Source: Tribonema minus (lineage: Eukaryota > Sar > Xanthophyceae > Tribonematales > Tribonemataceae). From it: 64,000 bases of DNA. Below the pieces are notes generated by a model. The model ran no database searches and was not told where the DNA came from. It saw nothing but the letters and a program-made list of their open reading frames with translations. The stretch lies in assembly GCA_017506865.1 (NCBI GenBank), contig JAFCMP010000128.1, forward strand, positions 1-64,000. Reading direction: 5' to 3'. A program made the position numbers and the translations under genes. Positions 1 through 64,000 of the stretch are shown here, in pieces; position 1 is the stretch's first letter, and every line of letters starts with the position of its first letter.

Positions 1-2
1 AC

Positions 3-395
3 ACCAACCCTAGGTGGCTGCGTCCTTCCTCAGCCCAGGCAGCAGCTTGCGTCACCACTAGTGCTGGTCAGCAGGTAGCACTGGCCAAAGTGTTGGCTCT
101 TGCTGCAATGCACTATGCTGCTGGCACAGATGTCACTCAACACGCATTCGACGGTGATTGGGCAGGGGCAGCAGCATTAGATGAGCCATTGCAGACTAAT
201 GTTGAGAAGGCTCATGCTGAGGTATGGGCGATTGCCAAGACCATTGTCGCAGACGCTAAGTCATTGCCACCACAGCAGGCAGTAGACAAAATGAGGTATC
301 TGGCTGAGGTAATGCGCGACATGGTTGCTGGCAATGTCCATGACCCTTTTGTCAGGAAACGGCGTACGCAGAAACACGGTGGGAAAACGCATTAA
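3..395 (+). CDS. Partial unknown protein, C-terminal part
   Basis: A reading frame open from the left window edge ends with TAA at 393-395 and gives about 130 residues. It is Ala-rich and looks helical, with a charged tail (FVRKRRTQKHGGKTH). No ATG begins it in the window apart from an internal Met, so it is probably the last exon of a gene starting to the left. A cag/gta junction near position 72 could be a donor or acceptor, so the left part may be intron. I recognise no domain. It could also be a chance ORF, but its composition is less biased than that of most ORFs nearby. Confidence 0.35.
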   Translation, partial: TNPRWLRPSSAQAAACVTTSAGQQVALAKVLALAAMHYAAGTDVTQHAFDGDWAGAAALDEPLQTNVEKAHAEVWAIAKTIVADAKSLPPQQAVDKMRYLAEVMRDMVAGNVHDPFVRKRRTQKHGGKTH

Positions 396-3300
396 GGGCA
401 GCACAGGCGGAGCCCGCAAGAAGCCCAATCGTAGACATCAGCAGCCAGTTGTGATGCCTAATGTGTGTTTAAATCACAAGATTATTCATGATGCATGTTG
501 AAGTTCTACTGCTCCTGCTTTCGGCGTTCAGATCACACATCCTGACAACTTTATGCATGTACAAAAGTAAGCCGCTTGCAAGCATACATTGCGTTGTCAT
601 CTGCTGTGTAAGGTCAGCCTTGTCCTGCATAGTGAAAACTAAAGCCGCTCTGCTATTGTGACCGTGCTGCGGTGAGCCGCTTCACCTACTCTTGTAATGC
701 AGATAATGACATGTCATGCTAGTACTTGTAAAGCAGAGTATGTATGCTTGTCTAGTGCTGTTGTTGCAACACGACATAACAGTGCATGGCATCTTGAGCG
801 ACGGATGATGACTTCACGAGCCAAGTGTTGTCAAGCTGGCTCTGCCAGAGCCACCTGATGTCGAATTCTGACAAAGTCATCTACCTTTATAATTTTGCAT
901 ACAGACCTGGATTGCAATTCCATGGCATGTGCTTGCCAGCTATATGGCATGTCTTTTGACATCAGGTTCACGAGGACAACTCCAAGGTGCGTGCATGTAC
1001 ATGTGCCTGATGTACTGTTGATGCTTCACCACTGACAGGACCACAACTCAAACATGATGCATGCATGCATGTGTGTTCACACTAAGGTCATGCGCGTAGG
1101 ATCACAGCACCAACTGTAATGCGAGAAATACTGAAAGATGATCGAATCAGGTGTAGCAGAGCACCCGTTCTCCAAACAACCTGCTGAACGGGCATGCACC
1201 CTCTCTTGCAGCCGCCTGTGCGTGTATGTGATGTTGGCCTCACAGTTTGAAACCGGTCAAGTGTGTCGCAAATTGAAATGGTAACACAAACTAATACTCA
1301 ACACGGGGACGCACAACTCAGAAATGCATTTGTGCAGAAAAGAAAAGAAAGAGGGGCATTGATGAGGTGCCTGTTGTAAAAAACGGTGTGCCTTGACATA
1401 ACAGTGCGTGTGTACACATCTGGGCGCAATGCGCAAATCCGCTGTGCTGTAATCGCACGTTGCAGGTGGTATAAGTACTTGGGCGGATGGTTGCCTGGCA
1501 CCATGCAGAATATGCAGCTGCAAAACACGCCATCTTGCTGCTGGAATCTCCACGACATCTGCGACGTCAGATAGAGATAACATCGATCAGGTAATTTGCT
1601 AAATGATCATGGTTCCTGCTTGCAGCACACGAATACTGATAATGCTACGAACCTGAAACACTCTAAAATCAGGCTGTGTGCTGGTGCTCGTATGGAAAGG
1701 ACGCAGTTTGTGCCTGCAGCGTACTTGTACCACCTTCACTAGCACAGACCGCAGAGGTTCAGGACTTGTGCATCAGTCACAGAAAAACATCTCATCCGCA
1801 GCATACTCACATCAGGGGCCAGTGATGCCCTCTTCGCAAGCAGCGGCCATGCATGCACGCACCTCATGCTAACTAGATCAACAGCAGCAGTTGAATAGCC
1901 TGATCATTTCAACAGCATGAATTTGATGGTCAGGACAAGGCATCGATTGCAATGCATATATCATGACAGCAACTACTGCTGAATCATAACCCTTGCAGTT
2001 GAGCTGTATTGATGGGCATAGCATAATGCTTATCCACCCTGCACTTCTGCAGGTGCATAAATCAAGCTCACCATTTGCAATGATGCCTTCAGCATGCGCA
2101 ACATAAGCAACACCTGCCAGTGTTTATAATACACACAGGACAAAGGCTCCGGATAACTAACTTTGCAAGCAACATGAGCAGTTTCAAAACCACCTGCCTG
2201 TCTTGGAGCCAAGCATATAGCCAGGCCTGCTCGCTGCAAGTGGCGCACACCAGCTGCTTGGTACTAGGGCGATTTGACAGTTCGTGAGGGTGCCTGCAGC
2301 TGTGCCTCGCTTGGAGCCGATCTCAGATGGTGGGCCTGCATAAGATTGCAATAGGATGGCCGTGAGGTGATAATGCGAACATGTTTTGAACACTGCATTG
2401 AGAACGCTATTGTGTTGTAAGACATTTAACAGTGCAACAAGTTCTTGAGTAGCGTATAGTGATTGCATTTGCCTGAGTCGCAAATGTTGCTCGTTGCGCC
2501 GCTGCGATGTGTGGACAAGTCCAGTTATCCATTTGTGTTCATGCTGACGACAGCAATTTCAGCTGCCTGCAAGCATTTCACCATCTTCCAGCATTCCTTG
2601 ACACTAGGCACAGTATACTACCACAACACATGATGGTCATTGTCACTTTCTTCGACGTTGGTTAACATCAATGCACATTGGAACATTTCAAGCATTTCAC
2701 CTCAACGGGCATGCGCATTCAGCTTAGGATTGACTGAGGCAGGTGGGAATGTTTGACCGTCTCCAGCATGCGCAATCCTGTCAAACCCAACGGTCTCCGT
2801 GCAAATCAGTGGTCCTTCATCTTTCTATTGCTCGGGAGCGTGTCCAATCACATCAACATGCACATGCATGACGCCACAACTCAGCCGCTCTGGCCTGCAT
2901 TGATACATTTGAATTTTGCAGTATCTCTGGCACTTTTCAGCTTTGTCTTCACGTGTGGGATACGCTTTCCAAAAAATCGTTTGTTGCTGTACCCCTAAAT
3001 AACGACACGTGGTGTAGACTTGTACTAGATAATTGCCTTACGGTATGGTAGACCGCGTTGACGGTAGTGACTGAACACATTAACAGTGGAACCATAACAT
3101 TTAGTGGAACCATAACATGCAGTAAACGGAAGGTGCGTGTGTAAGCTGTCTCAATCACACTCTTCAACAGATAGCATCAGAACATCTGCCATGTGCCACC
3201 TTGAATGAGCACATGTGGTCGTCAGAATATTGCACTGAAGTCGAAAAAAACCATGCGTTCCTATACTTATTTTGGCCCGCGCTTTCACTCTATTGTTGTA

Positions 3301-4302
3301 CCGTATCCAGTGACCGTTGCGCTGCTACTGCTGCGACTCCTGCAGAGCAACTGCTAGTGCGCTTGGCATGCACTTGCGGGCGACTAAGGCCAGGAGCATA
3401 TGGGAATTGCGCAGCAACCACAAAAAAACCTGCATGTAGCATGCTAACATCAGCAGCAGCACGCACCAGCGGCTGCGTTTCAATTGCTGCTGTTGCTGCT
3501 GCTGCTGGTGGTGAGCCGATGCTTGCATCATTGCCTCCTTGTCTGCTTGACGTGGTAAACCAACTCTGTTTGGAGCCTGGTTCAATGCAATGTTGCGCGA
3601 ACGGAGAGGTATTCACACAGCGCCTCAGTAAAGCACACAAGCGAAAAAGCCAGTTTGAGAGCCTTTAGTATACCGCTTTACCTGATCACTACACAACGCC
3701 GCTGTAATGCCGTTGGAGCGCTTTCGCCATTGCAACCAGTCTCCATGCCGCCATTGGCCTCCATTCGCCGCCCGCGCCTGTCTACAAAGTCCTTCTACTG
3801 CCTGTGAGACTGGGGCTGTCGCAGCAGCGGCCTCCCTTTGCCGCCAGCGCCTGCCACAGAGCCAGCCCTCCTACTGCCTGTTAGTTCTGGCGCTCACGTA
3901 GCAGCAGCAGCGAGGCGGCAGTGCTGAATGAATGGATGACGTGGCTCTGAGGCCTCAACATTGAATGGGTGAGGCTGGCCCATATGCGGGATCCAACAAG
4001 TATGGGACAAGCACTCGCGCCGTGCACAAGCAGTAGCTCAGTCTCAAGTCATATCAAGGCAAGAGCCACAAAGCCTACAGCCTACAGGTCAGGTGCACAT
4101 ATGCTGCAGTTGTAAGCAGCTTTGAGCAACCACAGCTGCGTCACTGGCAGTGGTAAAGCAGCAACACACGAACGGCAAGCGCAACCTGAGCACAGCAGCC
4201 TGCTGCAGAAAGCTATCGTCGCCCTACAATGTCGCCAGCGATAATAACCATAGCCACTGGTCTCGCAGTTGTGGCAGTAATAGCAGCACCGCCAGCAGCA
4301 AT

Positions 4303-4343
<41 letters not shown>

Positions 4344-4700
4344 TGAGTGCTTGCTCTTTGTGCTGACTGCCAAATCTGGTTGCTGCTGCCGTGTATGCCG
4401 GTGCAGATTTTCTACATGTGGACTGAAATACTCCAAATTCTTGCAAACCAAGCACTGCATTCGCCACAGCATAGACAGCGCACGAAGGATAAGAGCAACA
4501 GTTGCAGACTTTCGCTTCGAAACACTTGCCTATGACAGCTGCCCGCACCAGCCACGCCATTGCATCGCCAGACCACAGACCGCTGGTGTTTTACAAACAG
4601 AATGAGCCGTCAACACGGCCTCCGCACTGTGCGTAGCGCCAGAAACGCAAGGGCGACTGCTGCGAACACGCACACTTCAAATGTGCACTTGCTGGGGGTG
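396..4700. other. Gene-poor stretch, no gene supported
   Basis: About 4.3 kb of mixed-composition DNA. All ORFs here are short, overlap on both strands and show no recognisable motif. Local features are a dispersed (GCA/CAG)n microsatellite at 4310-4340 and GCTG-rich sequence at 3450-3510. I see no RNA gene or mobile-element end. Confidence 0.5.
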
Positions 4701-4739
4701 TTCAACCCCCCTGGCCCAAATAGTTAATTGGGCCAGGCT

Positions 4740-5320
4740 GGCCCAAATATGGGATCCGGCGAGCCTGCACCCACTCTCTCCTCTCTCTCTTCCCTCTCCT
4801 CGTCGCCATTGCGCAGCAGATCGCGCACCGCCCATTTCCGCGCTTATACCAGAAATGCAGCCCATGCACGTGTGCCGCAGCGGAAGGGCAGTGCTGCTGT
4901 CCACCAATCCCCATGGAGGCGCCCGATCGCTGAAGCGGGGAGCACCGGCACGAGGGCTTGGTACCGGCTCTGGCTATTGGAAATCATGGTGGCAGAACAC
5001 GGTGGCAAAGGCGATGGGCTCAAGCAGCAGCGCGGGCGGCGCCGCGTGGAGCAGCGGCGATACGCGCGCGTTTCCATGGTGCGAGATGCGGATGGCGGGC
5101 CCGACCCGCATTCACTCCCTGCGCGCCCTCCGAGCAACGTTAGTCACGCGCGCGCTTATCATGGGTTGCGTTGAAGGCTGCGGCCAGGGTTCAGGCAGTG
5201 ACGGCGGCCTGCATGCGCGCATTCACACGGCCAGGCTGCTGGGTATGTATTGCAGAACGCGCGGCCAACAGCACAGGGGCATGCCCTCATCATCTTCGCC
5301 ATTCTGCTGACATGCCCTGC
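4740..5320 (+). other. GC-rich island, possible 5' exon of an unknown gene
   Basis: GC content rises clearly here and several overlapping plus-strand frames stay open. One starts with ATG at 4985 and gives a basic stretch (KQQRGRRRVEQRRYARVS) ending at a stop near 5174. This looks like a promoter plus first exon, but I could not connect it convincingly to anything downstream. A TC-rich run (ctctctcctctctctcttcc) lies at about 4774-4800. No function is assigned. Confidence 0.25.
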
Positions 5321-6185
5321 GTGCACGACCGACGTCGATGTTGCTCTTCATGTCCGTCTCTGCGGCAGTCACTCCCTTCATGGGAGGGGGTGGAGGTAGC
5401 GCCAGCCATGAGTCTCTTCTGTAAGCTCAAATGTAGCACAGTTGTAAACCTGCCATGTCATGGGTACCGCTGCCATAGTATGCGGGGCGGGGCAACACGC
5501 TGGATGACGATGGGCTGCATCGCTGCAGGCAGCGCTCAACTGCCCTGGGCAGTGCATTTCGGCACTTGTGAGCCTTGGCCTGCGACTCTGTTGTCGCTTC
5601 ACTTCGTTGTTGGTGTGATGGTGCATGCGGATGCGGAGGTCTTCTGACCCCTGGCAAGTTCAGTGCAAATCACCTGGCTTCATTCTGCATGCGTGCAGCC
5701 TGTATACTGCAGTCCTTGTGGACAAGCCCTCGTGGCAGTGCTCAGAAGGCACCTCAGCCTCTCATGTCCGAACCTTGCCGCTTCCACATGCCGCCACAAA
5801 CAATGTACCTACTAAGGAGTGTGATGGTGAAGATGATCAACAAAGGGTCCAAGCCAGCCAGAAACGTAGTACTGCATATCGCGCTGGCGCCACTGCGTAA
5901 GCTGTGCTGTGGCATGCTTACAGCTGCTGGGTTGCCTGCCTAAGGCTTCAAGCCAGCTGCCATACTTGCGCAATCACGCTCGACTGTTAAGACACGACGA
6001 TCCATAGGCGACCCCTGCAAAGCACTTCTTAGTTCAGTCCGAGGCGCAGCTCACCACAAGATGTGCACTCTGCTGAAGATCATGATGATCAGGCAGCATG
6101 GCAGCGCTTACTGTTTTCTGACACCTGCGCCCACTGCCGCTGCGATTGGGAATCAGCCGGTCCTTGCTGTGTTTGTGTTCTGTGC

Positions 6186-6598
6186 GTTGCAGATGGCGCC
6201 TGTCCAAAGACTTGCACGGCGCACCATCCACGGAAATTTACTACAAGAAGGACTTTTCCCAAGGGCGCCGAAGCAGCGTTCCGCGCGTGCACGGCCGCCA
6301 TCTTTCAGACCAAGCAGCCGCTGCACGCGCCTAGTGTTGATGCAGTAAACAACAGCGGCGCCAGCAGCACTGCCGCCGCAGCGGCAGGCGGCGGCGGCAT
6401 GCCAGCAGCAGCGGCGAAAGGCCGCCAGGGCGTGAAGGCAGGCGCGCAGAAAGGCAAAGCAGCACCTGCAAGGAGAGGCGGCGGCAGTGCTCCGGCAAGG
6501 CCGGCTGCGCAAGCGCGTGCTGCTCATCAGAAGCCCAAGGTGCACGCCGACGCCGCAGAAGGCACCCGTGCGCATTTCGACCTGTGCGCGGTCATGGA
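6186..6598 (+). CDS. Possible internal exon, unknown product
   Basis: A plus-strand segment follows a good acceptor (gttgcag before 6193) and ends at a good donor (atggag/gtaagc, GT at 6599). In the longest frame it reads as a Cys/His-containing start (CPKTCTAHHPRKF) followed by an Ala/Gly/Lys-rich tail ending HFDLCAVME. Two other frames are also open over the first part, so the frame is uncertain. It may belong to the gene that continues at 7693, which has the same strand, but I could not prove the link. Confidence 0.25.
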
Positions 6599-7692
6599 GG
6601 TAAGCGTGGCACTCGTTCATTGCAACAGCACGCAGTGCTGGGTTGCGGGTTGTTCGCTCCAGGCGCAGTCAAATGCTTCTGTTGCCAAACGGCGGCGACA
6701 CTTCAGCCGGAGTGGACCCGTCCTACTGAGGTCTGCACGGGTGACCGGTGGCAACTTCTAGCAATTCATTGAGATGTATTGGGGGGGCGCGCATATTTCA
6801 CTGCTGGGTTTTTGGGAGTTTATTACGGGGGTTCCTGGGGTACTCGCCCACGCAGAGTGGCCTGACTCCACTGGCCATCAATGGGGTTGATGCCGGACGG
6901 GAGCAGGTGATGCGGCAGGTGACGCTTGAAGTTTGCAGTTTGTCGCATGCCACCTTGTTCGCAGCGCAAGTTGAGGTTGGTCACACCCAGGCACGTGTTT
7001 CATAGCTGTGAGCCGGCCGACTGGCTGTTGAGACAACGAGGCTTCGACGCATTGGCAGCACCATAAGGTCATCGCTTCGTATCGGAGTTTCGGTTCTGCA
7101 TGCAAATGGCTGCAAGGCATGTGGTGCATGATGTTCGTGTTGCAAGAAGCAAGGCTAAGTCTTGAGTTGCAAAGCGGGTCCTCGTGTTCAGCCTGTGCAG
7201 ACAAGAATTGTCTGGCTCCGGAATTGTCTGGCTCCGGCAGAGAGCGCTGCTGCATGCAACACGATCGAGAGGTTGCAAGGTAGGAGCACATGCTGTGAAG
7301 TTACTGAGAAACAAATGGTTTACCTTCATCATTGGAAGAGAGCACTTTTTGAAGTCCCTGTAGGGTGATGCTGATGTGGGAACGATGATGTTCGCCATGT
7401 TCAAAATGCAGTGTTCTCTGATCACCAGTGGTAATGCACCACAATCATCATGGCAGCTCACCTATCATGACATTGTGGCGCAAGCACTCGTTGCGTCATG
7501 CAATGTGGATCTTGCCAACTTGAAGGCTGTTGTGCAAGCTGTTGTGCAGGCTGTTGCGCCTGGGTCGGTCGTTTCGCCACACGCCTCCGTAGTCTCAAGT
7601 GCATCTCAGTCTCCATCTGCGGATCAATCGCCGAGTGAACGACTCACGAAGCGGCCTTGTAATACATGCCCCCTTTCTACACGCTGCTACAG

Positions 7693-10600
7693 GACAAACT
7701 GGCGGACTTCTACAGCTCCGCAGCGGCGCAAGCCTCGGCGAGCGGCCTCGTCCTGCACTACGTGCTGCATGACGTCCGGGGCGCGGTCGTCACTGACGCG
7801 CGCGTGATACGGGGCGCTCTACGCGGCGAGCAGCCCGATTCGTTTTTGCGCCGCCTGTGGGCACTGTCCAAGATTTCGCTGCGCCTCTCCGCGGCCCACC
7901 CGTCTCTCACTCCTGCCCAGTTGAAGGTGCGTGGCGCTGCGCCGTGCGCCGATGGGCGCAGCGCTGTGTCAGCTGCCCCCACTGTCTTGGCGGGTATGGC
8001 GGGCACCGTGAGCCCCCCCTGCACGTGGTGTGCCTGCGAGCTGAGCACTGCTGCGCCACAATCCCGCAGGACTCGGGTGCGGCTCGCGGTGAAGGCACAC
8101 ACTTCTAATGCAGTGATGCGCTGGTGTTGCAGCTGCCGCAGAGTCGGCTCAATCACATTGTTGGCAGGTCCCCACCTCAGGATGGTTTGGACTTGCCGCA
8201 TGCCTCCATTGTGTGTATGCAGTGACACCTGCCAATATCTACGCCAAGTCAATATGCTGCCTCGAAGTGACACCCCACGTTTTCAAACTCTCGTCCTCTC
8301 CTTGTTCCATTCTCAAAAAGAATTGCACTGCACTTGCTGACCCCGCCCAGCTTTCCCCTTGCACCGTTGCCACCACATTGTTGGGACCAGCTTGACGGAA
8401 CAGATGGCACCATCAGTACTGTGTTGTGAACGCCAATGAGCCAGCAGACACTTGGGCTTTCCAACATTCCCTTACATGCATTCGATCCTCTGAGCGGCAC
8501 ATTTGTATTCCACTGATTTAGTTTTATCCTGTCACGCCACCGCTGTCAGCCGATATTCCGACAGGACGAGGAGTACAAGGCTGCAATCCGCCGCAGCATC
8601 AACCACACGGCGCAAGCGGAAGTGCATCTTGTGTGCCGCGAGACTTTTTTTGTGCAAGATGCGGCGACCGGCGCCATTGTGCAGGTGGGCTATGCTGCAC
8701 TTGAACTTGAGGCAGCGTAGCGAGCTGCCGCTAGCCTGATGTTGAATATCAAGCAGCACTCAAGCCTGAGGTGGTGGCCAAGGGGCCAGCAATCTAAAAC
8801 GCCCCAGACTTGAGTGGTCACCAATTATTGTGCCGTGATACGCATGCAGTTTGCACTAGTGAACTTACTGTTGTGCCTTCTAGGGAACCTTCTTTCAGAT
8901 CAGTTGAGATTGATCAGATTTGCATTTCAGAGGGTTTGTCAAGTCATGATTCTGCACTTCAAAATTACAGTCAGAGGCGCAGCAGACATCAACTTGCAGG
9001 TGACTAAAACACAAACATCTAGAAGGCTGAAGGCAGCGGTGTGCTGCAAGAAGCGAACGCGGTACAGTCTGTCTACGGGCAACAGTAACGTACGTTGAAC
9101 TGCCCTACCTGTCAATGCGTAAACGCAATGACCTCATGTCTGTCATGAAGCTCCAAGATGATCAGAAGTTGCACATGCATGCTGCAGATCATAGGGTGCA
9201 AGTTGATGGGGAAGTAAACAATTCAAGTAGCTGAAGCTTGTGATGCATGACCTGTCACTCACGCAAGGGGGGGAGCGGAGGGGGTTGAGGGTGGGGGTAG
9301 GGGGAGCAAGGGACCTCACTGTGCTGTCATTCCTCTGGGACAACACTGTAGATGCAAATCTCCACATGTTAATTGTGTTTTGGCAAGTAGCTTTGTAGCT
9401 AGAATGCTTGGAAGTATGATAACCTCCCAATGACATGTGCACTGTATGGACTGACAGTTTGATACTTCAACTTGTGCAGGGCCGCGGTTGCGCCTGGTGT
9501 CTTATTCAAATGAGCACGTACTAATGTAGTTCAAGTTTTTTGAGTGTATAATCCAAGCTTGTACACGCGTTCATATCATACCTGCACTGATGAAGTGCAT
9601 GTCCATTTGACGAGGCACACTGCCGACACACTTTCTCCCAATGATGCGTCACTGCGATGTACCCACTGGCATAGTCTGGAGATATGTGATTAATCGGCAT
9701 GCAAGCCAAAATTATATTTTATGGCTGCATTGTGCGATCATGTCTGTTGCTGTAGGTACTTGTTTTATTGGCTTGGTGCAGGTTGAGTCAGCTTGTCTAT
9801 TGCTGCTGCACTTGAGTGATGCAAGTTGTTCAGGTGCACAGGACAAGTCATTACCTCAGCGGCCTCACCATATAAGCTGCGCACTTCTACCACCTGTGCT
9901 GTTATGATGCGTTATTTGCTCTGAGATTGTGCGCCCAGGTGTTGTTGATGCAACGCATCTCGTACCCGTACGATGTACCTGTTCAAGATCATTGAATTAA
10001 CAACACCTGGTATACAAATATGATATACCTGTACGAGATGCGTTGCATCGGCAACACCTCCAGGGGTACGCAAATGAGATTATCTGCAGCAGCCATCTCT
10101 TGTGCCTTTATAAGTGATATCATAGCATATGCTGAGTCCTGGGCCAGCATGCCTGTGCGCACGTGTCATCTCCAGCAATGCAGAATATACATGCCATGCA
10201 GTCGCGCCAGGCGTCGTAGTATGAGCGTCAAGTGCGCAGACGTGATACAGGATGTGTTGCAGATAAGCTAGAGCAATGACATCCCAGAGGCGCCACAAAA
10301 AATGGCACCAATTTCCAGGTCTCAATACTGACTGTCTAGCATCGCTAAATTTGCTGTTGCCCTACCAAACACACGTCAGATGTCTGCTGTTTGCTTTGTG
10401 TTCTCCATCTGCCAACTGAAACTGCAAGAAAACATGGCTGGACGCAGCGGACGACATTTGAAGTTTTGAAGCATTTTGCAGGGCCATCAGAAGTGCTTTT
10501 GTGGAGTTTAGGGATTATGTGCCCCCTCTCCTCGCGCGCCACCCGCCCACTACTGGCTGCTGCCGCCTCCTGCAGATTGATCACAAGACTGTCAGCGCTG

Positions 10601-10926
10601 TCAGCACCTGCATGTCCGCTGCATTTTTTAACGGCAGTCCACGACGTCAGCGGCAGCGCCACTTCAGCGCTGTTGCAGTCCCCTGCTCACATGAGCTGCT
10701 CGCCCCGCTCCCCTGCCTGCAGGGCAGCGATGCCGAGAAGATGAGAATGCATCGTATCCGGCTGGAGACAGGGCAGCGCCTGCTGCAGATGCCGAAGGTG
10801 GTGAGCCCCGAAGCTGCAGAGGGGCTATACAAAAATGGCTTTTCCGACGTTGACTGGAAAGTCGTCGACATCGACGGCTGGCTGGACGGCAACCCACTGT
10901 TCGGCCTGTTCAGGCGGAAGCTGTGA
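7693..10926 (+). CDS. Multi-exon protein with possible Tim44/NTF2-like C-terminus (5' part unresolved)
   Basis: Three exons fit splice signals and phase: 7693-7926 (after ctacag; donor aag/gtgcgt), 8565-8684 (after ccgacag; donor cag/gtgggc) and 10723-10926 (after cctgcag; stop TGA). All boundaries are phase 0, giving 145 residues. Exon 1 begins DKLADFYSSAAAQ. Exon 2 contains AEVHLVCRETFFVQDAATG, and exon 3 contains DVDWKVVDIDGWLDGNPLFG before the stop. The order of an acidic/basic helix, a beta strand with DxxTG turn, a conserved Gly-Ser and a terminal DWKVVDID strand resembles Tim44-like (NTF2-fold) proteins of mitochondrial import or the mitoribosome. That assignment is inference and could be wrong. 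The first exon(s) are not identified, and the last intron is about 2 kb. Confidence 0.45.
9937..10059. repeat. Inverted repeat, MITE-like stem-loop
   Basis: A 29-base arm at 9937-9965 (AGGTGTTG...TCTCGTAC) is repeated in inverse orientation at 10031-10059 with about two mismatches, enclosing a 65-base loop. It lies in the large last intron of the gene ending at 10926. No transposase is nearby. A small non-autonomous DNA element or a fold-back is likely; no clear target-site duplication was seen. Confidence 0.6.
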
Positions 10927-11157
10927 AGCCACTGGCGTCTGACGCGCGGGTAACGTCACTGCACCGGGTTGCCGATTTTTGCATCATGCGCCGCCTGGGA
11001 CGCGTGCCAGTGCTGTCCTGTGCCTGCAGTGCGCCACAACTTGAACTTTGCTCAACTCGAACTTCACATCAGCGGCCGCCGCGCGTCAAGCGCCGGCCTT
11101 CGCTGGATGATCCTCCCACTTTGTCATGTGCGCCTTGTTTCAAAGTGGGCCTGGGTT

Positions 11158-11293
11158 GCTGCGTGACCGTCAGGGGAGGGATGGCAAGAGGCCTAGGGGT
11201 GGTGTAGGGAGCAGCATGCCATGCGAGCTGCATGACCGTCGGGGGAGGGATGGCGATAGGCCAAGGGGTGTAGGGAGCAGCATACCATGCGAG
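11158..11293. repeat. Tandem duplication, two units of about 68 bp
   Basis: Unit 1 (11158-11227) and unit 2 (11228-11293) share the core tgaccgtc-ggggagggatggc and the end agcat-ccatgcgag, with a few substitutions and small indels. The repeat lies downstream of the gene ending at 10926 and has no visible coding role. Confidence 0.75.
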
Positions 11294-12600
11294 AACGCTA
11301 GATGATCAGCGCAATTCCAGTGGTCATGACTGCACATCAGTCTCTTCCGGTACAAGCGGTATGCATGCGTGCCGTATTTGCAAGTCTCTCTGCGCGTTCC
11401 GCCACAGCTTTCAGAAAGAGCACCCGGCCCGCAATTCGCCACTGCAAGTGCATATGTGCCACCAGCGCGTCCACCGCCAATTTGCTGCCAGGCTGTGGGC
11501 TCAATGCCATAACACACTCGTATCTGTACTGGAAGGCTCTTGTTTGCGCTTGAAATGTCATGTATGTACTGCATCACTCCGTGCAGCACCGCCTGCTTCG
11601 TAAGTGTGCTATGCAAGTGAAGGCTGTTGAAATGTGTGCTGTGAATATACACGTTGGTACTGCGCACACATGTATAGAAGTATGTACAGACCATCAGCAG
11701 GTGCAATACTTGGTGCTTCCTTGTGAAAATGACGACTGGCTCCTCACAAAAGCATGACCTTTGAGTCACTGAGCATGAGCTGCCTTAAGCTCAGGGGAGC
11801 GTTGCAGCTTGCAAATTCTCTCAGTGCCTGCCCTTGCGCAAATGCACAATTGACAGCAGCAGGGAGCGGTGCTGCGAGCGCCGCAGCTGGACATGGCGGC
11901 AACATATGGCAGTGCAGGCACGGCAGCGACATGATGATATTGGCATCAACTGCTACTACACCAGAAGCCCACGCGGCACCGGCAATTGCCGCTGCAGTTG
12001 CGACGCCGGCAGCTGCTGGTGCCACTACACGTGTTTGCCACATGCATTCACTGCATGCTCATGCTTGCTCAATGGCAACAGCAACGTCAGCCGTAGGGGC
12101 TGCCGCAGCGCCAGGCAGAGCAACGCCAATTGGCAAGCGGCACCTGCTGCAGCAACAGCAGGAAGGTGACGCGAATGCAGCTGCAACAGATGCCTGTAGC
12201 ACGCCATGCTTGGAGAAGTATATGCATATGGCCGATATTGCATATGACATTGACACTCTCTTCACTTTTTTGCTGTTGGTAATGCAAAACGACACTACAT
12301 GTGGCACTGCCGTTGGCAGCTTCTGCTCTGCAGCAGTAGCTGCTGCTGGGTAAATCATGATGCTTGAAAGCAATTGCCGCTGTTGTTATATAAATCTGCC
12401 CGCAGGCCTTGATGTCTATCAAGTTGAACACAGTTTGTTGGTGGCTGCTCGCGTCCTGCTGGTGCTGCAACACAATGCATGCCCCCGCTGATGCGCCAAA
12501 GCATTGCTCCCGCTCATTTCAAAAATGGACATTTCTTGACATGTACGTATGGACTTGTATTTATAAAGGCCCAAGGGAGGCCGGGTTGCCTATGCAATCG
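11294..12600. other. No gene supported
   Basis: An Ala-rich plus-strand ORF (11754-12353) is matched by equally long minus-strand ORFs. I see no splice-linked partner or domain, and I treat it as GCA/GCN low-complexity sequence. Otherwise unremarkable. Confidence 0.45.
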
Positions 12601-12624
12601 AAAAGCTTGCGTCAACGCAGCAGC

Positions 12625-14452
12625 CTAGTCTGCGCTGTGCCCTAGGAGTTTGGATACCGGCGCCGCAACACAGCCCAGCATTCGCGCTCCACGTGTGTAT
12701 GCCATGACGCGCTCCGCCAACTCCCGCGCCAGCGATATGCTCAGCTCAATGTGGATCTGACGCTTAGCTAACCCGGCCTTGCGTAACACATCTGCCTTCC
12801 CCCCCCTGAGCACAGTGCTGAGTGCATTGCCAACTCTTTAACAAAAAGGCTTGTCTGCTTGCCCAGCCGTCCGTACGACTCCTGCACGAATGGCACAAAA
12901 GCCCAAGATGACGTCAAGGTGCCGGTGTGGTGCTTGACCTTCGCGTCCTCCCCCACCCCAGCAGCATAGCCGTCCGTGTTCGAGGCATTTGTTTTGCCTG
13001 TCAGGTACGAGCTCGCTGTGGGCGCGCGCACACTTGTGTCTAGCACTATTCCCTTGTTACGGTATGCACTGCTAAAGTGCAGACACCCTGGGTCAATGAC
13101 TGTGTCCGCCCGATACCCCGGTACCTTGAAGACGCTAGCGTCCTCATTGCGGACAATAGAGACATGGTGCTGTCTCAAGATGCGCTGTAGGCACCGCTTT
13201 TGGGCAGTGTGTGTCGCGTTGTGCCCCCGTATGTGCTGGCTGGGGCAGCTGATCGCATGCGTGGAGGTGGGGCTCACGTCACTGCACCGCCATGGGCACA
13301 CCTCGCCCTGTATGCCCCACCCGTCTATAAAGATCGCAACCATAATCATCGTGGCTGCTGCCATACTGGACATGGGCGCCGCACCCGGGCGGTCATTGGC
13401 AGCGGGTGGCACGCTCATCCACGCCATTGCCCCGGACGCACGCTGGCTGCGCAGCTGCGCCAGGACCCGCGCGCTAGCCTGTTGGCGGCGGCGGCTGGTG
13501 TCACGCAAGTCACCAATAAGTGTAGCCTGCGTCGGCTTGCCCACGGCACCAGCCGAGGCAGCCTCTAGATCCTCCACCAGGCAGTCCTCGTATTGACGTC
13601 GAAGAACATTTGAAAGGCCGGCTTGTAGTCCGTGCGTGAAGTGACCGCGCCGGCGGCGGGGCACTACCTTTCTGCAGATCTCGTCAGCATAGGCCTCCCA
13701 GTCGTCGTCGTCGTCCTCCTGCCCGCCGCTGCAGCTGCTTTCTTCCGCGCTAGTTTGTGTTTTAGCGGGCGTGGAAGAGGCAGCCGCGGCAGCGGCTTGA
13801 GGGCCAGGTACGGTCGCCGCCGCAGCGGCCGCCTCGGCGCCAGGCACAATGCCGTGGGTGTGTGGGGCTGGCTCAGTGGTCCCCGTCTCCGTGACGGCAG
13901 TTGCGGCGTAGATCGCTTGCACCGCAGTGGGGAGCGTCGACGCTGCGGCCGTTGTATCTGCTGCCCACCGTAGCAACGATGCTGGGAGCTGCTCGGCCAC
14001 AGCTGTGCGTGATTTTTCGCCGCCATCAGCTGTCAGCGCTCGCGTAGAGCGTCGCACGGCCTCGATGATTGGCGGCAGTCCCTGGTCCTCGCGTATTGCG
14101 CATGAGTGCTGCGCGAAGTGACTGCGCCGTGTTCGTCAGTGCCGAGCCTCAGGGCCCCTGCTGCCACAGTGGCATGAATTATTGCAGGCCGCAGTGTTGT
14201 GCATGCCTGGGCCGTGTATGCGGCTGGTGCCAGTAGCCCCAAAAGCGGCATGCCCAGACCGCCTCGTCGCTCCGGCAACCGTGACGCCCGCAGTTTGACA
14301 TGTACTGCAGCTTGACATGTACTGACCACTATGGTGTGAGACATGAGTGTGTAGCAGAGAAGATTGGCAATTACTATAGTGACTGGACCGGCATGCCATT
14401 GCACACACACACAGGGTAACAAGTAGGCAGAGCGTAGGCCATGGCAGTGCAC
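12625..14452 (-). mobile_element. Decayed non-LTR retrotransposon (LINE family B), C-terminal half with restriction-like endonuclease
   Basis: Read on the minus strand this is the 3' half of a LINE ORF broken into three frames. Segment 14452-14033 carries SRLPERRGGLGMPLLGL, the counterpart of LPTRHGGLGIT after the RT domain of the intact family A elements. Segment 14057-12768 has an Ala-rich linker, then a C-X3-C-X8-H-X3-C knuckle (CPWRC...THAISC) and a PD-(D/E)XK-like core (RADTVI...GIVLDTSV). Segment 12813-12625 holds a tail with ELSISLARELAERVMAY before a stop. At least two frameshifts separate these pieces, one next to a C8 run near 12800. Spacing of the knuckle matches family A (X8-H-X3-C), but the residues differ widely, so it is a separate, older family. 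The upstream RT catalytic part is not recognisable here, so the copy is 5'-truncated or more decayed. Clear ends and target-site duplications were not found. Confidence 0.75.
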
Positions 14453-14961
14453 TAGCGCAGATTATGACTCTGTACCATGCACATGCCTACACACTGGTTG
14501 TCAGTATTGTTGGAAATTGGAGCACATCAATCATACAATGCAAGCAGTACCATGCCACTGCGCACCCGCATGCCTCTGATGAGAGTGCTCAGTGTTGCCA
14601 TCATCAGCATCGGATTCCTCTGAGCCTGCTGATACAGGCAATACCTGGTTGTCAATCTATGGCATGTGGAGTGGAAAGAGTGCAAGCGGTGTGCATGGCA
14701 CCATACACAGCAGGTGCAGAGCTTTGTATTTGAATGAAGCAGCCCATGTGCCTCATTCCAGTCTCAGTGGCCCAACGCCACGCCTCCTGGTGGGGTCACG
14801 GTGGCACCCCAGCCCCCTGGCCGCCTAACGTCGCAACCATCCCCAACCATCTTGATTTGCTGCCGTCTTCTACCCCCATCTCCTGCTGCAGGTCCTGTTG
14901 GCTGTGACCCTTTATGTTGCTGCTGCTGCTGCAGTGCCTGGCCAAACTGCTGCAACTGCGG
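14453..14961. other. Spacer between LINE remnant and CstF64 gene
   Basis: No independent gene is supported. On the minus strand, just past the CstF64 stop, Gln-rich coding-like sequence continues in another frame (14955-14764). This may be an alternative 3' exon or the 3' UTR. Confidence 0.4.
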
Positions 14962-15218
14962 CTAGCGCTGCTGAGCCTTCCTGAGGCGGGGGTCAAGGCG
15001 AGGGTCACGCCTCTGCTTCGGTGCAAGCGGCGGCTGCTGCTGCTGCTGCTGCTCCTGGTACTGCTGCGGTTGTTGTTGCTGCTGTCCAAACTGCTGTTGG
15101 GGCGGCTGCGCCAGATGCGACTGGGAAGGCGCCTGCAGCGGTGGTGGTTGCGAGCCAAACATGTGATCACTGCTTCCATGGCGATGGTACATCCCCGCAT
15201 CAGAGGTTGCCTGTAGCA

Positions 15219-15270
<52 letters not shown>

Positions 15271-16034
15271 ATATTGTTGTTGCTGCGGCGGCATTGCTGG
15301 CGGCTGCGGTGGCATTGCCGGCGGCTGAGATAGATGCGGAGGCATCTGCGGAGGCTGCGGCTGCATGTGCATTGCAAACTGCGGTGGCAGCTGCGGCGGC
15401 GGCGGTGCGTGCGGGTCAAATACCATGCCAGACCCTGCGCGATTCAGATGCGGCGGCGGAAGCACCGGTGGCTGCGGAAGTAGCAAACCAGGAGGGGCCT
15501 GTGGGGGCCGGAGGTGCTGAGGCACCTGCAGCAGCTGCGGCGGTGGCAGCTGGTGCATATGCGGCGGCAGCGGCGCTTGCGGCGGCGCTGGCGGCTGCAC
15601 GCCAAAACCGCCGTCCTGGCTATTGGCCCTCCCTATTGGAGCCGGGGGCTGCAGCAGCGCAGGCGGTGCACTTGCATACATGACTTCATCTTCGCGCTTC
15701 CGTTTTGGCAACTGAACCTGCTGTGGCGGCATCTGCACTTGCGGCGGCACCTGGGGCGGCAGTGGTGGCGGCACAGGTGCCAGCATCGGCTGCGAGAAGC
15801 TGTTCTGCTGGGTCAGCGGGGGCGGCTGCTGCTGCGACACGCTTGCTCCAGTGCCAAACACAGGAAATTGCGGCTGGGACTCAACAGCGGGGTTGCGATA
15901 GTCCCCACCGGCGCTGCTGACACTGCTGATGCTGTCGCGCTGCTGCGGGTGCTGCTGAGGCGGCAGCAGCGGTGGCGGACGGAGCTGCGATGGATCTGGA
16001 CTCGCCCGGTACTGTTGGGTGTACTGCTGTTGTA

Positions 16035-16090
<56 letters not shown>

Positions 16091-18249
16091 GTCGCCTGCT
16101 GCACCGCCATCTGCTGCTGTCCCATCTCGTACTGCTTCTTCAGCATCTCGTGCTCCCTGAGCAGCTGCTGCTGCCGCAGCTTGCGCTGCTGCTCCAGCGC
16201 CTGCTGGTCCTTGAGCTCCTTATCGCGCTGCGCCGCCTCCGCCTCCGCCTCCCTCTCGCGTTGCGCTGCTGCGTATGCCTTTGCCGCCTCGGCCATCACA
16301 TCAGCTGGCGCTGCGCTGCATGACTGCTTCTCCTGCTGCTTCTGCGGTCGCGATGGCTGCTGCGCAGGTGGCAGCGCGGCTGGTATCTGCGCGACCGGTG
16401 CTGCTGCAGCAGCGGCTGCGGCAGTGGCAGTCCGCTCCTGCGCAGCAGTGGCCGCCGCCGCCGCCGCCGCCACTGCTGCCTCCTGCTCGCTGGCTTGCTG
16501 CATCTGCTGCGGCTCAGGCCCCCGCGCTGCTGCCGCTGGCGCCGTAACCTGCTCCTGCTGCTGCTGCTGCTGCTGCGAGGCCTCAGCGCTCAGCCCCAGC
16601 AGCGCCTCCACCTGTGCCCGCTTCACCATGCCAAGCCGCAGCTGCATGTGCAGCAGGGCGTCCGCGACGCGCGGCCGCGCCGCCAGCAGCCTGCGCGCCC
16701 CCGCGCCGTCTCTCTCTGCAAAGTCTTTCATGGCGGCGACGACGTCGTACATCTGGTGCATGGACAGCGCGGCCACCGCGGTCTGGACGGCGTGCGCGGC
16801 GCTGCTGCCATTGGCGCCGTTGGCGAGCGCGCCGCCAGTTGCTGCTCTCACGCGCAGCTGCGATGGCGGCGACGGGATCGCGGTGACGCATCAGAATGTG
16901 ATGGTACGTCAGTGTATGAAGACCTTCGGTGTGTGCGCGGGAAGAGAGAGCGCATGGGAGCTGCAGCGCCGGTGCCTTGAGTGCAACGAAGTGCAGACCC
17001 ATCGATGGCTGAGATGATTGTGCAAGATGAGACGTGGGTACATTGCAGAGGCTGGAGCAAGAGTCCGGTCATCGATGCGGCGGTGGGCAGGTGCATCATT
17101 CATCGATGCAGTGCTCGTCATGGCGAGGGCACTGACAAGCAGTTACACACCACTTATGAAGGCAGATTGCTGCCCACAGTGGCACGGTCACTGTGGCATC
17201 ATGTTGTACTCCATATTGGCGGTAAATAATTGATGATAAACTCTATGATAAGAAAGCCATGGCCTTTTGCAAACGAAACTGGAAATACTTGCCATTGCAG
17301 ATTGCACAACATGGGCGACGACGGTTGCAGAACAGTTATGAAAGACAACATAGCGGAGACTAAATATGCACACTACAGAGGACGTTCCACATGTTATGCA
17401 GAACATAAGAGTTGCTGGCATCTGCCCAGGCGAGTTGACACCAGGCATGCAGCCAGGTGTCCTTCTGCTGGCAGCGATCACAGAAAGTGGCAGCACGCTG
17501 CTTTTTGCACGTGCTGTGGCTGTGCATTGAGTCGGCAATCGTGGACCTGTCAACTAAGTGCTTTAAACATGAATTACTCAATGCAGTGCTCCATGAGTTG
17601 CAGCGCAAGTGTTGCGCAGTATCTGTGAGTTGTAGCATGTGAGGCACTTGGGTGTGTGTAAGTAGCTGTGCTCAAAGTGCCGCCTTGCAGATAGCGCCAG
17701 GCAGCCATGCAGGGCACTCCCCCCAGCGCGTGCATCTCAGTCAGAAGTGACGATTGTTTGACATCTGAGAAATAATGGCATGGTGGGAAAACATACAAAA
17801 TGATGCATGCCTCACCTTCTTGCCATTGCACGCATATCCATTCAGGTTCCGGATGGCACTCAGTGCAGTATTTGCGTCCCCGAACTCCACAAATGCGTAG
17901 CCTGCGAGCTTGCCGGTTTCATCGTCCACCAGAGTGCGCAGGTTTACCACCGTCCCCACTTCGCCGAAGATTGACTTCAGCTGCTCCTCGCCAATGTCAT
18001 CTGGTACATTGCCGACTGCAAGAAGAGAACGCAGCAGCAAGCACGGCAGCAACTCACTTTCGTGCGCACTGTCGATGTCTCACCTCTAATGACCTGTTGC
18101 AGCATGCAAAACAACACAAGCAGAGCAACAGAGTGCTCCACCAATACGCAGCGAGCAAGGATGGCGAAGGATCTTTGCAACACTGATGCAACAGCAAGAT
18201 CGCGGCCAGCTTACTCACCAAACACCTCGTTTGTGACGAGGGACGCCAT
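14962..18249 (-). CDS. CSTF64: Cleavage stimulation factor subunit 2 (CstF64)
   Basis: CstF64 binds GU-rich elements downstream of poly(A) sites and drives nuclear mRNA 3'-end cleavage. Three exons fit: 18249-18219 (ATG; donor ttg/gtgagt), 18015-17816 (acceptor ttgcag; donor aag/gtgagg) and 16857-14962 (acceptor atcgcag; stop TAG), giving 708 aa. The splice between exons 1 and 2 restores RNP2 (VFVGNVP). RNP1 is LAGYAFVEF, and the RRM spans about residues 7-80, ending across the last splice at GKK/LRV. The CSTF hinge follows at about 108-166 (MHQMYDVVAAMKDF... ADALLHMQLRLGMV), as expected for binding CstF77 or symplekin. The rest is Gln/Pro-rich with two polyQ tracts of about 18-20 residues. 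The C-terminal helix bundle (CSTF_C) is not visible, so either it is lost or an extra 3' exon was missed. The family identity is secure; the tail end is less so. Confidence 0.9.
15206..15272 (-). repeat. (CAG)n microsatellite encoding polyGln in CstF64
   Basis: About 18 uninterrupted CTG units on the plus strand read as Gln codons in exon 3 of CstF64. The tract is pure and so likely length-variable. Confidence 0.9.
16034..16090 (-). repeat. Second (CAG)n microsatellite in CstF64
   Basis: About 19 CTG units on the plus strand encode a second pure polyGln run upstream of the first in the same exon. Confidence 0.9.
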
Positions 18250-18516
18250 GAACCTCCGCAGCCACCGTCTCCCCCCTTCCCCTCTTTCCTCTCTCTCTCT
18301 CTCTCTTCTCTGCCCCCCAACTTCAAACCAAAGTTGAAGCCACTGTTTGTTGTGTGTGAGCTTGAGCGAGCATTGCTGCTGGGCCGCAGCACAGGGCCGG
18401 CTCACGTTGCTCACCGCAGCAGTCAGGAGCAGCCGGGCGCAAAAGGTTGGCAACTGGCGGCAGGAACTGATCGACCAGGCACTACGTTCGATAGCAACTC
18501 GTGGATCTTGGAAGAC
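18250..18516. promoter_or_regulatory. Divergent promoter between CstF64 and CK2 beta
   Basis: The 267 bp between the two start codons must hold both promoters and 5' UTRs. It contains a strong pyrimidine tract with a (TC)n run (about 18271-18318) and no obvious TATA box. The arrangement suggests shared control of two housekeeping nuclear genes; that is inference from spacing alone. Confidence 0.6.
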
Positions 18517-21500
18517 ATGCAAGCCGAACAAGTAGAAAATCAGATAGATGCAGCGGTCGCAGATTTAGAAGCGCGGACGCGGGGACTGACTGTCTCGCCA
18601 GCAGTCAACGGGACCACCGACGCAAGCAGAGGCAAAGGCGCGGCGGCAGAAGCACCGCTAAGTGAGCAAGGGGAAGCAGCAGCGGCGAACGGCGAGGTCA
18701 GCGGCAGCAATGACGATCCCAGCGTGGAGGAGGAGGAGGCCGACGAAGATAGCAGGTGTGTGATGTGCCAACCTGTCCATCACGATCATAGCTCAGTGAA
18801 GATACCTTCTCGGATCGCGAACTCAAATCTTCAGCTCACAGACTCGTTACTGAGGCGCAAATAGTTTGTAAGCACTGGACAGCGCGCTGCCGTGGAGGCA
18901 ATTACTCTCAACACAATGCTCATTAGAGATGAGCAAGGTTTGGCGACTTGAAGATTGGTTTGTGGGTCTTGTAATTGGATCTTTTGCAGCGTGGTGACTA
19001 GTTACCGGCATGCATGTCATCATAATTGTCAATGGATTCAAGCCCAAGGTTCCGCGCCTGCCTTTGAAAGTAGATGCCGTGGGTTTGAGCACCCTTTCAA
19101 GGTGGTGGTGCACGGCAGGCCTTTGATCTGATGCAGTCAGCGCTGGGCTGTCGCATCGCTCAGCATCGGTTTCACATATATGTGAGCAGCGCGCAAGCTC
19201 ATGAACTGTCTACTTAAGGTACAGTGTGCAGAGCAGTGGAGAGGTCCATATTATCATCTGCACCAGGCAAGTATCCCTGTGCAGCGCGCGCTGTTCTGAG
19301 CTGGTGCTGTCACCTCAGAGCCTGCTACTGTCAGCCACTGTGAGCTCTGCTGTCAGGGATTGCAGTCACCAACGATTGAGATTGAGAGGTGGTCTAGCGG
19401 TGGCATATGGCTGCCTTAGCTGATGTGCACCAGAGCTGATAGCCAGCACTGCCCACCAGCTATATGTAGCAGTGATGGTGTCAGGGTGAACATGAGTTTT
19501 GAATGTGCGTTCATGCTCTATGTAATAGAAGACATTCAGGCTCTACTAGCAGACACGTAGACAACAGCATATCCTTAATCGGTGCAATTTTTGCTGTTCT
19601 TTGCAAGTATCAACATGCCTACATCCACCAACGAGTTATCAGCGCTATGTGTTGTATCATGGTCACCTATAATTGAAAGGAACTTATGCATCAACCCTTG
19701 TTGTTTATTGGTATCTGCTTGATGGTGTCTAAGATGAGCTGAGCTTGTTGGTGACCGTAAATCTCAATGCATTGTGATCAGGCATTCCAAGGCCAGCTTT
19801 GCATCGAACCTTTTGTCCAGAGAATACTTGTACATACACGCCACCATGACGTCTCGCGACTCTTCCATGTCAACATCGCTGCGGCGATGCCCTTCGCCAG
19901 CAGCTGTCTGTGTTGTGATTGTAGGCCCTATGCAAGGGCCTGTTGTCATTGTAGATATTTTGGTCGCAGTTTTGTTGCGCACCTTCAACCATGAGTTGTG
20001 CGGCGCCCCTTCCTGATGTCACGCCAACTCATGACTCATGACTCGCCACAACACCAACTTTTTCAAATTGTGGATCAGCTGGATCATGAACCTCATGCCT
20101 CCTTTTCAAACTTGAAATGCCACTTTCGCTTGCCGCTTGCGACGGTACGTAGCAACGATGGCGAATCTTGAATCAGCTGGTTTATATTTTTTCAAGTACA
20201 GTACTGAAAAATGCGTGTGTGTGTATGCATTTGCCGCTCATGACTTGTGACTCCCCCCGAATGTGACTTTGACTCGCTGCAGCAGCGAGGTGTCTGCCTC
20301 TGACGATGACGGGTCATGGATCAGCTGGTTTGTGAGCCTCAGAGGGAACGAGTTCTTCTGTGAAATCGATGAGGACTACATACAGGACGACTTCAATCTC
20401 ACAGGACTCAGGTACCGCGAATTCGAAAAGTCTTTTTAGTACAGAGAGAGCGAATGGCGTAAAGTTGAAGTTCTGAGGTCCTGCCAATCTGTTACGTACT
20501 GTTATGCAACTGTTTTCTGTGGATCCAGCTGTATTGCTGCTGTTGCATTGCTCTGTTTGTAGTCTTCCCGAAGTGTCAAATGTTGGCCTCTTGCACCTCA
20601 GTTTAAAAGTGCTGTTCATGTCAATGGTTCTGCAGCATGCTGAATGTTGTCGTCATGGATGCTTTGTGTGAGACATATTGAATGCATGTTCCCCAAGCAC
20701 GCTCAACGTTCAAGTTGTCTTGAGTCTCATCTCGAGACTCTTCTGCTGGGTCTGGTGGTGGCACACCGGGCCGGCTACACCAGCCGCTAGTGCCATTGAC
20801 TGAATGCATGCCAGTGACGAAAGCCAGTGATTCAGGCAAAAGCTTTGGCCACTGGTAGACCTCAAATGTTTTTGCACTCAGCATTGTTCGTGTTTGCGGT
20901 AGCAGCTGCACCTATGCTGCTGATGACCATCAGATCAGGTACCACAGTTCCAGCCGGACCTTGGCTGGTGTAGACTAGCTCGTGTTGGGCATGATGTACG
21001 CTTTCGCGCTTCTGCCTTGCCTTGCTGAACAAGGTTACCAATACGATTCGTCACTCGTCTGCCTTCTTCACAAATGTCATGACCACTTCTTTTTCATTTT
21101 AGCCCCATGGCCGATGGTGCGTACCAATAGATCGCTCTCAACACACTCTCTGCGTAGCTGGTTCTTCCATTTCGGTACCCTTCGCATTTCGGTACCCTTC
21201 GCCATGCTTACAATTATCACCTTCCGCTGAAACGGTTCTGTACACTGTGCTATTGCAGTTCTACAGTGCCATATTACGAGCACGCACTGGAGCTGATCCT
21301 GGACCTGGAATTTTCCGCGGAAAATGGTCTGACGGACGAGCAGCGGGAGGTGGTGGAAGGAGCCGCAGAAATGCTGTATGGTCTCATACACGCGCGCTTC
21401 ATACTCACCACCAGGGGTATGCAGGTATGTGCGTCACGTACAGTATGTATGTGTGTGTCTATGCATGTACGTCAATGTTCATGTATGCACACGCTGTTGA

Positions 21501-23910
21501 ACAGTGTAATTTTACAGATGTACGTCTGGTTAGAAGATGATCTTATGAATCTGGTCCTGGTAGCACTTTCTGCAATATACATTGGTATTGTTGGTTTGAT
21601 GTAGTTCCGTTTCTGCAGGATTTGGTGGACTTGAGTCTTCAACTTCAAGTAATCCAGCACTCATCACGTTAGTTGTCACCGACGCTGCGGTGCGTGCGTG
21701 CTTCAATGGGTAGGTACGTCAGAGCTGATGTGCGAGGTATGTGCAGACATAGTCAAGTGATCAACTTCAAGTATTCTGGTTCGACGCGTGCTCGCTTTGG
21801 TGGTCACGTGGAGATGATGTGCAGATTCTGCACAGACATGACGTATCGACGTGGTTTGGCAACCAGTCCATTCGCACTCATGGTGACACCAGTGTTTTTT
21901 GCAGCTCATGCTCTATAATCATCCCTAAAGGCAATGAATGCCCATGTGCGCCGTCGAGCATCACCTCGTCGCACATATAGACTTCAAGAGCACGTGACTC
22001 TCCTGGCAACACTCTTGAAGTAGTCTCGAGCCTTTTGAGCAATTCTAGGTATGTGTGTGCTGTGGTGCAGCGTACGCTAATCAATACCCAAGCGTGGCTT
22101 CTGATCTGTGCCCACGCGTCCACTGCCAGGGACCAGAACATGAATGGTTTTGACTTCTGACCAATGCTATTGGTTCGCTGTGACGCTGTTCCCCCACAGC
22201 GTATGCTCCAAAAATACCAAAGCGCAGCTTTTGGGCGGTGCCCCCGGGTTCACTGCCAGGGGCAGAGCGCACTGCCAGTGGGTCTGTCAGATCTGCCGCG
22301 CAGCTGCACCGTGGCCGTCTTCTGCCCAAAGTGCCACGACGTATTCCACCCCAAGTCTGCAAGGTGAGCCGGAGTACGGGAGGGGGAGGGGGGGGGGGGG
22401 GGTAATTCACAATGTACTTCAAAGCAGAAAATTGATGAAGTGCGTTGGTTGCAAACAACTGGCTTCTCAAAACCTCACTTGAAGTGAATGGCTGCTTCTT
22501 CAATACAATACAAGTTTTGCGGCTAACCACACCTTGTCACCTAGAGCTCTACATTATTTGGATTTGTTTCCAGTCTTCAGATGAGTACTCTAAGCTTCCA
22601 TTGTCATGAGTCTTGTTGGAGCTTGAGTGCTGTAGTTGACGACTTTGCAAGTGCTCCTCATGCAATGCAGAGGAGTGGAGCAAGATCATGGCGCATTGTA
22701 ATACTGTCAACTTCACTTTGAAGTAGTGCGCATTGTCGCTGAACACATGTGGTGCGATGCAAAACATACGTTGTCCCTAGCGTGCAGCGCTTGGTTGCAG
22801 GAGTGATTTTCAACGATCATTCACGTTTTAAGACTGCATGACGTACCTGGAGGTGACTTTAGGCCAATCTTGTGGGTTCCCTCCTACGCGTTTGGTGAAA
22901 GACGTCATGCAGACAATCATCTGGTCTGCTTCTGCTGCACATGAGGCTCGTGGCTCTGCCAAGACAACCCTGGACGCTGGCCGTACTCCGCTTCCCTGCG
23001 GCGTGTGCCGTTTGTGTGCATACTGTTTTGTACTTCTGCTGCACACGAGGCTTGTGGCTCTGCCGAGACAGCCATGGCTGCTCACTGTACCTCGCTGCCT
23101 TGCGGTGTGCGTGCCATTGTGTCCACTGCAGACAGGGAGCAGTGGATGGCGCGTATTTTGGCACGTCGTTTCCGCACCTGTTCCTGCTGTTGAATCCAAG
23201 CGCAATACCTGCGCGGTCTACACAGACATACGTGCCGCGCATCTATGGTTTCAAGGTGAGCTTCTGCAACTTCAAGTATGAACGCTTAAAGAAGTCAACA
23301 TGTACAACTCAACATGAGTGCGCACTCCTGCTGCTACATATGCCGCACCTCGCTGTTGTCTTCAGCCTAGAGGTGTTTGCCAGCGCGCTTCTGCACTCTG
23401 TAGTACCTCGCAATGTTGCAAGGTGTCTCTGCGCGCCACTGCCAGCCAAAGGGCATCATCAGCAGCACCTACGAAGAGAGGCTGCTGCAGCAACACATCT
23501 GCGTGCTTTTACAAAACTCTGGAGGCTTTCCAGAGGAACGTGACAGCAGCAGAGAAATCGAGCAGCGTGCGCGGCAGCGCGCAGCAGGGGCAGGCAGCAG
23601 TGCTCAGCACATCCTCTGCACGCATCGCACACCGTACATACGGTCACTCTGCTGCCTCTCACTGTCAAGACTGCTGACCGCTGCCACGCATCACTGTCCG
23701 TCGGCGCAGGTGCACGAGAGCAGCGTGTACCATCGGGCGCGGCAGGAGAAAGCAGCAGCACTCAACAAATCGGGCAAGCGGCGTGAATCTCGAGATTCGG
23801 CGTCGCGGCGCGCGTCAAGAGATTCCACGGGATCCGCGGCGACGGCGGCGGCCGCTGCTGCGGGGGCAGCAGCAGGCGAGGCACAAGCTCTGCCGCAAGG
23901 CCAGAAATAA
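18517..23910 (+). CDS. CKB: Casein kinase II regulatory subunit beta
   Basis: CK2 beta dimerises through a zinc finger and docks the catalytic alpha subunits of protein kinase CK2. Six exons join in phase to 340 aa: 18517-18755, 20283-20411, 21259-21424, 22200-22363, 23132-23255 and 23710-23910 (TAA). Family landmarks are [69 protein letters not shown] and [11 protein letters not shown]. The zinc ligands are Cys192, Cys197, Cys220 and Cys223, with the canonical X4, X22 and X2 spacing. The N-terminal 80 residues are acidic and Glu-rich, longer than in animals but as in plants. The C-terminus has a basic Ser/Arg segment and an Ala run. The chosen start is the first ATG in a natural acidic context; an in-frame ATG at 18334 lies in the promoter and is less likely. 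Introns are 0.45-1.5 kb. Confidence 0.93.
22380..22402 (+). repeat. Poly-G run after the exon-4 donor of CK2 beta
   Basis: A G-rich run starts about 17 bases after the donor at 22364. It is one of many long G or C homopolymers in introns of this window. Confidence 0.7.
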
Positions 23911-24466
23911 GAGCTGCTGCGGCTGGCGCACTTGCCACAACAGCGCCGCTGCCGGAGGCGCGATTTTGTTATCATATTATTACAGCTCAGTAGCGTGCCT
24001 GCGGCTTTGTTTCGCTACCGGAAGACGGCAGGGGGTGTGAGGGGGGGGTGGGGGGGGGGGCATTCATGTCGGCAGTGTAGTAGTGGCACATGCCAAAGCG
24101 CGCGTCTGTGCGTGAAACACACAGTGTCATTGCCGTGAGGCAATTCAGGTGGGCCGCAGCAACTGCGCGCAATGCTTGCGGGCGCCGCACACGCGTCGAG
24201 TTTGCGCAAATGGCACAGTTCAGTTGTCTTCTTGTATTTTCCGAGTCATGGTTCAGTTTGCCTGCACTGTCACCGGGTCTGGCTTCCAGTGTCTTTCGCA
24301 TGTGCTCATGGCTTTCAAGCATTACGTCGGTGCTCTATACATGTACAAGGTCTGCTCTCTGCATGTGTGCCATGCCAGCCACAAGTTTGTCACCATCTGC
24401 CGCACAATTGTCTGCTCACATTGGACTTTCCGAAGAGGCTCACAAGGAGTTGAGTTCATTCGAAAT
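23911..24466. other. CK2 beta 3' flank
   Basis: This holds the 3' UTR of CK2 beta and intergenic sequence, including a G-run (about 24040-24060). I see no further gene. Confidence 0.45.
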
Positions 24467-24476
24467 GATTGTACTT

Positions 24477-24587
24477 TTTAATAATTCTCGCTCAGGGCGC
24501 GAAAAAGCCTAGATGATGGTCTAACTTGATGCTGCTGTACGGAATCTGCATGTCGTGTGACTTCTGAAAGTGTCTCAACGACAACCA
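24477..24587 (-). mobile_element. Family A LINE, 3'-UTR-only truncated copy
   Basis: The minus strand matches the 105-bp 3' UTR of the two full-length family A LINEs, from just after their stop codon (ggttgtcgttg) to the A-rich end, with about 85% identity. It is bounded by a 10-bp direct repeat, gattgtactt, at 24467-24476 and 24588-24597, which is a target-site duplication. In element orientation the duplication reads aagtacaatc. This is a typical severe 5' truncation from incomplete reverse transcription, and older than the two full-length copies. Confidence 0.88.
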
Positions 24588-24597
24588 GATTGTACTT

Positions 24598-25191
24598 CGA
24601 AATGTTACATTTTGAAAACAGCATGAAAGGATGAGCACAGATGGCAGACGAGCAAGAGGGCTGAGAACATGTCGCATTCACACGCGCCTTGCATGTCAAC
24701 ATGGCATTACCATTGCCGCATGCACTTCAAGCATGGCCCAGACAAAGGCCTTGTGCAAATGGGGCTGAACTTAACCATTGCCTCAGATGCTGCGTGTCTC
24801 TGGCTAGTGCTTTTGAGCATGCATGGTTTGGCCCTGAACTAGCAGCCACAAGCCGGGGTTTGCCATGTCGCTGTATGCACCATTGTGGTCGCAGGGTGTC
24901 TTAAGGGCTGCATCATCAGATGCAATTGCTGAGGTGGCGCAGTCTCTGGTGCCCATGTGCTAGCCATGTGCCCATGATCAGCATGAAAGCAGCGCAGGCG
25001 GGATGCACGCGGAATTCAGATACTGGGTAGTGACCGTACCAATCATGCCTGGCCACCAGGGCAATTTCGCAGTGCTCTGCGCTCGATGAGATGGCCAAAG
25101 CTGCCATGCGAACGGCCGACGACAGCCCGCGAGCCATTGTTAATGGTGGTGGTGATGACCAAGCTGCCATGCGAGCAGCTGAAGGCTGTAA
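24598..25191. other. Intergenic, likely 3' flank of the giant minus-strand gene
   Basis: No independent gene is supported. A minus-strand ORF at 25170-24916 directly follows the proposed stop of the giant gene and could be an alternative C-terminal exon, but it shows no domain. Confidence 0.4.
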
Positions 25192-28100
25192 TTAGGCCGC
25201 TGCTGCTGGTGGCGCGGAGCGCTGTCGCGGCAATGGTGGCGCTGCTGCTGCTGCTGCTGCTGCCGCTGCTGCTGCTGCTTCAATGACGGCATCGGCCAAA
25301 GGCTGCACGTGAGCGTACACACAAGCACAAGTAAAACGCGTCAGCAAACACACCGGCCTTGGCCTGTGAAAGCTGCTGCGTTCTGAAATGGGATGGCGCG
25401 AAGCAGTCCTGTCGGGTCCAGCATAGCAGGTCAAATTGTAGAGGTAGTCTAGGCACGCAAACCCATAGAGTCCTGCACAACAACGGCGGTCATATATTCC
25501 ACGAGCGAAGCAATACGCTGTCGAGCAGGCTGGCGTTGGTAGCATGCAATCAAGACTATTCCAAGTGTCTTTCCAGCAAATATCTTGTGATCCTTCAAGT
25601 ACATTTCTTCAAGTATAGAAGTATCCGCTAGGCATCCTGCATCAAGTATAGAAGTATCCGCTAGCAAGGCATCCTGCAGCATGGAACACGGCTTCATGTG
25701 TGGCTTACTGCTGGTGCCAATGCACAATCCATGCAGAGAGCTTGGCTTAGGTGGCATGACCTTGAGGTACAGCTGTTTATTCCTTTATCGTATGCATATA
25801 CCTCACACGTACCGTACCTCGTACACCTGCTTGTTGATGCAGACAAACATGACAGCGGACACTGCGGCAATACGCTGTTGACCCACCGCTAAAATCGGCA
25901 GATTAAACACCATGTTCGCTGCAATCTGTACCTCTAATTGGTCAAACTTCTGCAACAACAGCGTGGTCCAGAGTACTTGATTGTAAGCAGCACGAACAAT
26001 CAAAATGTGCTCTGGTCAATTGGATGGGTGTTCAATTTGTCCCTAATTAGAAAGCCATATTCTTTGTGGTGCCAATGTGCGCACGGCACAGTTGCTATGC
26101 GAATAAAAACGATGTCCGTGTCACTGAACTTCATGTACTTGAAGTATGCAGCAATTTACCTGCCACGAGTTGAAGCGCTGGGCTCTCCTGACGAGCGCTG
26201 CTGCACTGCTGTGTGGAAGCGAATGCCCAGCGTCCGCCGCAAGAAAAGTCTCAATGGCGCTCCATATCTGCACGAGCAAGGAAGTTCATGGGAGAAGCAT
26301 GCTTTGAGCCATCGCCCCTGCTTGAGCACCAGGACAATGCATGCCTATGCAACACACAGCCAAGGCTGGTGTGAAAGTGGCGGTACTGTCAGCAGTTGTC
26401 GTCAGCCCAGTGAGCTGACGCATGTTGCAAATGACTGATGTAGTAGAGCTGCCTCTGCGGCTACAGGCGCGCAGCTGATGGTGTCCATACACACGCAACA
26501 TGATGTTGCTCTACACAGTGCTCTGCTGAGCATCATCAGCAGCCTCCGTGAGTCCCCTGTGCCTGTCTCAAAGTAAACCAGCCAGCGTCATGCCCCGCAT
26601 GATGGCGAGACACGTGCACCTGCGGTGACGTAAGTACAATCCCGAGCTACACATTGCTGCGCTACCAATCTCGACAGCAAGCAAACGTCAGCTGAGCCAG
26701 TGCTGGCATAGTGACAAATGACACATGTGCACACTACCAGCTGTTGTGGCTTGAAAAGGTGAGCTGTTGAGAATCCCACAATCGTACTGCAAAAAAGTTT
26801 GTTATGTGCACTTGTTCGTGCAGCTTGGGCAGTCCTCGTCGCCACTTCTGTCTGCAGCAGAGTGCCCAAGGTAGTACTGCTGCAACCGTGTTGTCAATAT
26901 GGTCCCAAAAAGTGTGGAGGGAGTGAGTACTGCCACCTCTGCTTGGCTTCTTGAAGACTTTGATTGCCAGCACAGCATAACGCGTCATAATCCACAACAC
27001 CCTGCATATGCCACCACGCATAATCTTGGCCAACACATGCTTGCATGCACGGCAAGCCCGGGCGCCCACCAGAGTCTGTCAAATAGCCCTGCAAAAAGTT
27101 GCTGCACTGCTTCAACTTCACGTTGATGCCGGCAAAGCAAGTGATGCCGTCACGACAGGCTTGCTCACATGAGCCGTTGCTCTGACCGCCAGGGAATTTC
27201 TAGCACTCAGAGCGTGTCTGATGCCAAAGGCACGTAGCCGTGCTTCAACCGATGGCATGCAACAAGTTCACAAAACTATTTATATGTCAGAGTGGTACAA
27301 CTTTGCGTGGGCAGCCGTTGTGAAAAAAACATGTCAGCAGCGCACTCACATGTGCCGCTGAGCCGGGTTGCTGCACTAGCAGCACGCCACCACCCAGGGC
27401 CTGTCTGACGCCAGCGCTCGCATCGCCGTCGCCGCCATCAGACGGCAGCGGCGGCGCGCCCACTATCTCTTGCACGGGCGGTATGTCGGACGCCACGACC
27501 GGGCAGCCGCACTGCTCAGGCAGCAGCGAGCAGCGGAGTGTCACCGTCAGCACTAGTCAATGTGTTGCTTCAAGTATCAGGGTTGTCTGTCATCTTTAAC
27601 AGGCGACACTCTACCAGTGTCGGGCAGCACCAGCAGCGCGCCTCCAGCATACTGCGCCCTCAAGACCATGCTGCAGGGGGCTCTGGGCAAAATGCTTTGA
27701 GTGTGTCGCAGTGCTCTTGTGGCCATGTGCATAAGCGCTGTCAAAACGAGCAGGCTGAGAGCTCACGGGGCTAGATGAGGTTGCTTGTGCCGCATTTTCA
27801 ACACTAGCAATAGCGGCAGGCTGCGAGATGTGATGGAGAGGTTGTGTGCATTGATTACATTGAGTCATATGCCAAGGCAGCAAAAGGGAGTTAGCTTGCT
27901 TGAATCCCCCAGGCCTGGCGGTGAATGTCACAGTAGGTGTTCTAGTGCGGCCTTACTCTTCCAAAAGGCAGCAGGCACTAACGCAGGCAGGTCTATGATG
28001 AGCTGGGTTGCAAGGAAGGTGGTCAGGAGAGTGACTGCAACACCTGCTCGCACGCAAACTGATGAGCTGGCCTCGAAAACGAAGTGCAGCTGTGCGAGAT

Positions 28101-31100
28101 CGGCCTGTGCGTCAGAGGCAAATGGGTACTGTACCCACGTCTGATGCTGTTTCCCACACACATGATGCTGAGAGACAATGCATGTGTACAACAGTATTTT
28201 GAAGCTTTCGTCAGTATGCTGCAGCTGATGCCGCCCCGTTTGACTTGATTGCCGCTAAAGTCATGAGGCTATGAAAGCAATCAATGCAGTCGATATTGGT
28301 ATGCGTAGACGCCCGGAATGCACATGCCACATGTATGCGAACCGCTGCTACGCGACCCCACACCCGGCAAGCCCATCAGACCCCACCGGACAAGCACAAC
28401 GCACTGCAAACTGTCACTATGACTGTCTGCTGACTCTCTGCAGCCATGCACATGCGCTGCGCCGACGGCACCATCTTCCGCAACACCGAACTCAAGTCTC
28501 ACCACAAGCCAACCACTCTTACCCTGACTCTGACCCCAACCCAAGACTTACCACAAGCCTACCACACTCACCCTAACTCTGGCCCTAACCCTAACCCTGC
28601 AAGCTCCCGCCATCGCCTCCAGCACCCCAAATTCCTCGCTACCATATAACCGAAAGCCTGACCCTAACCCTAACCCTAATCCTAGGAGCTCACCGCCATC
28701 GCCTCCAGCACCGTCAGCCCGAACCCCTCCGCGAGCGCCATGTGCACGTGCGCAGCGGCGCCGCTGTAGAGCGCTGCCAGCTCCCCATCGCTCAGCCCTG
28801 CCACATGTACAAAAGGCACATGCAGCAGCGCTCCACTCCTCTCCGCGGCGTCGGGCGTGTGCCCCCCCGCTAGCACCAGCACCACGTCTTGGTCGCCGCT
28901 ACCAACGCATGTGTCACTGGCATCGAGTTCAGCATCGCCATCAGAATTGCCGCCGCTGCCGCAGCTGTCGCCGCTGCCGCTGCCGCCGCCGCCGCCGCCG
29001 CCGCAGCCCAAATCATCAAGGCTGCTGCTCCCGGTGCCATCGCCGCAGCGCCCGTTAACCCTAGCAGTAGGTTTAGAGCCATTAACCCTAGCACTAGGGT
29101 TAGAGGCACCGTGGCGCAGCGCCGCCGCCACCGCCGCCGCGTTTTTGTAGCCCAGCCTGTATCCCACAACGAGCACATATTGCGCGCATGCGGGTATGCC
29201 GAGACGCTCGCGTGCGGCTGCTATTTCGTCGTCGGATCGGCGGCGGAACACGCTTGTGTCGATGGCGTTGTGCGCTGCGAACACGGGCGCGCGCGCGGCG
29301 ACTGCGGGATAGAACTGCGCAAACTCGGTGGCCGTTGCCTGCGCACGAGGCAGAAATGAGGTGGGTATTGGGGTGAGGATTGAGGTTTGAAGTTCTGAGT
29401 TCAATGACAATCAAGGTCAAAGAGGTTTAAGACCAGGTTCCATGGCCTGTTTGAAGGATCAATCAAGGTCAGGGTTCGCAGCTTGTTTGTGAGGCAGGGC
29501 TGGGACAGGCAGACAGTGCTCAGCACTTGTCCATTGCGGCATGGCAGCGTGCCGATTCGCATGTGACGCGATGCTGCATCGCAATGTACCAGCAGCAGCG
29601 CCAATACAGCACCCAGGCTCAGGTACGCCATTCCATTCGTTTTGCTTGTCCATGAGGTATACCTGCCTAACCCTAACCCTCACACCTGCCTAACCCTAAC
29701 CCTAAGGCTGTCCACCAGTGGAGTGGGATGGGCGGCAAGATCCTGTGCAGTGACTTGCAGTTGTGAAGCAGCGCCGTCAATTACTTCTTCCTTCACGCTA
29801 AAAACAACAGGACATACATGAACTTCAGCATCACAAATTGTGGTATTGTGCCCGACTGCCAGGTATGACAGCTGCTGCGGTGTGAGCAAAACTCATGTTC
29901 TGCTGTTATGTGCGTTCATCCACTCATGTATTGTATATAAAGAGCCCGCACTTGCAGCACTACTGGCTCAAAAATTGTAAGAAGTGACTTGTAATGGTAC
30001 ACCTGCAAACAATGCACAAATCATACAGAAGTGACCCAGTGTCTTCAACAATAAGCAGGGCTGTCCTGCAAAGTTGTAGCTGACAAGCGCTCGCAATTGC
30101 CCAACCCTACTTACTGGCGCAGTGTCACATTCCATACAGTATGTGCGGGTGCGCCTTTGTTTTCAACATGACTAGGGCTGTCTGCTGTGAAATCTAAGTT
30201 CATCGAGCGCTAGCCCTCCCTCTGTATAATCCTAGTTACTGACACATTGTTTCAGCGCAACCGATGCGAGCATTTCATGCGCACGTCCATGATTCCCATA
30301 CAAGCAGGACTGCAAGCTGCAATCGTACTCAGCAATGAGCTAGCCCTTGTCTAACCCTAGTTGCTGACGTGCTGTCTCACCGCGCTGACAGTGGCGATAG
30401 CACCGGCAGCCTCTATTGCATCCTGCCTGCCAGGCCATGGCGGTTCGTCCATGTCCCAGCGAAACCGCTCCGGGATGACATCGTGCAGCAGAAAAATCTG
30501 CAGCGGAGGCAGAAACAGCGGGACCTTTCTTCACACAAGTTGCGTGACGTTTGCATGTGCCTTGGGACGATCTGTTGTCAGCATCAGCGAACACGCGGCG
30601 AACACACGCAGAGTGTTCATTTGTTGGCCTGCACTTGCAAAGATCCACAAACCAAGCCTTGAATACAGACACGCTTGCATTGCGGTGAGCCAATACCCGC
30701 GGTATTTAGTGCATGTTACACTTAAGCCGGTCTGCAACACCGCGCGTCTAGTCTGGTGTTTGTTGCACTTCGATGTGAAGACAGTGTGGCGCAGCGCATG
30801 CATGCGCAAGTTGAAGTTCTTGACGTCTTCTTTGCAATGTGTTCAGGCACTTCTCGCGCAAGTTACTGCCGCAACAACGCTCAGCACTTGATGCTCATCA
30901 TTGCCAAACTCACCGTTTTCACACCGGGATCTGCATACTCCCCAGGCGACGTGTGCATGGTGGATACAAATGTCAGCTGCTCGCCAAATGTCCCCCTGTG
31001 TCCCCCTGCCGCCCCCCAAATTTCCCCAACGCGCCTGAGCGCTGCTGCAAGCATGATCTGATCGCTGCTGTGACCGTACTGCTCGTGGCGTGGCGGCACT

Positions 31101-32851
31101 GCAACAATGGAGACCTTTCTTCGAGACCCAGAAGAGCGTTCTGGGAATGGTCCTGGCAGGGAACTGTTGGCAGAACGTTCTTGGGAAAACACGTTGACAA
31201 TGACTGGCGGCAGCGCGCCGGCACTTGCGCCAGTTGCGCCTCGGTGGAGCAGGGTGACACAGTGGCCATCCAGCTCAGCGAATCTGCAACACAGATAGAT
31301 GCACATGAGCAGGGGGGCGCGGGATCACACTGATGCTGGCAGAGACTGTGTCCTTTGTGATTCATGTGCGTTGTTGCAGTGTGGTGACATCTTAGCCATG
31401 CTATGTGCGTCAAAGGATTCACAAGTGCGAAAGGGAGAAAATATTACATTCAATTTGTAGAGATTAACGTACTGCAATGTCTATGTCACTGTGCACGCAG
31501 CATGGCTTCTGGTGCCTGCGCAAGAGGCCAGGAATGACTGAATGCCACGCCCTTTGAGCATAGGCATAACGCAGCTGCGGCTGACCACAAAACCAGTGAG
31601 TGCATGATGCGGCTCACCATGACACGGTGCCATGCATAGACCTCTGAGCGCCACAAGAATGGAATTGTTTTCAGAGCATACACATCCCAACAGACGAAGC
31701 CCCATGACTACTTCAAATTGAAGTAGTTTGTAGTATTCGCATCTCTGACACTATTGACAGCAATTGAGGAACGGCAGAGCGCTGTTAGTGGCAGCAGGGG
31801 GGCTGCCGGTGTATGTGTGATAAGGTGCAAACGGCACTGTTGAGTGCTTGGCGCTTAACGTCGAGTTGCAGCCTCGCGCACCTGTGTACGATTGCCGGCA
31901 GTACGCCCTCCCAAACGCGTGCGATGCCCCTGTGCTTCGACTGCAGAAACAATTCGGCGGTCAGCGGCGGGTCAGTGCTGAAGCTGATGCACAACAGGCT
32001 GATGCAGTTCGCAGTTTTTACTTTTTTTTTGGCGCCGCAAGCGAGAATTGCCAAAAAGTACTTGCCAAGGATTCGCAACCTGAAGAAAGAAGGACCAGGA
32101 AGTGGCTGTGCTTCCAGGCAAAAGCGCGCGCGGTGGCTGTGCTATACATGGACATGTTATCGCTTGAAGTTTGAAGACGTTTGTCAAATGCGAGTTGCGT
32201 GAACGCCCACTTCATGCATCAGTATTGCACACGTCAAAGCTGCTCTTGCGTCAATCGGGGTTAGCGCTGTTGCCCAATTGAGTTAACCCTAACACTAATC
32301 CTAAGCACAGTGCTGTTGCCACCTTCCTTTCACTGGTGCGCACGAATGGAAACGCACTACAACGGATCTTCAGCGGGCCTCGGTGCTACATTGCCGCTGC
32401 ATCGCCGAAGCAACTTCATAACAATGGATGCCATGGGCAAGACTGACAACACTGCGCTGCAGCAAAACTGCATCGAAAATACAAGTCGTGCTGTACTACT
32501 ACACCAACTGTGAAGGCTCACTTTAGCCTGGAACACCATGCCATCCACCACCAGATGTAGCTTGCCGCACGGACTCCCCCCTTGAAGTTCCCCTTGAACT
32601 TGAACTTCATCTTGAACTTGAAGTTTGCCTTCACCCCCCCCCACCACGCCCCCGCCTTCGTCCACGTGTGCCACAGTCAAGGGGTCCCAGGGGGGCGGTA
32701 GGGGGACAGGGGGCACCCCTGCACCAATTGCGCTGTGCGAAGCGGTGTCGACTATGGTGGCGTGAAGTCGGGGCTCCGCTGTGGGTGCGTTGAGCCAGGA
32801 GAAGTGGTCGCTGAGACGCGTAGGGAGCGCTGCTGCCTGCAGGGAGTGCCA
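25192..32851 (-). CDS. Giant gene module 6: GT4 glycosyltransferase
   Basis: Exons 32851-32522, 31940-31882, 31283-30914, 30497-30381, 29338-28694, 27511-27350 and 25302-25192. The N-terminal Rossmann half has LHLVVDGMVFQ, HRGIARVWEGVLPAI, CVTLLHRGATG, TFVSTMHTSP and IFLLHDVIPERF. The C-terminal half has VFAAHNAIDTSVFRR, YVLVVGYRLGYKNAA, VVLVLAGG, LSDGELAALYSGAAAHVHM and AEGFGLTVLEAMACGCPVVA. The E-x7-E signature of retaining GT4 enzymes (E-GFGLTVL-E) is intact and is followed, across a splice, by CGCPVVASD. A Gly/Ser/Asp insertion of about 70 residues sits between strands in exon 29338-28694. The last exon is short and Ala-rich, so the end of the fold may be incomplete or degenerate. Confidence 0.82.
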
Positions 32852-35800
32852 CTGAAAGGGAGGAGGGGGGGGGAGGAAGGGGGGGGTAAATATGAGAAGG
32901 GGGGGGGGGGGGGGTATAAAACACTTGTTCACAAGCCTGAAGAAGAAGGTTACATTAAAATCAAATAATGATGAGCAAGAGCGAAGGACGAGGTGGGTAA
33001 TCCGTTCAAAGCACGCACTTCAGATACTGGAGTTGACAGATGACACTCTCCGATCATGGTTACAGCTGTTGTCAAGTCTGAAGCAGAAGGCCTGCAGTCA
33101 AAGAATGATGAGTAAGAGTGAAGGACGAGAGGGGGAGTCAGTTTCTAAGGACGCATTTCAGAAACTCGAGTGGACAGGTACAAGCTGTCTGAGTGTTCTT
33201 ACCTCTTGCAGGAGCCGTCCCCCATATCCATAGAATTTGTCCTTGAACTCCACCTGGCGTGGCAGCGCATATGCGTAGTGGGTAAATACCTGCGGAAAGA
33301 GGGCAAAACATGAAGTTAGTTCAAAAAGCGTTTGGCCACAATGAATGCATGCTTGGGGTTGGCAATCATTTCATGCGCCAGCGTCAATTGTGAAGCACTG
33401 TTCTGTGTGAAGCAACAGTCAGTGCTGGCAATTTCTTCGGTGAACTGAGTTAACGTCATGCTAGCCTGGTGGTACTCAAGACAAGCGGGGCAAATAATGG
33501 TGGTCGAAGGAGAATGATTGCAAGGTAATTGGCCATGATTGACTGGGGTGCAGCAAAAGCGTCTGCGACTAACGGGAATTACAGTGCGCTAGTCCATGTC
33601 GAGTGGTGGTGGGTTTTGCGGGCACAAGTGATGTTACCATACCGGGTAATTAGCGGTTCACAGCGGCTTGACACAGGCAATTCAGTTCATGTCAAGACAA
33701 CATGCCTGGAAGTGCATCCAGCTACTTTTATCATCCGCCCCCCCAATCACTCCTGCATTCAGTGGTCATGCCGACATCCAAAACTGCAGCCGCAGACCAA
33801 CCGAGCCTTCACAATGGTGCTTTTCGACCACTTTTTGCTTTATTATTGTTATTGTTGATGATGTGGAGATTCAGGATGGCAGAGGCGCACATGCATACAG
33901 CGCAGGGGTCATGAAAGCTTACCAGTCCATGGGCAGCTGTCTCCTCCTAAGCAAGAGCACCACCAACAGCAGCGTATCAACAGCAGTGCAAGGACATCTT
34001 GTGAGTAGCGTGATGTCATTTTGTCACCAAAGCTGCTGAGCTCCAATGTTGCTGAATACAAGGGTACCGGGGCCCAGTCCCAATGACACTCTTCCTCGCA
34101 ATAATAGCGTGGAAGGCACATACGCTTCATGCATACTGAGGCTCACGGACAGCTGCCAGGCGCAACTTTGGGTGAGGGTTGCGGGTAAACACTAGGTGCA
34201 GGGATGATGTGCATCATGCACTGCGTGACAATGCGCAGGTTACATGCAGGTAGGTGCACAGCTGCGCAGCATCCCCCACTTTCAGACAACACTGTAAGCG
34301 CTGTGCTGTCGAGTAACCCTAACCCTAACCCTAACCCTAACCCTTACCGCATCCCAGACCAGCCACACCTCGCGACTTTGGCTTGGGCGTATATGCGTGG
34401 CACACATGTATGCGTCCAGAGGCTGCTATTGTAACACACAGCACGTACACACTGACGATCACAGTAGCGCAGCCCGGTTGTTGTCTGGTGAAAGGGTAGA
34501 CATAGTTGGGGTCGCGTACTGTGCATGTTGACAGGATGATGCTACAGTTGCACTTCTGTGTAAGTGATGTGCATCGCCAGCACACTTCAACATCTGGCAG
34601 CAACCAGTTGATGTCAGCTCCCTATTGCTTTCCCTCCCCTTTGTAGTTCCTGCACTGCTGCCCAGATTGCAAACCGTTGGCAATCTGCACTCAAATCTGA
34701 CTGACCTTGCGGTTGGATGAGCATACTAGACCCCTGCTAGTAGAAGCAAGGTCCCAAGGCACCTATTTCGCAATTTAGAGAGGCGTTCATCAAATGCTTC
34801 TTTGGCATCTGAGCATACTACACCCCTGACTACAGGGGGTCAACTACACCCCTGACTAAAGGGGGTCAAGCCAGACAGGGGTCAGGCCAGATAGGGGTCG
34901 GGCCAGATGATTCACATCCTGCAGAGGCCCTCATCAAATGCATAATCTTAAGCACCTGTGAGAAGCACATGTCGCCCCCCAGAATCTCCCACCCGCTCCC
35001 CTTGTCGACTGCGAGAGCGGGAGGTGCATGTTCCAGCCACGCGACAGCGGCGGGGGCGGGGGGCAGTACCCATGCGCGCAGCCACTCCGTCTGAGCGTTG
35101 TGACCGTAACCCCCTGTGGCAGCGAGCAACGAATGTAGCGATCAACACATGTGGCAGCGATCAACACATGTGGCAGCGAGCAACACGTTTGGCGATGGTG
35201 CATGCTCAGCGTGCGAAATGATCGGCAAAACCAATGGACAGTCGAGCAGTCTCGATTGAGGCGTGCATGCTTCGGATTGTCGATAGACGAACAATGAACA
35301 ACAGAGCACTCTGGATTGAGGCGTTCATGGCTTGGGTTGACGAGTTTGAACACGTGCGCCTGTGAGATTTACGGGGCTGCACTGGGGCGCAGAGTTAAGT
35401 TATTGAAGTTGGGCGCGGCAGCAGGCAGTGTGCATGGCGCACCGCCGATAGGCTGCAAAGTTGAATTTACATGACAAGGAACTCAGGAACTCTGATGGTC
35501 ATCAATCATGCGCCAGAGACAGTGATGGCAACAAAGGCTAGTTGAAGCTTGTGTGCAAGAGAGCGCTGCCGCGCCTGCTGTGTTGCTTCCAGGCAGCGCA
35601 ACGGCGCGCACGATGCAGCCCAGGTAAGTTGTTTCTGCACACAAACGTGTGCTGTGATCCCACACGTGCTAAAAGCAGGAATTTTCGTGCTGCTGGCACT
35701 CAGCGCCTGACTGATGCTTCCAGGCAGCGCAACAACACGCAAGATAAACCCCAGGTAAGCTGTTTCTTTACACGACTGTGTACTGTGAAGCAACACATGT

Positions 35801-38800
35801 TCAAGGCAGGAAATTGATTTCTGCTAGCACCCAGCGCCTGACTGATGTACACCGTTACATCCGAGCCTTAACTTCTACCCAAACCACGGAGCGCCAATCG
35901 CTTCCCTGATTCCCCCCTGCAGAGGCCATACGACTGACGACGCTGAAGCAAGTGAGTATACAGCAGCAAACGAGTCGGCAATGCCGATACATGGAAACAA
36001 ATGACAGTGACGCACGATCGCCCACCTGGAGTTACAGTGACGCGATCGGGCCCGATGAAGAAATGGCAGTTGAAGTAGGCGCAGCGCTTCCTTCTTGACG
36101 CTTGCGTAGCTGGCGCACCTGCGCAATGCAATGCGCACCGGCCGGCACGGGTCAGCTCAGCTCAATTGACACTGTCAGGCAGGCATCTATGCCGCTTGTA
36201 CAAAGCTGTGAGTAATATGCATTTTCTAGGATGCTACGCTTACATGTTGAACTGAGCTGCGGCTGCTGTCGATCGCAGAAGTTTATCATTTTTTTGCGCG
36301 TGGTCAATTTCAGCTGCATACGTGCAGAACGCTTGCTTGTAAACTGCGACAGTGATCCTCGTATGGCACACTTGCAACGACTGGTGTTGCAGGCTTGAGT
36401 TCGTTTGCATACCTAAGCGCCTCATGCTTGACATGAGTTCAAAGTCGGAACGCATTCCAAGCTGCTGTCTCTCATTCCCCGTCTCCGCTCATCATGCCCA
36501 TGCAGCTCAATAACTTCATGTACTTGCAGTACTGACGCGCAGCCTAGCCCATCATACCTGCGTCACCGCCTGCTCCAGCGGCTGGCACGGCGCTGGCAGT
36601 TTCAGAGGACCGTTCCAGGAACATTCTGCGCAAATGCAGCAGCTGCTCAGCAGTCCAGAGCTCGTCTGCGTCAATCTGCAACACCAAACAGCCGCTTGCG
36701 CCACCATCTAGAGGTATCTCTCTACCAATGCTGCCGCTGCCACGGTCAGCACGTGCGCCGCCGCGGCAACTGCCGCCATCGCCGCCACCATTGTAACTGC
36801 TGCTGCTGCAGCAGCTGCTGCCGCCACCGCTGCTGCCGCTGCCGCTGCTGCTGTCGCTGCTGCCGCTGCTGCCGCTGCTGCCGCTGCCGCTGCCGCTGCT
36901 GCCAGGCGGAGCGTCAGTAGCCGTGGTCATTGCAAAGAGTGCAGCGTTGGCCATCTGCAGTTTGTCGCGCCAGCTGCTGCCTGCGGGCTGGCGGTGAATG
37001 TGGACGTTGGTGCGTTCGCTGGCCGCCCAGTCCAGGTACTCGCTGGGAGAGAATGGCAGCGAGTCGCACAGAAGGGGGAGTGAGTTGCAGTCGGGGCGCA
37101 AGTGCAACAGGTGATTGGCGAGCTTTATGGCGGCGAACATGATGCCGCCGTGATTTTGCCTACGGTCTTTTTGATGAAGCAGGCGTTGGAGGCAGAGCAC
37201 GGGCGCGCTAGTAGGCGATATTGTTGTTCATGCCTTTCAAGGGCTGGGGATTGTTGCGGTGAGGTGGAGGGGGAATTGCCCCCCCCTGCCTGATTAGCCT
37301 GCAATGTGGATAATCCCAAGCAGCTGGTTGCAGTAAGCGTCAGCAACCGGACAGCTTTTGTAAGCCAGCAAGCGCACCAGGGTACTGGTTTTGCTGCTAC
37401 TTTGCCTTTCCTTGTGACTGCATTTTGTACCGTAGCCTTGCACCATTCACAGAGTACTAAGGACGAATTCTCAAAACCATCAGCGATTAGCAGGCAGGAA
37501 ACAATTGCAGAAGCCATGCCCCTAATCAGGAGCGTCAAATGCATACTGGCAGACAACGATTACGCCTGAAGTTTTTCAACATGTTAACAGAAGTAATAAC
37601 ACAATCTATGACTGTATTGTGGTGCGTGTGTGTTGAAGAGAGTCTTGAGCATCAGGAGGAGTCCTCAGCGCGTACCTGGTGCAGTCCACTACTGTTTCTA
37701 CTTCAATAATACATGCAAAAGAGATCCTTGTGCATCAGGAATATTCCCCAGCGCTCACCTAGTGCCGTCCACAGACAGACCATCAGCTGAGCGGTGCCAC
37801 CCATCCAGCGTCTCCGACGAATACGGCCGGCGCGCATTGGCACGCCCCGAAGCCACCCCTTCAACCACGTGCCACTGCCACCAGCCCCCCCCCTTGGGCC
37901 CCTCTTGAGCCTCCAAAAGGGTCGAAAGCTCGTCGAATACAGGCAGGTGGTACGCAATGAAGGGCTGGGCGTTGAGGGCCAGGGTGAAGAAGCAGAAGGG
38001 GAGGTTGGGGGGGGGGAGGGGGGGGAGGGGGGAGTATGGGGGGTCTGGGCCTGCAGCAGCAACAGATGTGGACAAAATTTGACATGGTTGATGGTGATGT
38101 TTTGTGGCATGCTGACTCCACAAAAACGAGAGCCTGTGCAGTGGCCGTAACATGTGGCTGCAGGGTCGCGTGCGACCCTGCAGCCACATGTTAACGACGC
38201 TACAGGCGATCAGTCAATCATGCTCAATGCCATGCTGACAGGTCGCCCATTCACGGTGGTACGTATACTTCAACAGCGATAGTGTGCCTCTCGGCGCATT
38301 TGAAGCGCGTACGGCCGCTAGTCACCAGTACAAATGGCAGCCGATGTCTTGGCGTATACGCGCGGGATGTAGGTTGCACAGCTTCTACCCGGGGGCACAG
38401 CGCAAACACCAGCACCATACGATAATCTACCCCCAATGCAGAGTGTACTCACTTCAATGTCCTTGTTGCCCAGCCCTTGGCTGTCCCCCTGAAGTCGATC
38501 GCCGCAACTGCCCGTGCCCCCGACACAGAATGTAACTGTCGCCCCGCACCCGAGGGGTTCGGCTCCAGGCAGAGCAAAGGCGGCAACGCTGAGGGTGTAT
38601 TCACCTGGTGCGGAGCGAAAATGGGGGAAGATGCATCCGCGGCAATTCAGATGTTCAAGTCAATGTAGACATCAGCAGGGTAGTTGATTTGTAAATTGAA
38701 CATGCAGGTGAACGCAACACCGGTTTATGAATGGCACCAAGGTCCTGGGTGCACAGCCAATGTGATAATGTGGTGTAACAGTCAAGTCAGGCTATAGAGC

Positions 38801-41800
38801 GGTTCGTGATGCCAAGTGACATGCCGACTCTGCCATCGTCCCAGGCGCCATGGCGCACTCGACAATAGCTTAGGGTTAGGGTTAGGGTTACAGCTTCTGA
38901 CCCCAGGCAAAAGTGCACCTGCCTGCTGGACCACACTCGGCTATGACAGGCAACAGGCAAGCACCGTGCAGGGCAATGTTTTATCGCTCAATCTGTCGCC
39001 GGCAGCAGCATGCGCGATGGCTACGTACGTCGCTGCCGCCCTTCATGTATGCACAGCCAATAACTTCCGAATGCGCTGCGGAAAGGCAATAAAAAGCCAG
39101 ATTCAAAATTTAAAATCGCCCCAGCAGGAACGTCGCTCTACCTTCAGGCAAGCCTGCCAACTGCGCGTTGGGCATGCAGTGCGGAGCCTCCATTTCCCCA
39201 GGCACCACCCGCCCCCCTGCCAGCCAGCTGCAGAGCAGTACCCCCACCGCCCCCCCGCCCCCTATTCTCGATGCAGGCGACGGTAGGCCTGGGTCTACCC
39301 AGGCCATGTCGAATGTGACGGAGATGGTGTGGTCAGCGGGAAAGCGCTGGTTTGGGGCAGGGCTCAGCAGCGACCAGTTGCACGGGGGGCTGCGTTATGA
39401 AAGGGGGAAGGGGGGGAGAGGGGGGGGGGGGGGGGGGATCTGAGTAGTGGGCGGACAGCATCTGCTGCAGCCTCGGGCATTGCGCGTGATTCAGCAATTG
39501 AGTTTGTCGGTCGATGCACATGCGGCAGGAGGTATAAGCGAGCGCTGAGTTTGAAGTTCCAATGCCCCACGATTGCAGGCACGTGTCGCCAATGTGCCAC
39601 AGCACACATGTAAAGTTACTTCGACGCTTTCCAATCTTGACCTGGTGCATCTACGCTATGATGCCAATGTATTATTATTGCGACGTCAAGGACTCGAGGC
39701 TAGAGAAGCCGTGGCAAAGCAATTCCAGGCGCAAACACACCTCATGTGTGTCTGCTAACAATCCGACATTGACCTGATCGTTTGCACAAGCGACTTAATT
39801 GATGGCATCACACAAGGTAGGTAAGTTGCATTGCGGAGGTGTACGGTTTGCACGTTTTTTTTACTCTTTACAACAACAACAAGGCACAGGCTTACCTATT
39901 TTGTAGTTGACGTCCAGAGGGTCGAGCGCCTTGCTCCTTCGCGCGCTGCTGCAATGCCTGACTGACCTGGTGATTCAAATTCAATGTTCATATGAATAGA
40001 AATGAGCACAAGCACAGCACACGCAGGCAGTGCCAGGACTGGATGGCGGCAGCAGCAGACGATGCTGCGGGAGTGAGTCGTAATGTGATACACACTGCTG
40101 CGACTGTTTGTGCAGCATTAAAAACAGAACATGGCCCTTTTATTTAACGCAATCTCAAGGTGGCTTATAGGGGCTTGGAAAGCATGACTGGTGAGTTATG
40201 AGTCGAATTAGGCTTTAATGCACGCGTGTAGTGCTGTGGTATATGTCAAAGAAGATTCACAAATCAAACACCTCTTGACTCACAGGCCATCAAGGCTCAC
40301 AATACTTCTAGAGAAATGATCACACACAACAAGCTCACCTACTTATTGGACAAGCATGACCTCACATCTGCACACCCACTGTGTCTGGAGCACACAGCAC
40401 GCTGTGGGTCCGCAACCAGCCAAAATGCACGCTGGGGATGTCGAGCAGCAGCGCAGGCCGTTGCGGTACCAACTGTACCCAAGGCATGAGCACAGCACAA
40501 AATTCACATACTTCCCAATGGCCCCCGTATAGAACGTCAATCTGAGCGCTGACACGCGCATGTGTCGCAGCGCTCCGCTGGCCTTCACCTTCCTGCACGC
40601 TCACTCTAGTCTGCACATTTGTTTTCCATTATGCCAGGACAATGTCAGCACCGCCATGCATTGGCAGCAGCAGCAACGACGACAGCAGCGCTCAACTTAC
40701 CCTGCTCAGGTCCCGCAGGGCCCCAGCATGGGAGGCTGTTACGAGCAGCGTGCGCTGGTACATGCGCATGGCAGCGCACAGTTGGCCCTCCTCCTCTACC
40801 ACCTGCCCTATGCGTAGCAGCAGCTCCGCAACAGGGCCCGCCACGGCATGCGGCGAAGGGCTGCACGGGCCACGAACATACGAGGGCGGTGAGATGAGAG
40901 TACATTGAACTTCAAGTTCAACTTTTAGTTCTAACTTCAGATTGTACGAGGTGCAGCAGCTCCGCAACGGGGCCCGCCGCGGCATGCGGTGAACGGCTGC
41001 ACGCATCACGAGCGGACGAGCGTGGTGAGATGAGAGAGGAGGTTCAGCTGCAAGTTTAACTTCAAGTTGTACGAGGTGAGACAGGCTCATGTCGATTGGT
41101 GTGCCCTATGCGCAGCAGCAGCTCTGCGACAGGGCCCGCCGCGGCATGCGCCGAACGGCTGCAATCGTGACGCGCAGACGAGCGCGGTGAGATGAGAGAG
41201 TTCGTTGTATGAGATGGCCTGTATTGATAGGTGCGCAGTCTGAACGCCGATACCAGTGGCGGGAAGGACGTGTGGCGAGTGATGCGTGTCATACTCAGTG
41301 GGAAGTGACTTCGGTACCCGCAGGGCTGATCACTCAACGTTTTGAGCGGCAGCACAACACTGCTCTGTCAAAGCAAAATCAATGGTAATGCAAATGCGGC
41401 GTTGCATTATAGCCTTTATTATCGCAGCCTTTATGCCTGCTACATGACTGTCAAGCCGCGAGAACATCCTGGTGCTCTTGGTATATACGGCTGAGGCCCT
41501 CTGTGCACCAAAGTTGCACCCGCAGATATAGGCAGCTTAGCATTATAGCAGTAGGCGTGCAAGTCGCCATCACAGTAGTGCAAGTGTCATGGGCCACAGG
41601 CGCCCACAGGCACAAACGCGCATGGTACAAAGTGCAAACACGCTTGTTAGGTTTTGCCCATAAATTGCAAGTAGTACACTCATTCCTGCGTAGTATGGGG
41701 CGCACATGTTGATCCCTCCCCCCCCCACCTTACAGCAGCAACCCCCAGAAACTCCGCGCTCATGCAAATCCACGTCATGAATCAACACAATCGGCTGAGC

Positions 41801-44800
41801 GGCAGAAAATCCTGCACAGATGCATTTCGAGAAGTGATATCAATGGCCTGTTGTCATGACATCGCAGCAGCATGTCAGCAACGTGCCGAAATCTACACTG
41901 CGCCACGTGCTCTTCAGCCAGTTCGTGAGTCAGACTGCAGCTATGCTGCGGTCAGCGTATACTAATTCACAGCAGCGCGAAGTATTATAGAACCTGTGAA
42001 ACATGTGGGCAGCATTGGCTACTCGAAACCCTGACCCTGACCCTAGCCCTAAACCGCTCATCCCAGGCGCCCATAGGGCACCGTGGACACCCACGCACCC
42101 AGTGAATGTCTGACGCACACGATATTGAAAGCCCTTCGCCGCTTGCGATAAGTACTCCAAACTTCATCAGAGTGTCACATGATGTTCAAAAGGGGTACGA
42201 GCACTTGTAGGGGTAGTACACAACTGCGACAAGTACTTGCGGATAGGTATGTAGCTGTAGCATGTAGCACCATGGCGTAGCAGAGATCATGAAAAGAATA
42301 TCATGGCGGCGGCGGGAGGCCCGTATTGCCAACTCTGAATCAGCGCAGAAATGCAAGGAATCCGATCTAGCGTGCGCACAAGCGCAGGATATTAGCACCA
42401 GTGCTGCAGATGGCAATGGCGCTTGTCAACAGGACGATGGCACGAGTGGCAGCAGCAGAGCAACTGGAGACGGACGCGCAGCGCACAAACGCAAGAGGGT
42501 ACAGAATGACGGTTGGTCAATTTCCGATCAAACAGGCGAAGGGGAGCACACGGGCGGGCAAAGTGCAGTCAAGCGCTCTAGAACAGGTCATAACAGTCTG
42601 GAACAGCAACCTCTGATGCTAGACGACGAAGCTGGAGGTGGAGGCAGTGCGGACCCGGAGTACAAGTGCAACTTATGCGACCTCGTGGTGAAGAAGGGCA
42701 TGTCGCTGCTCTCGTTACAGCAGAGGTTAAACGCCCACATCGCGGCGAAGCACCAGCGCAAACACCACAGTGGGACAGCAACAACGTTCCTGGAGCGCTC
42801 CGACCTCAGCACGTCGCACTTGCAAACCATCTACACCGAGTGTGCCTTGTGCAAAAACCTGTTTCATGCCAACAAGACATTCAGAGTGGACAGCAGCGAT
42901 GCCAGCGCGGGCAAGCACTGCCGCAAATGCAGGCCTATCACTTCACCCGCTGCAGTGGCGGCAACATTGTCAACAACAGCATCAGCAGCACCGCTAGCAC
43001 CTGATGCATCGACGGCAACAGCTACCACGTCGCTGCCACAGCAGCAACCGGCGTGCACACCCATCGGCAACCCCTACGCAAAGGGACCAGCGCACGCGCA
43101 GCAGGCACCTGCTGCTCAGGCTGGTGGCAGCAGCTCCTCCGGCAGCTCGAAGAGGCCGGAACGTGGGGGCAGCAGTGCTACACGAGGGGGTCGGGGTCGC
43201 AGTGGAGGGCGCGGACGTGGCAATGGAGGACGCGTTCGCAGCGGCAGCAATGATGCAGACATCAGCAGTAGCAGAGCGACTAGCGGCAGCAGAACCGGAG
43301 GCGGCAGCAGCAGCGGTGCCGGCGGCGGCAGTGCAGCCGGTACTAAGGACAGCGGCGCTGGCAACGGCCGCAGCAGTGATGCCAGCAGCCGCAGCGGCGG
43401 TGCTAGCAACAGCGGCAGTGGCGCGCGAACTCAAAACGGCCGCGGTGGCCGTGGCAGCGGTCGCAGCAGCGACAGCGGCGGACGAGGCTGTGGTCGTGGC
43501 GGCCGCGGCGGCGGCGGAGGGGGCCCCAGAGCGGCAGGTGCGGCGACAGCAGCGGCAGCGCCAGGCCCTGCAGGCGCAGCAGGTGGGGCAGGTGGGCTTT
43601 TCACGTGGACCATCTCAACCCCCGCAGTCGCAGCAGTGCTTGACAGCATCAGCCTCGATGAGCTGTGCAAGCTGCAGTTCGCGACAACTAGAAGCCTTGC
43701 TAGACCACGCAATCGTCGCTATGTGGGAGCTGCACTGGAGAACGCAGCAACACATCTGTTGGCACACACAATGACGATGTTCGTCAATGCGGCGCGGGAG
43801 CCAGATTCCGCAGGGCGGGTGCAGCGACTGCAAAGATCCACGATTCTACACCACCTCATGCCATCACTCATCACCTCCACCGATGGCGCACCTGGCATCA
43901 CTCGCTCCGACAGAATCAGAATGTTGGCACGCGGTGAGCTTGACCGGTTGGTGCCAGCGCTCCTCGCACACGCGCGTGCGCACCGGCGCTGGCGCGCGCG
44001 CCAGCAAACGGAGGCAGCGATCAACGCCTACGTCCTACAGTGCATGGGCACACGGGGGGGGCTACAGCAGGCAGCGCGTTTCCTTCAGCCCAAAACGGTG
44101 GCGATACCTGATGATGACTGCTTTGCCGCCATGCAGTCCAAACACCCCCCCGCTGCGCCAGGGGAACAACTCCATGAGCTATCCGGCATGGTTGATCAGC
44201 TTGTGGCGAAAGCAGCCGACATGCCAGCAGAACTCAGCCTGTTACAGGGGGAGGGAATTGAGCCAGAGACGGTTGCCAAGCTCATCCAGCGAGCAAGCCC
44301 TTACAGTGGAGCAGGCCCATCGGGGCTGCGCTACAGCCACCTGCAGGATGCGCTACGCACAAGCTGGGGACGGCATGAGTTTGCTGCTGTCCTCACACGG
44401 TGGCTTCAGACCGTTATGCGGGAGGCTGCGCGGCTGCCGGATGCCTTCTGGCAGTTGCATGGCGCGGGGCGCCTGACGCCACTTGCAGAACAACAGGAAG
44501 ATGGTACAGCTAAGCAGCGGCCCATCGTTTGCGGCGAGGTGCTGCAGCGACTATGCACTTCGGTGTACGTGGCAGACCGCAAAGACTTCCTGGCGGAGCT
44601 CCTTGAGCCAGACGGGCAGTATGGGGTAGCCGTCTCAGCAGGAGCGGAGAAAGCGGCCATGGCCGGCAAACTCGCGTATGAGCTCGGTCACTGGCAGTTC
44701 ATGCTGGACCTCAAGAATGCCTTCAACATGGTGTTCGTCCTGGCGGCAGCGGAATGGGTAGCAGCACAGCTGCCGGACTTCCTCGACTACTTCATCGGCA

Positions 44801-47800
44801 CATACGTTCGCACTCGGCCACGCCTGCTGTTCCAGCACGTTGACGGCTCCACGCGCATCATCATGTCTCAGCGCGGGTTTAAGCAGGGGGACCCCGCGGC
44901 ACCGATGCTCTTCTGCGGCGCCATTGCTCAGTGCTTGAAACGGTTCAATGAGGCGGCGGCTGCGCAGCGCGCGCGGAGGCGGATGGGCGCCTACATGGAC
45001 GATGCCAACGTCCGAACAGGCGCTTGCACGCTGACTCAGGATGACATACAGGCGGTGGCGCAGCTCAAACAACACTTTGCGGAGGTGGGGCTGGAGCTAA
45101 ACCTCACCAAGTCACGCGCGCTGCCTGGCAGGGGGCATGTGGTGACAGACCACGAGCGGCAACTGCTGCAGCAGCTGGGCGTTCAGCTAGTGGGGGATAC
45201 GGATGAAAATCAGAACCGTGGAGCTGTGTTGCTGGGGGTGCCGGTGGGCCACAGCAGCTTTGTGGACGCATGGCTGCGCAGGGAAGCGGGTGCAGGCGGG
45301 GCAGGGGCTCGATTTGCAGAGCGATGCGCGCGCCTGACATCTCCGAGGGCTATGTTCAGGTTACTGCGCTACTGCGTGGTGCCTCGCATGACGTACTGCC
45401 TGCGCACCATTCCCACTACGCAGACAGCGCCAGCCGCCAAGGAGTGGGATCGGGTCACGCAGTGGGTGCTTGAGCACTCAATGGGCCTGCAGCCACCAGG
45501 CCAGACCTGGCGCCAGTTTGAGCAAAGTGGGGCCCACTTCCATCTGGCAGCGCACGGCCCAGCCTTACAGCAAGCGCGACTCCCAACACGGCATGGCGGC
45601 CTTGGCATTACCAGCGCCTGCGACATCGCTGATGCTGCGTATGTGGCGGGCACGTTGCAAGCGCTGCAACCAGCACTCTCTGGATGGGCGGGGGTGCTGC
45701 AGCAGGCGGCTCCTCAAGCGGCTGCAGACAACGCTGCTGAGGATGCGGCAACACAAGCGGCACCGGCAGCAGCGGCAGCAGCACCAGCACCAGCAGCATC
45801 AGCAGCGGCAACTGTTACAGCGGCAGCGGCGGTTGCCAGTGGAGGCGCGACCGCCCCGGCAGCGGCAACTGCATCAGCGGCTGGCCGCGCTTATGGCGCA
45901 GCCATTCCGGCAACACACGACGCAGCTGCCGCTGGATCAGGGGCCGCGGCGGCAGCACAGGCGGCACCAGCGGCAGCAGCAGCAGCGGCGGCGCACGGCG
46001 CAACTACTCCGGCGGCAGCAGCAGCGGCGGCAGCAGCAGCTGCTCCAGCATCAGAGGCTGCTGCAGCAGCGGCAGCACATGTTGCACCTCAAGTGGCCTC
46101 GGCGGCATCACTAACTGCAGCATCAACAGCAGCGGCTGCGGGCATAGGCAATACAGCTGCTACAGGCCCTACTAGCCTAAGGGCTGCTGCAGCACCTGCA
46201 ACAGGAGCAGCGTCGGCAGGCGGCGCCGCAACCGTGCCGGCTGCGACAGCGGCAATGGCGGTGGCAGCGGCCAATGCGGCAGGTGCTGCACCAACACCTG
46301 CGGCAGCAGCAACACCACTGGCAGCAGCAGCAACGGCAGGCGGCACAGCTGCAGCACCAGCGCACGCAGCAGCGGCAGCCGTCAATTCAGGCGCTGCGCG
46401 TTCCACACCAGCAATGCTACAAGGCGCAGCAGCAGCAGAGGTGGCGCGCCTGCCCCTCATGCAGACGATCGCCACAGCTGCCACATCTCTACGTGCAGCA
46501 ACAGGTGACAAGCTGGAACATATACTGCCACCAGCGCTAACGCCACTGCAGCAGCAACCACCTACGCAGCAGCCGCCGCTGCGGCCGACAGCAGGTGGTG
46601 GCACTGGTGCGGATGCTGCTTGCGTACTTGACGCCAGTGCTCTGCAGTTGCAGTGTAGCCTGAAGCGCCCCAATCAGAGTGCGCTTGCAGATGCCGTCGC
46701 TACCGAGCTTGCAGATAAGGTGGAGGCGGACCTGCAACAGCTGCCGCAGGGCACGCAACGCACGCAAGCACTTGCTCGATTCCGGTCGCAGCGCCACATG
46801 CACTCGATCGGCATGGCATTCCTCAACGAGCCCATGTACTCCACAACGGCTTCGTTCGATGGCCTATCCTGGCAGCTGGCCGTCAAACGCGCCATCGGAG
46901 TAGAGGAGCAGACGGCAGGCTGCAAGCTGTGCGGGAAGTCGCCGGGCGGCACCCTGCATGCACGGCTGTGTCAAGCGCCACGCGTCAAGGCGCACGACAC
47001 CATTGTCCACAATAGCGTCAAGAGGGCCACGCAGCGCCTCCTGCGGCAATACCTCAAAACGGGACTGGTGGACGAGGACTACACGCCGTTTCTGGGGTCC
47101 GCCGGGCCGCCGGGGAGTCGCAGGATGGACATCGTGCTGCCTGCCGACGCCTTCCCGGTGACCGGCTACGACGACCCGACACGCCACCTACCGCTCATGG
47201 TGGACGTTACCTGCTTCGAGGCACAGGTGGCGTCGCGGGCGGCGAAGACTGCAGCAGACCCCGAGCGATGCTGCCGCGACCAAGAGGCCGCCAAAACTAC
47301 CCACTATTCTGGTCATTATGATCAGAATTGCTACAAACTTGCCACATTGGCAATAGGGTCATTTGGCAGCATCGGGGAGCAGGGGCGGAAGCTGCTGGAG
47401 GCTGTGGCGACGGAGTATGCCAGCAGGATGTCAGTGCCCGGAGGAGCGCGCCCTAAAGCTCTCAAGGGCATCGCCCTGGCGCGCTTACGCTCGGCACTGT
47501 CGGCAGCGCTCCACATGGCGTACTCTGGCCGTGTCATGACACACATGGCAGAATCCAGGGGGGGGGGGCACATGGAGGAGGACGTAGGGGAGGACCCCGA
47601 GATGCCATTTGGCGGCGGCGGCGTTTGAGTGGTTGTCGTTGCGACACTTTCAGACTGTCATACGACATGTAGATTCCTTACAGCTAGATGCCAATCATCT
47701 GGGCTTTTTCGCGCCCTGAGCGAGAATTAATAAAAAGTACACAACTGCTCGTTAGCACCGAGAGGTGCGGCAGCACTCGCGGTGGCGCTGATGGTGGCGA

Positions 47801-50800
47801 GGGTGCATCAGGCAGCAAGGGGATGGGAGATGCTGGCTGTGAGCAGGAGCTGCGGAGTCGCGTGTGGTGAGGATACGGCTTTGGGCAGCAGCAGGGGATA
47901 TTGGAACATGGGGATACGGATAGCATCAGGGCACACTGTAGATCGTTTGCTTGAACACGCAAGAAAGAGAACCTCGGCCAGGCACGTCAGCGGCGTGCTT
48001 AGGCAAGGAATCGAGGACCGGGCGCCTCTGGCCCAAATGTATACTAGAGGCATAACCGCGGTCCTCCGGCGTTTTCGCTCAAGAGATGGAGACATCGGCT
48101 ACGATAGGTGTGGCTCAGACTGGGTGCCGCTGTGTCTGCCCCCCATGAGTCTAGTACAAGCCTGCAACGCAGGGCTCTAAGGGCCCGTCCGATTTTAGTT
48201 TTTTGCATTCTTATCCAACGCATCAAGCCCACCTTGGGGCTGCTATAAATACAAGATCATAAGTACACAACATGATCTGGCAGCCTGAGAGGCAAAAGGG
48301 GTGGAGAGTGAGCCCCTGAGGGCTGCAATCAGGCAAAAACAGGAGTCTGAGGGAATCGAACCCCCTACCTCGTGCATGCTAAGCGCGCGCTCTACCAAAT
48401 GAGCTAAGACCCCGGCGCGATTTTTTCACAGACATCCCTCGTCGCCTCACAATCTGATGCACGCGTCCCAGAATAGCACAATGTACGCCCTATGTACACC
48501 TGCATTGGGGCCTGTTTCACTTCTAGGGTCCGCAGCAGTGCCGTTCACAAGCGGTACCATTGCACCAGTGCTGCTCTTGTAGTCCTTCACTAGACAAAAA
48601 CACTGGAATGCATGATGCATCATGTCTGAACTGCCATGCATTGCCAGCTGACACAGCAGTCGCTACCTCAGATGACACCTCATTGAACTCCATTTGGCAA
48701 CAAGATAAGGTGACCAGAATGGTATCTCGGCAATTTGCGAATCAATATACTACTCGGTTTCAAGGCAGCTCTGCTGCTGCTGCTGCTGCTGTCAGCGCAG
48801 GCTCCAGGCAGGAACGGATGGTTCTGAGCAGTGCAGAGCAGTAAGCAGCCATACAGCTGTCCATCGGTTGCTTGCAACGAGTCTGTGACTCTGATGCGTG
48901 TGAGGATAACAGAGCTGCGAATGGGCAGTAGCGGCGTTAACTGCAGCTCGTGGTGCGCCGTGACTTGCAACCACGCACGTGTGTTTTCAACACCTTCGAA
49001 CTGAACGTCACGCAAAGCATGCACGGCTGCCGAACTAGCCGAGGCACGGCACTGCGGCATGCTTGTTGCCAGCTGAAAGAGCGGCAAGCACAGAACTTCG
49101 TTGCGCGTGGGGTGCCGCGTTCATACACTTGGCACCTCCCGACCTTCGTTTCCTCAGTATATGCGCGCATGCAGCGGTTTACGCCGCCTACTTGCGAAGG
49201 ACGTGCTGCCAATGAAAAGCAGCTTAAATCAAGATGTAGCTGTAGCAGGACGTGCTGCGTCCTACATCCAAGCGCACAACACAGCACAGAGCCCCCGCCG
49301 GCAGTTCACCCACTTGAAGTTGAAGTTCGCCAACTTGAACTTCGGTGTGACACGTTTTGTACGGTCATCAGCGAATCTCCTCCTTGCGTGCAGTCTCCTC
49401 TTCAACGTTTCTCAGGCTCACAATTCGTTGAGTTCTCAGGCTCACAATGCGTTGACTTCACCAAGCTGCACTGGCAACAAGACCAGATTCTCGGCGCCCT
49501 CGTTCGCCACGGTGATGTAGGAGACCGGTACAATTGGCATTGCTTGGCACTTGAACATGGTCGTAGATAAAAGCGACATCCTGTAGAGGTGAAAGCGGCC
49601 TGGGAGAGGTGAGATTCAGCCACTATTTCAACTGCGCATCACGGTTCGTTCACACAAGGACACATTTCTATCCCTGAACGCAAGATCTTCACTGGAGCAG
49701 CTTCGGCCGTGAAAACTCACCCTAGCATGCGCGCGCTGAGCGCCTCCGCCTGCCCCACTGCCTCCAGCCCTCGCAGCAACTGCATCAGCTCCAGCCGCGG
49801 GTCCTTCGCCCCTGCCGGCAGCGCCGCGACAAACCTCGACAGGTTGAGCGACGCAGACACCGCTGCGTCCAGCTGAACCTCCGTCACAGCCGCCGCCGCC
49901 ATCCCCACCACCCCCCGTGCCCCTCCTGCTGACAGGCTCAGCTCCTCTCCTGCTTCCCCCCGTTCACCGCTGGTGCCGCCCTGTTCTGCCCCCGCACTGA
50001 GCAAACACGCAGATGATGATGCGCAGATTGTGTCGCCCGCAGCAGCAGCAGCAGCAGCGCTGGCAGCGGTAGCAGCAGCAGCGGCGACGGCAGCGGCGCG
50101 CTGCCATGCGGACATGACATTGGCCATGTACTCCGACGCGTGGGGCAGGTTGCCGCGCGCGCCGTGGCCGGCGCCCGCGCACAGCAGCGCGCCCATGTCG
50201 GCGGGACGGTGGGCCAGCACGCGGCCGCACAAGCTGAGCGCTGTGACGCAGTCACCACACAACAACGAACCAATTTTCTGATTATAAAACAGCAATGGTT
50301 GTGGTATGAAAGCGGGTCGAACGCGCTTGCTTCCGGGCAGCTCATGCACATTGAGGTGGCTGAAGTGGTGCAACAAGCGCATGGTCCGCCACCAGCACAT
50401 AAGGCACATGGACGGCAGGGTCGAATGCTGAGGTGAAGCAGCACAAGGAGAGCTTGTGAAGCCATAGCACCACTGTGGCCGGTACTGCTGCGCGGAATGT
50501 GGAGTTTATAGAAGTACCGCACGCGGCTTATGATGTGCGCAAATACAGGCCACGGCCACCGCGTGGCTCCATTGGCGTACAGCGCACATTTCTGCACTTG
50601 GCGACAATGTTGACATGGCTCCTATTCAGGTTGTCAGCTGGGGGTCCCCCGACTGCTCAGAAGGACAGGATGAATATACCCAATGCTCAGTGCAGTGCAC
50701 TTTCAAAAACATGAAGTTTACCTGCATTGGCATCGTTTCGAAGAAGCGCCTGCCGGCCCTCCTCCCGCCATTCCTCCAGGGCCGCTTCGGAAATGCCTCC

Positions 50801-53800
50801 ACTGCGTTCACTGGTGACAGGCGCACTCTGTGGAGACTCCGACGTCGCCTCGGTCGCTCCCTCCAGTCTCTTTACCGGGCTACTGGTGCAGAGTTGGGCA
50901 GAGTAGGATCAGCATGATGGCTTCTTCATGAAGTGGCTCTATCAGCAAGCATTGCCGAGCATGGCTTCAAGTACGGTTTTGCAGAGTTGCTCACTGAAAA
51001 GAAGAGTACAACGAGCAAGATCGTCGTGCTCAGCAACCTCGTAAGTCGCTCTAGTAAGTGGGCCATGCCAAATGTGGGTCCTGATGTGGCTCTGCAGGCA
51101 TGCGGTGCGATGTCAGTCGCCTTGTCTGCCGCTGGCTTGTCTGCCGCTGGCTCGAGGTTGAGAAGGTAGATAGGGCGCCACTGACAACATACAGATGCAG
51201 CACGGCAAACCGCATACTTGAGTTGAATTATTGGCCATATATTGCCATCATGAAGCATGGCAATGCATGGACCTTGCCATGCAGTCAGATTCAGCATGGG
51301 CATGAACGACGCTGCCCCCCGGAGCACAAAGCGCCGCGGACGCAGGTCCTGCCAGACACGAGCGCAGCACGACCAATGCGTCTATTCTACACGAACCTCA
51401 ATGCCGCAACAGCGCCAAGAAAGACAAGACTCACGTCTCCTCGCTGCCATCATTGACAACCTCCGCCACTGGCGCCACTACTGCTGCCGCTGCCGCCGTC
51501 GCTGCCGCTGCCGCTGCCGCCATTACATCAGCGCCAGCTCCTGTTGTTGTTGCGTCATCCTCTGCCCCAGGTGCAGCGCTGACTCGCGCATTCGCAACGC
51601 TTTCAGTGGATGCCGGTTCGGATGGGTCGTCTGTCAGTGTTGGGCCGTAACCGCCCTCGCTCACTTCGCCCCAGCCGTCCATTGCGGGGTCAAGGGCAAA
51701 GCGCCATTTGGGCTGACTGGCAGCTGCTGCCAGGGCTGCGCAGCGATGGCATACATAGCAGCGAAAATTAGATGAGACAGGACAGTGCGCCTGTTGAAAC
51801 CACTGGGTAACATGCATTTCATATGCATGACAAGTCACTGACAACCGGTCCGAACAGCATTACAATAAGATTTTTCATGAGGCTCTCATAGATGAGTCGA
51901 GCCCAGTGCAAGCCACAATCCAAACAATCTTAGGCACATGCAAGTTCAAGTTGCACAAGATGCCCGAGCAATGACGCACCTGGCTCTGCCGCACCGGCGC
52001 TGTAAACGCTCGTGTACCCCGCTACATCTGCCTGTGACTCTCCTACTGCAGCTGACGCCACCGTTGACGCCACCACAATGCTGCCAGCAACGCCGCTAGT
52101 TGCTACCTCGCGGGTATGGCGTTGAGCGCTGTCGACCGTTTGGTCTGCATGGACATGTGTATATATTGTGATTCAGGCAGAGGACAGGGCAGCACCACCG
52201 ACATGTCAAAATACATCAAAAATGTCGGTGTAAACGATATGGGCGCTGTCTAAGTGCGAGTCAGAGCAGCCGCCGTCCGGCACACTATGCATCTTTGTCA
52301 CATTGTTGTTTTGCTGATGTGCGTTCGCTCCTGTTGTGAATTGACATGATGACCTATGGCTTCATTAATGACGCCATGTAGTGATGTGCAAGCTGACTGT
52401 CTGTCACAAAAATGCAAGTACCTTGTGTACTCTTCATTTCACACTTGAGCTGGTGCTGAAATGGCAACACGCACATGTAACATTGAAGAGTGGAGGAACT
52501 AGTAGTCTACCTACAGTGGCTGAACATAGTGAATGGATAAGATTGTCAGAGGGGTCTCTAGCCATGACTGCGTGCGTTGCGCCGTGCTGAACACAAGTAT
52601 ACTGTACCACATTGTCCGCATTTGAGGCCATGAACACACCAAGATAACTGCAATCACGCTTGACTACGATGTTATTGCATATCTCAAGGTGTTGTTGCAA
52701 CGCTCAGCACCTCCAGACAGTTAGAGTTCGCACTGATGTCGCTTCTCACGTCGATGAGAGCATCTACACATGGCACGGTGGAACCAACGTTCACACCCAT
52801 AAGGAATGTTGCCGTAAGCTCATCAAACACACACTACTGATGCCGTCACCACAGGCATACTAACGGCAACGCTCGAGCTGCATACAGCCCTACATCACTG
52901 CGCGTGTCCGAAATCCCAACTGCACACCTGCAATTACCCCCACCCCAGTGGACCTCGCTTCATCGCCCCCCGCCCCCCGTGTGCTCCCCCCCTTCACGCA
53001 GTCCACCACAATCGACGGCAATTCCAATCACGCACCTGCAATCACCCCTACTCCATTGGAGCTCGCTTCACCGCCCCCCTGTTCCCCTGCACCCCCCCCC
53101 TTCACGCAGTCCACCACGATAGATACGCCTCCGCGCGTGTCGTCGCCGGCAGCGCTCCGCCGCACCCGCCCCCACATCATCGCATCCACTTCCATCAATG
53201 CGTCACCGGCAGCAGCGCTCGTCTCTGCAGGCCCGTCACCGCTGCTGCTAGATCTGTCAGTGGCGGCGGCGGCGGCGACACTGCTGCTGCCACCAGCGCC
53301 ACTGCTGCCGCTGCTGCCGCCGCCGCCGCCGCCGCCCCTGCTGCCATCGCCCCTGCTAGACCTGCCAGCGGCGGTGGCGGCGGCAGCAACACTGCTGCTG
53401 CCACCAGTGCCACCGCTGCTGCTGCTACTGCTGCCGCCATCGCCGCCGCTGCCCGCGAAATCATCATCGTACGCCATGTGAAAATTGCCGGAAGAATCCG
53501 TCCACTCGCGCGGCGCGACGCGCTCGAAGCCCGCCGATACGCACAGTGCCGCGAGCGCGGGCAGTGTGTACTGTATGCGGTGGCCGTCGTGCACGTCGGC
53601 GGCAAGTTGAAGTGCTGACAGCCAGGGGGCAGCGCTCAGTGCAGCTGGCGAGGGGGTTGTAGATGGCGCGCTTGCTGCGGAGGAAGAGGGGGAGGGGGGG
53701 CAAGGGGGGGGGGGGGGGTTCAGGGCTGAGAGGCGGTAGTGTTGAATTTATGTTGGCACTGCGTTTAGCAGCAGATCCTTTGTTGAGTTCAAGGGTCCGC

Positions 53801-56800
53801 CCGCCATGCTGCTGTCAATTTCTCTGCTTCTTTGATAGTGACCATCAAACTTCAAAGCACAATTGTTGAGGTTCAAGCCTACCATCACAATTCCTGTCGC
53901 AAAAGCGCAGAGATCGCGCAACGGCGTCGCTTTTGGGCAAACGCCTGCACGCCTCAGCCCCCCCCCTTGCCCCCCCTTCCCTGACACACTGTTTGATCCA
54001 TCCAGCATGACCAAGTTGAACTGACCGCCTGCGGCGCGCTCACCGCCGCGGTCGTCACGGAAGTTGAAGTTGGGGTCCGGCACCGCAATGCGCAAGCGCC
54101 CCCCCGCGCGCAGGTGCCTGTGCACCAGCTGAGCCCCTGCGTGCGCTTCCTCAGCGCTCAGGTGCTCCCACACGTGCTCCGCGAGGAACGCATCTGCCAG
54201 GAACGGTTCCTCGGCGCCGTTCCTGGAATGGTCTTCGGCGCTGTTCCTGGAATGGTCTGCGGGGGGTGCTCTGAGCGCTGAGCCCCCTAGTACGTACCTG
54301 CATTGAGCAGGGGGGGGGGGGGTATGATGCAGCAGGCGCACTGATATTTGGGTGACGGGGGGAATGGCATGTTGAAGTTGGCTCACATTTTTTCTTGTTG
54401 AAACGACTGACAAGTCAAATTTGGTTGAAAACTTCAGAATAGAATAAACAGTTGCACACTCAACATCGTTTGATTGAATCGCTATGGCTGCTAGTAGTGT
54501 TGCGGGGCGCAAGTGCTGCGCAACGTGCATGTGCCGCAGGTTGTGGCAACCACGTACTTCTGCTTCAAAATAAGACATCAATCACAGCAGCGGCCGTGCA
54601 GGGTTTTGGTGCCCTCACTCCACTGATCACTGTCAAGTTCATTCAGCATACACGCTTGATAAAACCAAGCTGCATGCGCGTAACAACTTCAAGACTCACT
54701 TGAAGTCATCCGGCTGTGTGAGGTCCAGGACGTTGATGTCAGTGCTCACCCAGCCCGCCAGTGGCAGAGCATCCGGGGCTTCGCCGAGCATCACGCGCAC
54801 AGGGCGTCCCTGCAGCCGCTGCAACGCCACCTGCGATTGGCGAATCGCATCAGCGATTAATAGATGTATGTTTTTTTAAATGTAAGTGACTGGCTATATC
54901 ATCAGCGCTCATCAGAGGGGCATCAGGTGACGACACATAGAAGCTGCGTCACCTGTTATAAAAAAAATAGGTAATTACTTCAGAAGTAGAAGTACGGGGC
55001 GCCCCTGCAGCTGCTGCGACGCCACCTGCAATTGGCCCATCGCATCAGAGGTGCATTCAGTAAGTGAGTTGCCAATTGCATCAGCGCTCATCAGAGGTGC
55101 GTCAGGCAACTACACGTTGCATAATATGTACCTGATGTAGCTAATTAGAAGTACATGTAGTAGGCCTCCACGAGATGCGGATAGGTATGTAGCTGTAGCA
55201 TGTAGCACCATGGCGTAGCAGAGATCATGAAAAGAATATCATGGCGGCGGCGGGAGGCCCGTATTGCCAACTCTGAATCAGCGCAGAAATGCAAGGAATC
55301 CGATCTAGCGTGCGCACAAGCGCAGGATATTAGCACCAGTGCTGCAGATGGCAATGGCGCTTGTCAACAGGACGATGGCACGAGTGGCAGCAGCAGAGCA
55401 ACTGGAGACGGACGCGCAGCGCACAAACGCAAGAGGGTACAGAATGACGGTTGGTCAATTTCCGATCAAACAGGCGAAGGGGAGCACACGGGCGGGCAAA
55501 GTGCAGTCAAGCGCTCTAGAACAGGTCATAACAGTCTGGAACAGCAACGTCTGATGCTAGACGACGAAGCTGGAGGTGGAGGCAGTGCGGACCCGGAGTA
55601 CAAGTGCAACTTATGCGACCTCGTGGTGAAGAAGGGCATGTCGCTGCTCTCGTTACAGCAGAGGTTAAACGCCCACATCGCGGCGAAGCACCAGCGCAAA
55701 CACCACAGTGGGACAGCAACAACGTTCCTGGAGCGCTCCGACCTCAGCACGTCGCACTTGCAAACCATCTGCACCGAGTGTGCCTTGTGCAAAAACCTGT
55801 TTCATGCCAACAAGACATTCAGAGTGGACAGCAGCGATGCCAGCGCGGGCAAGCACTGCCGCAAATGCAGGCCTATCACTTCACCCGCTGCAGTGGCGGC
55901 AACATTGTCAACAACAGCATCAGCAGCACCGCTAGCACCTGATGCATCGACGGCAACAGCTACCACGTCGCTGCCACAGCAGCAACCGGCGTGCACACCC
56001 ATCGGCAACCCCTACGCAAAGGGACCAGCGCACGCGCAGCAGGCACCTGCTGCTCAGGCTGGTGGCAGCAGCTCCTCCGGCAGCTCAAAGAGGCCGGAAC
56101 GCGGGGGCAGCAGTGCTACACGAGGGGGTCGGGGTCGCAGTGGAGGGCGCGGACGTGGCAATGGAGGACGCGTTCGCAGCGGCAGCAATGATGCAGACAT
56201 CAGCAGTAGCAGAGCGACTAGCGGCAGCAGAACCGGAGGCGGCAGCAGCAGCGGTGCCGGCGGCGAGAGTGCAGCCGGTACTAAGGACAGCGGCGCTGGC
56301 AACGGCCGCAGCAGTGATGCCAGCAGCCGCAGCGGCGGTGCTAGCAACAGCGGCAGTGGCGCGCGAACTCAAAACGGCCGCGGTGGCCGTGGCAGCGGTC
56401 GCAGCAGCGACAGCGGCGGACGAGGCTGTGGTCGTGGCGGCCGCGGCGGCGGCGGAGGGGGCCCCAGAGCGGCAGGTGCGGCGACAGCAGCGGCAGCGCC
56501 AGGCCCTGCAGGCGCAGCAGGTGGGGCAGGTGGGCTTTTCACGTGGACCATCTCAACCCCCGCAGTCGCAGCAGTGCTTGACAGCATCAGCCTCGATGAG
56601 CTGTGCAAGCTGCAGTTCGCGACAACTAGAAGCCTTGCTAGACCACGCAATCGTCGCTATGTGGGAGCTGCACTGGAGAACGCAGCAACACATCTGTTGG
56701 CACACACAATGACGATGTTCGTCAATGCGGCGCGGGAGCCAGATTCCGCAGGGCGGGTGCAGCGACTGCAAAGATCCACGATTCTACACCACCTCATGCC

Positions 56801-59800
56801 ATCACTCATCACCTCCACCGATGGCGCACCTGGCATCACTCGCTCCGACAGAATCAGAATGTTGGCACGCGGTGAGCTTGACCGGTTGGTGCCAGCGCTC
56901 CTCGCACACGCGCGTGCGCACCGGCGCTGGCGCGCGCGCCAGCAAACGGAGGCAGCGATCAACGCCTACGTCCTACAGTGCATGGGCACACGGGGGGGGC
57001 TACAGCAGGCAGCGCGTTTCCTTCAGCCCAAAACGGTGGCGATACCTGATGATGACTGCTTTGCCGCCATGCAGTCCAAACACCCCCCCGCTGCGCCAGG
57101 GGAACAACTCCATGAGCTATCCGGCATGGTTGATCAGCTTGTGGCGAAAGCAGCCGACATGCCAGCAGAACTCAGCCTGTTACAGGGGGAGGGAATTGAG
57201 CCAGAGACGGTTGCCAAGCTCATCCAGCGAGCAAGCCCTTACAGTGGAGCAGGCCCATCGGGGCTGCGCTACAGCCACCTGCAGGATGCGCTACGCACAA
57301 GCTGGGGACGGCATGAGTTTGCTGCTGTCCTCACACGGTGGCTTCAGACCGTTATGCGGGAGGCTGCGCGGCTGCCGGATGCCTTCTGGCAGTTGCATGG
57401 CGCGGGGCGCCTGACGCCACTTGCAGAACAACAGGAAGATGGTACAGCTAAGCAGCGGCCCATCGTTTGCGGCGAGGTGCTGCAGCGACTATGCACTTCG
57501 GTGTACGTGGCAGACCGCAAAGACTTCCTGGCGGAGCTCCTTGAGCCAGACGGGCAGTATGGGGTAGCCGTCTCAGCAGGAGCGGAGAAAGCGGCCATGG
57601 CCGGCAAACTCGCGTATGAGCTCGGTCACTGGCAGTTCATGCTGGACCTCAAGAATGCCTTCAACATGGTGTTCGTCCTGGCGGCAGCGGAATGGGTAGC
57701 AGCACAGCTGCCGGACTTCTTCGACTACTTCATCGGCACATACGTTCGCACTCGGCCACGCCTGCTGTTCCAGCACGTTGACGGCTCCACGCGCATCATC
57801 ATGTCTCAGCGCGGGTTTAAGCAGGGGGACCCCGCGGCACCGATGCTCTTCTGCGGCGCCATTGCTCAGTGCTTGAAACGGTTCAATGAGGCGGCGGCTG
57901 CGCAGCGCGCGCGGAGGCGGATGGGCGCCTACATGGACGATGCCAACGTCCGAACAGGCGCTTGCACGCTGACTCAGGATGACATACAGGCGGTGGCGCA
58001 GCTCAAACAACACTTTGCGGAGGTGGGGCTGGAGCTAAACCTCACCAAGTCACGCGCGCTGCCTGGCAGGGGGCATGTGGTGACAGACCACGAGCGGCAA
58101 CTGCTGCAGCAGCTGGGCGTTCAGCTAGTGGGGGATACGGATGAAAATCAGAACCGTGGAGCTGTGTTGCTGGGGGTGCCGGTGGGCCACAGCAGCTTTG
58201 TGGACGCATGGCTGCGCAGGGAAGCGGGTGCAGGCGGGGCAGGGGCTCGATTTGCAGAGCGATGCGCGCGCCTGACATCTCCGAGGGCTATGTTCAGGTT
58301 ACTGCGCTACTGCGTGGTGCCTCGCATGACGTACTGCCTGCGCACCATTCCCACTACGCAGACAGCGCCAGCCGCCAAGGAGTGGGATCGGGTCACGCAG
58401 TGGGTGCTTGAGCACTCAATGGGCCTGCAGCCACCAGGCCAGACCTGGCGCCAGTTTGAGCAAAGTGGGGCCCACTTCCATCTGGCAGCGCACGGCCCAG
58501 CCTTACAGCAAGCGCGACTCCCAACACGGCATGGCGGCCTTGGCATTACCAGCGCCTGCGACATCGCTGATGCTGCGTATGTGGCGGGCACGTTGCAAGC
58601 GCTGCAACCAGCACTCTCTGGATGGGCGGGGGTGCTGCAGCAGGCGGCTCCTCAAGCGGCTGCAGACAACGCTGCTGAGGATGCGGCAACACAAGAGGCA
58701 CCGGCAGCAGCGGCAGCAGCACCAGCACCAGCAGCATCAGCAGCGGCAACTGTTACAGCGGCAGCGGCGGTTGCCAGTGGAGGCGCGACCGCTCCGGCAG
58801 CGGCAACTGCATCAGCGGCTGGCCGCGCTTATGGCGCAGCCATTCCGGCAACACACGACGCAGCTGCCGCTGGATCAGGGGCCGCGGCGGCAGCACAGGC
58901 GGCACCAGCGGCAGCAGCAGCAGCGGCGGCGCACGGCGCAACTACTCCGGCGGCAGCAGCAGCGGCGGCAGCAGCAGCTGCTCCAGCATCAGAGGCTGCT
59001 GCAGCAGCGGCAGCACATGTTGCACCTCAAGTGGCCTCGGCGGCATCACTAACTGCAGCATCAACAGCAGCGGCTGCGGGCATAGGCAATACAGCTGCTA
59101 CAGGCCCTACTAGCCTAAGGGCTGCTGCAGCACCTGCAACAGGAGCAGCGTCGGCAGGCGGCGCCGCAACCGTGCCGGCTGCGACAGCGGCAATGGCGGT
59201 GGCAGCGGCCAATGCGGCAGGTGCTGCACCAACACCTGCGGCAGCAGCAACACCACTGGCAGCAGCAGCAACGGCAGGCGGCACAGCTGCAGCACCAGCG
59301 CACGCAGCAGCGGCAGCCGTCAATGCAGGCGCTGCGCGTTCCACACCAGCAATGCTACAAGGCGCAGCAGCAGCAGAGGTGGCGCGCCTGCCCCTCATGC
59401 GGACGATCGCCACAGCTGCCACATCTCTACGTGCAGCAACAGGTGACAAGCTGGAACATATACTGCCACCAGCGCTAACGCCACTGCAGCAGCAACCACC
59501 TACGCAGCAGCCGCCGCTGCGGCCGACAGCAGGTGGTGGCACTGGTGCGGATGCTGCTTGCGTACTTGACGCCAGTGCTCTGCAGTTGCAGTGTAGCCTG
59601 AAGCGCCCCAATCAGAGTGCGCTTGCAGATGCCGTCGCTACCGAGCTTGCAGATAAGGTGGAGGCGGACCTGCAACAGCTGCCGCAGGGCACGCAACGCA
59701 CGCAAGCACTTGCTCGATTCCGGTCGCAGCGCCACATGCACTCGATCGGCATGGCATTCCTCAACGAGCCCATGTACTCCACAACGGCTTCGTTCGATGG

Positions 59801-62737
59801 CCTATCCTGGCAGCTGGCCGTCAAACGCGCCATCGGAGTAGAGGAGCAGACGGCAGGCTGCAAGCTGTGCGGGAAGTCGCCGGGCGGCACCCTGCATGCA
59901 CGGCTGTGTCAAGCGCCACGCGTCAAGGCGCACGACACCATTGTCCACAATAGCGTCAAGAGGGCCACGCAGCGCCTCCTGCGGCAATACCTCAAAACGG
60001 GACTGGTGGACGAGGACTACACGCCGTTTCTGGGGTCCGCCGGGCCGCCGGGGAGTCGCAGGATGGACATCGTGCTGCCTGCCGACGCCTTCCCGGTGAC
60101 CGGCTACGACGACCCGACACGCCACCTACCGCTCATGGTGGACGTTACCTGCTTCGAGGCACAGGTGGCGTCGCGGGCGGCGAAGACTGCAGCAGACCCC
60201 GAGCGATGCTGCCGCGACCAAGAGGCCGCCAAGACTACCCACTATTCTGGTCATTATGATCAGAATTGCTACAAACTTGCCACATTGGCAATAGGGTCAT
60301 TTGGCAGCATCGGGGAGCAGGGGCGGAAGCTGCTGGAGGCTGTGGCGACGGAGTATGCCAGCAGGATGTCAGTGCCCGGAGGAGCGCGCCCTAAAGCTCT
60401 CAAGGGCATCGCCCTGGCGCGCTTACGCTCGGCACTGTCGGCAGCGCTCCACATGGCGTACTCTGGCCGTGTCATGACACACATGGCAGAATCCAGGGGG
60501 GGGGGGGAGGAGGACGTAGGGGAGGACCCCGAGATGCCATTTGGCGGCGGCGGCGTTTGAGTGGTTGTCGTTGCGACACTTTCAGACTGTCATACGACAT
60601 GTAGATTCCTTACAGCTAGATGCCAATCATCTGGGCTTTTTCGCGCCCTGAGCGAGAATTAATATAAAGTACATGTAGAATTGCACGTGATGCGACCGTA
60701 CACGGCTCTGACACAGGCGAACGCGAGCGGGAGGCAGCTCTGAGCAGCAGACACCCAAGGACAGCAAAGTGTTTTCAAAAGGCAGCATTGTGATCCAACT
60801 GTGCATGTCGCAGAGCCTTGAGGTGACAGCGCCCAGCAGCCTTGAAGCACGCACAACAAACACCCAACAGCACGCATGTACCTGCTCTCGTCTGGCGGCC
60901 CTGCGCACGGCCGCCGCGCCAAGTTCAAGTTCAAGTCGATCGGCCACCCACACAGCGGCCGCGCGCCCCTGGGCCAGCTTCCCCTCGTCCCCCCCCCCCT
61001 CCTGTGCGCCATCCGGGGGGTCAACTAGGCCTGCAGGGGGTTCACGCCTCACGTGCCCGGATTCGATGATGATGGCTGGTAGCGCGGTGGGGTGCATTGC
61101 GGTGGATGCAGGGGGGAGGGGGAGGTGGAGTTGGCGGCGCACGAAGGCGGCGGCGGCGGCGGCGATGCTGCGGCGGCATTCAAGGAAGCAGGATAATGAA
61201 GAGCGGCGAGCAGCGTGATGTCATGAGTGATGGATGATGGATGGAGGATATGTATACTTGTGGCTGATTGAGCATTACTTGGGAGATTATTGCATCATTT
61301 GCGAATCAGTGGCGATGCATGCTGCCAGCCACCAACGGACACATGACACCTACATGACCCCACGACTGTCCCCTGTGTCCCCCTGACGTGTGACAGTCCA
61401 CATTTCGTTCCTGGCCAAACCCCAGCTTTGATTTCATCTTTTGAGGTGACTCTCCCCTCCGCCATTTATGCAGCAGCACAGCCAGCCACCAGCGCGCCAT
61501 ACGATATCATATGCACTACAAGCAGCAGCTGCAGCGCTCGGTGCCACCCAAACCCTAACCCTGGCCTTGCACCTGTCGTCGTGATCCAACCCTCCGGATG
61601 CCAGCCACACTATGCCATCTAGCTGCGTCCCGTTCAACAATAGGAGTACCCAACGCCGCTTGTCTTATATTATAGCATTACCGAAAGTCCTGCCTCCAAT
61701 CCCCCCCCTTCCTTCCTCCGAACTCCCCACCGGTAGCGTGCCCACAAGAGCACTCATCTTATTGTCAATTTCTTTCTCACCTCTCCCCCTGGTGCAGTAC
61801 CAGAGGCAGCTCCACAGTGCCATCCGCGGCCGTCTGCACCAGAACCGACAGCTGCAGTGCGCGGCGCCGCCGCCGCCGCCGCCACGGCCGCAGGTCCTCT
61901 GGGCACACCCTACAGAGACTTGAACTTGAAGTTGGCGACGCGAGCAGTCCCCCGAGGGCACTTTCTAGAGATCTGTCAGAGCCATCGCTGCAGGTGTAAC
62001 CGCCTGAAGAAGAAGTTGGGGGGGGAGGGGCGCGAGATTCGCAGCGTGCACTTAATGTGAGCTCTCCTGTGCAGTGAGATTTGAAGCGTGCACCAAATGT
62101 GAGCTCTGTTGTGCAGTGACCGCCTGAAGTTGACGTTGGGGGGGGGGCGGGCGAGGTTCGCAGCGTGCACCGAATATGAGCGCTCCTGCGCAGTGCTTTC
62201 AGATAAGAAGCTCTGTGAACAGCGAGTGCACGTCGCTTGAAGTAGCAGAGCTGTACACGCTGAGTAGCCAAGGCGCTTTGTAATGTCTGAAACCCCATCT
62301 TTCACACAGGTGCCGCACCTCACAGCGACGATGACATGTGCTGATGCTATGTCAGACGGCATCGTGTAGGACAAATGAGTTCGACGCGACTTTCTCTGCC
62401 GCTCTTGTAAGTATGGCCTGCTATCCCTTCCTTGAAGAAAACCAACAGTACTGTGGCTGCTTTAGCAGGCGCAATTCAGATTTCTGCATACTCACCTCGA
62501 CCTCCATGCGCAAGGGTAAAGTTGAGCGCTGCCGCCGCCACCACCGCCCCCCCATCCATCCCCACGCTCAGCACCCTCAGCGTGTGCTCGCCGCCACACA
62601 GCCCCAGCAGTTGCAGCGACTGCCTCCGCGCCTGCTGCGTGTCTGCCGCCTTAACATCAGTGCTCAGTAAGCGCGGAGCTCGCAGCCACAGCCGCAGCGC
62701 GCCCGCGTCGACGTCTACAAACAGGTCCGGGGCTCTC

Positions 62738-62770
<33 letters not shown>

Positions 62771-63465
62771 TGGCTGTCGGCAGTGCTTGCTGAGCGCTGC
62801 AATGCGTGGAGCGTCACAACCGGAGGAGCGTCGCCATCGCCTGCACTAACTTCAAGTTCCAGCTGCTCTGGCGCTTCTCCAATCACACCTGCCGCTGCCG
62901 CCGCAGTTGCTGCTGGTACTGAGGCGCCCGCAGGCGTGAGCGCCAGAGACCTGCACCTCGTCCCTTGCGTGCTCCCTGGAAGCGCAGTGGTGCATGGGCG
63001 CCATGCGCTGCTGCCGCCGCCACTGCTGCTGCTGCCGCTGCTACTGCTCCTGCGTCCGCCGCTGCCGCTGCCAGCGTTGTGCATGCTCCCCCAGCGCCAC
63101 ACTGGCGTGACCGCAGCGTACGCGGCTGCTATGGCCGCGACAGCCGCAACAACGACCGCGGTCCTGCGCAGCAGCAGCGCAGCAGCAGCGCCGCTGCCGC
63201 CACAGCCCGCGCCGCCCTTCGTGCCCCCCTTTGCGATAGGGCCCACGCCTTTATCACCACCACCGTGAGCACTGCAGCTGCTGCCTCCAGCGGCAGTATC
63301 GCCGTCGCCGCCGTTCGCAGTGCTGCTGCGGTGTCGCAGGCCAGGCGGCGCTGCTGGCTGCGCGGCGCTCGCTTTTGCGGCCACGGGCGACGAGAATCGA
63401 ACGGCATGTGGCGTCCATTTACGCTGAGGCACGCCCTCCTGCACACTCTGCTGCTTCTCCTGCTG

Positions 63466-63498
<33 letters not shown>

Positions 63499-63993
63499 AT
63501 CAGGTGCCGCTACGCCAGGCGGCACTGCCTGTAACTGGTCCGGCGCCACTGCTGATGCGGAGCGCGTGCTGGCAGACTTTGCTTGTTTTTTCTGCCGCTT
63601 GGTCCGCTGTGGCACATCGCCGTTGGCGGTAGAGCCATCATGCGATGCTGCCAGCGCGCCGTCTACTTTATCACAGGCTGAAGTGTCTGGCGCGGCAGTG
63701 GCATTCTGCTGCTGCTGCTGCCGTGGCTGCTCGTCTGTTTCCTTCTGCTCTTGTTCTGGCAGTGAATTCAGCTTCGGAATCTGGGGCGCAGGCTGCGGCG
63801 GCACGCTGTGCTGCTGCGCTTGCTGCTCCTGCTGACGCTGGTGCTGTTGACGCTGCTGATGCTGCTGATGCTGCTGATGCTGCGGCTGCTGCTGCTGGTG
63901 CTGCTGCTGCGGCGGCTGTACTGTACCACCGTCGCTTGCGATCAACGACGTGTCGTTGCTGCAATCGGCGGTGGAGCTCGACTGCGATGGCAC
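25192..63993 (-). CDS. Giant multidomain membrane protein: methyltransferase + TPR + GT2-like + GT4 glycosyltransferase (5' partial)
   Basis: Twenty-six minus-strand exons join with every splice in phase to 2446 codons plus stop: 63993-62496, 61898-61781, 61167-60882, 54830-54700, 54297-54044, 53614-53036, 52144-51980, 51735-51435, 50882-50722, 50240-49721, 40860-40701, 40472-40366, 39227-39142, 38604-38453, 37964-37759, 37042-36558, 36118-36026, 35113-34956, 33289-33203, 32851-32522, 31940-31882, 31283-30914, 30497-30381, 29338-28694, 27511-27350 and 25302-25192. The first exon is open to the right edge without an ATG, so the start lies outside. One transmembrane anchor near the N-terminus followed by enzyme domains predicts a type II Golgi protein modifying glycans in the lumen (inference). 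The weakest points are the start of exon 15 (37964) and the last exon. Introns 3 and 10 hold full-length LINEs. It could be two or more genes, but continuous phase and conserved motifs spanning splice sites argue against that. Confidence 0.75.
25303..27349. other. Last intron of the giant gene
   Basis: A 2-kb stretch without recognisable exons or elements. If the last exon is wrong, the true C-terminal GT4 exon could be hidden here. Confidence 0.4.
28583..28686. repeat. Interstitial telomere-like repeats (CCCTAA)n
   Basis: Runs of 2-4 units (28583-28599 and 28661-28686) lie in intron, immediately left of the GT4 exon boundary at 28694. Confidence 0.8.
29667..29706. repeat. Interstitial telomere-like repeat pair
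   Basis: Two copies of gcctaaccctaaccct separated by cacacct, in intron. Confidence 0.8.
33203..37964 (-). CDS. Giant gene module 5: GT2-like glycosyltransferase
   Basis: Exons 37964-37759, 37042-36558, 36118-36026, 35113-34956 and 33289-33203 form one enzyme domain, and every junction restores a conserved motif. In order: PFIAYHLPVFDEL, WWQWHVVEGVA, GLSVDGT/SEYLDWA, WRDKLQMANAALFAM, a Ser/Gly insertion, CLVLQIDADELWTAEQL (the DxD metal/nucleotide-sugar site), YFNCHFFIGPDRVTVTP, GYGHNAQTEWLRAW, ILGGDMCFSQ/VFTHYAYALPRQVEF and FYGYGG. This matches a GT2-like family known mostly from bacteria. The upstream boundary is uncertain: TLALNAQ just before 37964 also looks coding, so the exon may start near 38056 after an unseen small exon. 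Confidence 0.78.
34314..34345. repeat. Interstitial telomere-like repeat, about five CCCTAA units
   Basis: The longest pure run in the window, taaccctaaccctaaccctaa and more, in intron. Confidence 0.85.
34726..35345. repeat. Cluster of short tandem repeats around exon 35113-34956
   Basis: These include actacacccctgacta-aggggtcaa units (34800-34870), gccaga-aggggtc units (34871-34910), three units of about 21 bp tgtggcagcga-caacac (35115-35190) and two units of about 60 bp with gattgaggcgt-catg (35225-35340). Confidence 0.65.
35585..35846. repeat. Tandem duplication, two units of about 130 bp with mini-exon-like cores
   Basis: Both units contain cttccaggcagcgcaac, a short core and cccaggtaag, i.e. 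an acceptor-like and donor-like pair on the plus strand, and both end in cagcgcctgactgatg. They lie in the giant gene intron between exons 36118-36026 and 35113-34956, antisense to it. Confidence 0.75.
38148..38193. repeat. Perfect 22-bp hairpin with 2-nt loop
   Basis: The arms taacatgtggctgcagggtcgc and its exact reverse complement flank a gt loop in the intron between exons 38604-38453 and 37964-37759. Perfect palindromes of this length are uncommon. Confidence 0.85.
38453..40472 (-). CDS. Giant gene exons 12-14: second beta-rich domain
   Basis: Exons 40472-40366, 39227-39142 and 38604-38453 join in phase (0, 2, 1, 0). They read RPALLLDIPSVHFGWLRTHS, then WLAGGRVVPGEMEAPHC...AQLAGLPE, then GEYTLSVAAFALPG...GATVTFCV. 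The pattern (LDI..., then G-E-[HY]-T-L-x-V, then a terminal F-x-[VL] strand) repeats that of exon 1 (FVDVDAGALRLWL, GGEHTLRVLS, LNFTL). A beta-sandwich accessory domain, perhaps carbohydrate-binding, is inferred. Confidence 0.6.
38870..38890. repeat. Interstitial telomere-like repeat in the opposite orientation (TTAGGG)
   Basis: The run ttagggttagggttaggg lies in intron, inverted relative to the other runs in the window. Confidence 0.8.
40701..40860 (-). CDS. Giant gene exon 11: further TPR unit
   Basis: The exon joins in phase to exon 50240-49721 across the 8.9-kb intron holding LINE copy 1. It encodes PVAELLLRIGQVVEEEGQLC followed by AAMRMYQRTLLVTASHAGAL, a good 34-residue TPR-like unit. 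Acceptor cgtgcag, donor agg/gtaagt. Confidence 0.65.
40806..41200. repeat. Three tandem copies of an exon 5' edge plus intron
   Basis: Units at about 40806-40900, 40951-41037 and 41105-41200 share gcagcagctc-gcgac-gggcccgcc-cggcatgcg and end in gagatgagag. The leftmost contains the acceptor half of exon 40860-40701; the other two are decayed upstream copies, each still coding-like on the minus strand (AAAGPVAELLL). Confidence 0.8.
41210..42214. other. Intron of the giant gene, nothing else seen
   Basis: Part of intron 10. No exon, RNA gene or element end is recognised. A degenerate telomere-like run (ccctgaccctgaccctagccctaaa) lies near 42030. Confidence 0.45.
42228..47735 (+). mobile_element. 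Family A LINE copy 1 (full length, intact ORF)
   Basis: A non-LTR retrotransposon with restriction-like endonuclease. It is bounded by a perfect 13-bp target-site duplication, agtacacaactgc, at 42215-42227 and 47736-47748. Sequence shared with copy 2 runs from 42238 to the A-rich 3' end (taataaa). Ten extra bases (42228-42237) lie between the left duplication and the shared 5' end. The 5' UTR is about 50 bp and the 3' UTR about 105 bp. The element lies in intron 10 of the giant gene in antisense orientation. Confidence 0.92.
42289..47628 (+). CDS. LINE family A polyprotein: zinc fingers, reverse transcriptase, restriction-like endonuclease (copy 1)
   Basis: One 1779-aa ORF. The N-terminus has a C2H2 finger (Cys127, Cys130, His150, His155), a CxxC...CxxC cluster (Cys185, Cys188, Cys211, Cys214) and an RGG/Ser-rich stretch. 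The reverse transcriptase covers about residues 660-1000: GPSGLRYSHLQDAL, LDLKNAFN (motif A, about 805), RGFKQGDPAAP (motif B, about 865) and YMDD (motif C, about 902). After LPTRHGGLG comes an Ala-rich linker of about 300 residues. The end holds a C-X2-C-X8-H-X3-C knuckle (about 1544) and a PD-(D/E)XK-like endonuclease core (RRMDIVLP ... LMVDVTCFEA, about 1608-1640). This layout fits the R2/NeSL/CRE-type elements that carry out target-primed reverse transcription. All RT catalytic residues are present, so it may be active. The exact clade needs a tree. Confidence 0.93.
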   Translation: MKRISWRRREARIANSESAQKCKESDLACAQAQDISTSAADGNGACQQDDGTSGSSRATGDGRAAHKRKRVQNDGWSISDQTGEGEHTGGQSAVKRSRTGHNSLEQQPLMLDDEAGGGGSADPEYKCNLCDLVVKKGMSLLSLQQRLNAHIAAKHQRKHHSGTATTFLERSDLSTSHLQTIYTECALCKNLFHANKTFRVDSSDASAGKHCRKCRPITSPAAVAATLSTTASAAPLAPDASTATATTSLPQQQPACTPIGNPYAKGPAHAQQAPAAQAGGSSSSGSSKRPERGGSSATRGGRGRSGGRGRGNGGRVRSGSNDADISSSRATSGSRTGGGSSSGAGGGSAAGTKDSGAGNGRSSDASSRSGGASNSGSGARTQNGRGGRGSGRSSDSGGRGCGRGGRGGGGGGPRAAGAATAAAAPGPAGAAGGAGGLFTWTISTPAVAAVLDSISLDELCKLQFATTRSLARPRNRRYVGAALENAATHLLAHTMTMFVNAAREPDSAGRVQRLQRSTILHHLMPSLITSTDGAPGITRSDRIRMLARGELDRLVPALLAHARAHRRWRARQQTEAAINAYVLQCMGTRGGLQQAARFLQPKTVAIPDDDCFAAMQSKHPPAAPGEQLHELSGMVDQLVAKAADMPAELSLLQGEGIEPETVAKLIQRASPYSGAGPSGLRYSHLQDALRTSWGRHEFAAVLTRWLQTVMREAARLPDAFWQLHGAGRLTPLAEQQEDGTAKQRPIVCGEVLQRLCTSVYVADRKDFLAELLEPDGQYGVAVSAGAEKAAMAGKLAYELGHWQFMLDLKNAFNMVFVLAAAEWVAAQLPDFLDYFIGTYVRTRPRLLFQHVDGSTRIIMSQRGFKQGDPAAPMLFCGAIAQCLKRFNEAAAAQRARRRMGAYMDDANVRTGACTLTQDDIQAVAQLKQHFAEVGLELNLTKSRALPGRGHVVTDHERQLLQQLGVQLVGDTDENQNRGAVLLGVPVGHSSFVDAWLRREAGAGGAGARFAERCARLTSPRAMFRLLRYCVVPRMTYCLRTIPTTQTAPAAKEWDRVTQWVLEHSMGLQPPGQTWRQFEQSGAHFHLAAHGPALQQARLPTRHGGLGITSACDIADAAYVAGTLQALQPALSGWAGVLQQAAPQAAADNAAEDAATQAAPAAAAAAPAPAASAAATVTAAAAVASGGATAPAAATASAAGRAYGAAIPATHDAAAAGSGAAAAAQAAPAAAAAAAAHGATTPAAAAAAAAAAAPASEAAAAAAAHVAPQVASAASLTAASTAAAAGIGNTAATGPTSLRAAAAPATGAASAGGAATVPAATAAMAVAAANAAGAAPTPAAAATPLAAAATAGGTAAAPAHAAAAAVNSGAARSTPAMLQGAAAAEVARLPLMQTIATAATSLRAATGDKLEHILPPALTPLQQQPPTQQPPLRPTAGGGTGADAACVLDASALQLQCSLKRPNQSALADAVATELADKVEADLQQLPQGTQRTQALARFRSQRHMHSIGMAFLNEPMYSTTASFDGLSWQLAVKRAIGVEEQTAGCKLCGKSPGGTLHARLCQAPRVKAHDTIVHNSVKRATQRLLRQYLKTGLVDEDYTPFLGSAGPPGSRRMDIVLPADAFPVTGYDDPTRHLPLMVDVTCFEAQVASRAAKTAADPERCCRDQEAAKTTHYSGHYDQNCYKLATLAIGSFGSIGEQGRKLLEAVATEYASRMSVPGGARPKALKGIALARLRSALSAALHMAYSGRVMTHMAESRGGGHMEEDVGEDPEMPFGGGGV
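47782..48180 (+). CDS. Doubtful 132-aa ORF in intron
   Basis: An ATG-started plus-strand ORF just downstream of LINE copy 1 has fairly even amino-acid use (for example HTVDRLLEHARKRTSARHV) and no repeats. It is antisense to the giant gene, has no recognised domain and may be a remnant of another mobile element. Confidence 0.2.
   Translation: MALMVARVHQAARGWEMLAVSRSCGVACGEDTALGSSRGYWNMGIRIASGHTVDRLLEHARKRTSARHVSGVLRQGIEDRAPLAQMYTRGITAVLRRFRSRDGDIGYDRCGSDWVPLCLPPMSLVQACNAGL
48341..48413 (-). tRNA. trnA-AGC: tRNA-Ala (anticodon AGC), intronic, possibly pseudo or SINE head
   Basis: The minus strand folds into a 73-nt cloverleaf with acceptor GGGGTCT/AGACTCC, D arm GCTC/GAGC, anticodon loop TTAGCAT (AGC) and T arm GGGGG-TTCGATT-CCCTC. 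The acceptor carries the G3-U70 pair that defines alanine tRNAs. A-box and B-box sequences are intact, and a T5 Pol III terminator follows a few bases downstream. Oddities are a C29-A41 mismatch in the anticodon stem and U rather than A at discriminator position 73. It lies inside intron 10 of the giant gene, on the same strand. It may be functional, a pseudogene or the head of a tRNA-derived SINE. Confidence 0.8.
49721..50882 (-). CDS. Giant gene module 3: TPR-like helical repeats
   Basis: Exon 50882-50722 ends with EEWREEGRQALLRNDANA, and exon 50240-49721 continues ALSLCGRVLAHRPADMGALL, a helix-turn-helix pair with TPR-like spacing (small residues at A, G and A positions, Pro before the next unit). 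A long Ala/Gly insertion follows, then KDPRLELMQLLRGLEAVGQA. TPRs mediate protein contacts and often accompany glycosyltransferases in bacteria and in O-GlcNAc transferase. Individual repeats are divergent, so the TPR label is moderate. Confidence 0.55.
51435..52144 (-). CDS. Giant gene exons 7-8: linker
   Basis: Exon 52144-51980 (acceptor catgcag; donor ccag/gtgcgt) encodes a Ser/Ala/Val-rich stretch. Exon 51735-51435 (acceptor tgcgcag; donor gac/gtgagt) contains QPKWRFALDPAMDGWGEVSE and then an Ala-rich tail ending VNDGSEE. Phase is continuous. No named domain; the tryptophan-rich piece may be a short conserved unit. Confidence 0.6.
52924..53130. repeat. Tandem duplication of the 3' edge of the methyltransferase exon
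   Basis: Two units of about 100 bp (about 53042-53130 and 52924-53030) share ttcacgcagtccaccac and cctgcaat-acccc. The first includes the end and donor of exon 53614-53036; the second is a decayed downstream copy that still keeps a donor-like sequence. Confidence 0.7.
53036..54830 (-). CDS. Giant gene module 2: SAM-dependent methyltransferase
   Basis: Three exons (54830-54700, 54297-54044, 53614-53036) encode a class I methyltransferase of the type-11/12-like group. The GxG-like first strand and acidic loop read VRVMLG...LAGWVSTDINVLDLT. The post-I helix and motif are AEHVWEHLSAEEA, then LRAGGRLRIAVPDPNFN. Next come DGHRIQYTLPALAALCVSAGF and SIVVDCVK, the usual strand and helix order of bacterial predicted methyltransferases of this type. 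A Gly/Ser/Ala insertion of about 60 residues splits the last third. Substrate unknown; with two glycosyltransferases in the same chain, a sugar O-methyltransferase is a reasonable guess. Confidence 0.78.
54799..55110. repeat. Tandem duplication of a methyltransferase exon 5' edge plus intron
   Basis: Segment 54799-54931 (exon 54830-54700 start, its acceptor and intron) is repeated at about 54996-55110. Shared blocks are gggcg-ccctgcag, gcgacgccacctgc, attgg and catcagcgctcatcagag. The upstream copy still has an acceptor and would read VASQQLQGRP. Confidence 0.75.
55161..60666 (+). mobile_element. Family A LINE copy 2 (full length, intact ORF)
   Basis: Bounded by a perfect 12-bp target-site duplication, aagtacatgtag, at 55149-55160 and 60667-60678. 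Sequence shared with copy 1 starts at 55176, after 15 extra bases (55161-55175) unrelated to the extra bases of copy 1. It lies in intron 3 of the giant gene, antisense. Different flanks and different duplications show that it inserted independently rather than by segmental duplication. Confidence 0.92.
55227..60560 (+). CDS. LINE family A polyprotein (copy 2)
   Basis: A 1777-aa ORF that differs from copy 1 by only about seven amino-acid substitutions and a two-residue deletion near the C-terminus (HM, next to a G9 run); I count roughly a dozen nucleotide substitutions over 5.4 kb. All zinc-finger, RT (LDLKNAFN, QGDP, YMDD) and endonuclease residues are conserved. The differences include QQP/QQR near 108, Tyr/Cys at 182 and Leu/Phe in the RT. 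Both copies therefore look very young and potentially active. Confidence 0.93.
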   Translation: MKRISWRRREARIANSESAQKCKESDLACAQAQDISTSAADGNGACQQDDGTSGSSRATGDGRAAHKRKRVQNDGWSISDQTGEGEHTGGQSAVKRSRTGHNSLEQQRLMLDDEAGGGGSADPEYKCNLCDLVVKKGMSLLSLQQRLNAHIAAKHQRKHHSGTATTFLERSDLSTSHLQTICTECALCKNLFHANKTFRVDSSDASAGKHCRKCRPITSPAAVAATLSTTASAAPLAPDASTATATTSLPQQQPACTPIGNPYAKGPAHAQQAPAAQAGGSSSSGSSKRPERGGSSATRGGRGRSGGRGRGNGGRVRSGSNDADISSSRATSGSRTGGGSSSGAGGESAAGTKDSGAGNGRSSDASSRSGGASNSGSGARTQNGRGGRGSGRSSDSGGRGCGRGGRGGGGGGPRAAGAATAAAAPGPAGAAGGAGGLFTWTISTPAVAAVLDSISLDELCKLQFATTRSLARPRNRRYVGAALENAATHLLAHTMTMFVNAAREPDSAGRVQRLQRSTILHHLMPSLITSTDGAPGITRSDRIRMLARGELDRLVPALLAHARAHRRWRARQQTEAAINAYVLQCMGTRGGLQQAARFLQPKTVAIPDDDCFAAMQSKHPPAAPGEQLHELSGMVDQLVAKAADMPAELSLLQGEGIEPETVAKLIQRASPYSGAGPSGLRYSHLQDALRTSWGRHEFAAVLTRWLQTVMREAARLPDAFWQLHGAGRLTPLAEQQEDGTAKQRPIVCGEVLQRLCTSVYVADRKDFLAELLEPDGQYGVAVSAGAEKAAMAGKLAYELGHWQFMLDLKNAFNMVFVLAAAEWVAAQLPDFFDYFIGTYVRTRPRLLFQHVDGSTRIIMSQRGFKQGDPAAPMLFCGAIAQCLKRFNEAAAAQRARRRMGAYMDDANVRTGACTLTQDDIQAVAQLKQHFAEVGLELNLTKSRALPGRGHVVTDHERQLLQQLGVQLVGDTDENQNRGAVLLGVPVGHSSFVDAWLRREAGAGGAGARFAERCARLTSPRAMFRLLRYCVVPRMTYCLRTIPTTQTAPAAKEWDRVTQWVLEHSMGLQPPGQTWRQFEQSGAHFHLAAHGPALQQARLPTRHGGLGITSACDIADAAYVAGTLQALQPALSGWAGVLQQAAPQAAADNAAEDAATQEAPAAAAAAPAPAASAAATVTAAAAVASGGATAPAAATASAAGRAYGAAIPATHDAAAAGSGAAAAAQAAPAAAAAAAAHGATTPAAAAAAAAAAAPASEAAAAAAAHVAPQVASAASLTAASTAAAAGIGNTAATGPTSLRAAAAPATGAASAGGAATVPAATAAMAVAAANAAGAAPTPAAAATPLAAAATAGGTAAAPAHAAAAAVNAGAARSTPAMLQGAAAAEVARLPLMRTIATAATSLRAATGDKLEHILPPALTPLQQQPPTQQPPLRPTAGGGTGADAACVLDASALQLQCSLKRPNQSALADAVATELADKVEADLQQLPQGTQRTQALARFRSQRHMHSIGMAFLNEPMYSTTASFDGLSWQLAVKRAIGVEEQTAGCKLCGKSPGGTLHARLCQAPRVKAHDTIVHNSVKRATQRLLRQYLKTGLVDEDYTPFLGSAGPPGSRRMDIVLPADAFPVTGYDDPTRHLPLMVDVTCFEAQVASRAAKTAADPERCCRDQEAAKTTHYSGHYDQNCYKLATLAIGSFGSIGEQGRKLLEAVATEYASRMSVPGGARPKALKGIALARLRSALSAALHMAYSGRVMTHMAESRGGGEEDVGEDPEMPFGGGGV
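60882..61898 (-). CDS. Giant gene exons 2-3: linker before methyltransferase
   Basis: Exon 61898-61781 (acceptor tgcccag) reads EDLRPW, an Arg run and LQLSVLVQTAADGTVELPL. Exon 61167-60882 (acceptor gccgcag, donor gcag/gtacat) reads SIAAAAAAFVRRQLHLPLPP... VWVADRLELELGAAAVRR. Phases 1, 2 and 0 fit the flanking exons. No domain is named. The Ala and Arg runs arise from GCC and CGG repeats. Confidence 0.6.
62496..63993 (-). CDS. Giant gene module 1: Gln-rich tail, membrane anchor, beta-rich domain
   Basis: This is the first exon within the window (phase-1 donor cgag/gtgagt). It encodes about 270 residues of Gln-rich, partly basic sequence (QRTKRQKKQAK), then a hydrophobic anchor of about 22 residues following RR (TAVVVAAVAAIAAAYAAV, about 63110-63175). 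A Ser/Gly stem follows, and then a beta-rich unit with LFVDVDAGALRLWL and GGEHTLRVLSVG...LNFTLAHG. That unit resembles the second one at 38453-40472. Topology rules (positive side before the anchor, long C-terminal part) favour an N-in, C-lumenal protein. The polyGln parts come from CAG repeats. Confidence 0.7.
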
Positions 63994-64000
63994 GTTCTCT

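Follow-up and report, generated by a model that had tools for sequence, protein, structure and literature searches.

A probable intron-rich algal gene combining a methyltransferase with a bacterial-type GT2-like/GT4 glycosyltransferase unit

Two glycosyltransferase (GT) domains on one membrane-anchored Golgi chain are known from LARGE1, EXT1/2 and the chondroitin synthases, which involve other GT families than those described here and carry no methyltransferase. In chlorovirus PBCV-1, protein A064R combines two rhamnosyltransferase domains and an O-methyltransferase within 638 aa, and these build and methylate the end of a glycan, according to what PMC9614988 gives of the protein. For microalgae, a 2020 review states that its authors knew of no characterised glycan-methylating enzyme and that the function of this methylation was unknown (PMC7773692). 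The bacterial GT2-GT4 proteins of Azospirillum (P0001), Fischerella (L126) and loci of Roseomonas, Nostoc and Calothrix have the same order of GT2-like domain, linker and GT4 as the window, by which we mean the whole 64,000-nucleotide stretch analysed here. They differ in the front domain, which is of the FkbM or of a 'LEIGSSxGxGST' type, and the introns, the N-terminal tail and the TPR-like and Ig-like segments of the window do not belong to the bacterial GT2-GT4 unit. The methyltransferase family of the window is also found in small stand-alone proteins of Pseudanabaena (L074) and Deinococcus (L077) and, joined to GT61, in an Azospirillum protein (L073); in none of these is it linked to GT2-GT4.

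The window is the first 64000 bases of contig C128, which is 200 kb long and belongs to a 158 Mb assembly. Exons were sought with a codon model, a splice-site model whose weights were assumed, and a custom spliced protein-to-DNA aligner. The 9205 training codons of the codon model came from this genome's own kinase and methyltransferase matches, 58 of 60 being used and two excluded. The resulting gene model has 27 minus-strand exons with GT-AG borders, joined in phase from 64410 to 25192, and comprises 2568 codons with a single terminal stop; position 64410 is an arbitrary starting point inside a frame open from 64431. A sequence-only reading had given 26 such exons and 2446 codons from 63993. 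In-phase joining is indeed possible, with 27 exons and with 2429 codons when counted from 63993, a position that is the window edge and at which no convincing start codon was found. Homology backs two stretches, the methyltransferase at ~54.8-53.1 kb and the GT2-like/linker/GT4 unit at 38.02-27.35 kb. Because splice use by relatives covers the latter and roughly the former, about 13 of the 26 introns are backed by homology; the N-terminal, TPR-like and Ig-like exons are based on coding score, splice score and phase. The ab initio predictor read through into neighbouring genes, giving one gene of 50 exons, and therefore cannot place the gene ends. No second copy or allele was detected, all 18 matches with E<=1e-3 among the best candidates scored falling in C128. 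A casein kinase II beta exon lies near the gene on the same contig.

What was observed is the set of modules with their order on a single strand, how the GT2-like/GT4 unit and, roughly, the methyltransferase are spliced, and the homology of the GT2-GT4 part to bacterial single proteins. We read the locus as a single algal nuclear gene for a glycan-assembly enzyme of ~2,400-2,600 residues with methyltransferase, GT2-like and GT4 modules, at a probability of roughly 0.55. One long gene of fused glycan enzymes, as had been proposed, remains the best single model.

The GT2-like/GT4 unit was aligned to 16 bacterial queries, hand-picked for diversity from 61 proteins with both domains close together. 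Its exons and the last exon of the model are listed below, fractions giving the queries that use a site.

37759..38050, minus strand: GT2-like exon 1, ending in VDGT; donor 16/16, alignments starting at 38003-38018, acceptor 38050 ab initio.
36558..37042, minus strand: GT2-like exon 2 (SEYLD ... QIDADELW) with an S/G-rich insert; acceptor 16/16, donor 36558 9/16 and 36611 7/16.
36026..36118, minus strand: GT2-like exon 3 (CAYFNCHFFIGPDR); donor 16/16, acceptor 36118 6/16, picked by splice score and phase.
34956..35113, minus strand: GT2-like exon 4, ending in MCFSQ; acceptor 16/16, donor 10/16.
33923..33946, minus strand: GT2-like 24-nt microexon EETAAHGL; acceptor 15/16, donor 16/16.
33203..33289, minus strand: GT2-like exon 6 (VFTHYAYA ... 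FYGYGG); both ends 16/16.
32522..32851, minus strand: linker and start of GT4 (LVVDGMVFQAK); acceptor 16/16, donor 13/16.
31882..31934, minus strand: GT4 exon (GIARVWEGVLPAI); acceptor 12/16, donor 16/16.
30914..31283, minus strand: GT4 exon (RFAELDGHCVTLLHRG ... FVSTMHTSP); acceptor 16/16, donor 10/16.
30381..30497, minus strand: GT4 exon (IFLLHDVIPE); both ends 16/16.
28694..29338, minus strand: main GT4 exon with the Glycos_transf_1 match and a low-complexity insert, ending in EGFGLTVLEAMA; both ends 16/16.
27350..27511, minus strand: GT4 exon CGCPVVASD; acceptor 16/16, donor 27350 8/16.
26160..26267, minus strand: GT4 C-terminal exon (ALVRRAQRFNSWQ), less certain; acceptor 5/16, donor 8/16, in phase, negative coding score.
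25192..25302, minus strand: last exon with stop codon TAA; ab initio, in phase, poor coding score (-16.2).

All 16 queries aligned to the GT2-like domain, linker and GT4, scoring 389-445; the opposite strand gave 75-103, and queries shuffled once gave 86-128. Fifteen splice sites were used by 16/16 queries, and exons beyond 27350 by 5-8/16 only. Identity to the Azospirillum protein P0001 (WP_237908302.1, 947 aa) was 262/651 (40.2%) across ~11 introns. The VDGT/SEYLD and LEAMA/CGCPVV splices noted from the sequence alone were right, with donor and acceptor of each used by all 16 queries. The supposed direct MCFSQ/VFTHYAYA junction was not, since the microexon at 33946-33923 had been overlooked between the two; it supplies an E and a T, both almost always conserved across 60 bacterial sequences. 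The marks of the fusion family, DGT and DxDE followed by a linker and GT4 in one frame, are present in the window in a frame pieced together from exons.

Among the residues invariant in the 60 bacterial GT2-like sequences, the window keeps 41 of 51, including D and T of DGT and D, D and E of DADE, and because of this the GT2-like domain is probably active. The GT4 part matched Glycos_transf_1 (PF00534) with E 9.5e-17 and 61.5 bits against a cut-off of 26.4, and it keeps EGFGLTVLE, an E-x7-E motif as in GT4 enzymes. The GT2-like domain of the window alone had no significant match in Pfam, NCBIfam or PHROGs, nor had the family profile any in the PDB by sequence. No direct match to PF00535 (GT2) exceeded the cut-off, and the best glycosyltransferase match was PF13704 (E 0.13). 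One of four viral relatives tested, L166, passed the cut-off of Glycos_transf_2 (PF00535) with E 8e-8. In the AlphaFold model of a bacterial family member (mean pLDDT 90.2), the strand-helix order up to DxDE, read by eye, appears GT-A-like.

The methyltransferase module was aligned to five relatives, from Pseudanabaena, Deinococcus, Azospirillum and two viral contigs, and consists of three exons.

54700..54830, minus strand: methyltransferase exon 1; donor 54700 used by 5/5 relatives, acceptor 54830 by the Azospirillum relative.
54044..54297, minus strand: methyltransferase exon 2 (AEHVWEHLS ... LRIAVPD); aligned by 5/5, donor 54044 3/5, acceptor 54297 1/5.
53036..53614, minus strand: methyltransferase exon 3, which contains a long G/S/A insert and has a SIVVDCVK end; aligned by 5/5, acceptor 53614 2/5 and 53674 3/5, donor 53036 ab initio.

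In spliced alignment 5/5 relatives scored 95-120; the opposite strand gave 20-27, and ten shuffles of each query never exceeded 41. Identities were 37% to Pseudanabaena L074 and 40% each to Deinococcus L077 and the Azospirillum GT61 protein L073 (alignment A2). The window domain alone and the Pseudanabaena relative had no significant Pfam match; the Azospirillum GT61-protein relative P0003 matched Methyltransf_23 (PF13489) with E 5.5e-10 and 39.7 bits (cut-off 27). By homology to proteins that score as methyltransferases, the module is a predicted class I SAM methyltransferase. Its family was searched in the genomes of 39 of the 80 GT2-like loci described below and in 292 cyanobacterial genomes, the phylum of the Nostoc genome G018, which belongs to both sets. 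Any match was found in 4/39 genomes (E<=1e-8) and 6/292 genomes (E<=1e-12), all in frames of at most 580 aa, and none in longer frames.

When a single genome of each bacterial and archaeal species was scanned by pattern, GT2-like relatives turned up in 128 bacterial places, of which the best 80 were kept, with 36-45% identity over the GT2-like domain alone. A GT4 follows the GT2-like domain in the same ORF in 60/80 loci, in 59/80 within 200 residues, and a methyltransferase or methyltransferase-like domain stands in front of the two in 46 of those 60 (46/80 loci). The front domain was called by BLAST (E<=1e-5) to either N-terminal domain of Fischerella L126. It was FkbM in 13/46, which Pfam confirmed in L126. 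The 'LEIGSSxGxGST ... LIDGSEFTG' front domain had no Pfam match in the two proteins scanned, L104 and L126, and is presumably methyltransferase-like, going by its motif. Since 46 of the 60 ORFs have a front domain, the general order of methyltransferase type, GT2-like and GT4 is, as judged from sequence, a design common among bacteria and seen in cyanobacteria, Azospirillum and Roseomonas relatives and others. The exact module order had been put forward as having no described eukaryotic counterpart; going by these counts, it is less novel than that suggests. The existence of bacterial relatives for all three catalytic modules was borne out by the 16 GT2-like/GT4 queries and the bacterial methyltransferase relatives. 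What differs in the alga is the methyltransferase family, the TPR-like and Ig-like spacers and the introns. Its methyltransferase also lies upstream of the unit, is of another family and is separated from it by TPR-like and Ig-like segments, over a join that is ab initio.

The comparison covered bacterial and archaeal genomes, viral contigs and the host assembly. In viral contigs, early scans with single-protein GT2-like and methyltransferase queries were negative, a result overturned by alignment queries; because these found many relatives, the early null reflected a limit of the method. The pattern scan gave 273 GT2-like relatives in viral contigs, and among the best 80 kept none (0/80) had a GT4 or the window methyltransferase family in the same ORF by BLAST. 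No description of this architecture was found in the open-licence literature searched.

Between the methyltransferase and the GT2-like domain, the model contains the following exons.

51435..51468, minus strand: short linker exon; ab initio, extent uncertain.
50722..50882, minus strand: TPR-like exon a (EEWREEGRQALLRNDANA); in phase with the next exon, no Pfam match.
49721..50240, minus strand: TPR-like exon b; ab initio by coding and splice score and phase.
49446..49580, minus strand: ab initio exon; in-phase join to 40860 across an 8.6 kb intron.
40701..40860, minus strand: TPR-like exon (AELLLRIGQVVEEEGQLCAAMRMYQRTLL); weak phmmer match to a designed TPR, strong donor GTAAGT.
39142..39346 (alternative acceptor 39389), minus strand: Ig-like-looking exon a; picked by eye, absent from the best chains, no Pfam match.
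38431..38604, minus strand: Ig-like-looking exon b (GEYTLSVAAFALPG...FCVGG); several of the best chains use acceptor 38604, donor weak, labelled by eye.

The gene model between the modules is not unique, its joins being ab initio and partly picked by eye. In 53.0-50.2 kb the chain finder favoured over the model a chain with two more exons, with a score of 3.8, and in 49.4-40.9 kb chains with exons partly in a LINE, with a score of 2.3. In 40.7-38.0 kb a chain without the first Ig-like exon was favoured, with a score of 4.7, and the model choice was made by eye. The joins 53036-50240, 49446-40860 and 40701-38050 are not secured. The segments described as TPRs in the sequence-only reading gave no Pfam TPR at E<=1 in the three pieces scanned (two pieces with 0 families, the third with one unrelated match). 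The label goes back to reading by eye and to a weak phmmer match between a single repeat and a designed TPR protein (E 0.0063), the sole match in the PDB.

Upstream of the methyltransferase, the model has three exons; two LINE-like retroelements on the plus strand interrupt the locus.

62496..64000 in the window, with the frame continuing to 64431 in the contig, minus strand: exon 1; open frame 64431-62479, donor GTGAGT.
61781..61898, minus strand: exon 2; ab initio, best in-phase chain following exon 1.
60882..61167, minus strand: exon 3; ab initio, in-phase join to the methyltransferase over a 6 kb intron.
55176..60673, plus strand: LINE-like retroelement with a 1784-aa ORF, in the intron between exons 3 and 4.
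42238..47741, plus strand: LINE-like retroelement with a 1786-aa ORF and reverse transcriptase (RVT_1, E 2.1e-10), inside the 49446-40860 intron.

Exon 1 encodes a Q/S-rich low-complexity tail, one hydrophobic segment and then an Ig-like-looking stretch, recognised by eye. The hydrophobic segment, single and strong by hydropathy, spans model residues 407-438. Signal anchors typically look like such a segment followed by a low-complexity stem, and the tail probably carries one. Golgi placement, if a signal anchor is present, hinges on a start codon upstream of residues 407-438. A membrane anchor and a Golgi protein had been proposed on this basis; the segment exists, but it is followed, not preceded, by the first in-frame Met (residue 443), and the search for a start exon gave no convincing candidate. 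Of the proposed fusion of methyltransferase, TPRs and two glycosyltransferases behind an anchor, the catalytic modules with their bacterial relatives stood, and the TPRs and the anchor lacked support as worded.

That all modules belong to one gene seems reasonably likely. The N-terminal exons join in phase to the methyltransferase, 49446 joins directly in phase to 40860 over the LINE-bearing intron, and an uninterrupted in-phase chain can be built. Strong splice sites flank the gap between the halves, a donor scoring 7.1 after the last TPR-like exon and an acceptor scoring 5.5 before the first GT2-like exon, and bacteria often put a methyltransferase or methyltransferase-like domain ahead of GT2-GT4. 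These points speak against two same-strand genes, one with tail, methyltransferase and TPR-like exons (64.4-~40.7 kb) and one with Ig-like, GT2-like and GT4 exons (~39.4-25.2 kb), in which case the fusion would be that of the bacterial-type GT2-GT4 only. We give that arrangement a sizeable minority chance, as the direct join from 40701 to 38050 is out of phase and is bridged in the model by two exons with weak sites, as the window methyltransferase family was seen in no bacterial frame above 580 aa in the 39 + 292 genomes, and as Ig-like-looking segments (by eye) lie ahead of both halves. A single chain could also be soluble, if translated from a Met at or after the hydrophobic segment, and would then have no anchor and no Golgi placement. 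The position of the Met at residue 443, just behind the segment, argues for this, as do the negative coding score over most of the tail ahead of the segment and the best upstream start exon (68020-67838), which requires a 4.4 kb intron and a weak acceptor. The frame is, however, open for 1.9 kb where the other two frames have 18 and 17 stops, and segment and stem together resemble a signal anchor. We give the soluble form a minority chance.

The two LINE-like copies are 99.66% identical over 5504 nt, and because they are so nearly identical the insertions are recent. They make up most of the two largest introns of the model, 11 of 39 kb. Together with some weak splice sites, they might indicate a decayed copy, either a pseudogene or a gene disrupted by both insertions. 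This appears quite improbable, given that both insertions are intronic and antisense, that a chain of 2568 codons without an internal stop can be built and that 41/51 invariant GT2-like residues are kept. Bacterial contamination of the assembly also had to be considered, as contig C400 (16 kb, of which 10 kb was read) looks bacterial and bears intron-free surface-polysaccharide genes. Introns, LINEs and low-complexity inserts mark the window gene, which lies in a 200 kb contig with the casein kinase II beta exon nearby. Because of introns, LINEs and context the window as a bacterial contaminant was ruled out, leaving a practically negligible chance.

The encoded chain would run from the tail, with its probable signal anchor, through the methyltransferase and a TPR-like/Ig-like spacer to a GT-A, GT2-related domain and a GT-B, GT4 domain. 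We infer for it that one transcript carries all the modules, and likewise its membrane anchor, compartment, substrates and reaction order. GT2-like domain and GT4 may act successively on the same acceptor, passing the growing glycan between their active sites, and the methyltransferase may O-methylate the product as a cap or decoration. By analogy, the enzyme most likely works like chlorovirus A064R, which likewise unites two sugar transferases with a methyltransferase in a single chain to build and O-methylate a glycan end, a likeness of description and not of sequence. The methyltransferase of A064R is last and that of the window first, and A064R is much smaller; from what PMC9614988 gives, it is also a predicted soluble protein whose second GT is a new family. 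More tentatively, a polypeptide of ~2,500 residues or more might form a complete membrane-bound glycan workstation in which two transferases elongate and their own methyltransferase caps. Such a workstation could have arisen from a bacterial-type GT2-GT4 unit that was kept, with a methyltransferase of another family placed in front, Ig-like and TPR-like spacers added and many introns gained.

If the single-gene reading is true, the locus holds a candidate enzyme behind glycan O-methylation in algae, and a methyltransferase and two sugar transferases in one gene make it a directly testable candidate for microalgal glycan methylation. It would exemplify a modular enzyme of bacterial type that occurs in a eukaryote with its modules re-assorted, and it points to a large unnamed GT2-like family with 128 bacterial places and 273 in viral contigs.

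Placed with 61 bacterial rows in a midpoint-rooted phylogenetic tree, the window forms a very long branch outside the bacterial groups, beside another long branch. An AU test with 32 of the 61 bacterial rows, leaving out five low-complexity stretches of the window sequence, rejected neither a cyanobacterial (p 0.257) nor an alphaproteobacterial grouping (p 0.462). The suggestion that the gene was possibly acquired from bacteria therefore lacks support in that form, as tree and test favour no donor. The host was correctly recognised as an alga, its assembly containing 92 light-harvesting-protein matches; a search for plastocyanin in the assembly gave nothing. Two light-harvesting fragments were compared with the PDB, and a green-alga reading of the host was given up on their matches. 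One had fucoxanthin chlorophyll a/c proteins, which we take to be those of diatoms, as its best PDB matches. The other matched Euglena polyproteins, whose scores are raised because of their repeats, and then ACPI/CAC proteins, presumably of cryptophytes. By these matches, the host is probably a chlorophyll a/c-type alga.

Two LINE-like elements lie within introns of the proposed methyltransferase–glycosyltransferase gene, both antisense to it:

42238–47741, + strand, LINE-like element, copy 1; one long ORF, with reverse transcriptase detected by Pfam
55176–60673, + strand, LINE-like element, copy 2; one long ORF

The N terminus of the LINE-like ORF appeared zinc-finger-like by eye. The two copies are nearly identical and therefore recent. 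The short repeats flanking the elements, read by eye, were unlike between the two copies, which for this reason look like independent insertion events.

Two other features were noted in the window:

14962–16890, - strand, Q/P-rich open reading frame of 642 aa
21158–21601, + strand, casein kinase II regulatory subunit exon (PF01214, E = 2e-11)

The latter belongs to a eukaryotic gene neighbouring the methyltransferase–glycosyltransferase gene. A Pfam scan of the Q/P-rich frame returned nothing at E ≤ 1e-3.

The relatives of the GT2-like domain on viral contigs (L158–L237, 80 of 273 loci by pattern scan) were either stand-alone, with a median frame of 272 aa, or N-terminally extended. The Pfam cut-off was exceeded by one of the four such relatives scanned, and a PHROGs scan matched neither of two.

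An assembly search in which the best candidates were scored found no second copy of the methyltransferase–glycosyltransferase gene at E ≤ 1e-3. Across the assembly, paired contigs share kinase and methyltransferase matches (e.g. C90/C179, C144/C223 and C109/C282), as if two haplotypes had been assembled partly apart. The first 10 kb of the 16 kb contig C400 (locus L070) hold bacterial-looking surface-polysaccharide genes without introns, and the contig is, judging from these sequences, likely a contaminant in the algal assembly. A six-frame search of the host genome gave no match to Copper-bind (plastocyanin); light-harvesting proteins had 92 matches in this genome.
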